From contig RXJV01000059.1 in assembly GCA_003963075.1 (NCBI GenBank), positions 1-64,000 on the forward strand: a stretch of DNA of 64,000 nt. Reading direction: 5' to 3'. The DNA is from Burkholderiales bacterium (GTDB taxonomy: Bacteria; Pseudomonadota; Gammaproteobacteria; Burkholderiales; Burkholderiaceae_C). The stretch's first letter is position 1, and every line of letters starts with the position of its first letter. A program made the position numbers and the translations under genes. Of the stretch, positions 1 through 64,000 are shown in pieces. The notes below the pieces were generated by a model. That model saw only the letters and a program-made list of their open reading frames with translations, was not told the origin of the DNA and did not search any database.

Positions 1-2122
1 ACGCGATGATGCTGTTGACGTGGTCGGCCTCGGAGATCGCACCGACCGCCATCGTCGCGATGCCGACGCGGTTGCGAATGCCCTCGGCCAGGGGCGTTTG
101 CCACATGCGGCCGTAGACCGGCTGCTGCGCCTTGCTGACCTGGCCGGAGGACACGTCGATCAGGTCAGCGCCCGCCGCCTGGAAGGCCGCGGCGATGGCA
201 ACGGCGTCTTCCGGCGTGGTGCCTCCTGGCACCCAGTCGTGGGCCGAGATGCGCACCGACATCGGCCGGTCCTGCGGCCAAACGGCGCGCAGCGCCCGCA
301 AGACCTCCAGCGGATAGCGCAGCCGGTGGTCCAGCGGGCCGCCATAGTCGTCGGTGCGCTGGTTGGTGAGCGGCGAGATGAAGCTGGACAGCAGATAGCC
401 GTGGGCGCAGTGCAATTCCAGCAGGTCGAAGCCGGCGCTGGCGGCGCGGCGGGCGGCGGCGACGAAGTCCTCGCGCACCCGGTCCATGTCGTCGCGGGTC
501 ATGGCCCGGGCCGTTTGGCTGAGGCCGGCCAGGACTTGCTGCGGCGAGGCCGCGATCAGCGGCCAGCCGCCCGACGGCAGCGGCTGGTCGTCGCCGCCCT
601 GCCAGGGCAGGCAGGTGGCGCCCTTGGGCCCGGCATGGCCGAGCTGCATCGCCACCTTGGCGCTGCTGTGCGTGTGGATGAAGTCGACGATGCGCTGCCA
701 GGCGGCGCCCTGCGCCTCGGTCCACAGCCCCGGGCAGGCAGGCGTGATGCGCGCGTCGGGCGACACGCAGGTCATCTCGGCGAACACCAGGCCCGCGCCG
801 CCCAGCGCCCGCGCGCCGAGGTGGGCCAGGTGCCAGTCGCCGGGCATGCCGTCGTCGCAGCGGTACTGCGCCATCGGCGACACGACGACGCGGTTCTTCA
901 GCGTCAGGCCACGCAGCGTGAAGGGCGTGAACATCGGCGGCAGTTGGGCATCGACGCCCGACTGTGCCGCGAGCCAGCGCTCGAAGTCGCCGACGTAGCG
1001 CGGGTCGCGCAGCCTCAGGTTCTCGTGCGAAATGCGCTGGGAGCGCGTCAGCAGCGAGTAGGCGAACTGCTCGGGTGCCAGGCGCGCGTGGCGCTCGACG
1101 TTCTCGAACCACTCGGTCGAGTTGCGCGCCGCATTCTGGATGCGCAGCACCTCGACACTGCGGCGGGCCTGGTAGTCGGCCAGTGCGGCGTAGAGGTCGC
1201 CCGGCTGCGCCTGCAGCTCGCGGGCCAGCGCGATGGCGTCCTCCAGCGCGAGCTTGGTGCCCGAGCCGATCGAGAAATGCGCCGTGTGGGCCGCATCGCC
1301 CATCAGCACGACCGGCGTGCCGCGCTCGTGGCGGTGCACCCAGGTCTTGCAGACCACGCGCGGGAATCGGATCCACTGGGCCGAGCCGCGCAGATGGCTG
1401 GCGTTGGAGATCAGCGGGTGCCCGTCCAGCACGCCGGCAAACAGGCGTTCGCAGAAGGCGATGCCCTCGTCCTTGCTCATCGCCTCCAGGCCTGCGGCCC
1501 GCCAGACTTCTTCGGGCGCCTCGACGATGAAGGTCGAATGCGTCGCATCGAAGCGGTAGGCATGCGCCTGGAACCAACCCCATTCGGTGCGCTGAAAGTC
1601 GAAGGTGAAGGCGTCGAACCGCTTCGTCGTGCCCAGCCACACGAAGCGGCAGCGGCGCAGGTCGATGTCGGGCTGGTAGGTGGCGGCGTACTTCTGGCGG
1701 ATGCGGCTGTTCAGTCCGTCGGCCGCGATGATGAGGTCGGCGTCCAGGGCCTCGTCGTCGGGCACCTCGGTCTCGTAGACCAGCTCGACGCCGAGCGCTT
1801 CACAGCGTGCCTGCAGGATGTTGAGCAGCTGCTTGCGGCCGATGCCGCAGAAGCCGTGGCCGCCGGACACGATGCGCCGGCCGGCGATGTGCACGGCAAT
1901 ATCGTCCCAGTGGTTGAAGGCGTCGGCGATCTCGGCGGCCGTCTCGGGGTCGGCCTCGCGCAGCGCGTCGACGGTCTGGTCCGACAGCACCACGCCCCAG
2001 CCGAAGGTGTCGCCCGCGCGGTTGCGCTCCAGCACCCGCACGACATGCGCCGGGTTCGCCTTCTTCATCAGCAGCGCGAAGTACAGGCCGGCGGGTCCGC
2101 CGCCGATGCAGGTGATGCGCAT
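1..2122 (-). CDS. bifunctional anthraniloyl/salicylyl-CoA monooxygenase-reductase (5' part, runs off the window)
   Basis: About 707 residues are present; the 3' end lies beyond base 1. Residues 1-385 form an FAD aromatic hydroxylase: the dinucleotide fold GGGPAG is at the N terminus and the second FAD motif GDAAH near residue 280. From about residue 396 ([17 protein letters not shown]) an Old Yellow Enzyme domain follows, with the flavin-site run SPMAQY and the [11 protein letters not shown] motif. This fusion is known for anthraniloyl-CoA monooxygenase/reductase and salicylyl-CoA 5-hydroxylase, cytoplasmic enzymes of aerobic aromatic breakdown through CoA thioesters. The substrate cannot be decided here. 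The start ATG at 2122 has an AAAGG box upstream and places the FAD motif at the extreme N terminus, as expected. Confidence 0.88.
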
Positions 2123-2145
2123 GAGCTTTGCCTTTCGATCGCATC

Positions 2146-2178
2146 ACTTTAGAAATCGATAGTTCAATCGTCAAGTAT
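2146..2178 (-). promoter_or_regulatory. sigma70-type promoter with overlapping imperfect palindrome for the CoA-monooxygenase gene
   Basis: On the minus strand, TTGACG (2174-2169) is followed after 17 bases by TAAAGT (2151-2146), a good -35/-10 pair 24 bases upstream of the ATG. The -35 box lies in an imperfect inverted repeat on the plus strand, ATAGTTCA-ATCG-TCAAGTAT (2159-2178), matching at 6 of 8 positions per arm. Arms of this type are typical of MarR-family operators, common on aromatic-CoA pathway genes. The regulator itself is not in the window, so the operator is an inference. Confidence 0.4.
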
Positions 2179-2306
2179 TTGGACCGGCGTGCTGGCAAAG
2201 GAAAACCCGGAGGCTTGGGCGTCGCGGGCGCTCGCCGCGAGGGCCGCACCACAGGCAGCGGCCGAGCGCCCGTGGCGCGGTGCGACGCCGTCGCCAGCGC
2301 GCTGCG

Positions 2307-2336
2307 TTGACACGGCCCGCGACGCTCGCACACAAT
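2307..2336 (+). promoter_or_regulatory. promoter of the thiamine operon
   Basis: TTGACA (2307-2312) and CACAAT (2331-2336) are separated by 18 bases. They would start transcription around 2343, which is just where the TPP riboswitch begins. The position makes this the obvious promoter for the leader and thiC. Confidence 0.55.
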
Positions 2337-2342
2337 CCGCCC

Positions 2343-5447
<3,105 letters not shown>

Positions 5448-5455
<8 letters not shown>

Positions 5456-5651
5456 GTTCACCGTCAACCACACCCCCCGCCCCTGGCGCGAAGGCCTCAC
5501 CGTGGCTGCTGCGCTGGCCGATGAGGGCCGCGTGCCCGAGTCGGTCGCGACCGCGCTCAACGGCGCCTTCGTGCCCCGCGCACGGCGGGCCGACACGCCC
5601 GTCCAGCCGGGCGACGAGCTCACGCTGATCCAACCCATCACCGGAGGCTGA
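5448..5651 (+). CDS. thiS: sulfur carrier protein ThiS
   Basis: This 67-residue ubiquitin-fold protein ends in the required Gly-Gly ([10 protein letters not shown]). After activation its C-terminal thiocarboxylate donates sulfur to ThiG. The start ATG lies inside the end of thiO. No thiF or iscS-like activating gene occurs in the window, so these must be encoded elsewhere. Confidence 0.93.
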
Positions 5652-5655
5652 CCCG

Positions 5656-6444
5656 ATGAGTTTCACCCTCTACGGCCGAACCCTGTCGAGCCGCTTCCTG
5701 CTCGGCACGGCCGGCTATCCCTCGCCCGAGGTGCTGCGCCAGGCCGTGCGCGCCAGCGGCGCCCAGATACTCACCGTGGGCCTGAAGCGCACGCTGGCCG
5801 CAGCGGGCGACAACGGCTTCATCGCCGCGGTGCGCGACACGCTGCGCGAGACCGGCGGCCAGCTGCTGCCCAACACCGCCGGCTGCCGCACTGCGCGCGA
5901 GGCCATCACGCTGGCCCACATGGCCCGCGAGCTCTACGACACGGCCTGGATCAAGCTCGAGGTGGTGGGCGACGAGTACACGCTGCAGCCCGACCCCTGG
6001 GAGCTGGTGGCCGCGGCCGAGCAGCTGGTGCGCGACGGCTTCCAGGTCTTCCCCTACTGCACCGACGACCTCGTCACCTGCCGCCGGCTGCTGGACGCCG
6101 GCTGCGAGCTGCTGATGCCCTGGGGCGCGCCCATCGGCTCGGGCCAGGGCCTGCTCAACCCCTTCGCGCTGCGCACGCTGCGCGCCCGCCTGCCCGGCGT
6201 GCCGCTGATCGTGGATGCCGGCATCGGCGCGCCCTCGCATGCGGCGCAGGCGATGGAGCTCGGCATCGACGCGGTGCTGCTGAACTCCGCCGTCGCCCAG
6301 GCCGGCGACCCGGTGCGCATGGCCGCCGCCTTCGGCCAGGCCATCGCGGCCGGGCGGCTGGGCTTCGAGGCGGGCGTGATGGCCCGGCAGGACATGGCCG
6401 TCGCCAGCACGCCGGTGGACGGCCGGCCCTTTCTGATCGGCTGA
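5656..6444 (+). CDS. thiG: thiazole synthase ThiG
   Basis: A 262-residue TIM-barrel enzyme that joins dehydroglycine, ThiS sulfur and deoxyxylulose 5-phosphate into the thiazole moiety of thiamine. Recognisable blocks are [14 protein letters not shown] near the N terminus, the catalytic-lysine region WIKLEVVGD, the stretch [13 protein letters not shown], and [18 protein letters not shown]. It follows thiS after only 4 bases and precedes thiDE after 2 bases. Confidence 0.96.
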
Positions 6445-6446
6445 CG

Positions 6447-7961
6447 ATGACGGCGCCCCCCATCGTCTGGAGCATCGCCGGGCTGGACAGCGGCGGCGGC
6501 GCCGGCCTGAGCGCCGACCAGCGCGCGGCCGATGCCATGGGCGTGCACCTCTGCCCGGTGGCCGCCGCGCTGACGGCGCAGAACAGCGTCGCGGTCGACG
6601 CGGTGTTCCCGGTGCCGCCCGAGCAGCTCGACGCCCAGCTCGCCGCGCTGGCCGATGACCTGCCGCCGGTGGCGATCAAGACCGGTCTGCTCGGCGGCGT
6701 GGCCCAGCTGCGCGCTGTCACCCGCTGGGTGGACCGGCTGCGCACGCAGCGGCCGGTGGCCCTCGTCGTGGACCCGGTGCTGCGCGCCTCCACCGGCGCC
6801 GGCTTCGCCGACGAGGCCCTGATGCGCGCCTACCGCGAGGAGCTGCTGCCGCGCGCCAGCGTCGCCACGCCCAACCGCCGCGAGGCCACACGGCTGGTGG
6901 GCGACGGCGCCGTCGCCGGCCAAGCCCGGGCGCTGGGCGCCGAGAGCGCCTGCATCACCGGCGGCGACGACGCCGGCCCGCTGGCCGTCGACTGGCTGAG
7001 CACGCCCCAGGCCCAAGGCTGGCTCGCGCTGCCACGCCGTGAGGCGGGCAACGGCCACGGCACCGGCTGCTGCTTTGCCACTGGACTGGCGGCGGCCCTG
7101 GCCCGCGGCTTTGTGCCCGCCGACGCTGCCGTGCTGGCCAAGATGCTGACCACCTCCGGCCTGCACAGCGCCACGCCGCCCGGCGCCGGTGCCGGGCCGG
7201 TGCAGCCGCACGCCGGGTTCATCCACGACCCGTCGCTGCTGCCCGCACTGTTCGAGGCCGAGCCCGACGCCTGGCCCGCACCCGCCGCCGGCAGCGTGCG
7301 CGGCCTCTACGGCATCACCGACGACGGCCGGCATGCGGCTGAACTGATGGCCCAGGGCGTGCCCACCGTGCAGCTGCGCCTCAAACGCGGCGCCGCCGAC
7401 ACCGACTGGCTGGCCCGCCTGCACGCCGAACTGCAGCCCGCGCTGGCAGCCGCCCGGGCGACCGGCGCGACGCTGGTGCTGAACGACCACTGGCGCGAGG
7501 CCCTGGCCGCCGGCGTCGGCTTTGTCCACCTCGGCCAGGAAGACCTGCTCGCGCTGAGCCCGGCCGACCGGCAGGCCCTGGCGGACGCCCGGGCCGGCGG
7601 CCTGCGGCTGGGCCTGAGCTCGCACAGCCTGTGGGAACTGGCCCGCGCCGTGGCCTGGGCGCCGGACTACATCGCCTGCGGCCCCGTCTGGCCCACCACC
7701 ACCAAGGCCATGCCCTGGTGCCCCCAGGGCCTGGGCAACCTCGCCTGGTGGGCCGCGATGGCGCCGGCGCCGGTGGTCGGCATCGGCGGCGTGCTGGCGC
7801 CCGAGCAGCTCGCGGCCGTGGCGGCCTCCGGCGCGAGCGCGGGCTGCGTGGTGCGCGGGCTGCACACCACGCCGCCGGCCCGCTGGCTGCAGGCCTGGCA
7901 ACAGGGCCAGGCCCAGCCGCGGGTGCAGGCCGACTGGCCCGAGCCGAGCCTGCCCGGCTGA
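6447..7961 (+). CDS. thiDE: ThiD-ThiE fusion: HMP-phosphate kinase / thiamine-phosphate synthase
   Basis: Residues 1-270 are ThiD (IAGLDSGGGAGLSADQ, TAQNS, and the catalytic GNGHGTGC loop), which phosphorylates hydroxymethylpyrimidine. Residues 283-504 are ThiE (LYGITDDG, VQLRLKRG, LNDHW, FVHLGQEDL, SSHSLWEL, GPVWPTTTK, GIGGV), which couples the pyrimidine to the thiazole phosphate. The ThiE half is a divergent subtype: after the PTTTK phosphate loop it reads AMPWCPQG, and the usual VAVVSAI-like strand is GCVVRGL. Key binding residues seem present, so it is likely active. The gene closes the operon and meets the convergent protease gene with only 4 bases between stops. Confidence 0.92.
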   Translation: MTAPPIVWSIAGLDSGGGAGLSADQRAADAMGVHLCPVAAALTAQNSVAVDAVFPVPPEQLDAQLAALADDLPPVAIKTGLLGGVAQLRAVTRWVDRLRTQRPVALVVDPVLRASTGAGFADEALMRAYREELLPRASVATPNRREATRLVGDGAVAGQARALGAESACITGGDDAGPLAVDWLSTPQAQGWLALPRREAGNGHGTGCCFATGLAAALARGFVPADAAVLAKMLTTSGLHSATPPGAGAGPVQPHAGFIHDPSLLPALFEAEPDAWPAPAAGSVRGLYGITDDGRHAAELMAQGVPTVQLRLKRGAADTDWLARLHAELQPALAAARATGATLVLNDHWREALAAGVGFVHLGQEDLLALSPADRQALADARAGGLRLGLSSHSLWELARAVAWAPDYIACGPVWPTTTKAMPWCPQGLGNLAWWAAMAPAPVVGIGGVLAPEQLAAVAASGASAGCVVRGLHTTPPARWLQAWQQGQAQPRVQADWPEPSLPG

Positions 7962-7965
7962 GGGC

Positions 7966-9807
7966 TCAGTCCTCGCGTCGCGGGCGGCGCAGCGCCACCG
8001 CACCGGCAGCCAGCGCCAGCAGCCAGGCCAGCGACGCTGCACCGCCGCCACCTCCGGATGCGGGCGCCGGGGTCGGCGTGGGCGTGGGCGTGGGTGTGGG
8101 CGTAGGCGTTGGAGGCACCGGAATCGGCGTGCTGTTCTGGATCTGCCCGCAGCGCGTCAGGTTGTCGCTTTGCAGCCCCAGCGAGGTTCGCGTCGGCGCC
8201 GTGTACGCGGTGGGGTTGGTCGCATAGCGCACCGCCTCGGCCGCATCCAGCAGGCCTGCACCGCAGGTGCTGGCGGTGCAGGTGCAGCGCTTACTGTTAT
8301 TTGCGGCGCAATAGCCAAGCGCATACGCCGTCACGTGGGGACGTGCACTAGCCTTTAGACCAGCTTCAACTTGTTGCAGCGTGAGGCTGGGATTCGCTGC
8401 CCACATCAGCGCGACGGTACCCGCCACCTGAGGAGCCGCAAAACTGGTCCCACTGACCGCTCCATAACCCGGAGCCGCTGCCGCGGCTGTACCGGTATTG
8501 GTTGTCGAGACAATACCCGTATCTGTCAGGCCGGCGCCCTTGCAGCCGCCCTGATCACTCGCGTCGCCGCCTGTCGCGAGAAGTTGCACCTCAAGGCCGA
8601 AGTTCGAGTAATTCGCTTTGAAGCCTTGCCGATTTGCGGCTGCAACACCGAAGACGCCGCTGCAATTGGCCGGCCGACCAACAGAATTTCCCAGATTACC
8701 GGCCGCGGCGGCCACAAACACCCCCTTGGCACGCAGTTCGGCGATGGCATCCGAATAAAGCTTTGCCGCTGCCGCCACGTTGGGGTCGGTATCGGTCAGG
8801 CTGCAAGACGTGACGCCGGCAAAGCCGATCACCAGAATCTTGGCTGGATTCGGGTTGGCCGGCACGCCAGTCACCGGCAGCCCGGCCGCCCAGCGCATGC
8901 CGTCGACCATGTCGCCGACCGAGGCGCCACATTTGCCCGACACGCGAACCGGCAGGATGCGCGCGTTCCAGTTGATGCCGGCCACGCCGCCACCATTGTT
9001 GGTCACCGCGCCGAGCTGGCCGGCCACCAGGGTGCCGTGCCAGCTGCTGCTCGCGTTCACCAGGCAGCCGTCCCAGAGCGTCAGATTGCCGTCATGCTCG
9101 GTTTGACTGAGGGCATCGCCGGGATCGGTGGCGTCCGCGCTGCGTCCAACGCCGTTGTTCGCATACTCTGGTTTGCTGACGAAGTTATAGCCCGGCAGCA
9201 GCAGGTTCGCATTCAGGTCCCCGTGCGAGGTGATGCCCGAATCGAGCACCGCGATCACCGTCGCTGTCGATCCCTTGGTGGTGTCCCAGGCCTTGGTGAA
9301 GTTGGCGGCCGCCGGGTTGGTCGTGTCGTTCTGGTCATCCAACCACCACTGGCTCGACGCCGGGTCGGTCGCCGACCGGAACAGGGGGTCATTGGGCACG
9401 GCCGCGCGCTGCTCCCGGACATCGGGCATCGCATAAGCAACCCGGGCATCCGCCCTCAAACTCGCCAGCAACTGCGCTTCCTGCGCGGCCAGCGGCGGCT
9501 GACGATCGAATTCGAGGCGCCACCAGCCCGAACCCGAGGGCCGCGATACACGCAGCGGCATCCGCCGCTCCGCCAACATCTGACCGAGCTGGGTCTGCTG
9601 ATGGGCGACGTCGGCCTGCGCATCGGCCAGCTTGACAAACAGCGTCCCGACCACGGCTTGCGGAGCCGGTTGCGACGACAGCCGCAGCCCCAGGCCCACA
9701 GCGGCCCCGCCAACCAGCAACACCGCCAACAGCGAGATCAGTTGCAACCACCGGCTGGCCGTCATCCGAGCGCCCGGCCGAACCGCAGAGAAATGAGCGT
9801 TATTCAT
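7966..9807 (-). CDS. secreted subtilisin-like (S8) serine protease with GlyGly-CTERM-like tail
   Basis: The 613-residue protein has a membrane/signal segment at about 20-42, a prodomain-like region, and an S8 catalytic domain with D189 (AVLDSG), H257 (WHGTLVAG), oxyanion N371 (AAGN) and S455 (SGTSFAAPQVAG). Near the C terminus a Pro-Thr repeat (8075-8115 on the plus strand, a GTGGGC-type hexamer array) leads to ASGGGGG, a hydrophobic helix, and RRPRRED. This matches the GlyGly-CTERM sorting signal processed by rhombosortase and linked in other bacteria to type II secretion. The next locus is a type II-like system, so this is a natural candidate substrate. ATG 9807 is preferred; in-frame ATGs also exist at 9849 and 9876. 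Confidence 0.88.
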   Translation of the reverse strand: MNNAHFSAVRPGARMTASRWLQLISLLAVLLVGGAAVGLGLRLSSQPAPQAVVGTLFVKLADAQADVAHQQTQLGQMLAERRMPLRVSRPSGSGWWRLEFDRQPPLAAQEAQLLASLRADARVAYAMPDVREQRAAVPNDPLFRSATDPASSQWWLDDQNDTTNPAAANFTKAWDTTKGSTATVIAVLDSGITSHGDLNANLLLPGYNFVSKPEYANNGVGRSADATDPGDALSQTEHDGNLTLWDGCLVNASSSWHGTLVAGQLGAVTNNGGGVAGINWNARILPVRVSGKCGASVGDMVDGMRWAAGLPVTGVPANPNPAKILVIGFAGVTSCSLTDTDPNVAAAAKLYSDAIAELRAKGVFVAAAAGNLGNSVGRPANCSGVFGVAAANRQGFKANYSNFGLEVQLLATGGDASDQGGCKGAGLTDTGIVSTTNTGTAAAAAPGYGAVSGTSFAAPQVAGTVALMWAANPSLTLQQVEAGLKASARPHVTAYALGYCAANNSKRCTCTASTCGAGLLDAAEAVRYATNPTAYTAPTRTSLGLQSDNLTRCGQIQNSTPIPVPPTPTPTPTPTPTPTPAPASGGGGGAASLAWLLALAAGAVALRRPRRED

Positions 9808-9848
9808 CCGCCTCAACCCTAGGGTAGTCAGGTGAAGGGGCGATGACA

Positions 9849-9869
9849 TGTGCCGTTCGGACTGTGCTG
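9849..9869 (+). promoter_or_regulatory. palindromic GGAC motif, copy 1
   Basis: TGTGCCGTTCGGACTGTGC lies 75-95 bases upstream of gspG and just upstream of the protease start on the other strand. It shares CGTTCGGACT with the copy at 24082 and the ...TTCGGACTGCG core with the copy at 19985. In this copy the left half-site is degenerate (GTGCC rather than GTCC). Confidence 0.3.
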
Positions 9870-9883
9870 TTGTCACCGATTTG

Positions 9884-9919
9884 TTTTTTCACCGAGCGGT
9901 CACCGCAGCCCCCTAAGCT
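9884..9919 (+). promoter_or_regulatory. putative gspG operon promoter with 11-bp-spaced repeat (Pho-box-like)
   Basis: TTTTCAC (9886-9892), four bases, CGGTCAC (9897-9903), ten bases, then TAAGCT (9914-9919) as a possible -10. TCACCG repeats at 9889 and 9900, exactly 11 bases apart, with a further TCACCG at 9873. The same arrangement stands upstream of the EpsA-like gene (18993-19026). Spacing of heptamers and -10 resembles PhoB-dependent promoters, but the fit to the Pho consensus is only partial, and another OmpR-type regulator is possible. Confidence 0.4.
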
Positions 9920-9943
9920 CCGCCACCCTCATCTGTCCGCCCC

Positions 9944-10369
9944 ATGACTACCTCACCCACTCGCTCCCGCCACCACGGTTTCACGCTGCTGGAACTGCTG
10001 GTCGTGATGGTCATCATCGGCCTGCTGGCCGGTTATGTCGGCCCCAAGTTCTTCGGCCAGATCGGCAAGAGCGAGGTCAAGGCCGCCCGCGCCCAGATCG
10101 ACGCCCTGCAGAAGTCGCTGGACCAGTACCGGCTCGACGTCGGCCACTACCCCAGCACCGAACAGGGCCTGGCCGCACTGGTCACCAAGCCGGCCGACGA
10201 ACCGAAGTGGGCCGGCCCTTATTTGAGCAAGGCCCTGCCCAAGGACCCCTGGGGCCATGACTACCAGTACCGCAGCCCGGGTGAACACGGCGACTACGAC
10301 CTGCTGTCCTTCGGCAAGGACGGCCGGCCGGGCGGCGAGGGTGAAGACGCCGACATCACGAGCTGGTGA
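9944..10369 (+). CDS. gspG: type II secretion major pseudopilin GspG
   Basis: A 141-residue prepilin-type protein. The cleavage site HHG|FTLLELLVVMVIIGLL has Gly at -1, Phe at +1 and the conserved Glu at +5 (E17). The rest follows GspG closely: the calcium-site region and the C-terminal GEHGDYDLLSFGKDG and ITSW. GspG builds the short periplasmic pseudopilus that pushes substrates through the secretin. It is the first gene of the operon and has its own upstream motif. No prepilin peptidase gene lies in the window, so processing must rely on one elsewhere (for example PilD). Confidence 0.95.
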   Translation: MTTSPTRSRHHGFTLLELLVVMVIIGLLAGYVGPKFFGQIGKSEVKAARAQIDALQKSLDQYRLDVGHYPSTEQGLAALVTKPADEPKWAGPYLSKALPKDPWGHDYQYRSPGEHGDYDLLSFGKDGRPGGEGEDADITSW

Positions 10370-10377
10370 GCAGGCCC

Positions 10378-11559
10378 ATGGAGTTCGACGTCCGCTACCT
10401 CGACGCTCAGCGCCAGCCGGCGCTCGCGCGCGTCCAGGCGGCCGACGCCAGTGGCGTGGCCGCCGCACTTGGTCTGCCGCCGACCTCGCTGCTGGACGTC
10501 GTGCCGGCGCAGGCGCCCGCCCGGCGCCGCCGCGCCGGCCGCTTCCCGAAGCGGCAGTTCGCGCAGCAGCTCGCGGTGCTGCTGCATGCCGGCATTCCGC
10601 TGCTGGAAGCCTTGCAGACCCTGCACTCCCAGGACAACCCGCCCGCCGTCGCCGCGGCGCTGCAGGGTGTCATCGAGCGCATCCAGCTCGGCGAGTCCTT
10701 CTCGACCGCACTGGCCGCGCAGCCGCAGGCCTTCGACGCGTTGTTCGTCGCCGTCGTCGAGGCCAGCGAACGCAGCGGCCAGGTGGAGCAGGCGCTGTTC
10801 GAACAGGCCAGCTATCTGGCCTGGGTCGAGCAATTGCGCAGCAAGCTGATCGCGGCGGCCGTCTACCCCGTCATGCTGATCTCGGCCGGCACGGCCGTCG
10901 TGCTGTTTCTGCTGCTCTTCGTCGTGCCCCGCTTCGCCGGCCTGCTGGACGGCGTCGGCGGCGACATGCCCGCCGCGTCCCGCTGGCTGATCGCCATCGG
11001 CAGCTTCAGCGGCGCCCACCCTGGCGCCCTGCTGCTGATCGCGGCCACGCTGTTCGTGGCGCCGGTGCTGGCCTGGCAGCGCGGTCTGCGCGAGGCGCTG
11101 ATGTCGCGGCTGTGGAAGCTGCCCGTCATCGGGCCGCGGCTGCACCTGCTGTCCCTGGCCCAGCTCTACCGGGTGCTGGCCATGCTGCTGCTGGCCGGCG
11201 TGCCCATCGTGCCGGCGCTGCTCAATGCCCGCGGCGTCGCGGCGGCCCATCTGCGCGCCGCACTCGACCGCGCCACCGAGACCGTGCGCCTCGGCGAGCG
11301 GCTGTCTCAAAGCCTGCAGCGCGAAGGCCTGACCACGCCGGTGTCGCTGCGCATGCTGCGCGTCGGCGAGCACAGCGGCGAGCTCGGCCAGATGCTGTCG
11401 CAGGCGGCCAGCTTCTACGACGAGGAGCTGACGCGCCTGTCCGAACTCGTGACGCGACTGATCAACCCGGTGCTGATGCTGATCATGGGCCTGGTGATCG
11501 GCACGGTGGTGGTGCTGATGTACCTGCCGATCTTCCAACTCGTGGAGCAGGTGCAGTGA
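10378..11559 (+). CDS. gspF: type II secretion inner-membrane platform protein GspF
   Basis: About 393 residues in two repeated T2SSF domains with three membrane segments (around residues 165-190, 210-235 and 365-390). Motifs include FAQQLAVLLHAGIPLLEAL in the first half and LAQLYRVLAMLLLAGVPIVPAL in the second. GspF is the polytopic platform on which the ATPase acts. ATG 10378 gives the typical short N terminus MEFDVRYLDAQ and has GAGCAGG before it. A GTG at 10366 overlapping the gspG stop is an alternative. Confidence 0.94.
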   Translation: MEFDVRYLDAQRQPALARVQAADASGVAAALGLPPTSLLDVVPAQAPARRRRAGRFPKRQFAQQLAVLLHAGIPLLEALQTLHSQDNPPAVAAALQGVIERIQLGESFSTALAAQPQAFDALFVAVVEASERSGQVEQALFEQASYLAWVEQLRSKLIAAAVYPVMLISAGTAVVLFLLLFVVPRFAGLLDGVGGDMPAASRWLIAIGSFSGAHPGALLLIAATLFVAPVLAWQRGLREALMSRLWKLPVIGPRLHLLSLAQLYRVLAMLLLAGVPIVPALLNARGVAAAHLRAALDRATETVRLGERLSQSLQREGLTTPVSLRMLRVGEHSGELGQMLSQAASFYDEELTRLSELVTRLINPVLMLIMGLVIGTVVVLMYLPIFQLVEQVQ

Positions 11560-11611
11560 TGAAGCGGCTGTCATCGACGGGCGTGGCCCACCCCAGCGGA
11601 GGGCGGCCGCA

Positions 11612-13150
11612 ATGAACGCCATCCTTCAGCAGGAGCCCGATGTGCTCGCGCGGCTGCCGGCCTCCGATGCACCCTGGACACTGAACTTTGACAGCTGGCC
11701 GCATGCCGACGCCCAGCGCTGGCGCGCCGTGATGGCCCGCTCGGCCCAGGGGCGTCTGGCGCTGCTGGCCGACCGGCCGCTGGAGCCGCTGCTGCGGCTG
11801 CGCATCGAGTCCAAGCTCAAGAAGCCGCTGCTCTGGTGGCCTTGCGAACCCGCCGATATCGACGCGCTGCTCGAAGCCAGCGAGGCCGATTACCGCGCCC
11901 TCGGCGAGCTCTCCGAGTCCTTCGGCAACAGCGCCGAGGCCGAGGCCGCGCAGGAGCTGTCGGCCCTGCACCTGGCCGAACAGGCCAGCCCGGTGGTGCG
12001 CCTGCTCGATGCCACGCTCTACGACGCGCTGCAGGACGGCGCCAGCGACATCCACTTCGAATGCCAGCTGCGCGGCATGAAGATCCGCAGCCGCATCGAC
12101 GGCGTGATGCTCGATGTGAAAACCATCGACGGCGTGCAGGCCGCCGAACAACTGGTGTCGCGCCTGAAGGTGATGGCCGAGCTGGACATCGGCGAACGCC
12201 GCCTGCCGCAGGACGGCCGCTTCAAGCTGCGGGTGCAGGGCCGCGAGGTGGACTTCCGGCTGTCCATCATGCCCAGCGTGTTCGGCGAGGACGCCGTCGT
12301 GCGCGTGCTGGACCGCGCCCAGGTCGAAGCCCAGGGCACGCTGACGCTGGATGCGCTGGGCTTCGAGCCCGAGGCGCGCGCCCAGATCCGCGCGCTGGCC
12401 CGCCAGCCCCACGGCATGCTGCTGGTCACCGGCCCGACCGGCTCCGGCAAGACGACGACGCTCTATGCCGCGATCAGCGAGGTCAACACCGGCCGCGACA
12501 AGATCATCACCATCGAAGACCCGGTCGAGTATCAGCTGCCCGGCGTCGTGCAGATCCCGGTCAACGAGAAGAAGGGCCTGACCTTCGCCCGCGGCCTGCG
12601 CTCGGTGCTGCGCCACGACCCCGACCGCGTGATGGTCGGCGAAATCCGCGATGCCGAGACCGCCCAGATCGCGGTGCAGGCCGCCCTGACCGGCCACCTC
12701 GTCTTCAGCACCGTGCACGCCAACAACGCCTTCGACGTGGTCGGCCGCTTCATGCACATGGGGCTGGACCTCTACAACGTCGTGTCGGCGCTCAACGGTG
12801 TGCTGGCCCAGCGGCTGATGCGCATCAACTGCCGCCACTGCCTGCAGCCGCTGCCCGCCACGCCCGAGGTGCTGCGCGACCATGGCCTGCCCGAAGACGC
12901 CAGCCTGCAGCATGGCCGCGGCTGCTCCCACTGCCGCGGCACCGGCTACAAGGGCCGCCGCGCGGTCAGCGAGCTGCTCTGGCTGGACGACGAGCTGCGC
13001 GACCTGATCGCCGGCCGCGCGCCGCTGTCGCGCATCAAGGAAGCCGCGCGCAGCCGCGGCATGCGCTCGTTGCGCGATGCCGCTGTCGCGCTGGTGCTGC
13101 GCGGCGACTCCACGCTCGAAGAACTGGAACGTGTCACCCTTGCCGACTGA
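11612..13150 (+). CDS. gspE: type II secretion ATPase GspE
   Basis: A 512-residue cytoplasmic AAA ATPase. Walker A is GPTGSGKTTTLY at about 274, the Asp box region TIEDPVEYQLPG follows, Walker B is in the stretch RHDPDRVMVGEIRDAETA, and the His box in TGHLVFSTVHANNA. The zinc-binding four-cysteine insertion is complete (CRHC ... CSHC). It powers pseudopilus assembly. A 52-bp gap separates it from gspF. The N-terminal 130 residues are less conserved but carry the usual GspE N1-like region. Confidence 0.95.
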   Translation: MNAILQQEPDVLARLPASDAPWTLNFDSWPHADAQRWRAVMARSAQGRLALLADRPLEPLLRLRIESKLKKPLLWWPCEPADIDALLEASEADYRALGELSESFGNSAEAEAAQELSALHLAEQASPVVRLLDATLYDALQDGASDIHFECQLRGMKIRSRIDGVMLDVKTIDGVQAAEQLVSRLKVMAELDIGERRLPQDGRFKLRVQGREVDFRLSIMPSVFGEDAVVRVLDRAQVEAQGTLTLDALGFEPEARAQIRALARQPHGMLLVTGPTGSGKTTTLYAAISEVNTGRDKIITIEDPVEYQLPGVVQIPVNEKKGLTFARGLRSVLRHDPDRVMVGEIRDAETAQIAVQAALTGHLVFSTVHANNAFDVVGRFMHMGLDLYNVVSALNGVLAQRLMRINCRHCLQPLPATPEVLRDHGLPEDASLQHGRGCSHCRGTGYKGRRAVSELLWLDDELRDLIAGRAPLSRIKEAARSRGMRSLRDAAVALVLRGDSTLEELERVTLAD

Positions 13151-13175
13151 CGGGGCCGCGCTGCGCCTGCCCACC

Positions 13176-14312
13176 ATGCCGCCGCCCCGCCCCTCCTCCC
13201 TCACCGGCCGGCTGGCCGGCCTCGCCCGCCGCGCCCTGCCCTGGCGCCGCGGGCCGCTGCAGCGCCTGCTGCTCACCGCGAGCGGCGTGCTGGATCGCCA
13301 GGGCCAGGTCTGGCCCGGCTTTGCCGACTGGTGCGCCGCCCACCCCGGCGCGCGGGTCGAACTGCTGGCCGGGCCGGACCGCGTCCACAGCCTGCGCGTG
13401 CCCGACGATCTGCCGCTGCCGGATGACGCGGCGCTGGCCCGCTATGCGCGGCTGCAGTTCAGCCACTACTTCGGCACGGCGGCCCAGCACTGGCCGCTGG
13501 CCGTCGACGGCCGCATGGCCTGCGCCTGGGCCGAGGGCGACCTCGACGCCCTGAAGGCCAACGCCCAGGCCCGCCATGTCGAGCTGTCGTCGCTGCGGCC
13601 AACCTGGACCCTGGTGCCCGCGAGCGAGGCGCAGGCGGCCGTCATCGATGGCGAGCTGCTCACCTGGCTGCGCCAGCAGGACGGCCGGGTCACCGACCTG
13701 CAGCAGCGCCCCGCCGACGCAGACCTGCTGCAGGAGCTCGGCAGCCAGCGCCCGGTGGACAGCCGCGAGCTGCTGACCCGCCATGTGCCGCGCCGCGGGC
13801 CCGACTTCATCACCCAGCCGCCCGCCGGCCGGGCGCTGGTGCGGGCCTGGGCCGCCGCCGCTGCCGCGGCCTGCGCGCTGGTGGCCGTGCAGGCCCAGGG
13901 TCAACATGAGGAAGCCCAGCGCCTGGCGGAGCAGGCCGCGGTGCTGGACCGCCTCGCGCGGCCGGCCGTTGCCGCGCCGGCCAAGGCCGCACCGTCCAAC
14001 GCGGCGGCGCGCACGCGCGCCTGGGCGGTCGTGCGCCAGCTCGACACCGACTGGGCCACACTGTGGACCGAGGTCGAACGCGCGCTGCCACCCGGCGTGC
14101 AACTGCTGGCCCTGGACCTGGACCGCCAGACCCTGCGCGTCGAAGGCCAGGCCAGCGATGCCGATGCCGTCACCCGGCTGGTCGACCGCCTGGCCATGCA
14201 GGCCGGCCCTGACGCCGACGTCGTGCTGACCCGGCTGCAGAAGCCCGAGACCGGGGCCGACCTGAACAGCTTGCGCTTCGAGCTCGTACGCCGCGCCGGA
14301 GGCCCGCGATGA
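13176..14312 (+). CDS. GspL/PilM-PilN-like inner-membrane assembly protein
   Basis: Around 378 residues. The first 230 are a soluble, actin-like/GspL-type cytoplasmic domain with little motif content. One membrane helix follows (ALVRAWAAAAAAACALVAV, about residue 220-240), then a periplasmic coiled and ferredoxin-like part. It sits between the ATPase and a GspM-like gene, the position of GspL or PilN in secretion and pilus operons, and this context carries most of the assignment. The start is uncertain: ATG 13176 or a GTG at 13131 overlapping gspE. The 3' end overlaps the next gene by 4 bases. Confidence 0.7.
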   Translation: MPPPRPSSLTGRLAGLARRALPWRRGPLQRLLLTASGVLDRQGQVWPGFADWCAAHPGARVELLAGPDRVHSLRVPDDLPLPDDAALARYARLQFSHYFGTAAQHWPLAVDGRMACAWAEGDLDALKANAQARHVELSSLRPTWTLVPASEAQAAVIDGELLTWLRQQDGRVTDLQQRPADADLLQELGSQRPVDSRELLTRHVPRRGPDFITQPPAGRALVRAWAAAAAAACALVAVQAQGQHEEAQRLAEQAAVLDRLARPAVAAPAKAAPSNAAARTRAWAVVRQLDTDWATLWTEVERALPPGVQLLALDLDRQTLRVEGQASDADAVTRLVDRLAMQAGPDADVVLTRLQKPETGADLNSLRFELVRRAGGPR

Positions 14313-14863
14313 CCGCCGCCCAGCATCCGCTGCTCGTCAGGGCCCGGCGGGCCGCCCTCCAAGCCCGGCGCTTTGGCTGGCCGCTCGCGCTGGCCGTGGT
14401 CCTGACCCTCGCCGCGGTGGCCGGCGCGCTGTGGCTGCCGCTGCGGCAGCAGCAGCTCGACGACCAGCGCCAGCAGCTGGCCACCCGCCGTGCCGCCCTG
14501 CCGGCCCGCGCGGCCTCGGCGGTGCCCACCGAGGGCGGCGCCGCGCTCGCCGCCAGCCTGCCGCCTGACAGCCAGCGCCAGGCCCGCACCGCCGCGCTGA
14601 TCGGCCTGGCCGCCGAACAGGGCCTGCCCTGGCCGCGCAGCGAGTTCCGCTACCAGGCGGACCGCGAACTGAAGCTGGCCCAGTACCGCGTGGCGCTGCA
14701 GGTCAGCGGCAACTACGCGGCCATCCGCAGCTATGTCGCCGAAGCCCTGCGCCGCGACCCCGCACTGGCGCTGGAATCGCTGCGCCTGCGCCGCGAGCCC
14801 GGCGCCAACGGCCGGGTGCAGGCCGAACTCGGCTGGGTGCTGCACATGCAGTTGCCACGATGA
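14309..14863 (+). CDS. GspM/PilO-like inner-membrane assembly protein
   Basis: The 184 residues show a short cytoplasmic N terminus, one membrane helix (WPLALAVVLTLAAVAGALWL, about 24-43), a periplasmic coiled segment (QQQLDDQRQQLATRRAAL) and a ferredoxin-like C-terminal domain with the PilO/GspM-style run YRVALQVSGNYAAIRSYVAE. Proteins of this type pair with GspL/PilN to link the ATPase to the secretin. It overlaps both neighbours by 4 bases, so translation is probably coupled. Confidence 0.72.
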   Translation: MTAAQHPLLVRARRAALQARRFGWPLALAVVLTLAAVAGALWLPLRQQQLDDQRQQLATRRAALPARAASAVPTEGGAALAASLPPDSQRQARTAALIGLAAEQGLPWPRSEFRYQADRELKLAQYRVALQVSGNYAAIRSYVAEALRRDPALALESLRLRREPGANGRVQAELGWVLHMQLPR

Positions 14864-15393
14864 AAACACCCGCACCGCGCCAACTGCTGATCTTCGGCGG
14901 CCTGGCCGTCAGCCTCGGGTTGACCGCCTGGGTGTCGCGCGACGCGCCGGACGACGCGCCGGTGACCGCCATGCCGCGTCGCACGCAGCCGGGCACACCG
15001 GCGCCCGGGCCGTCCGGCTCCGCGGCATCGCCCGGCGACTGGCCGGGCCCCGCGGCGACCCACCGCGCCGAGTGGCCGACACCGGAGCCCGAGGTGCGTG
15101 CCGCCTGGGGTGAGCCGCCCCCACCACCGCCACGCACCGAGCCTGAGCCGCCGCCGCCCCCGCCGCCGCCGCCCCAGGCACCCGCCTTCCCTTACCAGTT
15201 GGTCGGCCGCATGACGGACCCGACGCCGCGTGCGGTGCTGAACAACGCCCAGCGCAGTGCCGTCGTCGCCGCCGGTGAAGTGGTGGACGGCAGCTGGCGG
15301 GTTGACGCGGTCGAACCCGCCGGAATGCGCGTCACCTATCTGCCGCTGGACCTGTCCCAGCGGATTCCGTTTGCCACCGCGTCAAGACCTTAA
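14860..15393 (+). CDS. GspC/PilP-like periplasmic linker protein with polyproline stretch
   Basis: The 177 residues contain an N-terminal membrane anchor (about 9-25), a proline-rich linker with two polyproline runs (residues 87-110) that could span the periplasm, and a C-terminal domain from about 108 (FPYQLVGRMTDPTPRAVL, then GEVVDGSWRVDAVEPAGMRVTYLPL). The last part has the HR/PilP fold signature that contacts the secretin. Position just before the secretin gene supports this. The sequence does not tell whether it is closer to GspC or PilP. Confidence 0.68.
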   Translation: MKTPAPRQLLIFGGLAVSLGLTAWVSRDAPDDAPVTAMPRRTQPGTPAPGPSGSAASPGDWPGPAATHRAEWPTPEPEVRAAWGEPPPPPPRTEPEPPPPPPPPPQAPAFPYQLVGRMTDPTPRAVLNNAQRSAVVAAGEVVDGSWRVDAVEPAGMRVTYLPLDLSQRIPFATASRP

Positions 15394-15395
15394 GC

Positions 15396-17612
15396 ATGAG
15401 TCGCCCCTTCGTCATCCTCCTCTCGCTGCTGCTGACCGCCTGCGCCACCCACCCGGCGCTGCGTGAAGCCGATGTCCTGGCGCGTCGCGGCGAGCACGAA
15501 AGCGCCTGGCGTCTGTTGCGTACCGCCGCTGCCGCAGCGCCCGAAGACACCGCGCTCAGGGTGGCGGCACAGCGCGAGGCCGAACTCAGCCTGCTCGGCC
15601 TCGCGGCACTGGCCGAGAACGCGCGGGCCACCGGTCAGCTGGAAGCCGCGGCCGATCTGCTCGCCCGCATGGAAGCCATCGACGCTCAGGCGCCGCGCAC
15701 CCGCCGGCTGCAGGCCGAACTCAAGCGCGCACGGTCTCACCAGAGCCGGATGGCCGAAGTCGACCGTCTCTTCCAGGCCGGCCAGCTGGACACGGCCCGT
15801 GAGATCACCGCCCAGGTGCTGGCCGAGGATCCGGGACAGGCCCAGGCGCTGGCGATGCAGCGCAAGCTGCAGCGCCCGTTCAGCGCGCCGCAGATCCCCC
15901 GCGCCCTGGCGGCGGCCTACCAGAAGCCGGTCAGCCTCGAGTTCCGCGAAGCCCCGCTGCGAACCATCTTCGAGGCCCTCGGCCGTGGGTCCGGGATCAA
16001 CTTCGTCTTTGACAAGGACGTCAAGGCCGATGCACGCGTCAGCGTCTTTCTGAAGGATGTCAGCCTCGACGAGGCCATGCGCGTCGTGCTCAGCACCCAG
16101 CAGCTGGAGCGCAAGCTGCTCAACGAGAACTCGGTGCTGATCTATCCCAACACCCAGCAAAAGCAGCGCGAGCACCAGGAGCTGGTCACCCGCAGCTTCT
16201 ACCTGAACAACGCCGATGTGAAGCAGGCCCAGGTGCTCGTGAAGATGATGGCCAAGACGCGCGACATCTTCATCGACGAACGCCTGAACCTGCTGGTGGC
16301 CCGCGACACCCCCGAGGTCATCGCAATGATCGAGCAGCTCATTGCCAGCCTCGACCTGCCCGAACCCGAGGTCATGCTGGATGTCGAAGTCGTCGAAATC
16401 ACCAGCGACCGCCTGGCCGAGATCGGCCTGAACTGGGCCACCGACGCCACCTATGGCAGCGCCGACAGCGCCGCCAGGGTGCCCTGGTCCACCCGTGGCA
16501 GCTTCCGCACCATGGTGGCCAACCCGGTGGTCAGCGCCCACCTGCTCGGCACCGCCGGCAGCGGCAATCTGCTGGCCAACCCCAAGCTGCGCACCCGCAA
16601 CAAGGAGAAGGCCAAGATCCAGATCGGCGACCGCGTGCCGGTCTTCACCAGCACCGCCACCGCCAACGTCGGCGTGTCCACCGCGGTGACCTACCTGGAT
16701 GTCGGCATCAAGCTCGAGGTCGAGCCCACGGTGCAGCTCGACAACGAGGTGGTCATGAAGGTCAGCCTCGAGGTCAGCAGCCTGGGCCTGAAGGAGAGCT
16801 CCGGCGGCAACCAGCCCACCAGCGCCTACCGCATCGGCACCCGCAACGCATCGACCTCGCTGCGCCTGCGTGACGGCGAGACCCAGGTGCTTGGCGGCCT
16901 GATCAACGACGAGGACCGCAAGAGCATCAACGGCGTGCCCTTCATCTCCGAAACGCCGCTGCTCGGCCGCCTGTTCGGCCAGCACAACGACACCCGCAAG
17001 AAAAGCGAGATCGTGCTGCTGATCACGCCGCGCGTACTGCGCAACCTGACCCTGCCCGACGCTGGCCAAACCATCCTCGCCTCGGGCTTCGATGCCAACC
17101 CCGGCGCCGAAGGCGTCAGGCTGCGGCCGCGCGTTGGCGGCGATGCGGCGCAGCCGCTGACGGCCGCCGCGCCGCCCGCCAGGCCGCTGCCCGCGGCGCT
17201 GGCCCAGCGCCAGGCGCAGTTGCAGGCTGCACGCGCCGCGGAGGCCGGGGCTGCGCCAGCGCAAGCCAACACCGACGACAGCATCGTCGAGCTGCAGATG
17301 GTCGACAGCGTCGGCGCCGGCGAGACGCTGACCGTCACGCTGAACAACCGTTCCCAGGCCCAGGTCTCCGGCACCGTAAGCTTCGACCCCAGCCTGTTTG
17401 TACGCGCCGACGTGAGCGCCGAAGATGCCGCCACCGGGCGCGCCGACGTCGAACTCGCGCCGGGCAGCCAGGCAACCGTGGTGCTCAGGAGCCTGCCCGA
17501 CACCGCGGGCCGTTCGGGTGCGCTCGGCTTCAACAATGTCCGGGCGACCACGGCGAACGGCAAGGCCGCGGCCATCCGCGTGGAAGGAAGCGGCCGTGTC
17601 GAGATCCGCTGA
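15396..17612 (+). CDS. gspD: type II secretion outer-membrane secretin (GspD family) with cohesin-like C-terminal extension
   Basis: A 738-residue lipoprotein: lipobox LLLTAC puts the lipidated Cys at 16. Residues 20-165 are helical, TPR-like; about 170-330 are N0/STN and N1 domains (SLEFREAPLRTIFEALGRGSGINFVFD); 330-555 are the secretin domain (EVMLDVEVVEITSDRLAEIG, the KIQIGDRVPVFT block, and IVLLITPRVLRN near the end). From about 630 an extra beta-rich region (IVELQMVDSVGAGETLTVTL to the C terminus) resembles a cohesin/Ig-like domain not found in standard GspD. It forms the outer-membrane gate of the system and may carry a binding module. Confidence 0.92.
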   Translation: MSRPFVILLSLLLTACATHPALREADVLARRGEHESAWRLLRTAAAAAPEDTALRVAAQREAELSLLGLAALAENARATGQLEAAADLLARMEAIDAQAPRTRRLQAELKRARSHQSRMAEVDRLFQAGQLDTAREITAQVLAEDPGQAQALAMQRKLQRPFSAPQIPRALAAAYQKPVSLEFREAPLRTIFEALGRGSGINFVFDKDVKADARVSVFLKDVSLDEAMRVVLSTQQLERKLLNENSVLIYPNTQQKQREHQELVTRSFYLNNADVKQAQVLVKMMAKTRDIFIDERLNLLVARDTPEVIAMIEQLIASLDLPEPEVMLDVEVVEITSDRLAEIGLNWATDATYGSADSAARVPWSTRGSFRTMVANPVVSAHLLGTAGSGNLLANPKLRTRNKEKAKIQIGDRVPVFTSTATANVGVSTAVTYLDVGIKLEVEPTVQLDNEVVMKVSLEVSSLGLKESSGGNQPTSAYRIGTRNASTSLRLRDGETQVLGGLINDEDRKSINGVPFISETPLLGRLFGQHNDTRKKSEIVLLITPRVLRNLTLPDAGQTILASGFDANPGAEGVRLRPRVGGDAAQPLTAAAPPARPLPAALAQRQAQLQAARAAEAGAAPAQANTDDSIVELQMVDSVGAGETLTVTLNNRSQAQVSGTVSFDPSLFVRADVSAEDAATGRADVELAPGSQATVVLRSLPDTAGRSGALGFNNVRATTANGKAAAIRVEGSGRVEIR

Positions 17613-18075
17613 TCGCGGCTTCACCTTGGTCGAAATGCTGGCGGTGGTGACCATCGTCGGCATCCTGGCCGCGGCGGCCCAGCCGCTGGCGGTCTGGGTG
17701 TACAAGCGCCAGCGCGAGGCCGAACTGCGTCAGGCCCTGCGCACGCTGCGCGGCGGGCTGGACGCCTATTACCAGGCCGCCAAAGAGGGGCGTATACCGC
17801 TGCGGGCCGACGAGAGCGGCTACCCGCCCGACCTGCAGACCCTCGTCGCGGGCGCGGTGGACAGCCGCGACCCCCGACAGGCCAAGCGCGTGTACTTCCT
17901 GCGCCGCCTGCCGCGCGACCCCATGGCCGATCCCAACCTGCCCGCGGCCCAGACCTGGGGCCTGCGCAGCTACGACAGCGCGCCCGATGCGCCGGCCCCC
18001 GGCCGCGACGTGTTCGACGTCTACTCGCTGTCCGAGGGCATCGCCCTCGACGGCAGCCGCTACCGGGACTGGTAA
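17596..18075 (+). CDS. prepilin-type pseudopilin (GspG/GspH-like)
   Basis: GTG 17596 is chosen because GGAAGGAAG stands directly upstream and yields the short leader MSRSADRG before the cleavage site G|FTLVEMLAVV, with Glu at +5. The 159 residues continue with a long amphipathic helix (QREAELRQALRTLRGGLDAY) and a C-terminal domain ending GSRYRDW. The gene overlaps the secretin stop by 17 bases. It is one of three prepilin-like genes at the end of the operon; which minor pseudopilin role it plays is unknown. Confidence 0.85.
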   Translation: MSRSADRGFTLVEMLAVVTIVGILAAAAQPLAVWVYKRQREAELRQALRTLRGGLDAYYQAAKEGRIPLRADESGYPPDLQTLVAGAVDSRDPRQAKRVYFLRRLPRDPMADPNLPAAQTWGLRSYDSAPDAPAPGRDVFDVYSLSEGIALDGSRYRDW

Positions 18076-18461
18076 TGCGCGGCCCTGCTCGCAGCGGCTT
18101 CACGCTGATCGAACTCATCGTCGTGATGGCCATCGTCGCGCTGCTGGCCAGCATCGCCGCGCCGCGCTATTTCGCGTCGGTCGAGCGCGCCAAGCTCAAC
18201 AGCCTGCGCACCTCGCTCGTCGTCATGCGCGACGCCCTCGACAAGTTCGCGGCCGACAAAGGCCGCTACCCCGACTCGCTGGAGCAACTGGTGCAAGAGC
18301 GCTACCTGCGCCAGATCCCCGAAGACCCGATCACCGGCAGCAGCCAGACCTGGGTCGTGCAGCCGCCGCCCACGAATGCCGACATCGGCGGCGCGGTTGG
18401 CGATGTCCGCAGCGGCGCGCCCGGCCCGGCCCCCGATGGCAGCCTGTATGCCGACTGGTAG
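18075..18461 (+). CDS. second GspG-like pseudopilin
   Basis: 128 residues with leader MRGPARSG, cleavage before FTLIELIVVMAIVALLAS and Glu at +5. The mature part resembles GspG (LVVMRDALDKFAADKGRYPD, IPEDPITGSSQTW, ending GSLYADW), but lacks the standard GspG C-terminal DYDLLSFGKDG block. The start overlaps the previous stop (TAATG). Confidence 0.87.
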   Translation: MRGPARSGFTLIELIVVMAIVALLASIAAPRYFASVERAKLNSLRTSLVVMRDALDKFAADKGRYPDSLEQLVQERYLRQIPEDPITGSSQTWVVQPPPTNADIGGAVGDVRSGAPGPAPDGSLYADW

Positions 18462-18966
18462 CCCATGCCCGCCACGCCGCGCGGCCCGGCGCGGCTTCAC
18501 CTATCTGTGGCTGCTGTTCGTGCTGGCCCTGGGCGGCGTCGCGCTGGCTGCCGTCGGTGAGCTCGAACAGGACCGCCAGTTGCGCGAGCGCGAGGCCGAG
18601 CTCCGTTTTCGCGGCGAAGCCATCGCGCGGGCACTGGGCCGTTATGCCGAGCAGACGCCGCTCGGCCAGTCGCCCCTGCCCCGGCGCCTGGAAGACCTGC
18701 TCGCCGACACGCGCTTCCCCAAGCCGAGGCGGCATCTGCGCCAGGTCTACACCGACCCCTTCACCGGCCGCGCCGACTGGGAGCTGATGCTCGGCCAGGT
18801 GCCCACGACGACGGGCCCCGGCGCCCGGCTGGTGCAGGCCTCCGGCATCGTCGGCGTGCGCAGCCGCTCCGACAAAGCCCTCAGGGCCTATGCCCAGCAG
18901 TACAAGACCGCCCATGACTGGGTGTTCACCGCGACGCTGAGCAGTCCCTCAATCCAGGGGCAATAA
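18448..18966 (+). CDS. prepilin-like protein without Glu5
   Basis: 172 residues if started at ATG 18448, which overlaps the previous gene by 14 bases. The N terminus RRGFTYLWLLFVLALGGVAL looks like a prepilin helix, but position +5 is Trp instead of Glu. GspK-type tip pseudopilins also lack Glu5. The rest has a repeated REREAELRFRGEAIARALGR helix and DPFTGRADWELM, reminiscent of GspG/H-like folds. It is the last gene of the operon. No clear terminator follows. Confidence 0.75.
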   Translation: MPTGSPCPPRRAARRGFTYLWLLFVLALGGVALAAVGELEQDRQLREREAELRFRGEAIARALGRYAEQTPLGQSPLPRRLEDLLADTRFPKPRRHLRQVYTDPFTGRADWELMLGQVPTTTGPGARLVQASGIVGVRSRSDKALRAYAQQYKTAHDWVFTATLSSPSIQGQ

Positions 18967-18991
18967 GCCGAACGGCCCATGTCGACACCAA

Positions 18992-19026
18992 TTTTTCAAC
19001 GCACGGTCACGGCGACTTCCTAGAGT
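18992..19026 (+). promoter_or_regulatory. putative epsA promoter with same 11-bp-spaced repeat as gspG
   Basis: TTTTCAA (18993-18999), four bases, CGGTCAC (19004-19010), ten bases, TAGAGT (19021-19026). Aligned without gaps to the gspG site it shares the T-run, CA, CG, CGGTCAC and CCTA at identical spacing. Both are followed by YYCGCCA. See the gspG site for possible regulators. Confidence 0.42.
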
Positions 19027-19107
19027 TTCGCCAGTGTGAGTCTGTTGCGAAGTTCTGTGACGCCCCGCCTCATGCGTCCCTCCACGCCGACCAACGCACT
19101 GCCCCCC

Positions 19108-19962
19108 ATGACAACGACAGCAGCCCTGGCCGCCATCAGTCCCTTTCCGCTCTCGACCGACCCGGCCGAGGCCATCGTCCGGGCGGCGGAATCAGCGCTC
19201 GCGGTGCGACGCCGCTACCAGTTCTTCGTCTGGACACAGAGCTATCTCGGCCGGCTGATCCCGCATCAGCTCGCCGTTTGCGGCAGCTACGACCGTGGCT
19301 CGCGGGAGCTGATGTTCGACGTGTTCAACAGCGTCAGCCTGGAGCCGGCGCTGATGGACGCGCTTGGCGACGCCCGCAGCCTGCTGATGCAGCAGTTGCA
19401 GAGCCGCTGGCTGGAGGCCCAGTGCAAACCGGCCCTGGTGCCCACCGCGGAGCTGGGCATCGTCGCCGCCCTCGCCCCCATCCACGACGCGCTGGTGGCC
19501 GCCCGCGTCGCCCAGTTGCTGGTGCATGGCGTGTCGCGCCCGCAGCGTCCGCAGGAGATCGAGAGCTTTTTCGTCTTCGCGTCCCAGGACGGCCATGGCC
19601 TGGAGGGCTTGAGTGGCCGGCTGGAACTGCTGATCCCCCACATCCACGGCGCCTGGCAGCGCGTACAAGCGGTGGAGCGCGATGTCAGCCAGGCCAGCAC
19701 GATGCAGGTCTCGCCCACGCGGGTCAGCGGCGTCACCCAACGCGAGCGCGAAATCCTCGGCTGGCTGCGCGAGGGCAAGAGCAACCAGCAGATCGCCGAA
19801 CAGCTCGGCATCAGCGCGCTGACCGTCAAGAACCATGTGCAGAAGATCCTGCGCAAGCTCGGCGCCGCCAACCGGGCCCAGGCCGTGGCCCAGGCGATGA
19901 CGCTGCAGCTGCTGGAGCGCCCGACGGCAGTCGCTACGGTCCGCGCCCGCCCCACCCCCTAA
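19108..19962 (+). CDS. epsA: LuxR-family transcriptional regulator, EpsA type (PEP-CTERM/exopolysaccharide associated)
   Basis: The C-terminal 60 residues are a LuxR/GerE helix-turn-helix (TQREREILGWLREGKSNQQI, then LGISALTVKNHVQKILRKLG). The N-terminal 200 residues (RRRYQFFVWTQSYLGRLIPHQLAVCGSY and LMFDVFNSVSLEP) match the EpsA regulators I know from XrtB/PEP-CTERM exopolysaccharide loci, with no acyl-homoserine-lactone binding signature. 284 residues from ATG 19108; a GTG at 19036 would add 24. The surrounding PEP-CTERM genes support the family call. Its targets here are unknown. Confidence 0.8.
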   Translation: MTTTAALAAISPFPLSTDPAEAIVRAAESALAVRRRYQFFVWTQSYLGRLIPHQLAVCGSYDRGSRELMFDVFNSVSLEPALMDALGDARSLLMQQLQSRWLEAQCKPALVPTAELGIVAALAPIHDALVAARVAQLLVHGVSRPQRPQEIESFFVFASQDGHGLEGLSGRLELLIPHIHGAWQRVQAVERDVSQASTMQVSPTRVSGVTQREREILGWLREGKSNQQIAEQLGISALTVKNHVQKILRKLGAANRAQAVAQAMTLQLLERPTAVATVRARPTP

Positions 19963-19984
19963 CTTCGTGGGTATAGGGTTTGCA

Positions 19985-20008
19985 CTTAGTCCTTTCGGAC
20001 TGCGAAGC
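19985..20008 (+). promoter_or_regulatory. palindromic GGAC motif, copy 2, in the epsA/PEP-CTERM intergenic region
   Basis: TTAGTCCTTTCGGACTGCGA contains a perfect 5-bp inverted repeat AGTCC-TTTC-GGACT. A TGTCAC lies 27 bases after GGACT, the same distance as in copy 3. The 260-bp gap between epsA and the PEP-CTERM gene (19963-20223) otherwise shows GC-rich stem-forming sequence around 20085-20115 and no further gene. Confidence 0.35.
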
Positions 20009-20223
20009 AAATCACGCACGGGTACGTATGTCACCGGCGCTTTGAACAATCCGCTCCGTTCCGATCCTCTGGATCACTGCTCTTTGAACCCGGGTCCAAG
20101 GATCCAGGCGCCCAAGGCCACCGCCGATCGCCACCAGCGATCCAGGGGAGGCAGCCAGGCGTGACGGCGTCCTGCCAATTCTGGTGGGCGCCTTACACCC
20201 TCCATCTTTCTCGGAGTCATTCC

Positions 20224-20973
20224 ATGAAACTGAAGTCTCTCGCCGCTGCGGCCCTGGCCGTCGTCGCCACCGCTTCCGCCCACGCCTCCATCCAGGTCAC
20301 GACCAACGGCAATTCGGAACTCTTCTTCGTTCTCGGCAACGACAAGGGCTCCTTCCTGCTGGATACCGGCCTGACCTTGAACGCTCTGAAGAGCGCCAGC
20401 TTCGCGAGCTACACCCAAGACGTGACCGGCCGGACTGGTTTCTCCAGTTTTGTCGCCGGGCAAACCACCCCGCTGTGGGCCGTCGCCGTGTTTGACGGCA
20501 GCGGTACGACCGGTTTCGGCTCGCTTGAACTGCTGTCGACTCGCGCCAGCGGCGTCACGCCTGCCACCATCAACAACGGCTCGTTCAAGTCCAGCGTGTT
20601 CAACAACACCGGCAAGATCGCCAACCTTGCCGTCGCCACCGGTGACCACAGCACAGCGACCAACGGCAGCAGCTTCAACCCGGTTGGCACGGACGGCTAC
20701 TTTGGCTCGCTGTTCTTCAGCCTGGGCCAACCCCTGAACCAAATCGGCAACGCCGTCGGTACGTCGTCCGGCTTCACGGACTGGAAGGGCAAAGGCACCA
20801 ACTCGCTGGCGAATGTGTCGGCGACCCCGCTCGATGGCTACAGCGCTTCTTTTGACGGCACCACACTGACGATCACCAACGCGAACGCGGTTCCGGAGCC
20901 GGGCACCTACGCGATGCTGGCCGCCGGCCTGGCCGCCGTCGGTTTTGTCGTTCGCCGCCGCCGCGCCGCCTAA
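20224..20973 (+). CDS. PEP-CTERM sorting-domain protein 1
   Basis: 249 residues. A signal peptide (MKLKSLAAAALAVVATASAHA) precedes a serine/threonine/asparagine-rich beta-type body. The tail VPEPGTYAMLAAGLAAVGF followed by RRRR is a textbook PEP-CTERM signal, recognised by an exosortase that cuts and possibly anchors the protein at the envelope. No exosortase gene is in the window. GGAG before ATG 20224 supports this start; an in-frame GTG at 20161 lies in the leader. The body has no domain I recognise. Proteins of this class often belong to exopolysaccharide or biofilm systems. Confidence 0.93.
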   Translation: MKLKSLAAAALAVVATASAHASIQVTTNGNSELFFVLGNDKGSFLLDTGLTLNALKSASFASYTQDVTGRTGFSSFVAGQTTPLWAVAVFDGSGTTGFGSLELLSTRASGVTPATINNGSFKSSVFNNTGKIANLAVATGDHSTATNGSSFNPVGTDGYFGSLFFSLGQPLNQIGNAVGTSSGFTDWKGKGTNSLANVSATPLDGYSASFDGTTLTITNANAVPEPGTYAMLAAGLAAVGFVVRRRRAA

Positions 20974-20993
20974 GTCAGCCAATGCCTAACTGA

Positions 20994-21027
20994 GCGCAGA
21001 ACCGGCGGAAGTGCCGCCGGCCTGCGC
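20994..21027 (+). terminator. stem-loop after PEP-CTERM gene 1
   Basis: GCGCAG ... CCGGCGG-AAGTG-CCGCCGG ... CTGCGC forms a strong two-part stem, 21 bases after the stop. There is no T-run, so it may act as an mRNA 3' stabiliser or a weak terminator. Confidence 0.4.
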
Positions 21028-21096
21028 GACAACCCGGCAAGGCTTTGCAGTGTCCTGCCGGCTTATCACCGACTACTCTTTTTTGCGAGTCCACTC

Positions 21097-22605
21097 ATGA
21101 AACTCAAGCTCATCGCCCTGGCCGCCCTGGCTGCTGCTGGCTCCGCCAACGCCCTGACCGCCGCCCAAATCGACAGCTTCCGCGCGGCTGGCACGCTCAA
21201 GGAAATCCGCCTGTCCGGTTCTTCCGCTTATCGTCTGGCCATCGCTGGTTACATCCAGACCATCTGCAAGCCCGGCACCATCGACGTGTTCTTCTCCTCA
21301 GCAAGCCTGATCGCCACCGGTGACGGCGAAGGCTCCGGCGCACGTGCCTATTCCTGCGACCTGGGCGTTAAGCTCGGTAACTGGGACGTTGGCACCCACA
21401 TCCTGATCAACAAGCGTGACTCCGGTGGCTCCATCGTTGGCGTGGCCAACGTCGCCACCAACGATGCCAGCACCATCCAGATGAAGGTGACGGCTGCCTC
21501 CTGCGGCACGTCGGCTGCTTACACCAATATCACCACCAAGACGGCCGTCTGCACGCAGAGCGAGGCCGTTGCTCCAGACGCTGGTTTCTCCGACCTCGAG
21601 CCGGCCCTGCTGAACGTGTCCCCCAACTTGATCGACAACGTGCTCGGCAAGCCTTCGAGCGGTAGCAAGAGCCCAGTCGATATCAGCACGCTGACCGTCT
21701 CTCCGTTCTGGCAAGCCATCTTTGGCGTGGCTGTGAACTGCTCGGCCTACCGCGCGCTGCAAGCCGCCCAAGGCCTGACCCAGGACAACGCTACTTGCTC
21801 CAACACCAGCGACGCGACTCGCCCGAGCCTGTCCAAGAACTGGATCCGTACCGCTATGGTCGGTAACGTCGACACCAGCATTGACGGCCTGCAAGGCTGG
21901 GGCCTGGTGCTCGGCACCGGCGGCAACGGCAAGACGGTCAATATCTGCCGCCGTGACCCCGGGTCCGGCACGCAAGCCACCGCCCAAACGTATTTCCTGA
22001 ACAACCCCTGCAACACGCAGTACGGGCTGACCCCCGCTCGCCAAGCCAGCGACACGAAGCCGAGTCCCGATGCCAACAGCGGTGGCGTGAACGTCATCGA
22101 GAACTCGTCGACCGGCGACGTGCTGACCTGCCTGAACAACGCCGAAACCAACAGCGCCTATGCGTTCGGCATCTTCAGCCGCGAAAACGTCGAACTGGAC
22201 TCCAAGTCGAAGTGGCGCTATGTCCGCATCGACGGCGCCCTGCCGAACCGTAGCAACAACACCCCGGTGTTCAGCGGTGCCGTTACCGGCGCCTACGACT
22301 TCGTCGGTGAAGGCACGATGAATTGGAACACTGCTGTGGTTAGCGCCAAGCCCGACCTCCTCAAGGCACTGCAGGACATCTCCAAGAAGGCCAACACGCC
22401 CGCCGCCATCGCCGCACTGCCCACCACCAGCACCGCCAACTCGCCCGAAGGTGTGATGGCCACCCCATTGGTGTGGTCTGGCCTCTCGAGCAACGGTTCG
22501 TGGAGTGGCCTGCAAGCGGGTGAACAGCCCTACGCTTCGCGCCTGCTGAACACCACCCAGGTGGGCGGCGTCAGCAACAGCTGCTCGATCTTCAACACCT
22601 TCTAA
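21097..22605 (+). CDS. secreted PstS/periplasmic-binding-protein-like protein, function unknown
   Basis: 502 residues with a signal peptide almost identical at its start to that of the preceding gene (MKLKLIALAALAAAGSANA). IRLSGSSAYR near the mature N terminus and RRDPGSGTQATAQTYFLN in the middle recall the two phosphate-binding loops of PstS/DING-type proteins (GSGSS and SGTQ). Several cysteines suggest disulfides in an extracellular setting. There are no ABC transporter genes nearby, and no membrane anchor or sorting tail. It may bind a ligand outside the cell or be a type II secretion substrate; both are inferences. A terminator follows directly. Confidence 0.6.
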   Translation: MKLKLIALAALAAAGSANALTAAQIDSFRAAGTLKEIRLSGSSAYRLAIAGYIQTICKPGTIDVFFSSASLIATGDGEGSGARAYSCDLGVKLGNWDVGTHILINKRDSGGSIVGVANVATNDASTIQMKVTAASCGTSAAYTNITTKTAVCTQSEAVAPDAGFSDLEPALLNVSPNLIDNVLGKPSSGSKSPVDISTLTVSPFWQAIFGVAVNCSAYRALQAAQGLTQDNATCSNTSDATRPSLSKNWIRTAMVGNVDTSIDGLQGWGLVLGTGGNGKTVNICRRDPGSGTQATAQTYFLNNPCNTQYGLTPARQASDTKPSPDANSGGVNVIENSSTGDVLTCLNNAETNSAYAFGIFSRENVELDSKSKWRYVRIDGALPNRSNNTPVFSGAVTGAYDFVGEGTMNWNTAVVSAKPDLLKALQDISKKANTPAAIAALPTTSTANSPEGVMATPLVWSGLSSNGSWSGLQAGEQPYASRLLNTTQVGGVSNSCSIFNTF

Positions 22606-22613
22606 TAGAAATT

Positions 22614-22645
22614 GCGGGAAACCTCACCGTTTCCCGCTTTTCTTT
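22614..22645 (+). terminator. intrinsic terminator of the PBP-like gene
   Basis: GCGGGAAA (22614-22621) pairs perfectly with TTTCCCGC (22630-22637) across an 8-base loop and is followed by TTTTCTTT. It starts 8 bases after the stop codon. Confidence 0.85.
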
Positions 22646-22657
22646 GCTTCCCTAGAG

Positions 22658-22682
22658 CCCAGACCGGCAGGTCTGGGTTTTT
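22658..22682 (+). terminator. second intrinsic terminator in tandem
   Basis: CCCAGACC-GGCA-GGTCTGGG followed by TTTTT. A perfect 8-bp stem 13 bases after the first terminator; the two together isolate the PBP-like gene from the next unit. Confidence 0.85.
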
Positions 22683-22701
22683 CAATCTGTGGCATTCATC
22701 T

Positions 22702-22745
22702 CCTATCCAATGTGCAATGTTTGCGACGCCTGCACATTGGATAGG
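22702..22745. repeat. perfect 15-bp inverted repeat
   Basis: CCTATCCAATGTGCA (22702-22716) and TGCACATTGGATAGG (22731-22745) are exact reverse complements separated by 14 bases. No T-run follows. It lies 150 bases upstream of the next gene, in the 212-bp gap after the two terminators (22683-22894). It could be an operator pair or a structured leader. No transposase remains are visible. Confidence 0.7.
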
Positions 22746-22894
22746 TATTGCCCCCAATGAGACTCGCGACCACGAGCTTTCACGAAAACCTTTGCGCAGT
22801 CACAAATACAAAAACAAGCTTGGCCAGTGAACGGTCATCTGCAACCAAATCGCTTCTTTTCTCTATGTTCTGCAGATTCCAAAGGGAACCAGCA

Positions 22895-24061
22895 ATGAAA
22901 CCTTCCCGCAATCTCCTCAGCAAACGCGTCAACCATTGCAGCCGCAGCATTATTGCCAGCGCCATGATGTCCGTTTTCCTCGCACCGATGGCGATGGCTG
23001 ACAGCGTCCCACCCGGCATCAGGACTGGCAAAACCGGAACGGAGAACAACCGTTCAGACCTTTTTCTGACCTTGATCGATCCTTTGAATCAGGTCAGCTA
23101 TGTGTTGAATCTCAATCTGGACGCAAGTGATTTCTATATCAACGCCCAGCAAGATGCCGGAAGCTATTACTTCTTGACGCTGGACCCGGCAAACGATGCC
23201 TCGCTCCAGGGCTTTGTCAACAGATCGGGCGTCAGCATGTCAAGCGCTCGATGGGCCGTCATGGGAGTCACCTACACGCCCGTCGCCGGCGATCCAAATA
23301 TCGCTGTGTATACAACAGCAGAGAACAACGGCCTGGTTACCAAACAGCAGGCCAGTTTTGATGTGATTGCCACCATGAACAATGGCAGCTTGAGAACCAG
23401 TCTTGCGCCTAAATTGTCCGATTGGGTCAGCTTCAAACTGAATCCTGCACAGGTCGGCGATCCAAATCTTCCCGTGCTGTCCACCACACTGAACAACGGA
23501 ACTCCGTTGGGTAGCGTGCTTTCCAGTGCCGACACCTCAGCTACTTATGCAGGTGCGGCAAACGCCTGGACCTCTGATGTCTGCCGCAGCGGAACTTTTG
23601 TCTGCCCTACCAACCCGGTTGGAATCTCATCCTGGTTCTACCGAAGCAAGGTCAACGGCACAAGCAGTCTTGCCAAGGTGGCCTTCGATGAGTTTGATAA
23701 TAAATCCAGTGACGGCTACTGGGGTTTCATCAAGGATCCCAATTCCAGCAAGTACTTCTTGAGCTATACGCTGCAGGGATCCGGCCCCGTCAACCTGATC
23801 AAGGCCGCCAAAGGCACGGCCGACTACGCTGCGGCGATCGCGCGCGTCAACACCACCGATTACGCTGCCAGCCTCGGCCCGGCACGCCTGATCAATGTCG
23901 CCGCCAATGACGTGGCCTTCAGCGGCCTCACGCTGAACACCACCGGCGGGCTGAACATCAGCGCCGTGCCCGAGCCCCAGACCTGGGGCCTGATGGCCCT
24001 CGGCGGCCTGCTGCTGGCGGCCCATGGCCGCCGCCAACGCCGCGAACGCCGCCGGGCCTGA
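22895..24061 (+). CDS. PEP-CTERM sorting-domain protein 2
   Basis: 388 residues from ATG 22895, which has AAAGGGA at good spacing. The frame stays open upstream to 22748, but without a ribosome-binding site or signal peptide there. A long signal region ends near APMAMA. The tail VPEPQTWGLMALGGLLLAAHG followed by RRQRRERRRA is a PEP-CTERM signal. The body contains FLTLIDPLNQVSYVLNLNL and a DGYWGFIKD block. It resembles the general body type of PEP-CTERM protein 1 only loosely. The first two thirds are clearly less GC-rich than neighbouring genes, while the last 300 bases return to local composition. Confidence 0.9.
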   Translation: MKPSRNLLSKRVNHCSRSIIASAMMSVFLAPMAMADSVPPGIRTGKTGTENNRSDLFLTLIDPLNQVSYVLNLNLDASDFYINAQQDAGSYYFLTLDPANDASLQGFVNRSGVSMSSARWAVMGVTYTPVAGDPNIAVYTTAENNGLVTKQQASFDVIATMNNGSLRTSLAPKLSDWVSFKLNPAQVGDPNLPVLSTTLNNGTPLGSVLSSADTSATYAGAANAWTSDVCRSGTFVCPTNPVGISSWFYRSKVNGTSSLAKVAFDEFDNKSSDGYWGFIKDPNSSKYFLSYTLQGSGPVNLIKAAKGTADYAAAIARVNTTDYAASLGPARLINVAANDVAFSGLTLNTTGGLNISAVPEPQTWGLMALGGLLLAAHGRRQRRERRRA

Positions 24062-24081
24062 GGCCCACCACAACGAGGGGG

Positions 24082-24109
24082 CGTGGTCCGTTCGGACTAC
24101 GCTTTTTCA
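24082..24109 (+). promoter_or_regulatory. palindromic GGAC motif, copy 3, upstream of tpsB
   Basis: GTGGTCCGTTCGGACTACG has a perfect GTCCG-TT-CGGAC inverted repeat. TGTCAC follows 27 bases after GGACT, as in copy 2. It lies about 100 bases upstream of the tpsB start. Confidence 0.35.
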
Positions 24110-24154
24110 TAACCCCTTCGTTGCTTGTCACGACACTCCCGCCATGTTCTGGAG

Positions 24155-24188
24155 CCGGCCCCTTGCCCAAGGGGCCGGATAGTTTTTG
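24155..24188 (+). promoter_or_regulatory. hairpin enclosing the tpsB ribosome-binding site
   Basis: CCGGCCCCTTG (24155-24165) pairs perfectly with CAAGGGGCCGG (24168-24178). The only Shine-Dalgarno-like sequence for the TTG start at 24186, AAGGGG (24169-24174), lies inside the 3' arm. The T-run TTTTT after the stem includes the start codon, so the same element also looks like an intrinsic terminator. It may restrict tpsB-tpsA expression by masking the site or by attenuation. Confidence 0.5.
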
Positions 24189-25853
24189 AAGCCCCTCGCC
24201 CACACCCGCACCGCCGGACCTCACCGTCGCCTTCTGGCTGCCTCGCTGGCCGGCCTCGCCCTGGCCTGCGCCGGTGCCGCCTTCGCCCAGCAACCCCCGG
24301 TCAGCGCGCCGCGCTTCGACATCCTGGAATACGAGGTCGAGGGCAACACGGTGCTGGGCGCCGCCGCGATCGAGCGCGCGGTGATGCCCTTCCTCGGGCC
24401 GCAGCGCAGCCTGGACGACGCCGAGGCGGCCCGCGCCGCGCTGGAAAAGGCCTACCAGAACGCCGGCTATCTGACCGTTTTCGTCGACCTGCCGGAGCAG
24501 CTGGTGGACGGCGGCGTGGTGAGGCTCAAGGTGCTGGAAGGCCGGGTCGACCGGCTGGCCGTGACCGGCGCGCGCTATTACGACCAGGGCCGCATCCGCG
24601 AGCGGGTGACCGAGCTTGCCGAGGGCCAGGTGCCGAATTTCAACGAGGTGCAAAAGCAGCTCGCCCAGGTCAACAACAGCGAGACCCGCCAGGTCCAGCC
24701 GGTGCTGCGCCCGGGCCTGCTGCCCGGCACCGTGGAGGCCGAGCTGCAGGTCAAGGACAAGCTGCCGCTGTCGGGCTTCGTCGAGGTCAGCAATGCGGCC
24801 ACCGCCAACACCACCGCCGAACGGGCCACCGCCAACCTGCGCTACGACAACCTCTGGCAGCTCGGCCACAGCATCGGCCTGACCGTGACGACCGCGCCCA
24901 CCGCGCCCAAGCAGACCACGGTGACCGTGCTGAACTACGGCATCCCGCTGGCGCAGGGCGACAACCTCAGCCTCTACGCCACCCACTCCAGCAGCAACAC
25001 CAATTCGCTGGGCGGCACCCAGGTGCTGGGCAAGGGCAACACCCTGGGCCTGCGCTATGGCATCAACCTGGGCATCAGTGAGCAATGGGCGCAGAACCTG
25101 AGCCTGGGCTTTGACTACCGCAATGTGCAGCAGCAGGTGCGCTTTGGCAGCGCCAGCATCACCAAGCCGCTGCGCTATATGCCGCTGCAGGCCGGCTACA
25201 CGGCCAACTGGTTCGGCCCCAGCCGCCAGGGCCAGCTCGCGCTGACGATGAGCTTTGGCCTGAGCCCGCTGCTGGCGCGCCGCATCGACGGCTGCGAGCT
25301 GGAGGACGGCAGCATCGGCGTGGACGACCAGTTCCGCTGCTCGCGCAAGGGCGCCGACGGCGGCTTCTCGACGCTGCGCATGGACCTGCGCCACACCGAG
25401 AACTTCGCCAACTTCAGCATCGCCGGCCGCGTCGCCGGCCAGCTGGCCACGCAGCAGCTCACCAGCGCCGAGCAGTTCACCCTGGGCGGCGCCGACACGG
25501 TGCGCGGCTATTACGAGAGCGCCGCCGTCGGCGACCTCGGCCTGATGGCCTCACTCGAACTGCGCAGCGCCAACCTCGCCACCTGGCTGCAACGCCGGCA
25601 CCCCGGCGAGGCCTTGGCCGACCTCGGCGAGCTGAGCCTGCTGGCCTTTGTGGACGCCGGCCGCGTGCAGACCATCAACCCCGACCCGGGCCAGGCCTTG
25701 CGCCAGCCGCTGCTGGGCACGGGCGTGGGCGTCCGATTCGCCAGCCGCAGCGGCGTCAACCTCGACCTGACCATCGCCGAGGCCCACCGGGCCATCGCCG
25801 GCGCCCCCAAGCCGGGCACCCGTGCCCATGCGCGCATGTTCGTGAAGTTCTGA
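24186..25853 (+). CDS. two-partner secretion outer-membrane transporter TpsB (FhaC/ShlB family)
   Basis: 555 residues: signal peptide ending around AGAAFAQ, two POTRA-type domains (about 45-115 and 118-190; LRVLEGRV-like region VVRLKVLEGRVDRLAVTG), and a 16-strand barrel from about 200. The family-defining lid-lock motif GGADTVRGY lies near residue 434, and the protein ends in Phe (FVKF), as expected for BAM-inserted barrels. It exports the TpsA encoded 2 bases downstream. TTG at 24186 is the only start that retains the signal peptide, because an in-frame TAG lies two codons earlier. The ribosome-binding site is hidden in a hairpin. Confidence 0.95.
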   Translation: MKPLAHTRTAGPHRRLLAASLAGLALACAGAAFAQQPPVSAPRFDILEYEVEGNTVLGAAAIERAVMPFLGPQRSLDDAEAARAALEKAYQNAGYLTVFVDLPEQLVDGGVVRLKVLEGRVDRLAVTGARYYDQGRIRERVTELAEGQVPNFNEVQKQLAQVNNSETRQVQPVLRPGLLPGTVEAELQVKDKLPLSGFVEVSNAATANTTAERATANLRYDNLWQLGHSIGLTVTTAPTAPKQTTVTVLNYGIPLAQGDNLSLYATHSSSNTNSLGGTQVLGKGNTLGLRYGINLGISEQWAQNLSLGFDYRNVQQQVRFGSASITKPLRYMPLQAGYTANWFGPSRQGQLALTMSFGLSPLLARRIDGCELEDGSIGVDDQFRCSRKGADGGFSTLRMDLRHTENFANFSIAGRVAGQLATQQLTSAEQFTLGGADTVRGYYESAAVGDLGLMASLELRSANLATWLQRRHPGEALADLGELSLLAFVDAGRVQTINPDPGQALRQPLLGTGVGVRFASRSGVNLDLTIAEAHRAIAGAPKPGTRAHARMFVKF

Positions 25854-25855
25854 CT

Positions 25856-28800
25856 ATGCCCCGCCACATCAAGCATCCGCAGCGTCCCCTGACCCCCGCA
25901 CCGCGCCCGACGGCGCGCGCGGCCGACGTCTCACCGCCCTGGCCCCATGCGGGCCACGCGCTGCTGCAGCCGCTGATCGTGGCCCTGGCGGCATCGATGC
26001 CGCTCACCAGCCTGGCCCAGACCAAGCCGGTGCTGCCGGTGCCGTCGACCCCGTCGGCCACGATCCCCGGCTGGCGCGCCTACAGCAATGGCGCCGAACG
26101 GACAACGCAGCCGATCATCAGCCCCGATGGCCGCTCGATGACCATCGACCAGCAGGGCACCCGCGCGATCTACAACTGGAACAGCTTCAACATCGGCGCC
26201 GGCAACGCGGTCACCTTCGACATGGCCCAGAAGGGCTCGAGCGCGCTGAACCGCATCAACGGCAACGACCCCAGCCAGATCTTCGGCTCGCTCAAGGCCA
26301 CCAACGGCGGCGAGGTCATCCTCTACAACCGCAACGGCATCCTGTTCGGCGGCGGTGCCCAGGTCAATGTGGGCAGCCTGATCGCGACGACGCTGAGCCC
26401 GCGCGACGCCGACTTCAAGGCCGGCTTTGGCGGCAACATCACCGGCGGCGATGCAGCGTTCTCGGTGTTGCATGACCCCGCGAACTCGCCGGGGCTGTTC
26501 TCGAGCAGCTTTGTGCGGGTCGACGCCGGCGCTCAACTCACCAGCGCCGAGGGCGGGCGCATCTTCCTGTTCGCCAAGCAGGTGAGCAACGCCGGCACGA
26601 TCACCTCGCCCGGCGGCCAGGTGGTGCTGGGCGCGGGCGCCGAGGCCTATCTGCGCCTGCCCACCGGCGACACCCTGTACGCCTCCGAGGTCAACCCGGC
26701 TGTGCCGTCGGTGCGCGGCCTGCTGGTCGACCTGGGCCGCGCCGGCCTCGACAAGGCGGGCGATGGCAGCGTTAGCAACGACGCTGCCGGCGTGATCTCG
26801 ACGCCGCGCGGCAACACCACGCTGGTGGGCATGGCGGTGAACCAGTCGGGCCGGGTCACGGCGACGACGAGCGTGTCCCAGAACGGCTCCATCCTGCTGC
26901 TGGCGCAAGGTGGAGCCTCGACAGGCAACGGCATCGGTAGCGGCAGCCCGAGCTACAAGCGCGCCCAGGTCAACGGCGACCTCGTGCTCGGCAGCGGCAG
27001 CCGCACGGAGATCCTGCCGGACAACAATGGCGCCGACGGCAAACCGCTCAGCTCCGACGACAGCTCCACCTTTGTCGCGTCACGGCTGCAGTTCAACGGC
27101 CAGAACATCACGCTCAGGCCCAATGCCCAGGTCGTCGCCCCGGGCGCGCAGGCCTCCATCCGCGCCACGACCACACCGATCTACGACCCGACGCCGGGCA
27201 AGTTGTTCGAGTTCAAGCCCGATGCCGGTCGTGTGCTGATCGGCGAAGGCGCCAGCATCGACCTGTCGGGCACCACCGACACGACCTTGAGCGCCGGCCG
27301 CTTCTTCGTCACCACCGAGCTGCTGGGCAGCAACGACCTCGCGGATTCGCCGCTGCAAAAGAGCGGCCTGCTCTACCGCAACAAGGTCACGCTGGACGTC
27401 CGCAACAGCTCGCCCATCCTGGGCAGCCTGGCCAGCTACCGCAGCGCGCTGCAGCGCAGCGCCAGCGAGCGCATGTCCGTCGGTGGCTCGTTGAGCCTGC
27501 TGGCCGGCGAGGCCGTCGTGATGGCCAACAGCGCGACGCTGAATGTCTCGGGCGGCAAGGTCAACTACACCGATGCGGTGGTGTCGCCCACGGTGCTGAC
27601 CGCGAGCACCGGCAAGACCTATTCGCTCTCCGATGCCCCCAAGGACCTTGTCTACACCGGCATCACCAACGCCTTCACCAACGTCACCAGCTGGAAGCGC
27701 AACGGCGCCACAGTGGCCTACGGGACGCTGACGCCCGGACGGCTGGAATCCGGCTATGTTTCCGGCAGCGCTGGTGGCTCGCTGTTCGTGCTGGCACCGA
27801 ACGAGGTGCTGGGCGGCAAACTGTTGGGCGGCACGACGGTTGGCCGGCGCCAGACCAACGGCCTCGACGCGCTCGCCAAGCCGGCCAGCCTGGAGCTGGG
27901 CACTGCGTTTCATGGCCCCGACGGCGCCTTCAGTGCCGGCGCGGGCTACCTGGGCCCGATACTCGGTGCGCTGGACATCAGCCGCAGTGCGACCAGCCTG
28001 AGCGGCGCGAACTGGAACACGCTGCTGACCGACCCCTTGGCCGCAGCCCCCGGCGGCGGCTGGGTGTCGACCCTGTCCGCCGACCAGCTCGAGGCGAGCG
28101 GATTTGGCGCGATCACGATCAGCACCGCACGCGACCTGACCTTGAAGGCCGAGATCGGCCAGCTGAACCTGCCCCGGCTCGCCAGCCTGGCCCTGAATTC
28201 GCAGGGCGGCGGCGTGCTGATCGACAGCTCGGTACGCCTGCCGGGCGGTAGCCTCAGCGCGCGCAGCCTGCGCACCGGCGATGTGAAGCTGGGCCGCCAG
28301 GTGGTGCTGGATGCCTCGGGTGACTGGGTCAATGCGTTGCTGGACGGCGCTGGCTCCAGCGCTGGAACGGCCGGCGGCAGCATCACGCTCAGTTCACAGC
28401 GCAGCGTGATCACGGGGCCGGGCGCGGTGCTCGATGTGTCCGGCGGCGCGCTGGTGGACGCCAGCGGCACGGTGCGGGGTGGCAACGGCGGCAGCATCGT
28501 GCTGAGCTCCGGCTTCGCGGACACGATCAGCGGCGAAACGATCGACCAGTCGACGCAACGCCAATTGCAGATTTCTGGCATCACGCTGCGCAGCTTCTCG
28601 ACGACGCGCGGTGGCAGCCTCAGCCTGACTGCCCCGTCTTTCGATATCGGCAGCTTTTCGACCCCCTTGGCTGTGAACGCCGCGGACGCGACGCGGGCAC
28701 CCAATGGACTGAGCCTGTCGGCCGAGTTTTTTGGCCAGGGCGGTTTCACCGCCTTCACACTCGACGGGCGCCGCGCCCTGACCGTGGAGCCCGGCACCGT

Positions 28801-31800
28801 CATCGCACCAACCGCAGCCTCCTGGCTGCAGGGGTCGGGTACAAGCAGCAAGCCCAGCGGCACCTCGGCGTCTCTGGCCTTCGCGGGGACTGGCCTCAAC
28901 GTGACCCAGTTGCCGCAGGGCGTCAGCTTCGACCTGCGGTCCAGCGGATTCGGGCCGGACCAGGCCGAGGGTGCAATCAACGTCGCTAGCGGCAGCCGCT
29001 TTGACCTGCAAGCTGGAACCAGCCTATCGCTGTCGGCCGCCACCAGCCTGTTCTTCGACGGCCAGGCCCGTGCAGCGGGCGGGCGCGTCTCCATGACCGC
29101 CGGCGCGGCCAGCACCAACGTCGCCGCGCCCAGCTATCTCTGGCTTGGCGCCAACAGCCGCCTGGATGTTGCCGGTACGGTGCTGCGCACGCCCAGCACC
29201 GACGGGCTGCTTCGCGGCAGCGTGCTGGACGGCGGCTCGGTCAGCCTGTCCACCAGCCGGACGCTGCGTTCCAGCCTGATCTGGCAAACAGGTAGCGTGA
29301 TCGATGCCAGCGGCAGCGCCGGCGCCTTGGACGTGACCCTGCTCGACCAGGGCAACACCACGACCCAAAGGCAGACAGTTGCCAGCGCCGGCGGCAGTAT
29401 CAGCTTCGCCGGCAATGCACAGATGCTGCTGGAAGGCCGCATGCTGGCCACCGGCGGTGATTCGCAACGTGCCGGCGGCCGGCTCAGCGTGTCATTGACG
29501 AGCGGCCTTACCGACCCGATCTCCGCCCCCGATCCGATCGCACTGACGCTCACCAAGACCGCGACAGGCTTCTCCTCGCTGCTGCGCCCGGGCGATCTCC
29601 AGGGCGCTGCGACCTTGGTGCCCCGGGCGTCGATCTCGGCGGATCAGATCGCAGCTTCCGGCGTCGCCGATCTGACGCTGTCGGCGCAGGACGGCTTGGT
29701 GCTTGGCACGGGGGCCAGCCTGAACCTGGCCCGCCAGCTCAATATCGATGCGCCCCTGCTGCGGCTCAACGACCGGGATTCGTCCACGCTGACGGCAACC
29801 CAACTGCGCTGGGGCTTTGCGCAGCAAGCGTCCAAGGCAGGGGGCGAACAGGAACGAGTCGCCTCCGCCACCGCAGGCAATGGCCAACTGGTGCTTCAGG
29901 CCACCAACCTCGTGCTGGGCGAGCGCCTGGTCACTCAGGGCGTCGGCAGCCTCACGCTCAGCGCGACCCAGGATCTGCGCCTGCAGGCCGCCAAGCTGGA
30001 TGCCAAGGGCTCGCTGACCGGCAGCCTGACGACGCAGGCCGACACCACCGTCACTGCGGCCCAGATCTACCCGGCCTCCGACACCCGCTTCACGGTCGAC
30101 GCCACTGGCCGCCAACTCACCCTGAACGGCTCGGCCGCCTCGACAACGCCCGATGCGCCGTTGAGTGCCGGCGGCTCGCTGCAGTTGCTGGCCGACACCA
30201 TCGACGTCTCGGGCACCCTGCGCGCGCCTTCCGGCAGCATCGCGCTGAACGCCACGACCGCGATTCGCGAGCGCAAGGGCGCGTCGATCTCCGTCAGCTC
30301 GGCGGGGCAGGCCTTGATCTACGGCCAGACCACGAGCGGCAACTGGCAGTCGCCGCAGCAGATTGGCAGCTCGGCGTCGCTGACGGCGCCGCCAGCGAAG
30401 AACATCAGCCTCACCGCCCCCGTGGTGGACCTGCAGACCGGCGGCAGCATCGACCTCAGCGGTGGCGGCCAGTTGCTGGCCTGGCAATTCATTCCCGGCC
30501 CCGGTGGCTCCACCGACGTGTTCACCGGCAGCGACGGTGCTTTTGCGCTGCTGCCCAAGCAGGGCCTACAGGGGGCCTTCGACTATCTGATGCAGGGCGC
30601 CACGCCCGCCCTCGGCAAACAGCTCGTCATCGGCGCCGGCGGCCCGGTCCCGGCAGGCAGCTACACGCTGCTGCCGGCCCGCTACGCCATCCTTGACGGC
30701 GCCTATCTGGTGCGGCCCGTCACAGGCGGCACCCCACTGACCCTCGGCACCGCGCTGACCCAGCCCGATGGCAGCGTCTATGTCGGCGCTCAACTCGCCG
30801 ACGCCGGCACCTCGCTGCGCAGTTCGCTGCCCAGCACCTGGTCCATCCAGACCTCGGCACAGGCGCTCAAGCGCTCCGAGATCCGCACCGTCGGGTCGGA
30901 CAGCTTCTTCAGTGCCCTGGCTCAGCGCAATGGCCTGCCAACACCGGCCCTCAGCACCGATGCCGGCCGCCTGGTGGTTGCCAGCCAGCAGCTCAACCTG
31001 GCCGCCTCGCTACAGGCGGCCCCTGGCACCACGCCCCAGCCCAGTGGCGCGGCCCTGCCGGGCCGCGGCGCCCAGGTCTATCTGACAGCGGCATCGCTGC
31101 AGGTCGGCGGCAGCTCGACCGATGCGGCGACCTCGGTCATCGATCCCGCGTCACTCAATGCGCTGGCGGCCAACCTGCTGGTGCTGGGCGCGACGCCCGG
31201 CCCGGCGGCCGCCGACGCAGGCGGCCTCAATGTCACCACCGGCAGCCTCGCGGTGGCCGCGGGCAGCCCGCTGCGCGCCAACGACCTCGTCCTCGCCGCC
31301 AGCAACACCCTGACCCTCGGCGACGGCGCGCAACTGCAGGCCCAGGCCGACCCGTCCAAGCTCGGGCCCACATCGGTCGGTGATCTGCGCATCGCCGGCG
31401 ATGGCGCGGCCCTGCGTCTGTCCAGCCAAGCCAGCGGAGCCGCGCTGCTGCGCAGCCCGACGCTGACCGGCAGCGCGCAACTGCTCATCGGCCAGAACGT
31501 GAAGCTCGACGCCGGCAGCGGCACACTCACCGTGGACAGCTCCGGGAGCGCGGCTGCTGGCGCCGGCCTGACCCTGAATGCCGACGCCCTGACCCTGGGC
31601 GCAGGGCGCCTCGCGGTTGGCACCGGACGCGATGCCACCAGCTGGCAGCTCGACCCGGCCTGGTTTGCCGGCCTCGGTGCCAACGACAGCCTGACCCTGC
31701 GCGGCTACCGCTCGATCGACTTTGCGGCCGGCAGCAGCCTGGGCGGCAGCGGGCTCGGTGACCTGACCCTCGACAGCCAGCTGCTGCGGGCACCCGGCAG

Positions 31801-34800
31801 CGGCGACGCCAGCGCCAGCGCCAGCCGCATCACCCTCGTCAACAGCAGCGGGTTGCAGCCCGCCGCGAGCCCGGCCGACGCGCTTCCCGCCGGCAGCCTG
31901 GCCCTCAAGGCCACGGACCGCGTCACGGTCGCTTCCGGAGCCCAGCGCAGCGAGGCCGCACGCACCGAGTGGCAGGCCGGCTCGGCCGTCCGCTTCGACG
32001 GCGCGAGCAGCAGCACATTCAGTGGCGCGCTGGCGGTCACCACGCCGGTCATCGGCAGTGGCCGCGCTGCCGACGCCAGCGTCGCGGTTGGCGGCCGTTT
32101 CAGCGTCGCTGCAGCGCCGGCGCCGTCAAGCCCGGCCACCGGCTTCAGCCCGGCCGGCCGGCTGCAGGTCAGCGCTGGCGAGATTGCCCAGAACGCGGCC
32201 ATCGACTTCACGGCCGGCAGCGTGCAGCTCAACGCCACCAGCGGCGACATCGCCCTCGGAAGTGCTGCGCGCGTTTCGGTGCGCGGCAGTACCGTCAGCC
32301 TCGGCGGCACTGCGGTCGACCTTCCCGCCGGCTCGCTGAGCCTGCAGAGTGCGACCGGCTCGGTCACGCTGGCCGCCGGTGCGGTTGCCGACGTCTCAGC
32401 CGCTGGCCAGGGCGATGCCGGTAGGCTCGCCATCGCCGCGCCACAAGGCCGCATCGAGCTGGCCGGCAGCCTGCTCGGCACCGCAGCACCTGGCGCCAGA
32501 GGCGCCAGCCTGACGCTGGACAGCGCCGCCGCCACCAACCTGAACCAGCTCGCCACGCAGCTCCAGGCCGGCGGTGACGGCAATTTCAGCAATTCCCTCT
32601 ACATCCGCAATCGCAAGGATGATCAGCAACTCGGCGCGGGCACACAGCTCGCGGCCAAGCAGATCAGCGTCGTCAGCGACCAGGGCGCGCTGCAGATCGC
32701 CGGCAGGCTCAACACGAGCACCGCGCCCGCGGGCCGCATCAGCCTCGCCGCCGGTGGCGACCTGACGCTGCTGAATGGCGGCGCCCTGGTGGCGAGTGCC
32801 GACGCCGCGGGCCGCGGCGGCAGCGCCGAACTGAGCAGCACAGCGGGGACGATCAATCTACAGACCGGCTCGGTCATCGACCTCGGCAGCCCGCCGAACG
32901 GCGCAGCCCCCAGCGGCGTGCTGACCTTGACCGCAGCGCGCACCGGCCTCGCGAGCAACGGCAGCGGCGTGGGCGACGATGTGAACATCGCCGCCATTGG
33001 CTCCAGCCTGAACGGCATTGGCTTCGTCGACGTGCAGGCCGTCAAGGTCTACAGCGGCGTCACCCAGATCAAGGCCGGCCTGACGCCGGCGCCGGCGCCG
33101 GCGCCGACCGTCAAACCGACGCAGGCACCCACGGTCAAGCCAACGCAGGCACCGACCGCCGCACCCACGGCCGGCCCGACCGCAGCACCTACGGCCGGCC
33201 CGACCTCGGCACCGACCGCTGGCCCGACCACGCAGCCGACAACCGGTCCCACCGCACAGCCGACGCCAGCACCGACTTCACCGAGTGCCGGCAATGGCAA
33301 CGACACCACACGTAACACGCTTCCGCCGCCGCCGCCGACTGCGAAGCCATTTGCGGCGCCATCAGTAGCAAGCGTCGTTATCGCATCGATCAGCGGAACG
33401 GGCATACAGGCCGCGGCAGTCCAACCGTCGGTCGGCAACGGCAACAACTCCACCCGCAACACACTGCCGCCGCCGCCGCCGGTCGCCCCGCCAGCCGCCA
33501 CACCCACGGCGGGGCCGACGGCTGGCCCCACCGCAGGACCAACAGCAGGCCCCACGGCGGGGCCGACCGCTGCGCCGACCGCGGGACCGACGGCTGGGCC
33601 AACGGCGGGACCGACCGCCGCGCCCACAGCGAGCCCAACCGCAGCACCGACCTCCGCCCCGACCGCTGCGCCAACTCCAGCACCGACGGCCGCGCCCACA
33701 CCCTCTCCGATCCTGGGGATCCAGACCGTCGACAACGAAAGCCGCAGCTTCATCAACGCGGCGGCAGAAAAGACCGCCAACCGACTGATGGCCAACCAGC
33801 CCGCGTCGGCGCTGGCCGTGACCCGCGTCCGGGCGCTCGCCGAGATCCGCTCCAGTGCCGATCTTTCGCTGGCCGCCGACTGGAATCTGCCCTTGCTCTC
33901 CGCCGCCGACCGCGGGCTCACGCCCCATGCCGCCGAGACGGCCGTGACGCTGCGCGCCGCGGGCAACTTGAACATCACGAACGGCTTGAGCGCCGGCTTC
34001 GCGCCCACGCAGACCAGCACCGCCAGCAACCTGGACACCTGGGTGGCCAGCAGCGCCCTCGCGGGCGGTCTGAGGCTGGTGGCCGGAGCCGACATCGGAT
34101 CTGCCAACAGCTTGGCCGTTCGCTCCGGAGCACCCAATGTCTCGCTCAACATTGGGCGCAGTGGCACCGGCGCGACGCCACCCACGGTCACCGTGCGAAG
34201 CACGACGGGCGCGCTGCGCCTCGCTTCGGCGGGCGATGTGGTGCTCACCAACATCGGGGCGAAGGTCTACACGACCGGTGTTCCAGTGACGGACCAGGAT
34301 GGCTCCGCCGCATACATCATGCCGGCACCACCGTCGCCGACCGCAGCACCCACGGCTGCGCCAACCGCAGCACCCACAGCTGCGCCAACCGCTGCACCCA
34401 CGGCTGCGCCGACCGCAGCACCCACGGCTGCGCCGACCGCAGCACCCACGGCTGCGCCAACCGCAGCACCCACAGCAGCACCCACAGCAGCACCCACAGC
34501 AGCACCCACAGCAGCACCCACAGCAGCACCCACAGCAGCACCCACAGCAGCACCCACAGCGGCACCCACAGCGGCACCAACAGCGGCACCCACAGCGGCA
34601 CCAACAGCGGCACCGACTACAGCGCCCACGTCAGCCCCGACCGTAGGCCCGACTTCAGCGCCCACATCAGCCCCTACGGCGTCGCCCACTGCAGCGCCAA
34701 CCCCGGCACCGACAGCGGCACCGACCAGCGCGCCGACACCGGCGCCTACCTCGCCAAGTGTCGGCAACGGCAACAACACCACGCGCAACACGTTGCCGCC

Positions 34801-37800
34801 ACCTCCGCCCACCGCGCGCCCAGCCACCACGCCAGCGGCCGCCGTCGAGGTGGCCTCGGTCAAGGCGGCTGCAGTTCAGGCAGTGGCGGACACCCCGACC
34901 ATGGCACCAACCGTAGCACCCACCACAGCGCCGGTCAGCAACCCGCTGGGGATCGACCTCGACGCGCTGAAGACCAACCTGCAGGTCGCGGGCAACAGCC
35001 CCTTCCTAAAGAACGGCGGGGCCATCGATGTCAATGCCGGCCGCGATCTGAAGGGCGCCGTTCTCGGCACGACGCAGCGCGACGTCACGCAGTGGTGGTG
35101 GCGCGCTGGCGTCGTCGGCAACGCGCCCAGCGCTTGGTGGTCACGCTACGACCTGTTCAACCAGGGCATCGCCACCTTCGGCGGCGGCAGCATCACGTTG
35201 AATGCCGGCCGTGACGCCGTGCAGATGCATGCCTCGGCCGCGAGCAATGGCTGGCGCGTCGCCGCCAACGCATCGACCGGGGCGGCCGCCAGCGTCTTCA
35301 CGCGCGGTGGCGGCAGCGTGGCGCTTCAGGCCGGTCGTGACGTGTTGGCGGGGCGCCTGTTCGCGAGCCAGGGCGACCTGTCGGTGACCTCGGGCCGACG
35401 CATCGGCAGCGATGAGACGGCGACTACCGAAGCACCGGACGCGCGCCTGCAGCTCCTGTTCGGCAGCACCCGCGTGCAGGTGCAGGCCGCAACCGGGATC
35501 GATATGGCCGCCGTACGCAGCGCGGCGCTGTCGGTCGCGCCGACGGCCCTGAGGGCCGGCAATACGCTGGGTTCGGCATCCGTCCTGGTCGGCCTCGACA
35601 CCAACGCGTCTTTAAACCTGCTGAGCACGGGTGGGGATGTACGGCTGCGCAGCGAGGTCGGCCGCAGCGACGTTAGCTCTGCTGTGGACCCGCAGTTGCC
35701 GGGTGCAGTCCAGATCGTTGCAGCGAACGGCACCATTCAGCTGGATCAGAAGTTGGCGCAAAACCCCAACGGGGTGGCACGAACGGTTCTGTTGGCGCAG
35801 TCCGACATCAAGCTGGCCGACGTCGCCATCGGATCGGTGGGTCCCGCGCTCGACGCGGGCACCTACAACGCAACGAGCTACGCGCAGGCCGTGCTAAAAG
35901 CCGACCGTGGCTACACCCCTCCGGCCTTGCCCGGCACCGTCATCGCGCCGATGCTCGATGCGAGTGGCCGTGATCCGGTTCGCTTAGTGGCGGCGACAGG
36001 TGATGTCGTGCTGACGAGCAACTTCCGGTCGGCGCGCCCGGTCGACATCGAAGCAGGACGTGACATCAACTTCAGCGGCAGTTCCGCGACGATGAATGTC
36101 CAGCACCAGGACCGCCGTCTCGACAACCCGACCGGGCCCGTGCCGGTCAGCGAGCTGTCCCTGCTCAAGGCCGGTCGCGACATCCGGGACCTGGCCATCG
36201 ATGTGGCCGGTCCTGGCGACCTGGTGCTGATGGCGGGTCGCGATGTGGTGCTGGACTCCGGCACCAAGTCCGGCATCGTCGCGTCCGGCGGCACGAACAA
36301 CAGCACGCTGCTGCCCAACCAGGGCGCCAACATCACCGTGATCGCCGGCCTGCGGGGCGACGACGGCGACTACCGCGGTGCAACGCTGAAGGGCTTTGAG
36401 CTGCTGGGCGTCAGCGGCTGGCAAGGCAAGGTCGGTGCGCTTTACCGGGCCGTGGGCGGCTCCGGCGATGCAGCGGCATTCGCGGCACTCTCGGCATCCG
36501 CGCAACTGGACGCCATCGGCAGCTTGCTCGGCAGTTCCGCTTATCAAAGTGGCCTCGGCAACTATGTGCGCGCCCTGCCGGCACGGGCCGAGGCCGGAGA
36601 CCAGGCACGGCGCATTGCAGCCCTGCTCGGCAAATCGGTGGACGACCCGGCTGTGGCTGCCTACGCCAAGGCAGCGGGCAGCCTGACACTGCCGGCCTGG
36701 AGCGATCTGAGCGTTGAGCAGGCGGCGCAGGCCTTTGGCGGCTTGCCCGAGGCACAGCGCGCCGCCGCGGTGCCCACGCTGCTGCTGCAGCGCTTTGCGA
36801 CGCTGACCGCGGCGGCCCGCCAACAGGTGATGCTGGACGTTGCCCAACCTCAGCAGTTGAAGGCCCTCGGCGACTACGTGCGCCAGGTGACCTCGCAGCC
36901 ACAGCTGGCCGACGCCGACGCGCTGGCGGCCTTTGAGGCACTGCCGGTGGAGCGCCAGATCCCCTGGCTGAACCGTCAGCTCGTCGGCGAACTGCGCACC
37001 GCCGGCCGCGCGGCGGCCGCGCTGGATGGCGATGCCCGCTGGCAGGCCTATGCCAACGGCTATCTGGCCGTGAACACGGTCTTCCCGGTCGAGGGACTGG
37101 CCCAACGTCCGGCCGGCGACATCCTGTTGCCCGCCAGCCAAGTCAAGACAATTCAACGAGGCGATATCTCCCTGTTTGCACCGGGTGGAGGCGTCAATGC
37201 CGGCGAGGTCGTGGCCAGCGGTCTGAGCAAATCACCGAGCCAACTGGGCATCGTGACCGTCAACGGCGGCAACATCTCCGCGCTGGTGCAGGCCGATTTC
37301 GCGGTGAACCAGTCGCGCGTCTTCACGCTGGACGAAGGCGACCTGCTGCTGTTCTCCAAGGCCGGCAATATCGACGCCGGCCGCGGCGCCAAGACGGTGG
37401 TGGGTGCGCCCGCCCCGGTGCTGCGCCTGGACAGCAATGGAAACCTGGTCTACGACACCTCCGGCTCCTTCAGCGGCTCGGGCATTGCGGTGCTGAACGC
37501 GCAAAGCAACCTCGACCTCTACGCACCGGCCGGCGACATCAATGCCGGCGAGGCGGGCATCCGCTCCAAGGGCAATGCCTTCCTGGCGGCTGAGCGGGTG
37601 GTCAACGCGATCGACATCCAGGTCGGCGGCAAGACCACCGGCGGTGGCAAGGTGGATGCGCCGGCACCGGTGCTCTCGGCCCCGCCGAACACCGCGCTGA
37701 CGCCCACCAGCGCCGGCCTCGCCAGCAGCGATGCCGATGACGACAAGAAGAAACGCCGCAAGCGCCGCAATCTGTTGCTCGAGTTCCTCGGCTTCGGCTC

Positions 37801-37807
37801 CTCGTGA
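25856..37807 (+). CDS. giant filamentous-haemagglutinin-like exoprotein TpsA (DUF3739-type C terminus)
   Basis: 3983 residues, the largest gene of the window. An extended signal peptide (about 1-55) precedes the TPS export domain (about 70-290: YNWNSFNIGAGNAVTFDM, NRNGILFGGGAQVNVGSL). Residues 300-2400 are beta-helix-type repeats rich in Ser, Gly and Ala. Three Pro-Thr-Ala stalks follow (about 2409-2482, 2543-2620, 2822-2969), each tied to a GNGN..TRNTLPPPPP unit. The C-terminal 900 residues carry repeated AGRDI motifs and a DUF3739-like end (VNQSRVFTLDEGDLLLFSKA, NIDAGRGAKT). The very end is DDDKKKRRKRRNLLLEFLGFG. Likely a surface adhesin or sheath protein; no toxin or VENN motif is seen. 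Confidence 0.94.
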   Translation: MPRHIKHPQRPLTPAPRPTARAADVSPPWPHAGHALLQPLIVALAASMPLTSLAQTKPVLPVPSTPSATIPGWRAYSNGAERTTQPIISPDGRSMTIDQQGTRAIYNWNSFNIGAGNAVTFDMAQKGSSALNRINGNDPSQIFGSLKATNGGEVILYNRNGILFGGGAQVNVGSLIATTLSPRDADFKAGFGGNITGGDAAFSVLHDPANSPGLFSSSFVRVDAGAQLTSAEGGRIFLFAKQVSNAGTITSPGGQVVLGAGAEAYLRLPTGDTLYASEVNPAVPSVRGLLVDLGRAGLDKAGDGSVSNDAAGVISTPRGNTTLVGMAVNQSGRVTATTSVSQNGSILLLAQGGASTGNGIGSGSPSYKRAQVNGDLVLGSGSRTEILPDNNGADGKPLSSDDSSTFVASRLQFNGQNITLRPNAQVVAPGAQASIRATTTPIYDPTPGKLFEFKPDAGRVLIGEGASIDLSGTTDTTLSAGRFFVTTELLGSNDLADSPLQKSGLLYRNKVTLDVRNSSPILGSLASYRSALQRSASERMSVGGSLSLLAGEAVVMANSATLNVSGGKVNYTDAVVSPTVLTASTGKTYSLSDAPKDLVYTGITNAFTNVTSWKRNGATVAYGTLTPGRLESGYVSGSAGGSLFVLAPNEVLGGKLLGGTTVGRRQTNGLDALAKPASLELGTAFHGPDGAFSAGAGYLGPILGALDISRSATSLSGANWNTLLTDPLAAAPGGGWVSTLSADQLEASGFGAITISTARDLTLKAEIGQLNLPRLASLALNSQGGGVLIDSSVRLPGGSLSARSLRTGDVKLGRQVVLDASGDWVNALLDGAGSSAGTAGGSITLSSQRSVITGPGAVLDVSGGALVDASGTVRGGNGGSIVLSSGFADTISGETIDQSTQRQLQISGITLRSFSTTRGGSLSLTAPSFDIGSFSTPLAVNAADATRAPNGLSLSAEFFGQGGFTAFTLDGRRALTVEPGTVIAPTAASWLQGSGTSSKPSGTSASLAFAGTGLNVTQLPQGVSFDLRSSGFGPDQAEGAINVASGSRFDLQAGTSLSLSAATSLFFDGQARAAGGRVSMTAGAASTNVAAPSYLWLGANSRLDVAGTVLRTPSTDGLLRGSVLDGGSVSLSTSRTLRSSLIWQTGSVIDASGSAGALDVTLLDQGNTTTQRQTVASAGGSISFAGNAQMLLEGRMLATGGDSQRAGGRLSVSLTSGLTDPISAPDPIALTLTKTATGFSSLLRPGDLQGAATLVPRASISADQIAASGVADLTLSAQDGLVLGTGASLNLARQLNIDAPLLRLNDRDSSTLTATQLRWGFAQQASKAGGEQERVASATAGNGQLVLQATNLVLGERLVTQGVGSLTLSATQDLRLQAAKLDAKGSLTGSLTTQADTTVTAAQIYPASDTRFTVDATGRQLTLNGSAASTTPDAPLSAGGSLQLLADTIDVSGTLRAPSGSIALNATTAIRERKGASISVSSAGQALIYGQTTSGNWQSPQQIGSSASLTAPPAKNISLTAPVVDLQTGGSIDLSGGGQLLAWQFIPGPGGSTDVFTGSDGAFALLPKQGLQGAFDYLMQGATPALGKQLVIGAGGPVPAGSYTLLPARYAILDGAYLVRPVTGGTPLTLGTALTQPDGSVYVGAQLADAGTSLRSSLPSTWSIQTSAQALKRSEIRTVGSDSFFSALAQRNGLPTPALSTDAGRLVVASQQLNLAASLQAAPGTTPQPSGAALPGRGAQVYLTAASLQVGGSSTDAATSVIDPASLNALAANLLVLGATPGPAAADAGGLNVTTGSLAVAAGSPLRANDLVLAASNTLTLGDGAQLQAQADPSKLGPTSVGDLRIAGDGAALRLSSQASGAALLRSPTLTGSAQLLIGQNVKLDAGSGTLTVDSSGSAAAGAGLTLNADALTLGAGRLAVGTGRDATSWQLDPAWFAGLGANDSLTLRGYRSIDFAAGSSLGGSGLGDLTLDSQLLRAPGSGDASASASRITLVNSSGLQPAASPADALPAGSLALKATDRVTVASGAQRSEAARTEWQAGSAVRFDGASSSTFSGALAVTTPVIGSGRAADASVAVGGRFSVAAAPAPSSPATGFSPAGRLQVSAGEIAQNAAIDFTAGSVQLNATSGDIALGSAARVSVRGSTVSLGGTAVDLPAGSLSLQSATGSVTLAAGAVADVSAAGQGDAGRLAIAAPQGRIELAGSLLGTAAPGARGASLTLDSAAATNLNQLATQLQAGGDGNFSNSLYIRNRKDDQQLGAGTQLAAKQISVVSDQGALQIAGRLNTSTAPAGRISLAAGGDLTLLNGGALVASADAAGRGGSAELSSTAGTINLQTGSVIDLGSPPNGAAPSGVLTLTAARTGLASNGSGVGDDVNIAAIGSSLNGIGFVDVQAVKVYSGVTQIKAGLTPAPAPAPTVKPTQAPTVKPTQAPTAAPTAGPTAAPTAGPTSAPTAGPTTQPTTGPTAQPTPAPTSPSAGNGNDTTRNTLPPPPPTAKPFAAPSVASVVIASISGTGIQAAAVQPSVGNGNNSTRNTLPPPPPVAPPAATPTAGPTAGPTAGPTAGPTAGPTAAPTAGPTAGPTAGPTAAPTASPTAAPTSAPTAAPTPAPTAAPTPSPILGIQTVDNESRSFINAAAEKTANRLMANQPASALAVTRVRALAEIRSSADLSLAADWNLPLLSAADRGLTPHAAETAVTLRAAGNLNITNGLSAGFAPTQTSTASNLDTWVASSALAGGLRLVAGADIGSANSLAVRSGAPNVSLNIGRSGTGATPPTVTVRSTTGALRLASAGDVVLTNIGAKVYTTGVPVTDQDGSAAYIMPAPPSPTAAPTAAPTAAPTAAPTAAPTAAPTAAPTAAPTAAPTAAPTAAPTAAPTAAPTAAPTAAPTAAPTAAPTAAPTAAPTAAPTAAPTAAPTAAPTTAPTSAPTVGPTSAPTSAPTASPTAAPTPAPTAAPTSAPTPAPTSPSVGNGNNTTRNTLPPPPPTARPATTPAAAVEVASVKAAAVQAVADTPTMAPTVAPTTAPVSNPLGIDLDALKTNLQVAGNSPFLKNGGAIDVNAGRDLKGAVLGTTQRDVTQWWWRAGVVGNAPSAWWSRYDLFNQGIATFGGGSITLNAGRDAVQMHASAASNGWRVAANASTGAAASVFTRGGGSVALQAGRDVLAGRLFASQGDLSVTSGRRIGSDETATTEAPDARLQLLFGSTRVQVQAATGIDMAAVRSAALSVAPTALRAGNTLGSASVLVGLDTNASLNLLSTGGDVRLRSEVGRSDVSSAVDPQLPGAVQIVAANGTIQLDQKLAQNPNGVARTVLLAQSDIKLADVAIGSVGPALDAGTYNATSYAQAVLKADRGYTPPALPGTVIAPMLDASGRDPVRLVAATGDVVLTSNFRSARPVDIEAGRDINFSGSSATMNVQHQDRRLDNPTGPVPVSELSLLKAGRDIRDLAIDVAGPGDLVLMAGRDVVLDSGTKSGIVASGGTNNSTLLPNQGANITVIAGLRGDDGDYRGATLKGFELLGVSGWQGKVGALYRAVGGSGDAAAFAALSASAQLDAIGSLLGSSAYQSGLGNYVRALPARAEAGDQARRIAALLGKSVDDPAVAAYAKAAGSLTLPAWSDLSVEQAAQAFGGLPEAQRAAAVPTLLLQRFATLTAAARQQVMLDVAQPQQLKALGDYVRQVTSQPQLADADALAAFEALPVERQIPWLNRQLVGELRTAGRAAAALDGDARWQAYANGYLAVNTVFPVEGLAQRPAGDILLPASQVKTIQRGDISLFAPGGGVNAGEVVASGLSKSPSQLGIVTVNGGNISALVQADFAVNQSRVFTLDEGDLLLFSKAGNIDAGRGAKTVVGAPAPVLRLDSNGNLVYDTSGSFSGSGIAVLNAQSNLDLYAPAGDINAGEAGIRSKGNAFLAAERVVNAIDIQVGGKTTGGGKVDAPAPVLSAPPNTALTPTSAGLASSDADDDKKKRRKRRNLLLEFLGFGSS
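33278..34811 (+). repeat. three copies of a GNGN-TRNTLPPPPP coding repeat in tpsA
   Basis: Copies start near 33278, 33422 and 34751. Each encodes SxGNGNxxTRNTLPPPPP, a proline run and a linker with VASV and AAAVQ. They flank the Pro-Thr-Ala stalks, so the region looks like a duplicated stalk module. Confidence 0.75.
34339..34606 (+). repeat. 12-bp tandem repeat array in tpsA (AAPT stalk)
   Basis: Eight perfect copies of GCAGCACCCACA run from 34463 to 34558, followed by four near copies (GCGGCACCMACA) to 34606. Older, diverged copies reach back to about 34339. Each unit encodes Ala-Ala-Pro-Thr, so copy changes keep the frame and alter only stalk length. Confidence 0.9.
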
Positions 37808-37824
37808 TTCAACCTTCCCACGCC

Positions 37825-39525
37825 ATGATGCGAACAGCCCTTTCCTCCCTCGTGCTCTCCTGCGCTGCGGCGCTGCTGCCCTCCACCGCCCATGCCTGGT
37901 GGAACGGCGACTGGAGCGAGCGCGCCAAGATCACGCTCAACACCTCGGCACAGGGCATCGAAACCAAGGAGGCCGCGAGCAATGTGACGGTGGCCGTGCG
38001 CCTGCATTCGGGCAACTTCGATTTCACGGCGGCCAAGGAGGACGGCTCGGACCTGCGCGTGATCGCGGGCGACGACAAGACGCCGCTGAAGTTCAGCATC
38101 GAGCGCTTCGACAGCGTCAACGAACTGGCGGTGCTGTGGGTGCAGTTGCCCAGCGTGCTGCCCGGCACGGACAAGAACGTGTTCTATGTCTACGGCGGCA
38201 ATGCCAAGGCCGCGGCCGAGGCGGACGCGACCGGCTTCGATGCAAGCACGGTGGCGGCCCTGCATTTCTCCGACAAGAACGGCGGCGCCGATGCCCTGGG
38301 CCTGCTGAAGCCGGCCACGCCGCCGGCGCTGGAGCCCAACGGCCTGCTCGCGGCCAGCGCCAAGCTCAGCGGCGAGGCCATCGTCTATGCGCTGTCGGAC
38401 AAGGCCATCGTCGACGCCGGTAACCAGTTGACCGCCAGCGTCTGGGTCAAGCTCGACGAGGTGCAGGGCGGCGGCAAGCTGCTGCAATGGGGCGGCCTGA
38501 GCCTGGAGGTCAAGGGCGGCAAGGCGGTGCTGCGGGCCGACAAGGCCGAGCTCAGCGGCGGCGACATCGTCGCCACGCGCTGGACGCAGATCGCGCTGCG
38601 CCTGGGCTCGGGCAAGGCGACGCTGTTCGTCAACGGCGCGCAGGTGGCGCAGGGCGACGCGGCCACGCCGGCGCTGGGCAACAGCCTGCGCCTGGGTGAG
38701 GGCGCTCGCGGCCTGATGGACGAGGTGCAGATTGCCGCCGCGCTGCGCAGCGGTGACTGGATCGCGGTGAGCGCCGGTGCCCAGGGCGCCGAGAGCAAGC
38801 TGGTGGCCTCCAACAAGGAGTCCAAGGACAGCCCCGAGGCCTCGGGCGAGAGCCACGGCTATATGGGCATCCTGATCAAGAACCTGACGGTCGACGCCTG
38901 GGTCGTCATCATCATCCTGGGCATCATGTTCGCGATCGCCTGCTGGGTGATGGTCAGCAAGGGCGTGCTGGTCAGCAAGGTCGAGAAGGCCAACCGCAGC
39001 TTCGTCAAGCGCTTCCGCGAGGCCAACGACGAGCTGCTGCAGCTCGAGGCCCATGCCCCGCATCCGAACTCGCCGATCTACCGCCTCTACCTGGCCGGTG
39101 TGCGTGAGCTGGCCAAACGCAAGGCCGGCGAGGCCGGCGCCAAGCCGCTGAGCGGCGCGTCGCTGGACGCGGTGAAGGCTTCGGTGGATGCCGACTATGT
39201 GCGCGAGAACGCCAAGCTGAACTCGGGCATGGTGCTGCTGACCATCGCGATCTCGGGCGGCCCCTTCCTGGGCCTCTTGGGCACGGTGGTGGGCGTGATG
39301 ATCACCTTCGCGGCCATCGCGGCGGCGGGCGACGTCAACGTCAATGCCATCGCCCCGGGTATTGCCGCCGCGCTGCTGGCCACCGTGGCCGGCCTGGGCG
39401 TCGCGATCCCGGCGCTGTTTGGCTACAACTACCTGGCCGCCCAGATCAAGAACGCGACCTCGGACATGCAGATCTTCATCGACGAGTTCATCACCCGCGT
39501 CGCCGAGCTGTACGGCCAGTCATGA
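37825..39525 (+). CDS. ExbB/TolQ proton-channel protein fused to an N-terminal DUF2341/lectin-like periplasmic domain
   Basis: About 566 residues. Signal peptide (ALLPSTAHA), then DUF2341-type start WWNGDWSERAKITLNTSAQG and a concanavalin/LamG-like fold (about 120-320: ASVWVKLDEVQGGGKLLQWG, TRWTQIALRLGSGKATLFVN). A first membrane helix lies at about 355-377. The ExbB core follows at 455-540 with FLGLLGTVVGVMITF and the final helices. Standard ExbB has no such 340-residue outer domain. It would form the motor with the two ExbD proteins downstream. ATG 37825/37828 is preferred; a GTG at 37804 overlapping the tpsA stop is possible. Confidence 0.85.
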   Translation: MMRTALSSLVLSCAAALLPSTAHAWWNGDWSERAKITLNTSAQGIETKEAASNVTVAVRLHSGNFDFTAAKEDGSDLRVIAGDDKTPLKFSIERFDSVNELAVLWVQLPSVLPGTDKNVFYVYGGNAKAAAEADATGFDASTVAALHFSDKNGGADALGLLKPATPPALEPNGLLAASAKLSGEAIVYALSDKAIVDAGNQLTASVWVKLDEVQGGGKLLQWGGLSLEVKGGKAVLRADKAELSGGDIVATRWTQIALRLGSGKATLFVNGAQVAQGDAATPALGNSLRLGEGARGLMDEVQIAAALRSGDWIAVSAGAQGAESKLVASNKESKDSPEASGESHGYMGILIKNLTVDAWVVIIILGIMFAIACWVMVSKGVLVSKVEKANRSFVKRFREANDELLQLEAHAPHPNSPIYRLYLAGVRELAKRKAGEAGAKPLSGASLDAVKASVDADYVRENAKLNSGMVLLTIAISGGPFLGLLGTVVGVMITFAAIAAAGDVNVNAIAPGIAAALLATVAGLGVAIPALFGYNYLAAQIKNATSDMQIFIDEFITRVAELYGQS

Positions 39526-39529
39526 GCCC

Positions 39530-39640
39530 ACCCCCTACCGGCTTCGCCGGCCCCCTCAAGGGGGCGCCGCCAGTGGCCCGGCAAAGCCGGCTCCACGGCG
39601 GCCGCTGGATGAAGCACCTCGTCTGCGACGAGGTGCGTCC
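39530..39640. repeat. REP-like cluster of hairpins between exbB and exbD
   Basis: The 135-bp gap holds CCGGC-TTC-GCCGG (39538-39550), CCCCCT-CA-AGGGGG (39551-39564) and a perfect CACCTCGTC-TGC-GACGAGGTG (39615-39635). Such stem-forming blocks are common extragenic repeats in Burkholderiales. It is the only sizeable gap within an otherwise tight operon. Confidence 0.6.
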
Positions 39641-39660
39641 TTCGAACTGGAGCGCGTGAA

Positions 39661-40074
39661 ATGTCCGCGGACGTCAAGTCAGACAACCAGCCGTATGACG
39701 ACATCAACGTCACGCCGATGCTGGACCTCGCCTATGTGCTGCTGGTGGTGTTCATCATCCTGACCACCGCTTCGGTGCAGGGCGTGAAGGTGAATTCGCC
39801 TGTCACACAGGCGGCCAACAATCTGGCCAAGCCACAGACACGCGCGATCACGATCACGGCGGACGGCGGCGTCTTTCTGGACGCCTACCCGGTCGACATG
39901 GACCAGCTGCGCAATTCCCTGGCCCAGTACAAGTCGGCCAACCCCAACCTGCCGGTGGTGCTGAAGGCCGACGCCGCCGCGCAGTACGGCAAGGTGATGG
40001 AGGTGCTGGAGGTGGCCAAGAAGCTGGACATCACCGAGATCGGCTTCGTCACCAAGCGCGCCACGGCGGAATGA
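39661..40074 (+). CDS. exbD: ExbD/TolR-type protein 1
   Basis: 137 residues: INVTPMLDLAYVLLVVFIIL is the ExbD signature, with the proton-relay Asp in the single membrane helix. A periplasmic domain follows (ITITADGGVFLD, VVLKADAAAQYGKVMEVLEV). It partners the upstream ExbB fusion. Confidence 0.93.
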   Translation: MSADVKSDNQPYDDINVTPMLDLAYVLLVVFIILTTASVQGVKVNSPVTQAANNLAKPQTRAITITADGGVFLDAYPVDMDQLRNSLAQYKSANPNLPVVLKADAAAQYGKVMEVLEVAKKLDITEIGFVTKRATAE

Positions 40075-40086
40075 AAAACTGAGACC

Positions 40087-40488
40087 ATGCAAGTCCAGAG
40101 CGAAGCCAAACCCTATGACAGCATCAACGTCACGCCGATGCTGGATCTGGCCTATGTGCTGCTGGTGGTGTTCATCCTGATGACCACGGCTTCCGTGCAG
40201 GGCCTGAGCATCAACCTACCCAAGCCCAGCAACAAGCCCAGCACCGAGAAGCACGAGCTCAAGATCGTCCAGGTCATGCCCGACGGCGCGGTGCTGCTCA
40301 ATGGCGTGGGCGTCAGCCTGCCCGAACTCGAAACCCAACTTGCGGCCGCCAAGGCGCGCGACGCGGGCATGTCGGTCGCGATCAAGGGCGACCAGCGCGC
40401 CCAGTACGCCAACGTCGTCGCCATCATCGACCTGTGCAACAAGCTGCAGGTCAATATGGGGCTGGTCACGTCCAGGATCGGCACATGA
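40087..40488 (+). CDS. exbD: ExbD/TolR-type protein 2
   Basis: 133 residues, a diverged paralogue of the preceding gene with the same INVTPMLDLAYVLLVVF core and the proton-relay Asp. The periplasmic part differs (LPKPSNKPSTEKHELKIVQV, VAIKGDQRAQYANVVAIIDL). Two ExbDs suggest a mixed complex or separate partners. It overlaps the next start. Confidence 0.92.
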   Translation: MQVQSEAKPYDSINVTPMLDLAYVLLVVFILMTTASVQGLSINLPKPSNKPSTEKHELKIVQVMPDGAVLLNGVGVSLPELETQLAAAKARDAGMSVAIKGDQRAQYANVVAIIDLCNKLQVNMGLVTSRIGT

Positions 40489-41219
40489 TGAGCACGCCCG
40501 CCGAAAAAGCCGCCCTCGAAGCGGCAGCCGAAGCCGCTGCCCGCCGCCGCAGCCGCTGGATCAAGCTGGCGGTGGCCCTCGGATTTGTGGGCGTGGGCGT
40601 GGCCGTGTGGTGGGGCGTCACGCACATGAAGGCCGAGCCGCCCAAGCGCCAGGTCGCCAAGATCTCCATCCTGCCCGACACGCCGCCGCCGCCCCCGCCG
40701 CCGCCCAAGGACGAGAAGAAGCCCGAGCCGCCCAAGGACGAGCCCAAGCAGGTGATGCGCGAGGAGCAGATCAAGCAGGTCGAGGCGCCCAAGCCGGCCG
40801 AGTCGATCAAGATGGAAGGCGCGGCCGGCGACGGCCCCAGTGCCTTCGCGGCCGGCAGCGTGTCCAAGGACTATGCCGGCGGTACCCCCAACACCGGCCC
40901 CGGCGGTCCGGCCGGCACGGCCGCCGACCGGGCGCAGGAGCGCTTCTATGCCAACAACGCGCGCCAGCTGCTGCAAAGCGAGATCGAGAAGCGGCTGAAG
41001 TCGGATGCCGAGCAACTGACCGCCACGTTTGCGATCTGGCTGGACAAGGACGGCGGCATCCAGCGCTTCGAGCTCAGCCCGAGCGGCAATGACGCCAACG
41101 ACGTCGCGCTGCGCGCGGCGCTGGAGGAAACCCGCCGCCAGTTCAAGCTGCCACCGCCCCCGGCCGTCGCCCTGTCGCAACCGATGCGCTTTCGCCTCAG
41201 CGTGCGCCCGCAAGCCTAA
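40485..41219 (+). CDS. TonB-like energy transducer
   Basis: 244 residues. One N-terminal membrane helix (LAVALGFVGVGVAVWWGV), a proline/lysine/glutamate-rich linker with an eight-proline run followed by KDEKKPEPPKDEPKQ, then a TonB_C-type domain (LTATFAIWLDKDGGIQRFEL, then LRAALEETRRQFKLPPPPAV). The order ExbB-ExbD-ExbD-TonB makes a complete motor. Its outer-membrane partner is not obvious: no TonB-dependent receptor is in the window, and the candidates are TpsB, TpsA or the porin downstream. ATG 40485 or 40488 overlaps the exbD stop. Confidence 0.85.
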   Translation: MMSTPAEKAALEAAAEAAARRRSRWIKLAVALGFVGVGVAVWWGVTHMKAEPPKRQVAKISILPDTPPPPPPPPKDEKKPEPPKDEPKQVMREEQIKQVEAPKPAESIKMEGAAGDGPSAFAAGSVSKDYAGGTPNTGPGGPAGTAADRAQERFYANNARQLLQSEIEKRLKSDAEQLTATFAIWLDKDGGIQRFELSPSGNDANDVALRAALEETRRQFKLPPPPAVALSQPMRFRLSVRPQA

Positions 41220-41267
41220 GAGGCCGAGAGCCATCCCAGCCTCTGATTCCGTTTCCCCCACCCGACC

Positions 41268-42944
41268 ATGAAACCCATCCTCACCCTGCTGGCCGCCAGC
41301 CTCATTGCCGCCGCCCTGCCCGCCCAGGCCCAGTCTTCCGACAAGGAGGAACTCGCCCGCCTGCGCGCCACGACCCAGGCCCTGATCGATGCCCTGGTGG
41401 CCCAGGGCCTGCTGACCCGCGACAAGGCCGAGGCCATCCTCAAGCAGGCTCAGGCCACGGCCCAGTCTGCCGCCGCAGCACCGGCTGCGTCGGCCCAGGC
41501 CGACGCCACCGCACCCAAGGTGCTGCGCATCCCCTATGTGCCCGAAACGGTGCGCCAGCAGATGCGCGACGAGATCAAGGCCGAGGTGCTGGCCCAGGCC
41601 AAGGGCGAGCGCTGGGGCCAGCCCGATGCCCTGCCGGACTGGGTCGGCCGCATCAAGGTCAGCGGCGATCTGCGCGTGCGCGGCCAGAGCGAGATCTTCG
41701 ACAAGGGCAATGTGCCGGCCGAGGAGTTCCGCAAGCAGACCGCATCGCCGGCCTGGGCGGTGGACCTGCCCAACACCACGAACGAGCGCCAGCGCATGAC
41801 GCTGCGTGGCCGGCTGGAGGTCGATGCCAAGCTCAGCGACCAGGTGCTGGCCAGCGTGCGCCTGGCCACCGGCAGCACGGGCAACAGCGCCACGTCGACG
41901 TCGCAGACCCTGGGCAACGACTTCAACCGCTACACCATCGGCCTGGACCGCGCCTACATCCGCTGGCAGCCGCCGCTGTTCTTCAACGGCCTGTCCGCTG
42001 ACTTCGGCCGCATGCCCAACCCCTTCTACAGCACCGACCTGGCCTGGCCGGATGACCTCGCCTTCGACGGCGTCGCGGCCAAGCTCAACCAGGTGTTCAC
42101 GCCGAAGCGCTCGCTGTTCGCGACGGCCGGTGTGTTCCCGCTGGAGGAACTGCAGCTGACGACCAGCGATAAATGGCTGTTCGGCGCCCAGCTGGGCGGC
42201 GAGATCGACCTGGCCCGTGGCGTGCAGTTCAAGCTGGGCCTGGCGGCCTACGACTTCCGCAACATGCAAGGTCAGCGCGAGACCAACCCGCCGCCCAGCG
42301 GGCCAAAAAATGGCACGACCAACTATTTCGCGTCGCAGTACGCGCCCGGCCTGCGGTTGAAGGGCAACACGCTGATCAACCTGAACGACCCGACCAGCAC
42401 GGCCGCGCCGACCTGGGGCCTGGCGTCCAAGTTCCGTCCCGTCAACCTGACGCTGGGCCTGCAGCTCGACGATCTGCTGCCGGTGCCGGTGGGCATGACG
42501 CTGGACTGGATCAAGAACACCGGCTTCGACATCGCCGACATCGAGCGCCGCGCCGGCGTCAGCTTCCGCGACCCGGCCCGCCCGGAGCGCACCCTCCTCG
42601 AAAAGACGACGGCGGTGCAGGCGCGCGTCCAGGCCGGCGCCCTGCGCGTGGCCCGCCGTGGCGATTGGCAGGCCTTTGCCGCCTACCGGCTGGTGCAGCG
42701 CGACGCCTGGATCGACGGCTTCACCGACACCACTTGGCACCTCGGCGGCACCAACTACAAGGGTTGGAGCCTGGGCGGCAGCTACGGCCTGGACAAGAAC
42801 TTCTGGCTGGCCGCGCGCTGGACCAGCACGCGCAACCTGGACGACGGCGTGCGTGTTTTCGATGCCGCCGGCGCGATCGGCAACCTCAGCAGCGCACCGC
42901 TGCGCATTGAGGTGTTCCAGCTCGACCTGAACGCGAGGTTCTGA
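41268..42944 (+). CDS. putative outer-membrane porin
   Basis: 558 residues. Signal peptide (ALPAQAQ), a short helical N-terminal stretch (SDKEELARLRATTQALIDAL, likely coiled), then a beta-barrel type sequence from about 120 (RIKVSGDLRVRGQSEIF, RLEVDAKLSDQVLASVRLAT, DFGRMPNPF), ending in Phe (LDLNARF). The overall pattern matches the family annotated as putative porin (Porin_5-like). It lies in the TPS/TonB operon and overlaps the following gene by 1 base. Substrate unknown. Confidence 0.82.
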   Translation: MKPILTLLAASLIAAALPAQAQSSDKEELARLRATTQALIDALVAQGLLTRDKAEAILKQAQATAQSAAAAPAASAQADATAPKVLRIPYVPETVRQQMRDEIKAEVLAQAKGERWGQPDALPDWVGRIKVSGDLRVRGQSEIFDKGNVPAEEFRKQTASPAWAVDLPNTTNERQRMTLRGRLEVDAKLSDQVLASVRLATGSTGNSATSTSQTLGNDFNRYTIGLDRAYIRWQPPLFFNGLSADFGRMPNPFYSTDLAWPDDLAFDGVAAKLNQVFTPKRSLFATAGVFPLEELQLTTSDKWLFGAQLGGEIDLARGVQFKLGLAAYDFRNMQGQRETNPPPSGPKNGTTNYFASQYAPGLRLKGNTLINLNDPTSTAAPTWGLASKFRPVNLTLGLQLDDLLPVPVGMTLDWIKNTGFDIADIERRAGVSFRDPARPERTLLEKTTAVQARVQAGALRVARRGDWQAFAAYRLVQRDAWIDGFTDTTWHLGGTNYKGWSLGGSYGLDKNFWLAARWTSTRNLDDGVRVFDAAGAIGNLSSAPLRIEVFQLDLNARF

Positions 42945-43579
42945 TGATGACGCGCATCACGCTCTTGCTGCTGGCTGCATCGCTCGCCGTGGGCGCGCAG
43001 GCCCAGGACGCCAAGGTATCCAAGGAGCGCGAGGCCCTGCGCCGCGCCCAGACGGCCCTGCGTACCGCGCAGGAGCAGCAGGCCACGCTGCAGGCCGACA
43101 AGGCCAAGGCCGAGGCCGAGGCCACGGCCGCCCAGAAGGACGCCGCCAGCGCCAAGGCACAGATCGCCGGCGCCGCGGCCAAGCTCAAGGCCCGAGAGGC
43201 CGAGCTGGACGCGCTGCGCGCGGAGCTGCAGGCCGCCAAACAGGCGCAGCAGCAGACCGAAGCCCAGGCCGGCGAACGCGATCAGGCCTTGCAGCAGCAG
43301 CTGATCGCGGCGCGCCAGGAGGCGGCATCCCGCCAGCAGGCCAACCAGGTGCTCGTGCAATTGCTGGAACGCAGCACCACGGCCCTGGCCGATGCCGAGG
43401 CCAAGAACCGCAAGCTCTATGAGATCGGCCAGGAGCTGGTGCAGCGCTGGACCGGGCGCTCCAAGCTCGACACCGCGCTGCAGCAGGACCCGGTGCTGGG
43501 CCTGACCGCGGTGCGCTTTGAAGACCAGGCCGAGAAGCTGCGCGCCGAGCTGGCTGCACAGCGCGTCGTGAGCCGCTGA
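42944..43579 (+). CDS. periplasmic coiled-coil protein, function unknown
   Basis: 211 residues: signal peptide (SLAVGAQAQ), then an almost continuous coiled coil (about 25-160) rich in Ala, Gln, Lys and Glu. A short globular tail follows (NRKLYEIGQELVQRWTGRSK, DPVLGLTAVRFEDQ). The shape recalls periplasmic chaperone or spacer proteins. Last gene of the operon, translationally coupled to the porin. Confidence 0.7.
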   Translation: MMTRITLLLLAASLAVGAQAQDAKVSKEREALRRAQTALRTAQEQQATLQADKAKAEAEATAAQKDAASAKAQIAGAAAKLKAREAELDALRAELQAAKQAQQQTEAQAGERDQALQQQLIAARQEAASRQQANQVLVQLLERSTTALADAEAKNRKLYEIGQELVQRWTGRSKLDTALQQDPVLGLTAVRFEDQAEKLRAELAAQRVVSR

Positions 43580-43634
43580 GCGGGCCCCGGGGCGGGCTAC
43601 CGGCCTCGGTTGCCGCGCCCGTTCTTTCTCGTTC

Positions 43635-43786
43635 CAGCCCGCGCGCCCAAGATGCGCGCGGTCGTTCGGTCGGCGTCAGACCGTCCTCAGGACGGTCTTC
43701 GGTCCTGCCTTCCCCCAGCCCGCGCGCCCGGGATGCGCGCGGTCGTTCGGTCGGCGTCAGACCGTCCTCAGGACGGTCTTCGGTCC
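43635..43786. repeat. two 71-bp direct repeats with internal palindromes
   Basis: Copies at 43635-43705 and 43716-43786 are nearly identical (AA versus GG at one spot) and 10 bases apart. Each contains the stem GACCGTCC-TCA-GGACGGTC and GC-rich CGCGCGCCC/GCGCGCGG. They sit between the convergent ends of the coiled-coil gene and phaB, where they may stop transcription from both sides. Confidence 0.85.
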
Positions 43787-43790
43787 GACC

Positions 43791-44528
43791 TCACCCCATG
43801 TGAAGGCCGCCGTTGCAGGAGAAGTCGGCACCGGTCGTGAAGCCGCTGTCCTCGCCGGCCAGCCAGGCCACCACGGAGCCGATTTCATCCGGCGTGCCGA
43901 GGCGCTTGACCGGGATGGTGGCGACGATCTTTTCGAGGATCTCGGGCTTGATGGCCTTGACCATGTCGGTGCCGATATAGCCCGGGCTCACGGTGTTGAC
44001 CGTCACGCCCTTGGCCGCCAGCTCCTGCGCCAGCGCCATCGTGAAGCCGTGCATGCCGGCCTTGGCGGCGGAGTAGTTGGTCTGGCCGGCCTGGCCCTTT
44101 TCGCCATTGACCGAGCTGATCTGGATGATGCGGCCCCAGCCCTTCTCCACCATGCCCGGCACGACCTGCTTGGTCACGTTGAACATGGAGTTCAGGTTGG
44201 TGTCGATGACGGCCTTCCAGTCGTCGGGCGTCATCTTCAGGAACATGCGGTCACGCGTGATGCCGGCGTTGTTGACCAGCACGTCGATGGCGCCGTGCTC
44301 GGCGATGGCCTTCTGGAAGGCCTCGACCGTCGAGTCCCAGTCCGCCACATTGCCGACCGACGCATAGAACGTGAAGCCCTGGGCCTTCTGCTCGTCCAGC
44401 CACTTCTGATAGTCACGGCTCGGGCCGCAACCGGCGATGACCTTGAAGCCGGACTTGGCGAGCTTCTGGCAGATGGCGGTTCCGATGCCACCCATGCCTC
44501 CCGTGACGTAGGCAACTTTCTGGCTCAT
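43791..44528 (-). CDS. phaB: acetoacetyl-CoA reductase PhaB
   Basis: 245 residues of the short-chain dehydrogenase family. Cofactor motif TGGMGGIGTAIC at the N terminus, NNAG, and the catalytic Ser (QISSVNGEKGQAGQ) with YxxxK (NYSAAKAG). It reduces acetoacetyl-CoA to (R)-3-hydroxybutyryl-CoA with NADPH, the second step of polyhydroxybutyrate synthesis. Third gene of phaC-phaA-phaB. Confidence 0.96.
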   Translation of the reverse strand: MSQKVAYVTGGMGGIGTAICQKLAKSGFKVIAGCGPSRDYQKWLDEQKAQGFTFYASVGNVADWDSTVEAFQKAIAEHGAIDVLVNNAGITRDRMFLKMTPDDWKAVIDTNLNSMFNVTKQVVPGMVEKGWGRIIQISSVNGEKGQAGQTNYSAAKAGMHGFTMALAQELAAKGVTVNTVSPGYIGTDMVKAIKPEILEKIVATIPVKRLGTPDEIGSVVAWLAGEDSGFTTGADFSCNGGLHMG

Positions 44529-44565
44529 GTTCAGTCTCCTTCAGTGGTGATTCGAAAATAGGACG

Positions 44566-44692
44566 GAACGAGGCGTGCAGCAACCGTAGCGAGCCAGCCC
44601 AGGGTGGGTCGAGCAGCACAGCCGTACACCCGTACGGCGAGCAGCACAGGCCCGCCATGGGTTGGCGCAGTAGGTTGATGCATGCCTCGTTC
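44566..44692. repeat. 127-bp near-perfect long palindrome between phaA and phaB
   Basis: Both ends read inward as GAACGAGGCRTGCA-CAACC, and similarity continues to the centre GCCGTAC-ACCC-GTACGGC (44621-44638). It also contains GAGCAGCACAG on both sides of the centre. The phaA stop codon lies on its border. It resembles a REPIN/MITE-like element and in the phaCAB mRNA would fold into one long hairpin. Confidence 0.8.
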
Positions 44693-45875
44693 AGCGTTCG
44701 ACGGTCAGGGCCACGCCCATGCCGCCGCCGATGCACAGCGACGCGATGCCCTTCTTGGCGTCGCGCTTGACCATCTCGTGCAGCAGCGTCACCAGCACGC
44801 GGCAGCCGCTGGCGCCGATGGGGTGGCCCAGCGCGATCGCGCCGCCGTTGACATTGACCTTGCTCGTGTCCCAACCCATTTCGTTGTGCACGGCACAGGC
44901 CTGGGCCGCGAAGGCCTCGTTGATCTCCAGCAGGTCCAGGTCGGCCGCCTTCCAGCCCGCCCGGGCCAGGGCCTTCTGCGCCGCCGGCACCGGGCCCATG
45001 CCCATGAAGGCCGGGTCCAGGCCTGCGCTGGCGTAGGACGCGATGCGCGCCAGCGGCGTCAGGCCGAGCGCAGCCGCCTTGGCGGCCGTCATGACGACCA
45101 CACCGGCCGCTCCGTCGTTCAGGCCCGAGGCATTGCCGGCCGTCACGCTGCCGGCCTTGTCGAAGGCGGGGCGCAGGCCGGCCAGCGCGTCGGCGGTGGA
45201 CTTGCGATTGATGAACTCATCGGCCGCGAAGACGATGGGGTCGCCCTTTTTCTGCGCGATGCTGAAGGGCACGATCTCGTCGGTGAAGCGGCCGGCGTCC
45301 TGGGCGGCGGCCGCCTTCTGCTGTGAGGCCAGCGCGAGCGCATCCTGCTGCTCGCGGGTGATGCCGTACTTCTTGGCGACGTTTTCGGCGGTGATGCCCA
45401 TGTGGTACTGGTTGTACACGTCCCACAGGCCGTCGACGATCATGGTGTCCACCAGCTTCCAGTCGCCCATGCGCTGGCCGTCGCGCGAACCCGGCAGCAC
45501 GTGGGGCGCCAGGCTCATGCTCTCCTGGCCACCGGCGATGACGATCTCGCTGTCGCCATCGCGGATGGCCTGGGCCGCCAGCATCACGGCCTTCAGGCCC
45601 GAGCCGCAGACCTTGTTGATCGTCATCGCCGGCACCGCCTGCGGCAGGCCGGACTTGATGACCGCCTGGCGGGCCGGGTTCTGGCCCACGCCCGCGGTCA
45701 GCACCTGGCCGAGGATGACCTCGCCGATCTGGTCGCCGGCCAGGCCGGTGCGGCGCAGCAGGTCCTGGATGACGGCCGCGCCCAGCTCGCTGGCGGGCGT
45801 CTTGGCGAGCGTGCCGCCGAACTTGCCGATGGCGGTGCGCGCGGCGGCGACGATGACGATGTCTTGCTGGCTCAT
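44691..45875 (-). CDS. phaA: acetyl-CoA acetyltransferase (beta-ketothiolase) PhaA
   Basis: 394 residues. Catalytic Cys90 (NKVCGSGLKA), GHPIGASG near the C terminus and the second active-site Cys in SLCIGGGMGVAL. It condenses two acetyl-CoA to acetoacetyl-CoA for PHB. The start ATG at 45875 follows AAGGAG; the longer open frame upstream overlaps phaC and lacks family similarity. Confidence 0.96.
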   Translation of the reverse strand: MSQQDIVIVAAARTAIGKFGGTLAKTPASELGAAVIQDLLRRTGLAGDQIGEVILGQVLTAGVGQNPARQAVIKSGLPQAVPAMTINKVCGSGLKAVMLAAQAIRDGDSEIVIAGGQESMSLAPHVLPGSRDGQRMGDWKLVDTMIVDGLWDVYNQYHMGITAENVAKKYGITREQQDALALASQQKAAAAQDAGRFTDEIVPFSIAQKKGDPIVFAADEFINRKSTADALAGLRPAFDKAGSVTAGNASGLNDGAAGVVVMTAAKAAALGLTPLARIASYASAGLDPAFMGMGPVPAAQKALARAGWKAADLDLLEINEAFAAQACAVHNEMGWDTSKVNVNGGAIALGHPIGASGCRVLVTLLHEMVKRDAKKGIASLCIGGGMGVALTVER

Positions 45876-45889
45876 GGTGAGAACTCCTT

Positions 45890-47575
45890 TCAGGCTTTGA
45901 CTTTGACGTAGCGTCCCGGCGCGGGCTCGATCGCCTTGAACTTGCGGTTGCCCGGCGTCTTGGGCGCAGCCTTCGCAGCGCCGGCGTGGGATGCGAGCCA
46001 GGCTGACCAGTCCGGCCACCAGCTGCCCGGGTGTTCGACCGCGTTCTGCAGCCAGGCCTCGGGGTCGGCCGGCAGCGCGGCGCCCTTGGCGATCCAGTGG
46101 CTGCGCTTGGGCGGCTTGCCGGGCTTGGGCGGCGGGTTGATGACGCCGGCGATGTGGCCCGAAGCGCCCAGCACGAAGCGCTTCTTGCCGGTCAGGATCT
46201 GGGTGCTGCGGTAGGCCGCATGCCAGGGCACGATGTGGTCCTCGCGCGAGCCGTAGATGTACACCGGCGCCTTGATCGCGCCCAGGTCCAGCTTCTCGCC
46301 GCAGACGGTGAGCTTGCCCGGCAGCTTGAGCTCGTTCTGCAGATAGGTGTGGCGCAGATACCAGCAGTACATCGGCCCGGGCAGGTTGGTCGAGTCGCCA
46401 TTCCAGTACAGCAGGTCGAAGGGCGGCGGGGCCTCGCCCTTGAGGTAGTTGCCGACGACATAGTTCCAGACCAGGTCATTGGGCCGCAGGAAGCTGAAGG
46501 TCGTGGCCAGTTCCTGGCCGTGCAGCAGCTGCGGGCCCTTGGGCGAGTCCGGGCCCAGCGTCGCTTCGCGCAGCCGCACACTGGCCTCGTCGACAAAGAT
46601 GTCCAGGATGCCGTTGTCGGCAAAGTCCAGCAGCGTGGTCAGCAGCGTCACGCTGGCGGCCGGCTGCTCACCGCGCGCGGCCAGCACCGCCAGCCCGGTG
46701 GCAAGGATCGTGCCGCCGACACAGAAGCCCAGGGTGTTGATCTGCTCCTGGCCCGAGATCTCGCGGGCGACGCGGATGGCCTCGATCGCCCCCTGTTCGA
46801 TGTAGTCGTCCCAGGTCAGGTGCTTGACCGACTCGTCCGGGTTGCGCCAGCTGACCACGAAGACCCGGTTGCCCTCGGCCACGGCATAACGGATCAGCGA
46901 GTTGTCCGGCTGCAGGTCGAGGATATAGAACTTGTTGATGCAGGGCGGCACCATCAGCAGCGGCCGCGCCTTGACCTCGGCGGTCAGCGGCGCGTACTCG
47001 ATCAGCTGGAAAAGCTCGTTCTCGAACACGACGCTACCGGCCGTGGTCGCCACGTTCTTGCCGACCTCGAAGGCACTCTCGTCGGTCTGCGACACATGGC
47101 CGCGCTGCACATCGCCCCACAGGTTCTGCAGGCCGCGCGACAGCGTCTCGCCGCTGCTGTCCAGCGCGAGCTTGAGCGCCTCGGGGTTGAGAGCGAGGAA
47201 GTTGCTCGGCGAGGCCGCGTCGACGAGTTGCTGCACCGCGAAGCGGATGCGCGCCTTGGTCTTGTCGTCGGCCTCGACCGCCGAGGCCATCTGCTGCAGC
47301 GTTTTTGCATTGAGCAGATAGAGCTGCGTGATGAAGCTCGCCGCCGGGTTGGAGCGCCACTCCGGCGCAGCGAAACGCCGGTCACTGATGGCCGGCGCCT
47401 CGCCCTGGCCCAACGACGCGTTCCACAGGGCCGTGGCCTGTTTCAGATAGTCGGCCTGCAGTTCGGCCAGCGCGGTGGGCGGGATCTGGGGCAGCTGAGC
47501 TATCTGCTGCATCAACTCGGCGAAGGCCGGCTCTTGCGATGCGCGCGGCACGTCGTTCTTCTTGCGTGTGGCCAT
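45890..47575 (-). CDS. phaC: class I polyhydroxyalkanoate synthase PhaC
   Basis: 561 residues, usual for class I. The lipase-like box GFCVGG carries the catalytic Cys285. The Asp region SREDHIVPW and the His in GASGHIAGVINPP complete the triad. The enzyme polymerises hydroxybutyryl-CoA on granules. ATG 47575 follows GAGGA. A stop-free extension upstream to 47695 is spurious. The phaC-phaA gap is 14 bases. phaR is not in the window. Confidence 0.96.
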   Translation of the reverse strand: MATRKKNDVPRASQEPAFAELMQQIAQLPQIPPTALAELQADYLKQATALWNASLGQGEAPAISDRRFAAPEWRSNPAASFITQLYLLNAKTLQQMASAVEADDKTKARIRFAVQQLVDAASPSNFLALNPEALKLALDSSGETLSRGLQNLWGDVQRGHVSQTDESAFEVGKNVATTAGSVVFENELFQLIEYAPLTAEVKARPLLMVPPCINKFYILDLQPDNSLIRYAVAEGNRVFVVSWRNPDESVKHLTWDDYIEQGAIEAIRVAREISGQEQINTLGFCVGGTILATGLAVLAARGEQPAASVTLLTTLLDFADNGILDIFVDEASVRLREATLGPDSPKGPQLLHGQELATTFSFLRPNDLVWNYVVGNYLKGEAPPPFDLLYWNGDSTNLPGPMYCWYLRHTYLQNELKLPGKLTVCGEKLDLGAIKAPVYIYGSREDHIVPWHAAYRSTQILTGKKRFVLGASGHIAGVINPPPKPGKPPKRSHWIAKGAALPADPEAWLQNAVEHPGSWWPDWSAWLASHAGAAKAAPKTPGNRKFKAIEPAPGRYVKVKA

Positions 47576-47693
47576 GGAATCCTCGGAGCTGTCCGCGGCT
47601 GGGGTCTGGTCTCGATCCGTGCGAAGCTTGCCACATCTCGCCGACCCGGCTTTGTAACCGCGGGTGCTGACGCGCCCATGACACGCCCACCCC

Positions 47694-47960
47694 ATGTACC
47701 TCGTTGCGATCGCCTGGGCCTATATCGCGCTGATGATGGCGGCCGCCGAAGCGACCAGCCCTCAGGGCACGCTGCTGGGCGCCTTCTTCACGCTGCTGAT
47801 GTACGGCGTGCTGCCGCTGGGCCTGCTGTTCTACATCCTGGGCACGCCGGGCCGGCGGCGCCGGCGTCGGGCGGCCGAGCTAGCGACCCAGCGCGATGCA
47901 GGCGGCCATCCGACCACGCGGCCAGCCGAGGGCCTCGCCGCGGAACGAGAAGAAACGTGA
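47694..47960 (+). CDS. small membrane protein, function unknown
   Basis: 88 residues with two hydrophobic helices (about 1-18 and 28-50: LLGAFFTLLMYGVLPLGLLF) and a basic tail (GRRRRRR). It diverges from phaC. Its 3' end overlaps the convergent pgeF by 81 bases. Similar small two-helix proteins are common hypotheticals in Burkholderiales. No function can be given. Confidence 0.65.
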   Translation: MYLVAIAWAYIALMMAAAEATSPQGTLLGAFFTLLMYGVLPLGLLFYILGTPGRRRRRRAAELATQRDAGGHPTTRPAEGLAAEREET

Positions 47961-48608
47961 GGCCTCGGTCAGCGTGCACCAGCCGCCGCCGCTGAGGTCC
48001 ATCACGCCCGCAGCCCGCAGGCGTTCGCGCGCCAGCAGGGCCAGGTCGGCGCGCCAGCGCGGCTCGGGGTTGGGCCGGTAGAGGAAGCCGGGCTGGTCGA
48101 ACGGCAGCGGCTCGCGGCCCAGGGCCTGAACCACTTCGGGGCCGACCTCGAAGGCCTCGGGGCCGATGCAGGCGCCCAACCAGGCCCGGACCTGGCCGGG
48201 CTCGCAGGCCGCCGCGTCACAGAGTTCGGCCACCGTGTGCTCCAGCACGCCCGCCGCAAGGCCGCGCCAGCCCGCATGCGCACCGGCCACGCCGCCCGGC
48301 GCGGCGAACAGCACCGGCAGGCAGTCGGCCACGAGGATGGCCACGGCCAGCTCGGGATCGGTGGACACCGCGGCATCGGCCTGGGGCGCGTTGTCGTCAT
48401 GCCAGTCGGGGCGCAGCCGCACGACCGTCGCGCCATGCACCTGGTCGAGAAAGATCGGCCGCGCGCCCAGCCGTGCGGCCAGGCCCGCCCGGTGGGCACG
48501 CACCTGCTCCGGGTCGCCCGCCTTGCGGCCGAAGTTGGGGCCGCGCGTCGTCATGAAGGCGGCGACGCCGGGCCAGTCCGGCCGCAGCCAGTCGGGATCA
48601 GGCGGCAT
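47880..48608 (-). CDS. pgeF: peptidoglycan editing factor PgeF (YfiH family, purine nucleoside phosphorylase/laccase-like)
   Basis: 242 residues. Family blocks: LDQVHGATV, VADCLPVLFA, GAHAGWRGLAAGV and CIGPEAFEVG, with the metal-site His and Cys conserved. In Burkholderiales it is usually the gene next to phaC, as here. The start lies in the end of maiA. Confidence 0.93.
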   Translation of the reverse strand: MPPDPDWLRPDWPGVAAFMTTRGPNFGRKAGDPEQVRAHRAGLAARLGARPIFLDQVHGATVVRLRPDWHDDNAPQADAAVSTDPELAVAILVADCLPVLFAAPGGVAGAHAGWRGLAAGVLEHTVAELCDAAACEPGQVRAWLGACIGPEAFEVGPEVVQALGREPLPFDQPGFLYRPNPEPRWRADLALLARERLRAAGVMDLSGGGWCTLTEASRFFSFRGEALGWPRGRMAACIALGR

Positions 48609-49233
48609 CGGGGCAGACACTCGGGTGGGTGTGGGCAAAGGCCGGCAGGCTCAGGCAGTGCTCGTTGATGCGCATCACCGTCGGGAAGTTGTCCAGCGGG
48701 CAGTCGAAGCGCTGGGCGTTGTAGACCTGGGGCACGAGCAGGCAGTCGGCCAGGCCCGGTGTGTCGCCGAAGCAGAAGCGGCCCGCGGTCGCGGCCAGAC
48801 GCTGCTCGACGATGGCCAGGCCGGTAGCAATCCAATGGTGGTACCAGCGGTCCACCTCCTGCTGAGGGTGGCCGAGGTCGTTCTTCAGATAGCGCAGCAC
48901 GCGCAGATTGTTCAGCGGATGGATGTCACAGCCGATGTCCTGGGCCAGCGCCCGCACCTGGGCCCGGGCGACCGGATCCTGCGGCAGCAGCGGCGGCTCG
49001 GGCTGCACCTCGTCCAGATACTCCAGGATGGCCATGGACTGGCTCAGCCAGCGGCCATCATCCAGCACCAGGGCCGGCACCAGATGGGACACCTGCTGGT
49101 TGGCAAAGGGCTCGGCGAACTGCTCGTTGCGGGCCAGATGGATGGCCGCATAGTCATAGTCCATGCCCTTGAACGCGAGGCCGATGCGCACCCGCCAGGA
49201 GGCCGACGAGCGGAAGTAGTTGTAGAGCTTCAT
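48598..49233 (-). CDS. maiA: maleylacetoacetate isomerase (zeta-class GST)
   Basis: 211 residues. The glutathione-site motif [15 protein letters not shown] at the N terminus and [10 protein letters not shown] are typical of the zeta class. It converts maleylacetoacetate to fumarylacetoacetate in tyrosine/gentisate breakdown, in the cytoplasm. Fumarylacetoacetase is not in the window. Some members act on maleylpyruvate instead. Confidence 0.92.
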
Positions 49234-49306
49234 GTCAATGCGCTCCGCGCAGCGCGAGCGAGCCGGTTGTGAGGCCTGTCATTGTGAGACCTCTAAACTC
49301 GGCCGC

Positions 49307-49861
49307 ATGCCGTTTCCCAGCCGCTTCAAGCATTGCCCCAGCTGCGGCACCGCCGTGGAGCACCGCATCCCGGCCGACGACAACCGCGAGCGCGCCGTCT
49401 GCCCGGCCTGCGCCGCCATCCATTACCAGAACCCGCTGAACGTGGTCGGCACGCTGCCGGTCTGGGAGGCGGATGGCCGCGTGCTGCTGTGCCGCCGCGC
49501 CATCGAGCCCCGCCACGGGCTGTGGACACTGCCGGCCGGCTTCATGGAGCTGGGCGAAACCACGGCCGAGGGCGCACTGCGCGAAACCCTCGAAGAGGCA
49601 GGCGCCGACATCGAGATGGGCCGGCTCTACACCGTGCTCAATGTCGTGCGCGTCGGCCAGGTCCATCTGTTCTACCGGGCGAGGCTGCGCTCGCAGGTTT
49701 TCAACCCCGGCCCCGAGTCGCTGGAGGCCCGGCTGTTTGCCGAAGCCGACATCCCGTGGGATGAGATCGCGTTCAAGACGACACGCGAGACGCTGCGCTG
49801 CTTCTTCGAAGACCGCCGCCGCGGTGAGGGCTTTGGCCTGCACGACATCGACATCGCTTGA
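49307..49861 (+). CDS. NUDIX hydrolase with zinc ribbon
   Basis: 184 residues. A zinc-ribbon (CPSCG ... CPAC) at residues 10-36 comes before a NUDIX domain with a complete box ([20 protein letters not shown]). These enzymes cleave nucleoside diphosphate-linked compounds, with a NudC-like arrangement here; the substrate is unknown. ATG 49307 starts just before the ribbon. Confidence 0.88.
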
Positions 49862-49917
49862 TCGCCGCGCGCGGCGCGCGCATCATCGCCGCCAACTCCG
49901 GCCGTAGGGGGTGAGTG

Positions 49918-50688
49918 ATGCCGACACGACGCAGGGTTTGCGAGGCGGGGCTGGCTGGTCTGGGGGGGCTGGCGCTGGCGCGGCCCGCCCAAGCGGTGGT
50001 CGTGCGGGCCGTCGGCTCGCAGTTTGCCCGCATCTTCGAGGGCGGCGAAGGCCAGGCGCCACGCGGCCTCGCGGTCGACCTGCTGGGGCAGCTGTTCGGT
50101 GACGCGGTGCGCTGCGAATGGCTGCCCTGGGCGCGTGCCCAGCTGATGCTGGAGCAGGGCGAGGCCGACATCCTGATCGGCCCCTACCGCACCCCCGAGC
50201 GCGAGCTGCGCATGCTGTTCAGCGTGCGCTCGTTCTACTCGGACGCGATGGCCTGGTATGCCCGCCGCGGCGAGGAGTGGCGCTGGAGCGGTGAGTTCGG
50301 CGAGCTGACCCAGCTGCCGGTGGCGGCCGTGCGTGGCTGGGCCTATGGCAGCCGTTTCGAGCGCATGAAGACCTCGCTGTCGCAGCTGACCTGGGTGCAG
50401 AACGTCGACGCCGGCCTGCAGATGCTGAGCAAACGTCGGGTCGAGCTGTTCGCGGCCAATGACCGCAACTGCCAGCCGGTGCTGCAGCGGCTGGGGCTCG
50501 CGGACGCCATCGGGCGCTGCTCGCCACCACTGGATGTACTGCACGGCCACATGGGCTTCGCCCGCAGCGCCGCCGGCGAGGCCCTGTCGCAGCGCTATGA
50601 CCAGGCCTATGAACTGTGGCTGCGCACCGGGTCGGCGGCCGAGCTCTACCGCCGCTGGGGCGTTGACCGCCCCTTCACGGTGGCCTGA
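49918..50688 (+). CDS. periplasmic solute-binding protein family 3-like
   Basis: 256 residues with an arginine-rich signal (PTRRRVCEAGLAGLGGLALA, possibly Tat-type) and the family-3 fold (LAVDLLGQLFGDAVRCEWLP, GEADILIGPYRTPERE). Such proteins bind amino acids or act as sensors. No transporter permease or ATPase is adjacent, so it may be an orphan. AGGGGG precedes ATG 49918. Confidence 0.72.
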   Translation: MPTRRRVCEAGLAGLGGLALARPAQAVVVRAVGSQFARIFEGGEGQAPRGLAVDLLGQLFGDAVRCEWLPWARAQLMLEQGEADILIGPYRTPERELRMLFSVRSFYSDAMAWYARRGEEWRWSGEFGELTQLPVAAVRGWAYGSRFERMKTSLSQLTWVQNVDAGLQMLSKRRVELFAANDRNCQPVLQRLGLADAIGRCSPPLDVLHGHMGFARSAAGEALSQRYDQAYELWLRTGSAAELYRRWGVDRPFTVA

Positions 50689-50701
50689 GGCGCCGACCGC
50701 G

Positions 50702-50893
50702 TCAGCGCCCGCCCAGCACCCGGGCCGGCAGCATCAGCAGGGCGCGCAGCAGCGAGAACACGCCCTCGACCGCGATGCCCAGCAGCCGGAACGGCAGCGT
50801 CAACAGCCACACCAGCGGCCACAGCACCAAGGCCAGCAGGGCCAGCGGCCAGCAGAGCACGAACAGCAGGCACCACAGCAGGAAGCGGAACAT
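50702..50893 (-). CDS. small hydrophobic membrane protein, function unknown
   Basis: 63 residues from ATG 50893, which has AAGGA upstream. Largely two hydrophobic helices with many Leu and Trp (RFLLWCLLFVLCWPLALLAL). The reading frame continues upstream but without similarity in character. Function unknown. Confidence 0.6.
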   Translation of the reverse strand: MFRFLLWCLLFVLCWPLALLALVLWPLVWLLTLPFRLLGIAVEGVFSLLRALLMLPARVLGGR

Positions 50894-50963
50894 CGCGGGG
50901 ATCCTTTTCCAAATGAATTCGTTGCGGGCCGTGCGCCGGGCCGCTCCCAAGCCGGCCCGCGCT

Positions 50964-51015
50964 GGCGATAGGCATGCGGCTCGATGCCGCATGCATCGCC
51001 GTCCCCTCGGGGGAC
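50964..51015 (-). terminator. two tandem hairpins after the S9 peptidase gene
   Basis: GCATGCGGC-TCGAT-GCCGCATGC (50972-50994), extended by GGCGAT/ATCGCC, followed by GTCCCC-TCG-GGGGAC (51001-51015). No T-run is evident. Probably the 3' end structure of the peptidase mRNA. Confidence 0.45.
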
Positions 51016-51034
51016 CGACCGGGCTCGCCCGCGT

Positions 51035-52963
51035 TCAGCGGGGCTGAGACTGGGCGAGGGGCTTCAGATACTTGTCGAGGAACTCGACCATGCGGCGGTT
51101 GGCCTCGATCTGGTTCTTCTTCTTCGAGAAGCCGTGGCCCTCATCGTCGAACACCAGGTAATCCACCGGCACGCCGTTCTTCTTGACCGCGGCGACGATG
51201 TCATCGCTCTCGGGCTTGATGACGCGCGGGTCGTTGGCGCCCTGGATGACCATCAGCGGCTTGCGGATCTCCTTGGCATGGAAGAGCGGCGATGTGGCGA
51301 TCAGGAACTCGCGATCCTTCACCGGGTCGCCAATCTCCTGGTAGAGCGCCTGGCGGAAGCTCTCCCAGTAGGGCGGGATGCTCTCCAGCGTGCGGATCCA
51401 GTTGGACACACCGAAGATGTCGATGCCGACCTTGAAGGCCTCGGGCCGGAAGGCCAGCGCCGACAGCACCATATAGCCGCCATAGCTGCCGCCGACGATG
51501 CCGATGCGCTCGGGGTCGATGACGCCGGTGCCGGCCAGGAAGGTCTTGGCCTCGACGCAATCCCACAGCGGCTCGCGGCCATGCTTGCCGTCATCGGCCG
51601 TGAAAAAGCTCTTGCCATAGCCCGTGCTGCCGCGGTTGTTGATACCCAGCACCGCGTAGCCGTTGTTGACGAAGTACTGCATCAGGGCCGAGTAGCCGCG
51701 CATCGTCTGGCCGCCCGGGCCGCCATGGACCCAGACGATGGCCGGCACCTTGTGGCTGGGCGAGGCCTCCTTGGGCAGCATGAACACCGAGGGGATGACC
51801 AGGCCGTCGAAGCTGCGGAAGCGGACGATGGACGCATCGACCAGCTCCTGCGGGTCGATCTCCTTGGACAGGCTCTGCGTCAGTTGCCGCGGCGGCGCCG
51901 TCGAGCCGACATCGGCCACGAACAGGTTGTTGGGCGAGCGGTCACCGTTCACATAGAAGGCCATGCGCTTGCCGCTGCGCGAGAACCGCACGCCGCGCAC
52001 CTCGCCACCGGGCAGCTGCGGCAGGGCCATCGGCTGGCCATCGCGGTACAGGCGCAGTGCGACGCTGGCGTCGGCATTGATGCCCGTCACGCGGAAGCGG
52101 CCGTCCTTTGAAAAGCCGGTGTAGGCCACATCCCAGTCGGCCCGCTCGACCTCGCGGGTCTTGCCGCTGGCCAGGTCATAGGCGATGACGCGGGTGAACT
52201 CGCCGCCGTCGTTGCTGGTCATCAGCAGTTCGCGGCTGTCGGGCGTGAAGTCCTGCGCCTGATAGAGGGCCACGCCGGTGTGCGCGGTGATGTGCTTGAG
52301 GTCCCCGGTCTTCAGGTCGGCCAGGTGCACATCGGAGTCGGCGGTCGTGTTGGGCTTGCCCAGGGCCAGCCAGCGGCCATCGCGGCTGACGCCGCTGACC
52401 TGCCATCCCGCCTCGTTCTTGAACACCAGCGTCCGGGCATAGGTCTTGGCGTCGTAGCGGTAGAGGTCGAAGAAGCGCGGGTCGCGCTCATTGGTGGACA
52501 CGAAGAAGGCCGTGTCGTCGCCGCTCCAGCCCTCGAAGTCGGCCTTGAGCTTGTCGCCGGGGGTCAGGTCGCGTTCGCTGCCATCGAGCTCGCGCACGTA
52601 GAGGTGATTGAGCTCGTTGCCGCCCTGGTCGCGGGTGTAGAGGAAGCGGTCGTCAGCGGGGAAGAAGCTGACCGCGTAATGGCTGTCGGTCTTGGATTGG
52701 GTCAGCTGCACCGGCTTGCCGCCGGCCACCGGCATCGCATAGACGTTGAAGATGCCACTCTCGTTGCTGTGGAACAGGATGCGGCTCTCGTCGGCCGAGA
52801 AGCTGGCGCCGCCGATGTTGACGGTGGCCATGAACTGCTCGATGGTGTAGCGCTTGGCGGGCTTGGGCGCCGAGGCCACGGTCGGGTTGGCGGCCTGCGC
52901 GGCGGGAGGCGCCGCAGCCAGCAAGGTCAGCACAGCAACAAGGGTCAGCAAGGGACGGCTCAT
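51035..52963 (-). CDS. S9-family prolyl-oligopeptidase-like secreted peptidase
   Basis: 642 residues: signal peptide (PPAAQAA), beta-propeller (about 45-380, with TolB/WD-like repeats), and an alpha/beta-hydrolase domain. Triad: Ser in GGSYGGYM, Asp in QGANDPRV and His in DEGHGF. It cleaves short peptides, probably in the periplasm. The ORF is complete and single. Confidence 0.93.
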   Translation of the reverse strand: MSRPLLTLVAVLTLLAAAPPAAQAANPTVASAPKPAKRYTIEQFMATVNIGGASFSADESRILFHSNESGIFNVYAMPVAGGKPVQLTQSKTDSHYAVSFFPADDRFLYTRDQGGNELNHLYVRELDGSERDLTPGDKLKADFEGWSGDDTAFFVSTNERDPRFFDLYRYDAKTYARTLVFKNEAGWQVSGVSRDGRWLALGKPNTTADSDVHLADLKTGDLKHITAHTGVALYQAQDFTPDSRELLMTSNDGGEFTRVIAYDLASGKTREVERADWDVAYTGFSKDGRFRVTGINADASVALRLYRDGQPMALPQLPGGEVRGVRFSRSGKRMAFYVNGDRSPNNLFVADVGSTAPPRQLTQSLSKEIDPQELVDASIVRFRSFDGLVIPSVFMLPKEASPSHKVPAIVWVHGGPGGQTMRGYSALMQYFVNNGYAVLGINNRGSTGYGKSFFTADDGKHGREPLWDCVEAKTFLAGTGVIDPERIGIVGGSYGGYMVLSALAFRPEAFKVGIDIFGVSNWIRTLESIPPYWESFRQALYQEIGDPVKDREFLIATSPLFHAKEIRKPLMVIQGANDPRVIKPESDDIVAAVKKNGVPVDYLVFDDEGHGFSKKKNQIEANRRMVEFLDKYLKPLAQSQPR

Positions 52964-53059
52964 GGAGTCTCCACGGGTTGAAGTGGGCGGACTCTAGCCA
53001 GCCGCCGGCGCGACCCGCCCCGCGGGGTGACGGACTGCCGGGACGGTGGGATGAAATGC

Positions 53060-54367
53060 TCAAACGCGACGCTGGCCCGCCACGTAGCAGGCGGCAAGGT
53101 TGCGCTCATCGGCCAGCGTCATCCACGCAAACACGCGCTCGTGCAGGTCACGGGCCACCGCGTCGCGCGCCGCGGCCACCGGCCCGCGCGCCCAGTGCCA
53201 CACGCACAGGTCGGCGGTCTGCCCGACCGACAGGCCGCCGATCTCGTCACCCAGCCGCAGCGCCTCGGCCGCGCCACGGGTGGCCGCATGCAGGGCCGTC
53301 CAGGCGGTCAGGCGGGCGCCGCGCAGGGCCTGCACCTTGTAGGCCTCGGCCAGGTTGCGCGGCAGGCTGAGGGTGGTGCCGCCGCCGACGTCCGAGGCCA
53401 GGCTGACCGCAAACGGCGCCCCGGGCCAGTCGAACAGCCCGCTGCCGAGGAAGAGGTTGCTCGACGGGCAGTGCGCCACCTGCGCGCCGCGGTCGGCCAG
53501 CAGGCGCCGGTCGGCCTCGTCCAGCCAGATGCCGTGGGCCAGCACCGCGCGTTCATGCACCAGGCCGACCCGCTCGTACACGTCCAGGTAGCTGCGCGCC
53601 TGCGGGAAGAGCTCGGCCACCCAGGCCACCTCGGCGCGGTTCTCGGCCACATGGGTCTGCAGGTAGAGGCTGGCGTCGGCCCGGCACAGGCCGCCCGCCA
53701 TCGCCAGCTGCTCGGGCGTGCTGGTGGGCGCGAAGCGCACCGTCACCGCGTAAGCATTGCGCCCCTGGCCGTGGTGGCGGTCGATCAGGTCGATGCAGTC
53801 GCGCTCGGCCTGGGCCACGTCGTCGCGCAGGCCGTCGGGTGCGTGGCGGTCCATCAGCACCTTGCCGGTGATCAGGCGCATGCCGCGCGCCGCGGCGCCG
53901 TCGAACAACGCCTCGGCCGACACCTTGTGCACCGTCGGGAAGACCACGGCCGCCGTGGTGCCGCTGGCCAGCAGCGCATCGAGGAAGACCTCGGCGCCGG
54001 CACGGCTGCGGGCCGGGTCGGCAAAGGCCCGCTCCGCCGGGAAGGTGTAGCGCTGCAGCCAGTCCAGCAGCTCGGTGCCGTAGGAGGCGATGACCTCCAG
54101 CTGAGGGCAGTGCACATGGGTGTCGATGAAGCCCGGCAGCACCAGCTGGCCGGCATGGTCCCGCCGCACCCAGCTCGCATCGGGCTCGGCGGCCTGGCGG
54201 CCGACGATGCGGCCGCCCTCGATCAACAGCCAGTGGTCGCGGTCGAAACGCACCGCGGCCGACTCGACATCGCCCCAGGCCGGCGCGGCGGTGAAGTCCA
54301 GAAGATCGCCACGCAGCGCCCAACGCCGGGGCTGATCGACAGATTTTTCCTGGTTAGTAAAACTCAT
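53060..54367 (-). CDS. guaD: guanine deaminase
   Basis: 435 residues of the amidohydrolase family. Metal-site motif DTHVHCPQ, THVAENRAEV, AHGIWL and SDVGGGTTLS match guanine deaminases. It converts guanine to xanthine, the substrate of the divergently encoded XdhAB. ATG 54367 is the family-type start; 38 bases separate it from xdhA, so the promoters face away from each other within a very short region. Confidence 0.94.
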   Translation of the reverse strand: MSFTNQEKSVDQPRRWALRGDLLDFTAAPAWGDVESAAVRFDRDHWLLIEGGRIVGRQAAEPDASWVRRDHAGQLVLPGFIDTHVHCPQLEVIASYGTELLDWLQRYTFPAERAFADPARSRAGAEVFLDALLASGTTAAVVFPTVHKVSAEALFDGAAARGMRLITGKVLMDRHAPDGLRDDVAQAERDCIDLIDRHHGQGRNAYAVTVRFAPTSTPEQLAMAGGLCRADASLYLQTHVAENRAEVAWVAELFPQARSYLDVYERVGLVHERAVLAHGIWLDEADRRLLADRGAQVAHCPSSNLFLGSGLFDWPGAPFAVSLASDVGGGTTLSLPRNLAEAYKVQALRGARLTAWTALHAATRGAAEALRLGDEIGGLSVGQTADLCVWHWARGPVAAARDAVARDLHERVFAWMTLADERNLAACYVAGQRRV

Positions 54368-54405
54368 ATGGCAATTCTGAGGCAAGCCTCGACAATCGGG
54401 CCGGA

Positions 54406-55896
54406 ATGAACGCCCGCCCCAACCCACGCCCTGTGCGCTTTTTTCACCGTGGTGCGGTCGTCGAGGTGGCCGACCTGCCGACGACGACGACCGTCCTGCA
54501 ATACCTGCGCGAGCATGCCGGCTGCACCGGCACCAAGGAAGGCTGCGCTGAGGGCGACTGTGGCGCCTGCACCGTGATCCAGGGCGAACTCGACGCCCAC
54601 GGCGAACTGCAGCTGCGCAACGTGAACGCCTGCACCCAGTTCCTGCCCACGCTGGACGGCCGGGCGCTGCTGACGGTGGAAGACCTGGGCGGCCCCGAGC
54701 GGCTCAGCCCGGTGCAGCAGGCCCTGGTGGACTGCCATGGCTCGCAGTGCGGTTTCTGCACCCCCGGCTTCGTGATGACGCTGACCGCCTGCTACGAACG
54801 CCACGCCGAGGCCGGCACGCGGCCCGACCGCCAGCAGCTGGCCGACGACCTGGCCGGCAACCTCTGCCGCTGCACCGGTTACCGGCCGATCCTCGATGCC
54901 GGCGAGCAGATGTTCGACCTCGCGCCCCGCCGGCTGGCCCGCGAGCCCATCGCCGCCGCACTGCGCGCCCTGGCCGCCGATGACGCGCTGGACTACGCCC
55001 ATGCCGGCGCCCGCTTCCACGCGCCCCAGACCCTGCCCGACCTGGCCCTGCTGCGCGAGACCTACCCGGACGCCACGCTGCTGGCCGGCTCCACCGACAT
55101 CGGCCTGTGGGTCAACAAGCAGTTCCGCGCGCTGCCCCACCTGATCTACACCGGCCGGGTCAGCGCGCTGCGCGAGATCCGCGACGAGCCCCTCGACGGC
55201 CAGCCCGGGCTGTGGATAGGCGCGGCCGCGTCGCTGGAAGAGGCGTGGGGCGCACTGAGCGCGCTCGCGCCCTCGCTGGCCGAGTTGTGGCGGCGCTTTG
55301 CCTCGCCGCCGGTGCGCCATGCGGGCACGCTGGGCGGCAACATCGCCAACGGCTCACCCATCGGCGACGGCGCGCCGGCGCTGATCGCGCTGGGCGCCCA
55401 GGTCGTGCTGCGGCGCGGCGCGCAGCAGCGGCGCCTGCCGCTGGAGGCCTTCTACCTGGGCTATATGAAGAAGGACCTGCAGCCCGGCGAATTCGTCGAG
55501 GCAGTGCATATGCCCAAGCCCGACACGAGCTGGGCGATCTCGGCCCACAAGATTTCCAAGCGCCACGACAGCGACATCTCGGCCGTCTGCGCGGTGCTGG
55601 CCCTGCAGCTGCGCAATGGCACGGTGCAGCAGGCCCGCTTCGCCTTCGGCGGCATGGCGGCCGTCGTCAAGCGTGCCGCGGCGGCCGAGGCCGCCGTCAT
55701 CGGCCAGGCGTGGACCGCACCCACCGCCGAAGCCGCCGCCCAGGCCCTGGCGCAGGACTTCACCCCGCTGACCGACATGCGGGCCAGCGACCGCTACCGG
55801 CTCAAGGTCGCGCAGAACCTGGTGCGCAAGCTCTGGCTGGAAACGCTGGACCGCAGGACGATCACGGTCTGGCGCGCGGGGAGGCTGGCGGCATGA
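54406..55896 (+). CDS. xdhA: xanthine dehydrogenase small subunit (2Fe-2S and FAD)
   Basis: 496 residues. The first [2Fe-2S] cluster is the plant-type CxxxxC..C (EGCAEGDCGACT), the second CGFCTPG ... CRCTGYRP. FAD domain from about 200 (TLLAGSTDIGLWVNKQ, GTLGGNIANGSPIGD). It passes electrons from the Mo subunit. xdhB follows after 70 bases. Confidence 0.96.
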   Translation: MNARPNPRPVRFFHRGAVVEVADLPTTTTVLQYLREHAGCTGTKEGCAEGDCGACTVIQGELDAHGELQLRNVNACTQFLPTLDGRALLTVEDLGGPERLSPVQQALVDCHGSQCGFCTPGFVMTLTACYERHAEAGTRPDRQQLADDLAGNLCRCTGYRPILDAGEQMFDLAPRRLAREPIAAALRALAADDALDYAHAGARFHAPQTLPDLALLRETYPDATLLAGSTDIGLWVNKQFRALPHLIYTGRVSALREIRDEPLDGQPGLWIGAAASLEEAWGALSALAPSLAELWRRFASPPVRHAGTLGGNIANGSPIGDGAPALIALGAQVVLRRGAQQRRLPLEAFYLGYMKKDLQPGEFVEAVHMPKPDTSWAISAHKISKRHDSDISAVCAVLALQLRNGTVQQARFAFGGMAAVVKRAAAAEAAVIGQAWTAPTAEAAAQALAQDFTPLTDMRASDRYRLKVAQNLVRKLWLETLDRRTITVWRAGRLAA

Positions 55897-55966
55897 GCCC
55901 CGCACGGCCGACCGAAGGGGCTCAGCGCCCGCTTGGCGGGACAGCGCGAAGCGCGAAGGGTGCCTC
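55897..55966. repeat. xdhA-xdhB gap with hairpin-forming GC-rich sequence
   Basis: The 70 bases hold GCGCCCGC-TT-GGCGGG and GCGCG-AA-GCGCG. This is similar in style to the repeat at 39530, perhaps an extragenic repeat. The xdhB ribosome-binding site (GAAGGG) is at its end. Confidence 0.4.
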
Positions 55967-58288
55967 ATGAACAAGCCCGAAGCCTTGCAACTGCACGCGC
56001 CAGTCGTCGGCACCTCGCGCCCGCATGAGTCCGCCCACCTGCACGTCAGCGGCGCGGCGCCCTACACCGACGACCTGCCCGAGCCCGCCGGCACCCTGCA
56101 CGCAGCCCTGGGCCTGTCACCCCTCGCGCACGGCAGGTTGACCCGCGTGGATGTCGAGCGCATCCGCCAGATGCCCGGTGTCGTCGCCGTGCTGACCGCC
56201 GCGGACATCCCGGCCGAGAACAACTGCGGCCCGCTGCTGCATGACGACCCCATCCTCGCGGCGGACGAGCTGCGCTACGTCGGCCAGCCGGTGTTCGCCG
56301 TCATCGCAACGCAGCGCGAGCTGGCCCGCCGCGCGGCGGCACGGGCCAAGGAGGTCATCCAGGCCGAGCCGCTGCCGCCGGTGCTGACCGCGCTGGACGC
56401 CCACGCCCAGGGCCAGTACGTGCTGCCGCCGATGCACCTGACCCGCGGCGAGCCCGCCGCGCAACTGGCCGCCGCGCCGCACCGGCTGCAAGGCAGCTGG
56501 AGCCTGGGCGGCCAGGAGCAGTTCTACCTGGAAGGCCAGATCAGCCTGGCCGTGCCGCAGGAGGGCGGCGAGGGCCTGCTGGTGCACTGCTCCACCCAGC
56601 ACCCGAGCGAGATGCAGCAGCTGGTGGCCCACGCGCTGGGCTGGGCGGCGCACCGCGTGACGGTGCAATGCCGGCGCATGGGCGGCGGCTTTGGCGGCAA
56701 GGAAAGCCAGTCGGCGCTGTTCGCCTGCGTGGCCGCCATCGCCGCGCTGAAGCTCAAGCGCCCGGTGAAGCTGCGCGTGGACCGCGACGACGACTTCCTG
56801 ATCACCGGCCGCCGCCACGGCTTCGACTACCGCTGGGACGTGGGCTTCGACGCCGACGGCCGCGTGCTGGCCGCGGACATCGAGCTCGTTTCCAACGCCG
56901 GCCACAGCGCCGACCTCTCCGCGCCGGTGATGGCCCGAGCGCTCTGCCACTTCGACAACGCCTACTGGCTGCCCCACGTGGCCATGCACGGCTTCTGCGC
57001 GAAGACGAACACGCAGAGCAACACCGCCTTCCGCGGCTTTGGCGGCCCGCAGGGGGCGATCGCGATCGAGATGATCCTCGACAGCATCGCGCGCCGGCTG
57101 GCACTGGACCCGGCCGAGGTGCGCCAGCGCAATTTCTACGCCGCCGGCCAGGACATGACGCCCTACGGCCAGCGCGTCGAAGAGCTGCATGCCCAGCCGC
57201 TGACGGCGCAACTGCTGGCCAGCAGCCACTACCACGAGCGCCGCGCCGAGATCGCCGCGTTCAACGCCGCCAGCCCGGTGCTGAAGAAGGGCCTGGCCTT
57301 CACGCCGGTCAAGTTCGGCATCTCCTTCAACGTCGTGCACCTGAACCAGGCCGGCGCGCTGGTGCATGTCTACACCGATGGCTCGGTGCTCGTGAACCAC
57401 GGCGGCACCGAGATGGGCCAGGGCCTGAACACCAAGGTGGCCCAGGTCGTGGCCCACGAGCTCGGCCTGCCCTTCGATGCTGTGCGCTGCTCGGCCACCG
57501 ACACCAGCAAGGTCGCCAACACCTCGGCCACGGCCGCGTCCACCGGTAGCGACCTCAACGGCAAGGCGGCTCAGGACGCCGCGCGAAAGATCAAGGCCAG
57601 GCTCGCGACATTCGCGGCCGAGCGGTTCGGCTGCGCCGTGGAGCTGATCGTCTTCGAGGGCGGCCGAGTCAGCGGTGGCGGGCACAGCCTCGCGTTCAAC
57701 GACCTGGTCGCCGCCGCCTACCTGCAGCGCATCCAGCTCTGGAGCGACGGCTTCTACGCCACGCCCGGCCTGCACTGGGACCGCGCCCGGCTGCAGGGCC
57801 ACCCCTTCTACTACTTCGCCTGGGGCGGCGCCGTCTGCGAGGCCCTGGTGGACACGCTGACCGGCGAAAGCCGCATCACGCGCGCCGACCTGCTGCACGA
57901 CGTGGGCAGCAGCCTGAACCCGGCACTGGACATCGGCCAGATCGAAGGCGGCTTCATCCAGGGCCTGGGCTGGCTGACGATGGAGGAGCTGGTGTGGCAC
58001 CCGGTCACCGGCCTGCTGACCACGCACGCGCCCAGCACCTACAAGATCCCGACCGCCAACGACTGCCCGCTGGAGTTCCACACCGAGCTGTTCAGCGTAG
58101 CCAACGCCAGCGACACCGTCCACCGCAGCAAGGCCGTCGGCGAGCCGCCGCTGCTGCTGGGCTTCGCGGCGCTGCTGGCGATCAAGGATGCCTGCGCGGC
58201 CAGCGGGCCCGAGGGCTGCGACCCGCCGCTGCGCGCGCCGGCCACGGCCGAGGCCGTGCTGGACGCAATCGACGCGGTAAGGCCCTAG
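55967..58288 (+). CDS. xdhB: xanthine dehydrogenase molybdenum-binding subunit
   Basis: 773 residues. Cofactor-site motifs GGGFGGKESQ, TAFRGFGGPQGA and the catalytic Glu in VGEPPLLLG, with the substrate-site region SCTP-like block replaced by TSATAASTGSDLNG. Oxidises hypoxanthine and xanthine to uric acid. The maturation gene xdhC is not in the window. Its TAG stop overlaps the stop of the convergent regulator. Confidence 0.96.
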   Translation: MNKPEALQLHAPVVGTSRPHESAHLHVSGAAPYTDDLPEPAGTLHAALGLSPLAHGRLTRVDVERIRQMPGVVAVLTAADIPAENNCGPLLHDDPILAADELRYVGQPVFAVIATQRELARRAAARAKEVIQAEPLPPVLTALDAHAQGQYVLPPMHLTRGEPAAQLAAAPHRLQGSWSLGGQEQFYLEGQISLAVPQEGGEGLLVHCSTQHPSEMQQLVAHALGWAAHRVTVQCRRMGGGFGGKESQSALFACVAAIAALKLKRPVKLRVDRDDDFLITGRRHGFDYRWDVGFDADGRVLAADIELVSNAGHSADLSAPVMARALCHFDNAYWLPHVAMHGFCAKTNTQSNTAFRGFGGPQGAIAIEMILDSIARRLALDPAEVRQRNFYAAGQDMTPYGQRVEELHAQPLTAQLLASSHYHERRAEIAAFNAASPVLKKGLAFTPVKFGISFNVVHLNQAGALVHVYTDGSVLVNHGGTEMGQGLNTKVAQVVAHELGLPFDAVRCSATDTSKVANTSATAASTGSDLNGKAAQDAARKIKARLATFAAERFGCAVELIVFEGGRVSGGGHSLAFNDLVAAAYLQRIQLWSDGFYATPGLHWDRARLQGHPFYYFAWGGAVCEALVDTLTGESRITRADLLHDVGSSLNPALDIGQIEGGFIQGLGWLTMEELVWHPVTGLLTTHAPSTYKIPTANDCPLEFHTELFSVANASDTVHRSKAVGEPPLLLGFAALLAIKDACAASGPEGCDPPLRAPATAEAVLDAIDAVRP

Positions 58289-58920
58289 CCTCGCGCCTTC
58301 TGCGTGGCCACCAGGACCGCCTGGGTCCGCGAGCTGACGCCGAGGGCCTTGAACACGGCGGCAACATGGTCCTTGACCGTGTCGACGCTGACGCCCAGCT
58401 CCCGCGCGATCAGCTTGTTCGACAAGCCCTGGGTCAGCAGATGCAGCACATGCTTCTGGCGCGGGGTCAGCGGCAGCTCGGCCCACTCGGGCGCCGCCGA
58501 CGGCACGGCGCTCGGGGCCGCCGGCGCGTCATCCGCGCGGGGCTTCAGTGCCGGCACATAGGTGCCGCCGGACAGCACCAGCTGCAGCGCCTGCACCAGG
58601 GTCGGCAGGTCGCTGCGCTCGGGCACATAGCCCATCGCGCCGGCCCCCAGCGCGCGCAGCGCGTCTTCGGTGTCGTCGCTGCCCGAGACCACCACCACCG
58701 GCAGCATCAGGTGGTCGCGGTGGAGCTCCTGCAGCAGCTCGAACCCGCCGTCCACGCGCAGGTCCAGCAGCACGAGCCGCGGCAGGCCTTGGGCCAGCGC
58801 CGCGCGCGCGGCAGCGACGGTGTCCACGCCCTGAACCTGGGCGCCGGCGAAATGCTGCTCGACCAGGCCGGTGAGCGCGGCGCGCACCATCGGAAACGCA
58901 TCGACCAGCAAGACCCGCAT
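58285..58920 (-). CDS. orphan LuxR-type response regulator with atypical receiver
   Basis: 211 residues. Receiver (1-120) with phospho-acceptor Asp53 (LLDLRV), and C-terminal GerE helix-turn-helix (LTPRQKHVLHLLTQGLSNKL, GVSVDTVKDHVAAVF). The receiver is unusual: the N-terminal acidic pair reads VDAF, so one acid is missing, and the conserved switch Lys is replaced by Glu (GYVPERSD). No histidine kinase is adjacent. Target genes are unknown; nearby xdh is possible by position only. Confidence 0.9.
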   Translation of the reverse strand: MRVLLVDAFPMVRAALTGLVEQHFAGAQVQGVDTVAAARAALAQGLPRLVLLDLRVDGGFELLQELHRDHLMLPVVVVSGSDDTEDALRALGAGAMGYVPERSDLPTLVQALQLVLSGGTYVPALKPRADDAPAAPSAVPSAAPEWAELPLTPRQKHVLHLLTQGLSNKLIARELGVSVDTVKDHVAAVFKALGVSSRTQAVLVATQKARG

Positions 58921-58936
58921 CACACCCCAACCCTGT

Positions 58937-59801
58937 TCATTGGGTGCGCATGATAGTCAACGCCGCACCGCGGCCAGCGGCCGCGGCGCCACCGTCCGCC
59001 CGGTAGGCCTGGCCGCGCACGAATCGCGCGATGCCCGCGGCGACCTCGGCCTCCTGCTCCAGGTAGCCGTGCGGCGAGCGCCCCTCGCAGGCATCGACGC
59101 CGGGCGCCGGCCGGCCCGGGCCGCCGGTGACGAGCACGTTCTCCAGCCGCACGGCCGCCACGAGGCGGGCCGCGATGCGCGGCAAGGCCTCGGGCGGCGA
59201 GGCGACGCAACGGTCCTCCGCCTGGGCGATCAGCAGCACCGGCGCCCGCACCTGCTCCAGCGGCAGGTCGAAAACGGTATGCGCCGCCCAGGGCTTGCGC
59301 TGGCTTTGCGCGCCGACGCTGACGACCGAGCTCAGCACGACGCCGTCCGGCGCCTGCGAGCCGTCCAGCCGCGCCGCCGCGTTGGCGGCCGACAGACTGC
59401 CGCGGCTGGTGCCGACGACCCAGACCGCGGCACCGGTGCGCTGGCGCAGGTCGGCCACGACACGGCCGAGGTCACGTGCATGCCGGCCGAAGATGCGCTC
59501 GCCGCCCAGGCCGTCGTCACCGCGCCAGCCCTCGGGCGCATCGACCAGGGCCGTGGCCAGACCCTCGGCATGGAAGGCCGGCAGCGAGCGCACCAGTGTG
59601 TTGCCCCTCAGCCGGCGTGGGCAGCCGGCCTCGTCCAGGTCGAGCGCGCCGCCACCGCCGACGAGCAGCATCAGCACCGCGCTGGCGCCACCGTCCGGCA
59701 GGCTCAGCGCGTAGCGAAGCCGGCCGGCCTCCGCATCGACGCTGCGGACCTCGCCGCAGCCGGCCTGGGCCGCCAGCGGCAGGGCCAGGGCCAGCAGGAG
59801 T

Positions 59802-59815
<14 letters not shown>
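58937..59815 (-). CDS. secreted alpha/beta hydrolase-like protein
   Basis: 292 residues: signal peptide (LALPLAAQAG), a body with VVGTSRGSLSAANAAA (G-T-S-R-G nucleophile elbow) and a possible Asp (AQAEDRCV) and His (SPHGYLEQE). Presumably a periplasmic esterase or peptidase; substrate unknown. The start overlaps the polA end by 14 bases. Confidence 0.75.
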
Positions 59816-62558
<2,743 letters not shown>

Positions 62559-62598
62559 GCATACGATTCTCCTCGGGGCGGCGCCTAGAATCGACAGC

Positions 62599-62880
62599 AT
62601 GTTGTGCCGCACCGCCCTCCTCCTGCTCGCTGCCATTGGCACGAGCGCCCTTGCCGACCCGCCGCCCGAACCCAAGGTCGAGCGCACCGTGTCGGAGGAC
62701 GATCAGGTCCGCATCGAGGAGCTGAAGGTGCGGGGCGAGACCAAGAAGGTCACGGTCAAGAACAAGCTGTCCCGGGCGCCGGACTACGAGATCGTCGTCA
62801 ACGACGCCGGCCGTGAGTCAGCCGGCGGCAGCGGCAAGAGCGGCTCGGGCACGCGGGTCTGGCGCATCCTCAATTTCTGA
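62599..62880 (+). CDS. DUF2782-family small exported protein
   Basis: 93 residues: signal peptide (LLLLAAIGTSALA), then PPPEPKVERTVSEDDQVRIE and a short conserved end (GTRVWRILNF). Members are found next to polA and thrB in betaproteobacteria. Function unknown. ATG 62599 gives the signal peptide; the longer frame from 62545 overlaps the polA start. Confidence 0.8.
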   Translation: MLCRTALLLLAAIGTSALADPPPEPKVERTVSEDDQVRIEELKVRGETKKVTVKNKLSRAPDYEIVVNDAGRESAGGSGKSGSGTRVWRILNF

Positions 62881-62923
62881 TCGCGTGCGGCCCTCGGCCG
62901 TTTCAGTCGCCCCTTCTCGACCC

Positions 62924-63970
62924 ATGGCCGTTTTCACCGAAGTCAGCCCCACCCAGGCGCAAGCCCTGCTGGACCATCTCCAACTCGGCGCACTGAGTTC
63001 GCTGCGCGGCATCGGCGCCGGCATCGAGAACACGAACTACTTCGTCGACTGCACGCGCGCCGACGGCCATCTGCACCGCTATGTGCTGACGCTGTTCGAG
63101 CGCCTGACCGCCGGGCAGCTGCCCTTCTACCTGCGACTGATGCAGCACCTCGCGCAGCGCGGCGTGCCGGTGCCCGAGCCGCATGCCGATGCCACGGGCG
63201 AGATCCTGTTCGAGGTGGCCGGCAAGCCGGCCGCCATCGTCGACCGCCTGCACGGCGGCCACCAGCTGGCGCCCGACGCCTTCCACTGCCAGCAGGTCGG
63301 GGCGACGCTCGCGCGCATGCACCTGGCCGGGCGTGACTTCGGCATGCACCAGCCCAATCTGCGCGGCCTGGCCTGGTGGCAGCAGGTGTCGCCGCAGATC
63401 CTGCCCTTCCTCGACCGGCCCCAGGCCGAGCTGCTGCAAAGCGAGCTGGCCTACCAGCAGCACGTCGCCGCGTCGGCCGAATTCGCTCATCTGCAGGCCG
63501 AGCTGTCGGGCCCCATACACGCGGATCTGTTCCGCGACAACGTGATGTTCGAGCCCGGCGAGGGCCCGGGCCGCGAGCGGCTGACCGGCTTCTTCGACTT
63601 CTACTTCGCCGGCTGCGACACCTGGCTGTTCGATCTCGCCGTCTGCCTAAACGACTGGTGCATCGACCTGACCACCGGCGTGCTCATCGAGGAGCGCGCC
63701 GCGGTCTTCGTCGGCGCCTACGAAAGCGTGCGGCCGCTGTCTGGCGCCGAGCACCGCCTGCTGCCGGCCCTGCTGCGCGCGGCGGCGCTGCGCTTCTGGG
63801 TGTCGCGCCTCTTTGACCTCCACCTGCCGCGGGAGGCCAGCCTGCTCAAGCCCCACGACCCGCGCCACTTCGAGCGCGTGCTGCGCGAGCGCATCGCCGC
63901 GCCCTGGCACGCACTGCCTGCAGACGGGCGGGTGCCAGGCCGCGAGGCGTCAGACGAGGTGCAGGCATGA
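62924..63970 (+). CDS. thrB: homoserine kinase ThrB (type II)
   Basis: 348 residues of the aminoglycoside-phosphotransferase-like fold. Blocks: GIGAGIENTNYFV, IHADLFRDNVMFE (catalytic loop with H-x-D-L-F-x-D-N) and GFFDFYFAG (DF-like metal site). It phosphorylates homoserine in threonine synthesis. The stop overlaps the next start by 4 bases. Confidence 0.93.
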   Translation: MAVFTEVSPTQAQALLDHLQLGALSSLRGIGAGIENTNYFVDCTRADGHLHRYVLTLFERLTAGQLPFYLRLMQHLAQRGVPVPEPHADATGEILFEVAGKPAAIVDRLHGGHQLAPDAFHCQQVGATLARMHLAGRDFGMHQPNLRGLAWWQQVSPQILPFLDRPQAELLQSELAYQQHVAASAEFAHLQAELSGPIHADLFRDNVMFEPGEGPGRERLTGFFDFYFAGCDTWLFDLAVCLNDWCIDLTTGVLIEERAAVFVGAYESVRPLSGAEHRLLPALLRAAALRFWVSRLFDLHLPREASLLKPHDPRHFERVLRERIAAPWHALPADGRVPGREASDEVQA

Positions 63971-64000
63971 CCATGCAGCTCCACCTGCAACAGGTGCCGG
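63967..64000 (+). CDS. start of an unidentified gene behind thrB
   Basis: ATG overlaps the thrB stop (ATGA). Only 11 codons are visible (MTMQLHLQQVP). Behind thrB in Burkholderiales a BPSS1780-type membrane protein is often found, which fits the visible start only loosely. Confidence 0.35.
   Translation, partial: MTMQLHLQQVP

Follow-up and report, generated by a model that had tools for sequence, protein, structure and literature searches.

A two-partner secretion locus with a candidate dedicated proton-driven motor in a Burkholderiales bacterium

Introduction

The export of a TpsA protein by its TpsB partner is normally described, as the earlier note on this DNA remarked, as needing no energy from TonB. 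A review states that type V translocation is powered by neither an energy source nor a gradient (PMC5422565), and another paper calls the driving force of TpsA passage through the outer membrane unclear (PMC8151025). What, then, does a TonB-ExbB-ExbD-type motor do within a two-partner secretion (TPS) locus? Such a locus is found in a 64,000-nt stretch of DNA from a Burkholderiales bacterium (contig RXJV01000059.1), further termed the window. The earlier note saw in it the best candidate for an undescribed energised surface-protein system; for the gene cluster this was not upheld, because the association was already noted in a 2009 paper (PMC2729926). The gene set as such is not new, being present in the PdtA/PdtB-ExbB2-ExbD2-TonB4 cluster (PUMA3/PhoB regulon) of Pseudomonas aeruginosa. 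The question addressed here is which component the motor serves.

Organization of the locus

Eight predicted reading frames, all on the + strand, follow one another in a single direction in the order TpsB, a 3983-aa DUF3739 TpsA, a DUF2341-LamG-ExbB fusion, two ExbDs, a TonB-like protein, a Porin_5 porin and a coiled-coil protein (Table 1). The reading of the TPS pair, motor, porin and coiled-coil genes as a single unit is supported. From the coordinates, TpsB and TpsA are separated by 2 nt and the frames of TpsA and the ExbB fusion overlap by 4 nt; the two ExbDs are 12 nt apart, TonB and porin 48 nt, and the porin and coiled-coil frames overlap by 1 nt. The sole larger gap, 135 nt between ExbB and ExbD1, contains a GC-rich inverted repeat. 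The TonB frame starts at GTG 40434 in the ORF list, and ExbD2 and TonB overlap by 1-4 nt if ATG 40485 or 40488 is the start. The exact start of TpsB is uncertain, since TTG 24186 abuts a terminator-like hairpin (24155-24178).

Table 1. Features of the locus and its surroundings (positions in the window)
Feature	Position	Strand	Basis or remark
Type II secretion / type IV pilus-like cluster: T2SSE ATPase, PilN/GspL-like, secretin, prepilin-type protein	11612..18966	+	Neighbour, upstream of cassette
P9, secreted protein, no family assigned; probable accessory	21097..22605	+	Relatives immediately before TpsB in L056, L071, L179
TpsB, outer-membrane two-partner secretion transporter	24186..25853	+	POTRA_2 + ShlB (Pfam), N-terminal alignment
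TpsA, 3983 aa	25856..37807	+	TPS domain, PT repeats, DUF3739
TPS secretion domain of TpsA (residues 77-346)	26084..26893	+	Pfam
DUF3739 domain of TpsA (residues 3828-3929)	37337..37642	+	Pfam; modelled as folded beta-rich C-terminal domain
TpsA tail motif LLLEFLGFG (residues 3973-3981), disordered tail; proposed TonB docking strand	37772..37798	+	Coordinates from TpsA frame
ExbB/TolQ-family proton channel fused to periplasmic DUF2341 and LamG-like domains	37804..39525	+	Pfam/NCBIfam
Intergenic gap, GC-rich inverted repeat	39526..39660	.	Sequence
ExbD/TolR-family protein 1	39661..40074	+	Pfam/NCBIfam
ExbD/TolR-family protein 2	40087..40488	+	Pfam/NCBIfam
TonB-like transducer: N-terminal hydrophobic segment, Pro-rich linker, divergent TonB_2 C-terminal domain	40485..41219	+	Pfam, sequence
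Porin_5 outer-membrane porin, N-terminal helical stalk, conserved RxPYxPE segment	41268..42944	+	Pfam, model
Exported coiled-coil protein, conserved KNxxLYxxGxE region	42944..43579	+	Alignment

The secretion pair belongs to type Vb, as the TPS domain of TpsA (PF05860) scores 96.7 bits at a cut-off of 33.5 and both PF08479 (POTRA) and PF03865 (ShlB/FhaC barrel) exceed their cut-offs in TpsB. The ExbB fusion, composed in Pfam of DUF2341, Laminin_G_3 and MotA_ExbB, falls into superfamily PF01618. The C-terminal domain of the TonB-like protein is assigned to TonB_2 (PF13103; 30.8 bits, cut-off 22, E 3e-7) and stays below the cut-off of TIGR01352 (18.9 bits, cut-off 27.1). No Pfam family matches the coiled-coil protein; a fold search with the model of the TpsA C-terminus gave no match at E <= 0.001, and a PDB search with P9 returned no relative up to E = 1.

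Co-occurrence across genomes

The gene set recurs, with some misses, in 53 genome loci and in the 11 plasmid records whose match spans 80% or more of the ExbB fusion, hence it is not a chance arrangement. Roseateles saccharophilus DSM 654 also has the cassette (locus L010). Among 398 Pseudomonadota genomes, where scoring covered the top few candidates of each genome (three in part of the scorings), the DUF3739 TpsA, the ExbB fusion (13 full-length, one cut by a contig edge) and a full-length Porin_5 were found in the same 14 genomes, while TPS domains were found in 141. In a second sample of 100 genomes the ExbB fusion was present in 11, all with DUF3739, and DUF3739 exceeded its cut-off in 12 (G474, under the cut-off, was left out). 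The sole exception, G413, has a DUF3739 TpsA with the tail motif described below at a contig end, and neither motor nor porin was found in this genome. The co-occurrence of the three families is thus near-strict, and their shared distribution amid much commoner TPS domains is a new observation. DUF3739 TpsAs regularly devoid of the motor, which the earlier note named as refuting evidence, were not encountered: the motor accompanies them in 14 of 14 and 11 of 12 genomes. Three genomes (G379, G200 and G284) encode two to three DUF3739 TpsAs each and a single ExbB fusion; in G268 the motor lies on another contig, with the TpsB, porin and coiled-coil genes still together.

A conserved motif in the TpsA tail

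The C-terminus of DUF3739 TpsAs is a disordered tail, placed outside the fold by AlphaFold, with the linear motif P-S-I-[IL]-[TS]-V-E-V-L-G-[FY]-G. The strict motif was detected in 66 of 73 DUF3739 tails versus none of 33 verified control TPS tails, and a shorter core pattern in 54 of 73 versus 1 of 33. The seven tails lacking the strict motif comprise two interrupted frames, four near misses and one divergent sequence (L086). Forty control loci were taken, of which four had no complete frame; among the remaining 36, four were in a wrong frame (L139, L148, L152 and L167), and the last three were left out, while L139 in its correct frame has no motif. Nine core columns of the alignment, in which the automatic motif position of L041 is wrong, carry 1.7-3.6 bits of information, and the four preceding ones 1.3-1.8; most other tail columns are below 1. 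The motif is a new conserved feature of DUF3739 TpsAs that the 33 verified control TPS proteins lack.

Is it a TonB box? The likeness to receptor TonB boxes is confined to a V-x-V-x-G core. With a profile built from 29 segments of TonB-dependent receptors encoded in the same genome as the window (receptor locus L202, in a wrong frame, left out), DUF3739 tails did not score above the 36 controls, the four wrong frames included (Mann-Whitney p 0.66). The motif is therefore not called a canonical TonB box.

Paralogue identity and co-divergence

Within genomes, all seven pairs of paralogous TpsAs that share one motor have the motif identical at 9 of 9 positions at a background identity of 34-67%, whereas among 1703 pairs drawn from different genomes 5.5% have identical motifs. 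In 20,000 matched resamples the identity of the paralogues was never reached, a result that rests on three genomes (L041 and L086, having no motif, were left out). Gene conversion was considered as the cause and may have contributed: the motif contains synonymous codon differences in G200 and G379, which argues against it, but the motif codons are identical in G284 and in two of the three G200 copies. That motor-sharing TpsAs keep identical motifs on a diverged background is a further new observation.

Across genomes, motif divergence follows that of the cassette TonB domain with a partial correlation of 0.34-0.37 at n = 53, 28 and 21 (G155 dropped out of the thinning analysis), and few other 12-residue windows match this correlation (1 of 334 at n = 28, 3 of 340 at n = 21). 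At the strictest thinning it is not significant (n = 11, p 0.13). With TpsB included (n = 16, a set containing L065, whose TpsA and TpsB frames are interrupted), the partial correlation is 0.28 for motif and TonB (p 0.010) and 0.14 for motif and TpsB (p 0.16), and p is 0.028 for the DUF3739 region. The best co-divergence of the motif thus appears to be with the cassette TonB domain, likewise a new indication, while the n = 11 result and the figures for TpsB and the DUF3739 region leave room for another partner.

A model for the function of the motor

The order of the genes, their near-strict co-occurrence and the conservation of the tail motif are established by the data, and the client of the motor is read as the TpsA/TpsB pair. 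The reading preferred here, to which an even chance is given, is that of a TPS system with a dedicated proton-driven motor whose TonB docks on the TpsA tail. TpsA would leave through TpsB with its N-terminus first, so that the disordered C-terminal tail would be the last part to reach, or to stay in, the periplasm. There the C-terminal domain of the cassette TonB would bind the motif as an added beta-strand, the motif being a TonB-box analogue placed on the substrate and not on a receptor plug. Proton flow via the ExbB-fusion/ExbD channel would then pull or hold the tail, by which export might be finished, release controlled or the fibre kept anchored across the envelope. Scaffold roles could fall to the porin stalk, the coiled-coil protein and the DUF2341-LamG portion of ExbB. 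In Pseudomonas-type clusters VreA (STN + TonB) has the same kind of TonB domain and could read the same tail, reporting secretion status to the anti-sigma factor. The wider proposal, namely energised two-partner secretion in which a giant substrate carries its own C-terminal docking strand, gripped by a private motor and also read by TonB-type domains of VreA-like regulators that sense the completion of export, is put forward only tentatively.

Ton-dependent secretion has a precedent in Oar/PopC (PMC6434023). Against the model stand the failure of the receptor TonB-box profile to favour the motif, the loss of significance of the co-divergence at n = 11, and G413 with its TpsA and motif but no motor found. 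In addition, type V translocation in vitro is reported to be able to proceed without external energy (PMC5422565), and an insertion mutant of the P. aeruginosa tonB homologue PA0695 is described as being as virulent as the wild type in zebrafish embryos (PMC2729926). If the model is true, the energy question of TPS could be tested by single gene deletions and one short peptide, and a function would be provided for DUF3739, for DUF2341-ExbB fusions and for the uncharacterised TonB4 system of P. aeruginosa.

Alternative clients of the motor

The motor could instead energise the porin for nutrient uptake, with TpsA capturing material at the surface in the way HxuA serves the TonB-dependent receptor HxuC. 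In favour of this, Porin_5 is as strict in its co-occurrence as the motor, a conserved periplasmic segment (RxPYxPE) lies at the N-terminus of the porin, phosphate starvation is reported to regulate the P. aeruginosa cluster (PMC5422565, PMC7035377), and the motif-porin correlation is high before thinning. However, this correlation vanishes on thinning; Porin_5 is the sole Pfam match (E 9e-158), no plug domain being found in Pfam, so the protein does not classify as a TonB-dependent transporter. It is modelled as an ordinary porin barrel, with ordinary or attachment porins as the nearest solved folds (best, OmpM1 of Veillonella parvula), and porins are stated to operate independently of ATP and PMF (PMC6434023). 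Feeding of the porin, which the earlier note had also suggested, is accordingly the weaker option and is considered unlikely.

Another candidate is TpsB itself: the motor would act on its POTRA domains or on barrel gating, and the TpsA tail would dock on TpsB or on another envelope protein. In 17 of the 64 loci TpsB is the gene immediately ahead of the ExbB fusion. A pore-plugging helix before POTRA is a described feature of type Vb TpsBs (PMC8151025); neither a conserved plug helix nor a conserved linear motif was seen there in 18 aligned TpsBs, solely variable, often Ala/Pro-rich linkers (the alignment held no motor-less TpsB for comparison). If the helix is indeed missing, gating may differ from FhaC, but the lack of a linear motif speaks against action of the motor on TpsB, and in the n = 16 set the motif tracks TonB better than TpsB; this possibility is thus thought quite improbable. 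The loci with TpsB before ExbB include assemblies of Burkholderia, Cupriavidus, Variovorax, Klebsiella, Methylosinus, an Acidisphaera and Methylacidiphilales.

Highly improbable is a Tol-like motor that would not touch TpsA directly but would stabilise or constrict the wall where a very large surface protein passes it: in NCBIfam scores the motor comes closer to TolQ/TolR than to ExbB/ExbD (ExbB fusion, 134 bits for tolQ at a cut-off of 221 and 76 bits for exbB at 206; both ExbDs higher with TolR) and has a LamG-like periplasmic domain, but every score lies under its curated cut-off, and the motif and its identity in paralogues would be left unexplained.

Relation to known systems

The P. aeruginosa neighbourhood of tonB4/exbB2D2, a TPS pair and Hxc that the earlier note mentioned is real (PMC7035377): pdtB-exbB2-exbD2-tonB4-PA0696/0697 is described as a single transcript, next to which lie TpsA and the Hxc type II system, its motor termed "still uncharacterized" in 2020 (PMC7035377, PMC4971064). 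The window and its relatives share this gene set (TpsB, ExbB, ExbD, TonB, putative porin and a further exported protein, the P. aeruginosa order being that given in the papers). Unlike the published cluster, the window has TpsA between TpsB and motor and two ExbDs, and no sigma/anti-sigma/VreA, YbjN or PpiC genes among the neighbours scanned; VreA-VreI-VreR regulators were likewise absent from the ORFs scanned. PhoB control of the window locus found no support, as 9 Pho-box matches at <=3 mismatches were counted versus 11.1 expected. On a Klebsiella plasmid the order is TpsA-TpsB-ExbB-ExbD-TonB-porin-YbjN-PpiC-LysR, and the ExbB there matches the window's fusion over its full length at 36% identity.

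As in FHA/FhaC (type Vb), a TPS domain and a POTRA_2 + ShlB transporter are present; motor, porin, coiled-coil protein, DUF3739 and tail motif are additions, and the conserved plug helix is not seen. Oar/PopC of Myxococcus xanthus similarly uses ExbB, two ExbDs and TonB for protein secretion, but its client is described as a TonB-dependent receptor with plug and TonB box (PMC6434023), whereas the cassette has no receptor. HxuCBA of Haemophilus influenzae is also a TPS operon tied to TonB energy, though of three genes that include the TonB-dependent transporter HxuC (PMC5422565). ExbB/TolQ homologues bearing DUF2341 likewise combine a proton-channel subunit with an extra N-terminal domain; their function is left open in the paper describing them (PMC12505986), while the type found in the window is linked to one TpsA class. 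In the literature searched, no mention of DUF3739 and no paper on a motor acting on TPS were found.

A LuxR regulator and PEP-CTERM proteins are encoded upstream of the cassette. The neighbouring type II/type IV pilus-like cluster also adjoins the motor clusters of Aquabacterium olei, Cupriavidus and P. aeruginosa.

Organization and Conservation of the Gene Set

In the cassette the ExbB-family protein is fused with DUF2341 and a LamG-like domain, and the genes are spaced from a 4-nt overlap up to 48 nt, with the exception of the ExbB–ExbD1 pair. The GC-rich palindrome in that gap occurs once in the window; it may have come in as an inserted repeat, or may mark a site of processing or attenuation. 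Residues ~2420–3000 of TpsA carry long PT/PTAAPT repeat stretches, perhaps a stalk. Profile searches of the host genome found 1 DUF3739 protein, 2 TPS-domain proteins and 7 MotA/ExbB-family matches. Upstream of the operon lie two PEP-CTERM proteins (one at a similar place on an Aquabacterium olei plasmid) and P9, a secreted protein whose family lacks a Pfam or PDB match and whose relatives immediately precede TpsB in two compared loci, with a weaker match in L179.

Coordinates of features in the window and in the compared loci (L numbers)
Feature	Position	Remark
TpsB, 3983-residue TpsA, ExbB-family fusion, two ExbDs, TonB-like, Porin_5, coiled-coil	24186-43579	+ strand
ExbB–ExbD1 gap	135 nt	contains GC-rich inverted repeat
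GC-rich palindromic element	39549-39566	between ExbB and ExbD1
PEP-CTERM proteins (two)	20161-20973, 22748-24061	just upstream of operon
P9 family	21097-22605; L056:6167-7768; L071:5359-6741	secreted
VreA-like protein	L067:13052-13780	STN domain, cassette TonB profile
VreA-like protein	L069:9944-10819	STN domain, cassette TonB profile
VreA-like protein	L073:7637-8614	STN domain, cassette TonB profile
VreA-like proteins (two)	L189:1705-2562, 17225-17911	STN domain, cassette TonB profile
VreA-like protein	L195:1495-2292	STN domain, cassette TonB profile
TonB-type C-terminal domain	L064:22971-23402	no Pfam match; between PpiC and LysR
TonB-type C-terminal domain	L070:24883-25830	no Pfam match; near cluster
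TonB-type C-terminal domain	L073:28087-28722	no Pfam match; near cluster
TonB-type C-terminal domain	L189:899-1483	no Pfam match; near cluster

The nearest relatives of the ExbB fusion (80–85% identity) come mainly from Roseateles/Pelomonas and other Burkholderiales assemblies. The 64 loci compared (53 from an ExbB-fusion search of named genomes and 11 on plasmids, i.e., 11/76 records with a match over ≥80% of the fusion) extend to Beta-, Gamma- and Alphaproteobacteria and Verrucomicrobiota/Methylacidiphilales assemblies. Wherever the contig extends far enough, the fusion is followed by ExbD (63/63), a TonB-like gene (59/59), the porin (56/58; absent from L047 and L066) and the coiled-coil gene (57/58; absent from L047). 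By profile search, a TPS gene lies immediately upstream in 48 of 61 loci; among the other 13, seven show a TpsA C-terminal end there by tail profile and reading (with an interrupted frame in L034), three (L050, L069, L070) have long read-through frames across a TpsB, and L033, L047 and L066 have no TPS gene directly upstream, with a TpsA within ~4–17 kb. In 17 of the 64 loci, mostly distant relatives, TpsB directly precedes the fusion, and TpsA stands before TpsB (L064), after the coiled-coil gene (L046, L057, L067) or elsewhere. Genome G268 carries TpsB–porin–coiled coil and the motor on separate contigs.

Coupling of the Motor to DUF3739 TpsAs

Among 398 Pseudomonadota genomes, scored individually on first-look best candidates only (up to 11 per genome in one search, 3 in two others), TPS domains occur in 141, and DUF3739, the ExbB fusion (cut by a contig edge in one genome) and full-length Porin_5 all occur in the same 14; the ExbB part alone was matched in 10 further genomes and Porin_5 partially in 5 others. 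A sample of 100 genomes from the same family as the window gave the fusion in 11, each with DUF3739, which exceeded the cut-off in 12. The sole exception, G413 (a draft, 94% complete, 130 contigs), carries the tail motif in its DUF3739 frame; the TpsA there is apparently split over two frames and reaches the contig end. The genome search found no motor there; a separate one found no porin either, its control genomes also being matchless though the same family matched in the 398-genome sample. Since G000 belongs to both samples, the motor accompanies DUF3739 in 24 of 25 distinct genomes. Three of these (G379, G200, G284) combine two or three DUF3739 TpsAs with a single fusion, and in G155 two fusions go with DUF3739 matches located on two contigs.

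The cluster is already known from P. aeruginosa (PMC7035377, PMC4971064), and a 2009 paper remarked that it goes with TPS in other genera (PMC2729926). As far as the literature searched shows, the near all-or-none coupling is new, as are the tail motif and the evidence tying it to the TonB domain.

A Probable Linear Motif in the TpsA Tail and Its Proposed Partner

DUF3739 TpsAs carry, 11–74 residues from the C-terminus, a short motif with the consensus P-S-[IVF]-[IL]-[TS]-V-[EDQ]-V-L-G-[FY]-G-[DG]; the window's copy, LLLEFLGFG (residues 3973–3981), follows a polybasic run. The strict pattern is found in 66/73 DUF3739 tails and in 0/33 verified TPS proteins lacking DUF3739. A shorter core occurs in 54/73 vs. 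1/33, and the 9-residue form in 63/73 tails vs. 4 times within TpsA bodies (147,321 residues). When the last 330 TpsA residues were modelled with AlphaFold (42 sequences, mean pLDDT 81), the DUF3739 region came out folded and the tail had block means of 33–48, so the motif would seem to be a linear one lying outside the fold. By eye it has a V-x-V-x-G core in common with TonB boxes; a profile of 29 TonB-box segments from the genome's own receptors showed no preference for DUF3739 tails, a point against TonB docking there.

Within a genome, both members of a pair of paralogous TpsAs share the same 9-residue motif in 7/7 cases (three genomes), despite only 34–67% identity in the preceding regions, vs. 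5.5% of 1703 between-genome pairs in this range; synonymous codon differences occur inside the motif in two of the three genomes. Hence, a partner common to the TpsAs of one genome seems to constrain it. By partial distance correlation, the best candidate for this partner is the TonB C-terminal domain: 0.34 (n = 53), 0.36 (n = 28) and 0.37 (n = 21), falling to a non-significant 0.29 at n = 11, under permutations that only partly remove shared ancestry. TpsA's own DUF3739 region gave none in this analysis. Of the overlapping 12-residue windows taken from the remaining proteins and the TpsA C-terminal region, just 1/334 (n = 28) and 3/340 (n = 21) reached the motif's value.

The gene set, its coupling to DUF3739 and a conserved motif with predicted disorder are observed, and there is perhaps an even chance that the motor works on the TPS pair through the TpsA tail as the proposed contact. 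The TonB domain would then act on the tail, driven by pmf, during or after export via TpsB, with porin and coiled-coil protein as a scaffold. Ton-dependent secretion is known from Oar/PopC (PMC6434023), where, in contrast, it goes through a receptor. That the motor serves the porin is unlikely; the porin shares the 14 genomes, and its correlation with the motif is 0.19 at n = 53 and 0.08, then 0.03, after thinning. Service to TpsB is slightly less probable still: when TpsB was included (n = 16), TonB led (p = 0.010), followed by the DUF3739 region (p = 0.028) and TpsB (p = 0.16). A Tol-like motor is improbable.

Related TonB-Type Domains and Plasmid Clusters

A profile built from 62 cassette TonB domains matched, in clusters of Pseudomonas, Burkholderia and Methylosinus type, six VreA-like proteins with a confirmed STN and TonB-type domain (45–75 bits; TonB_2 also called in 4/6) and additional TonB-type proteins nearby (26–57 bits), while none of the eight TonB_C matches in the genome of the window exceeded 22 bits. 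VreA was described in 2009 in P. aeruginosa as having a signalling-like and a TolA/TonB-like domain. This regulator and the motor may have one common client, and we suggest that the TpsA tail could be read by a VreA-like protein.

Plasmids can harbour the P. aeruginosa-type cluster (motor, porin, YbjN, PpiC, LysR), since it is present on two from Klebsiella: L064, whose annotation also includes a sigma factor, a DUF4880 protein and TpsA, and L065, where TpsA and TpsB frames seem interrupted. On the Methylomagnum plasmid L066, the motor and coiled-coil genes adjoin neither porin nor TpsB, and within ~20 kb lie the TpsA, two alkaline phosphatases and a Cys-every-fifth RiPP gene set.
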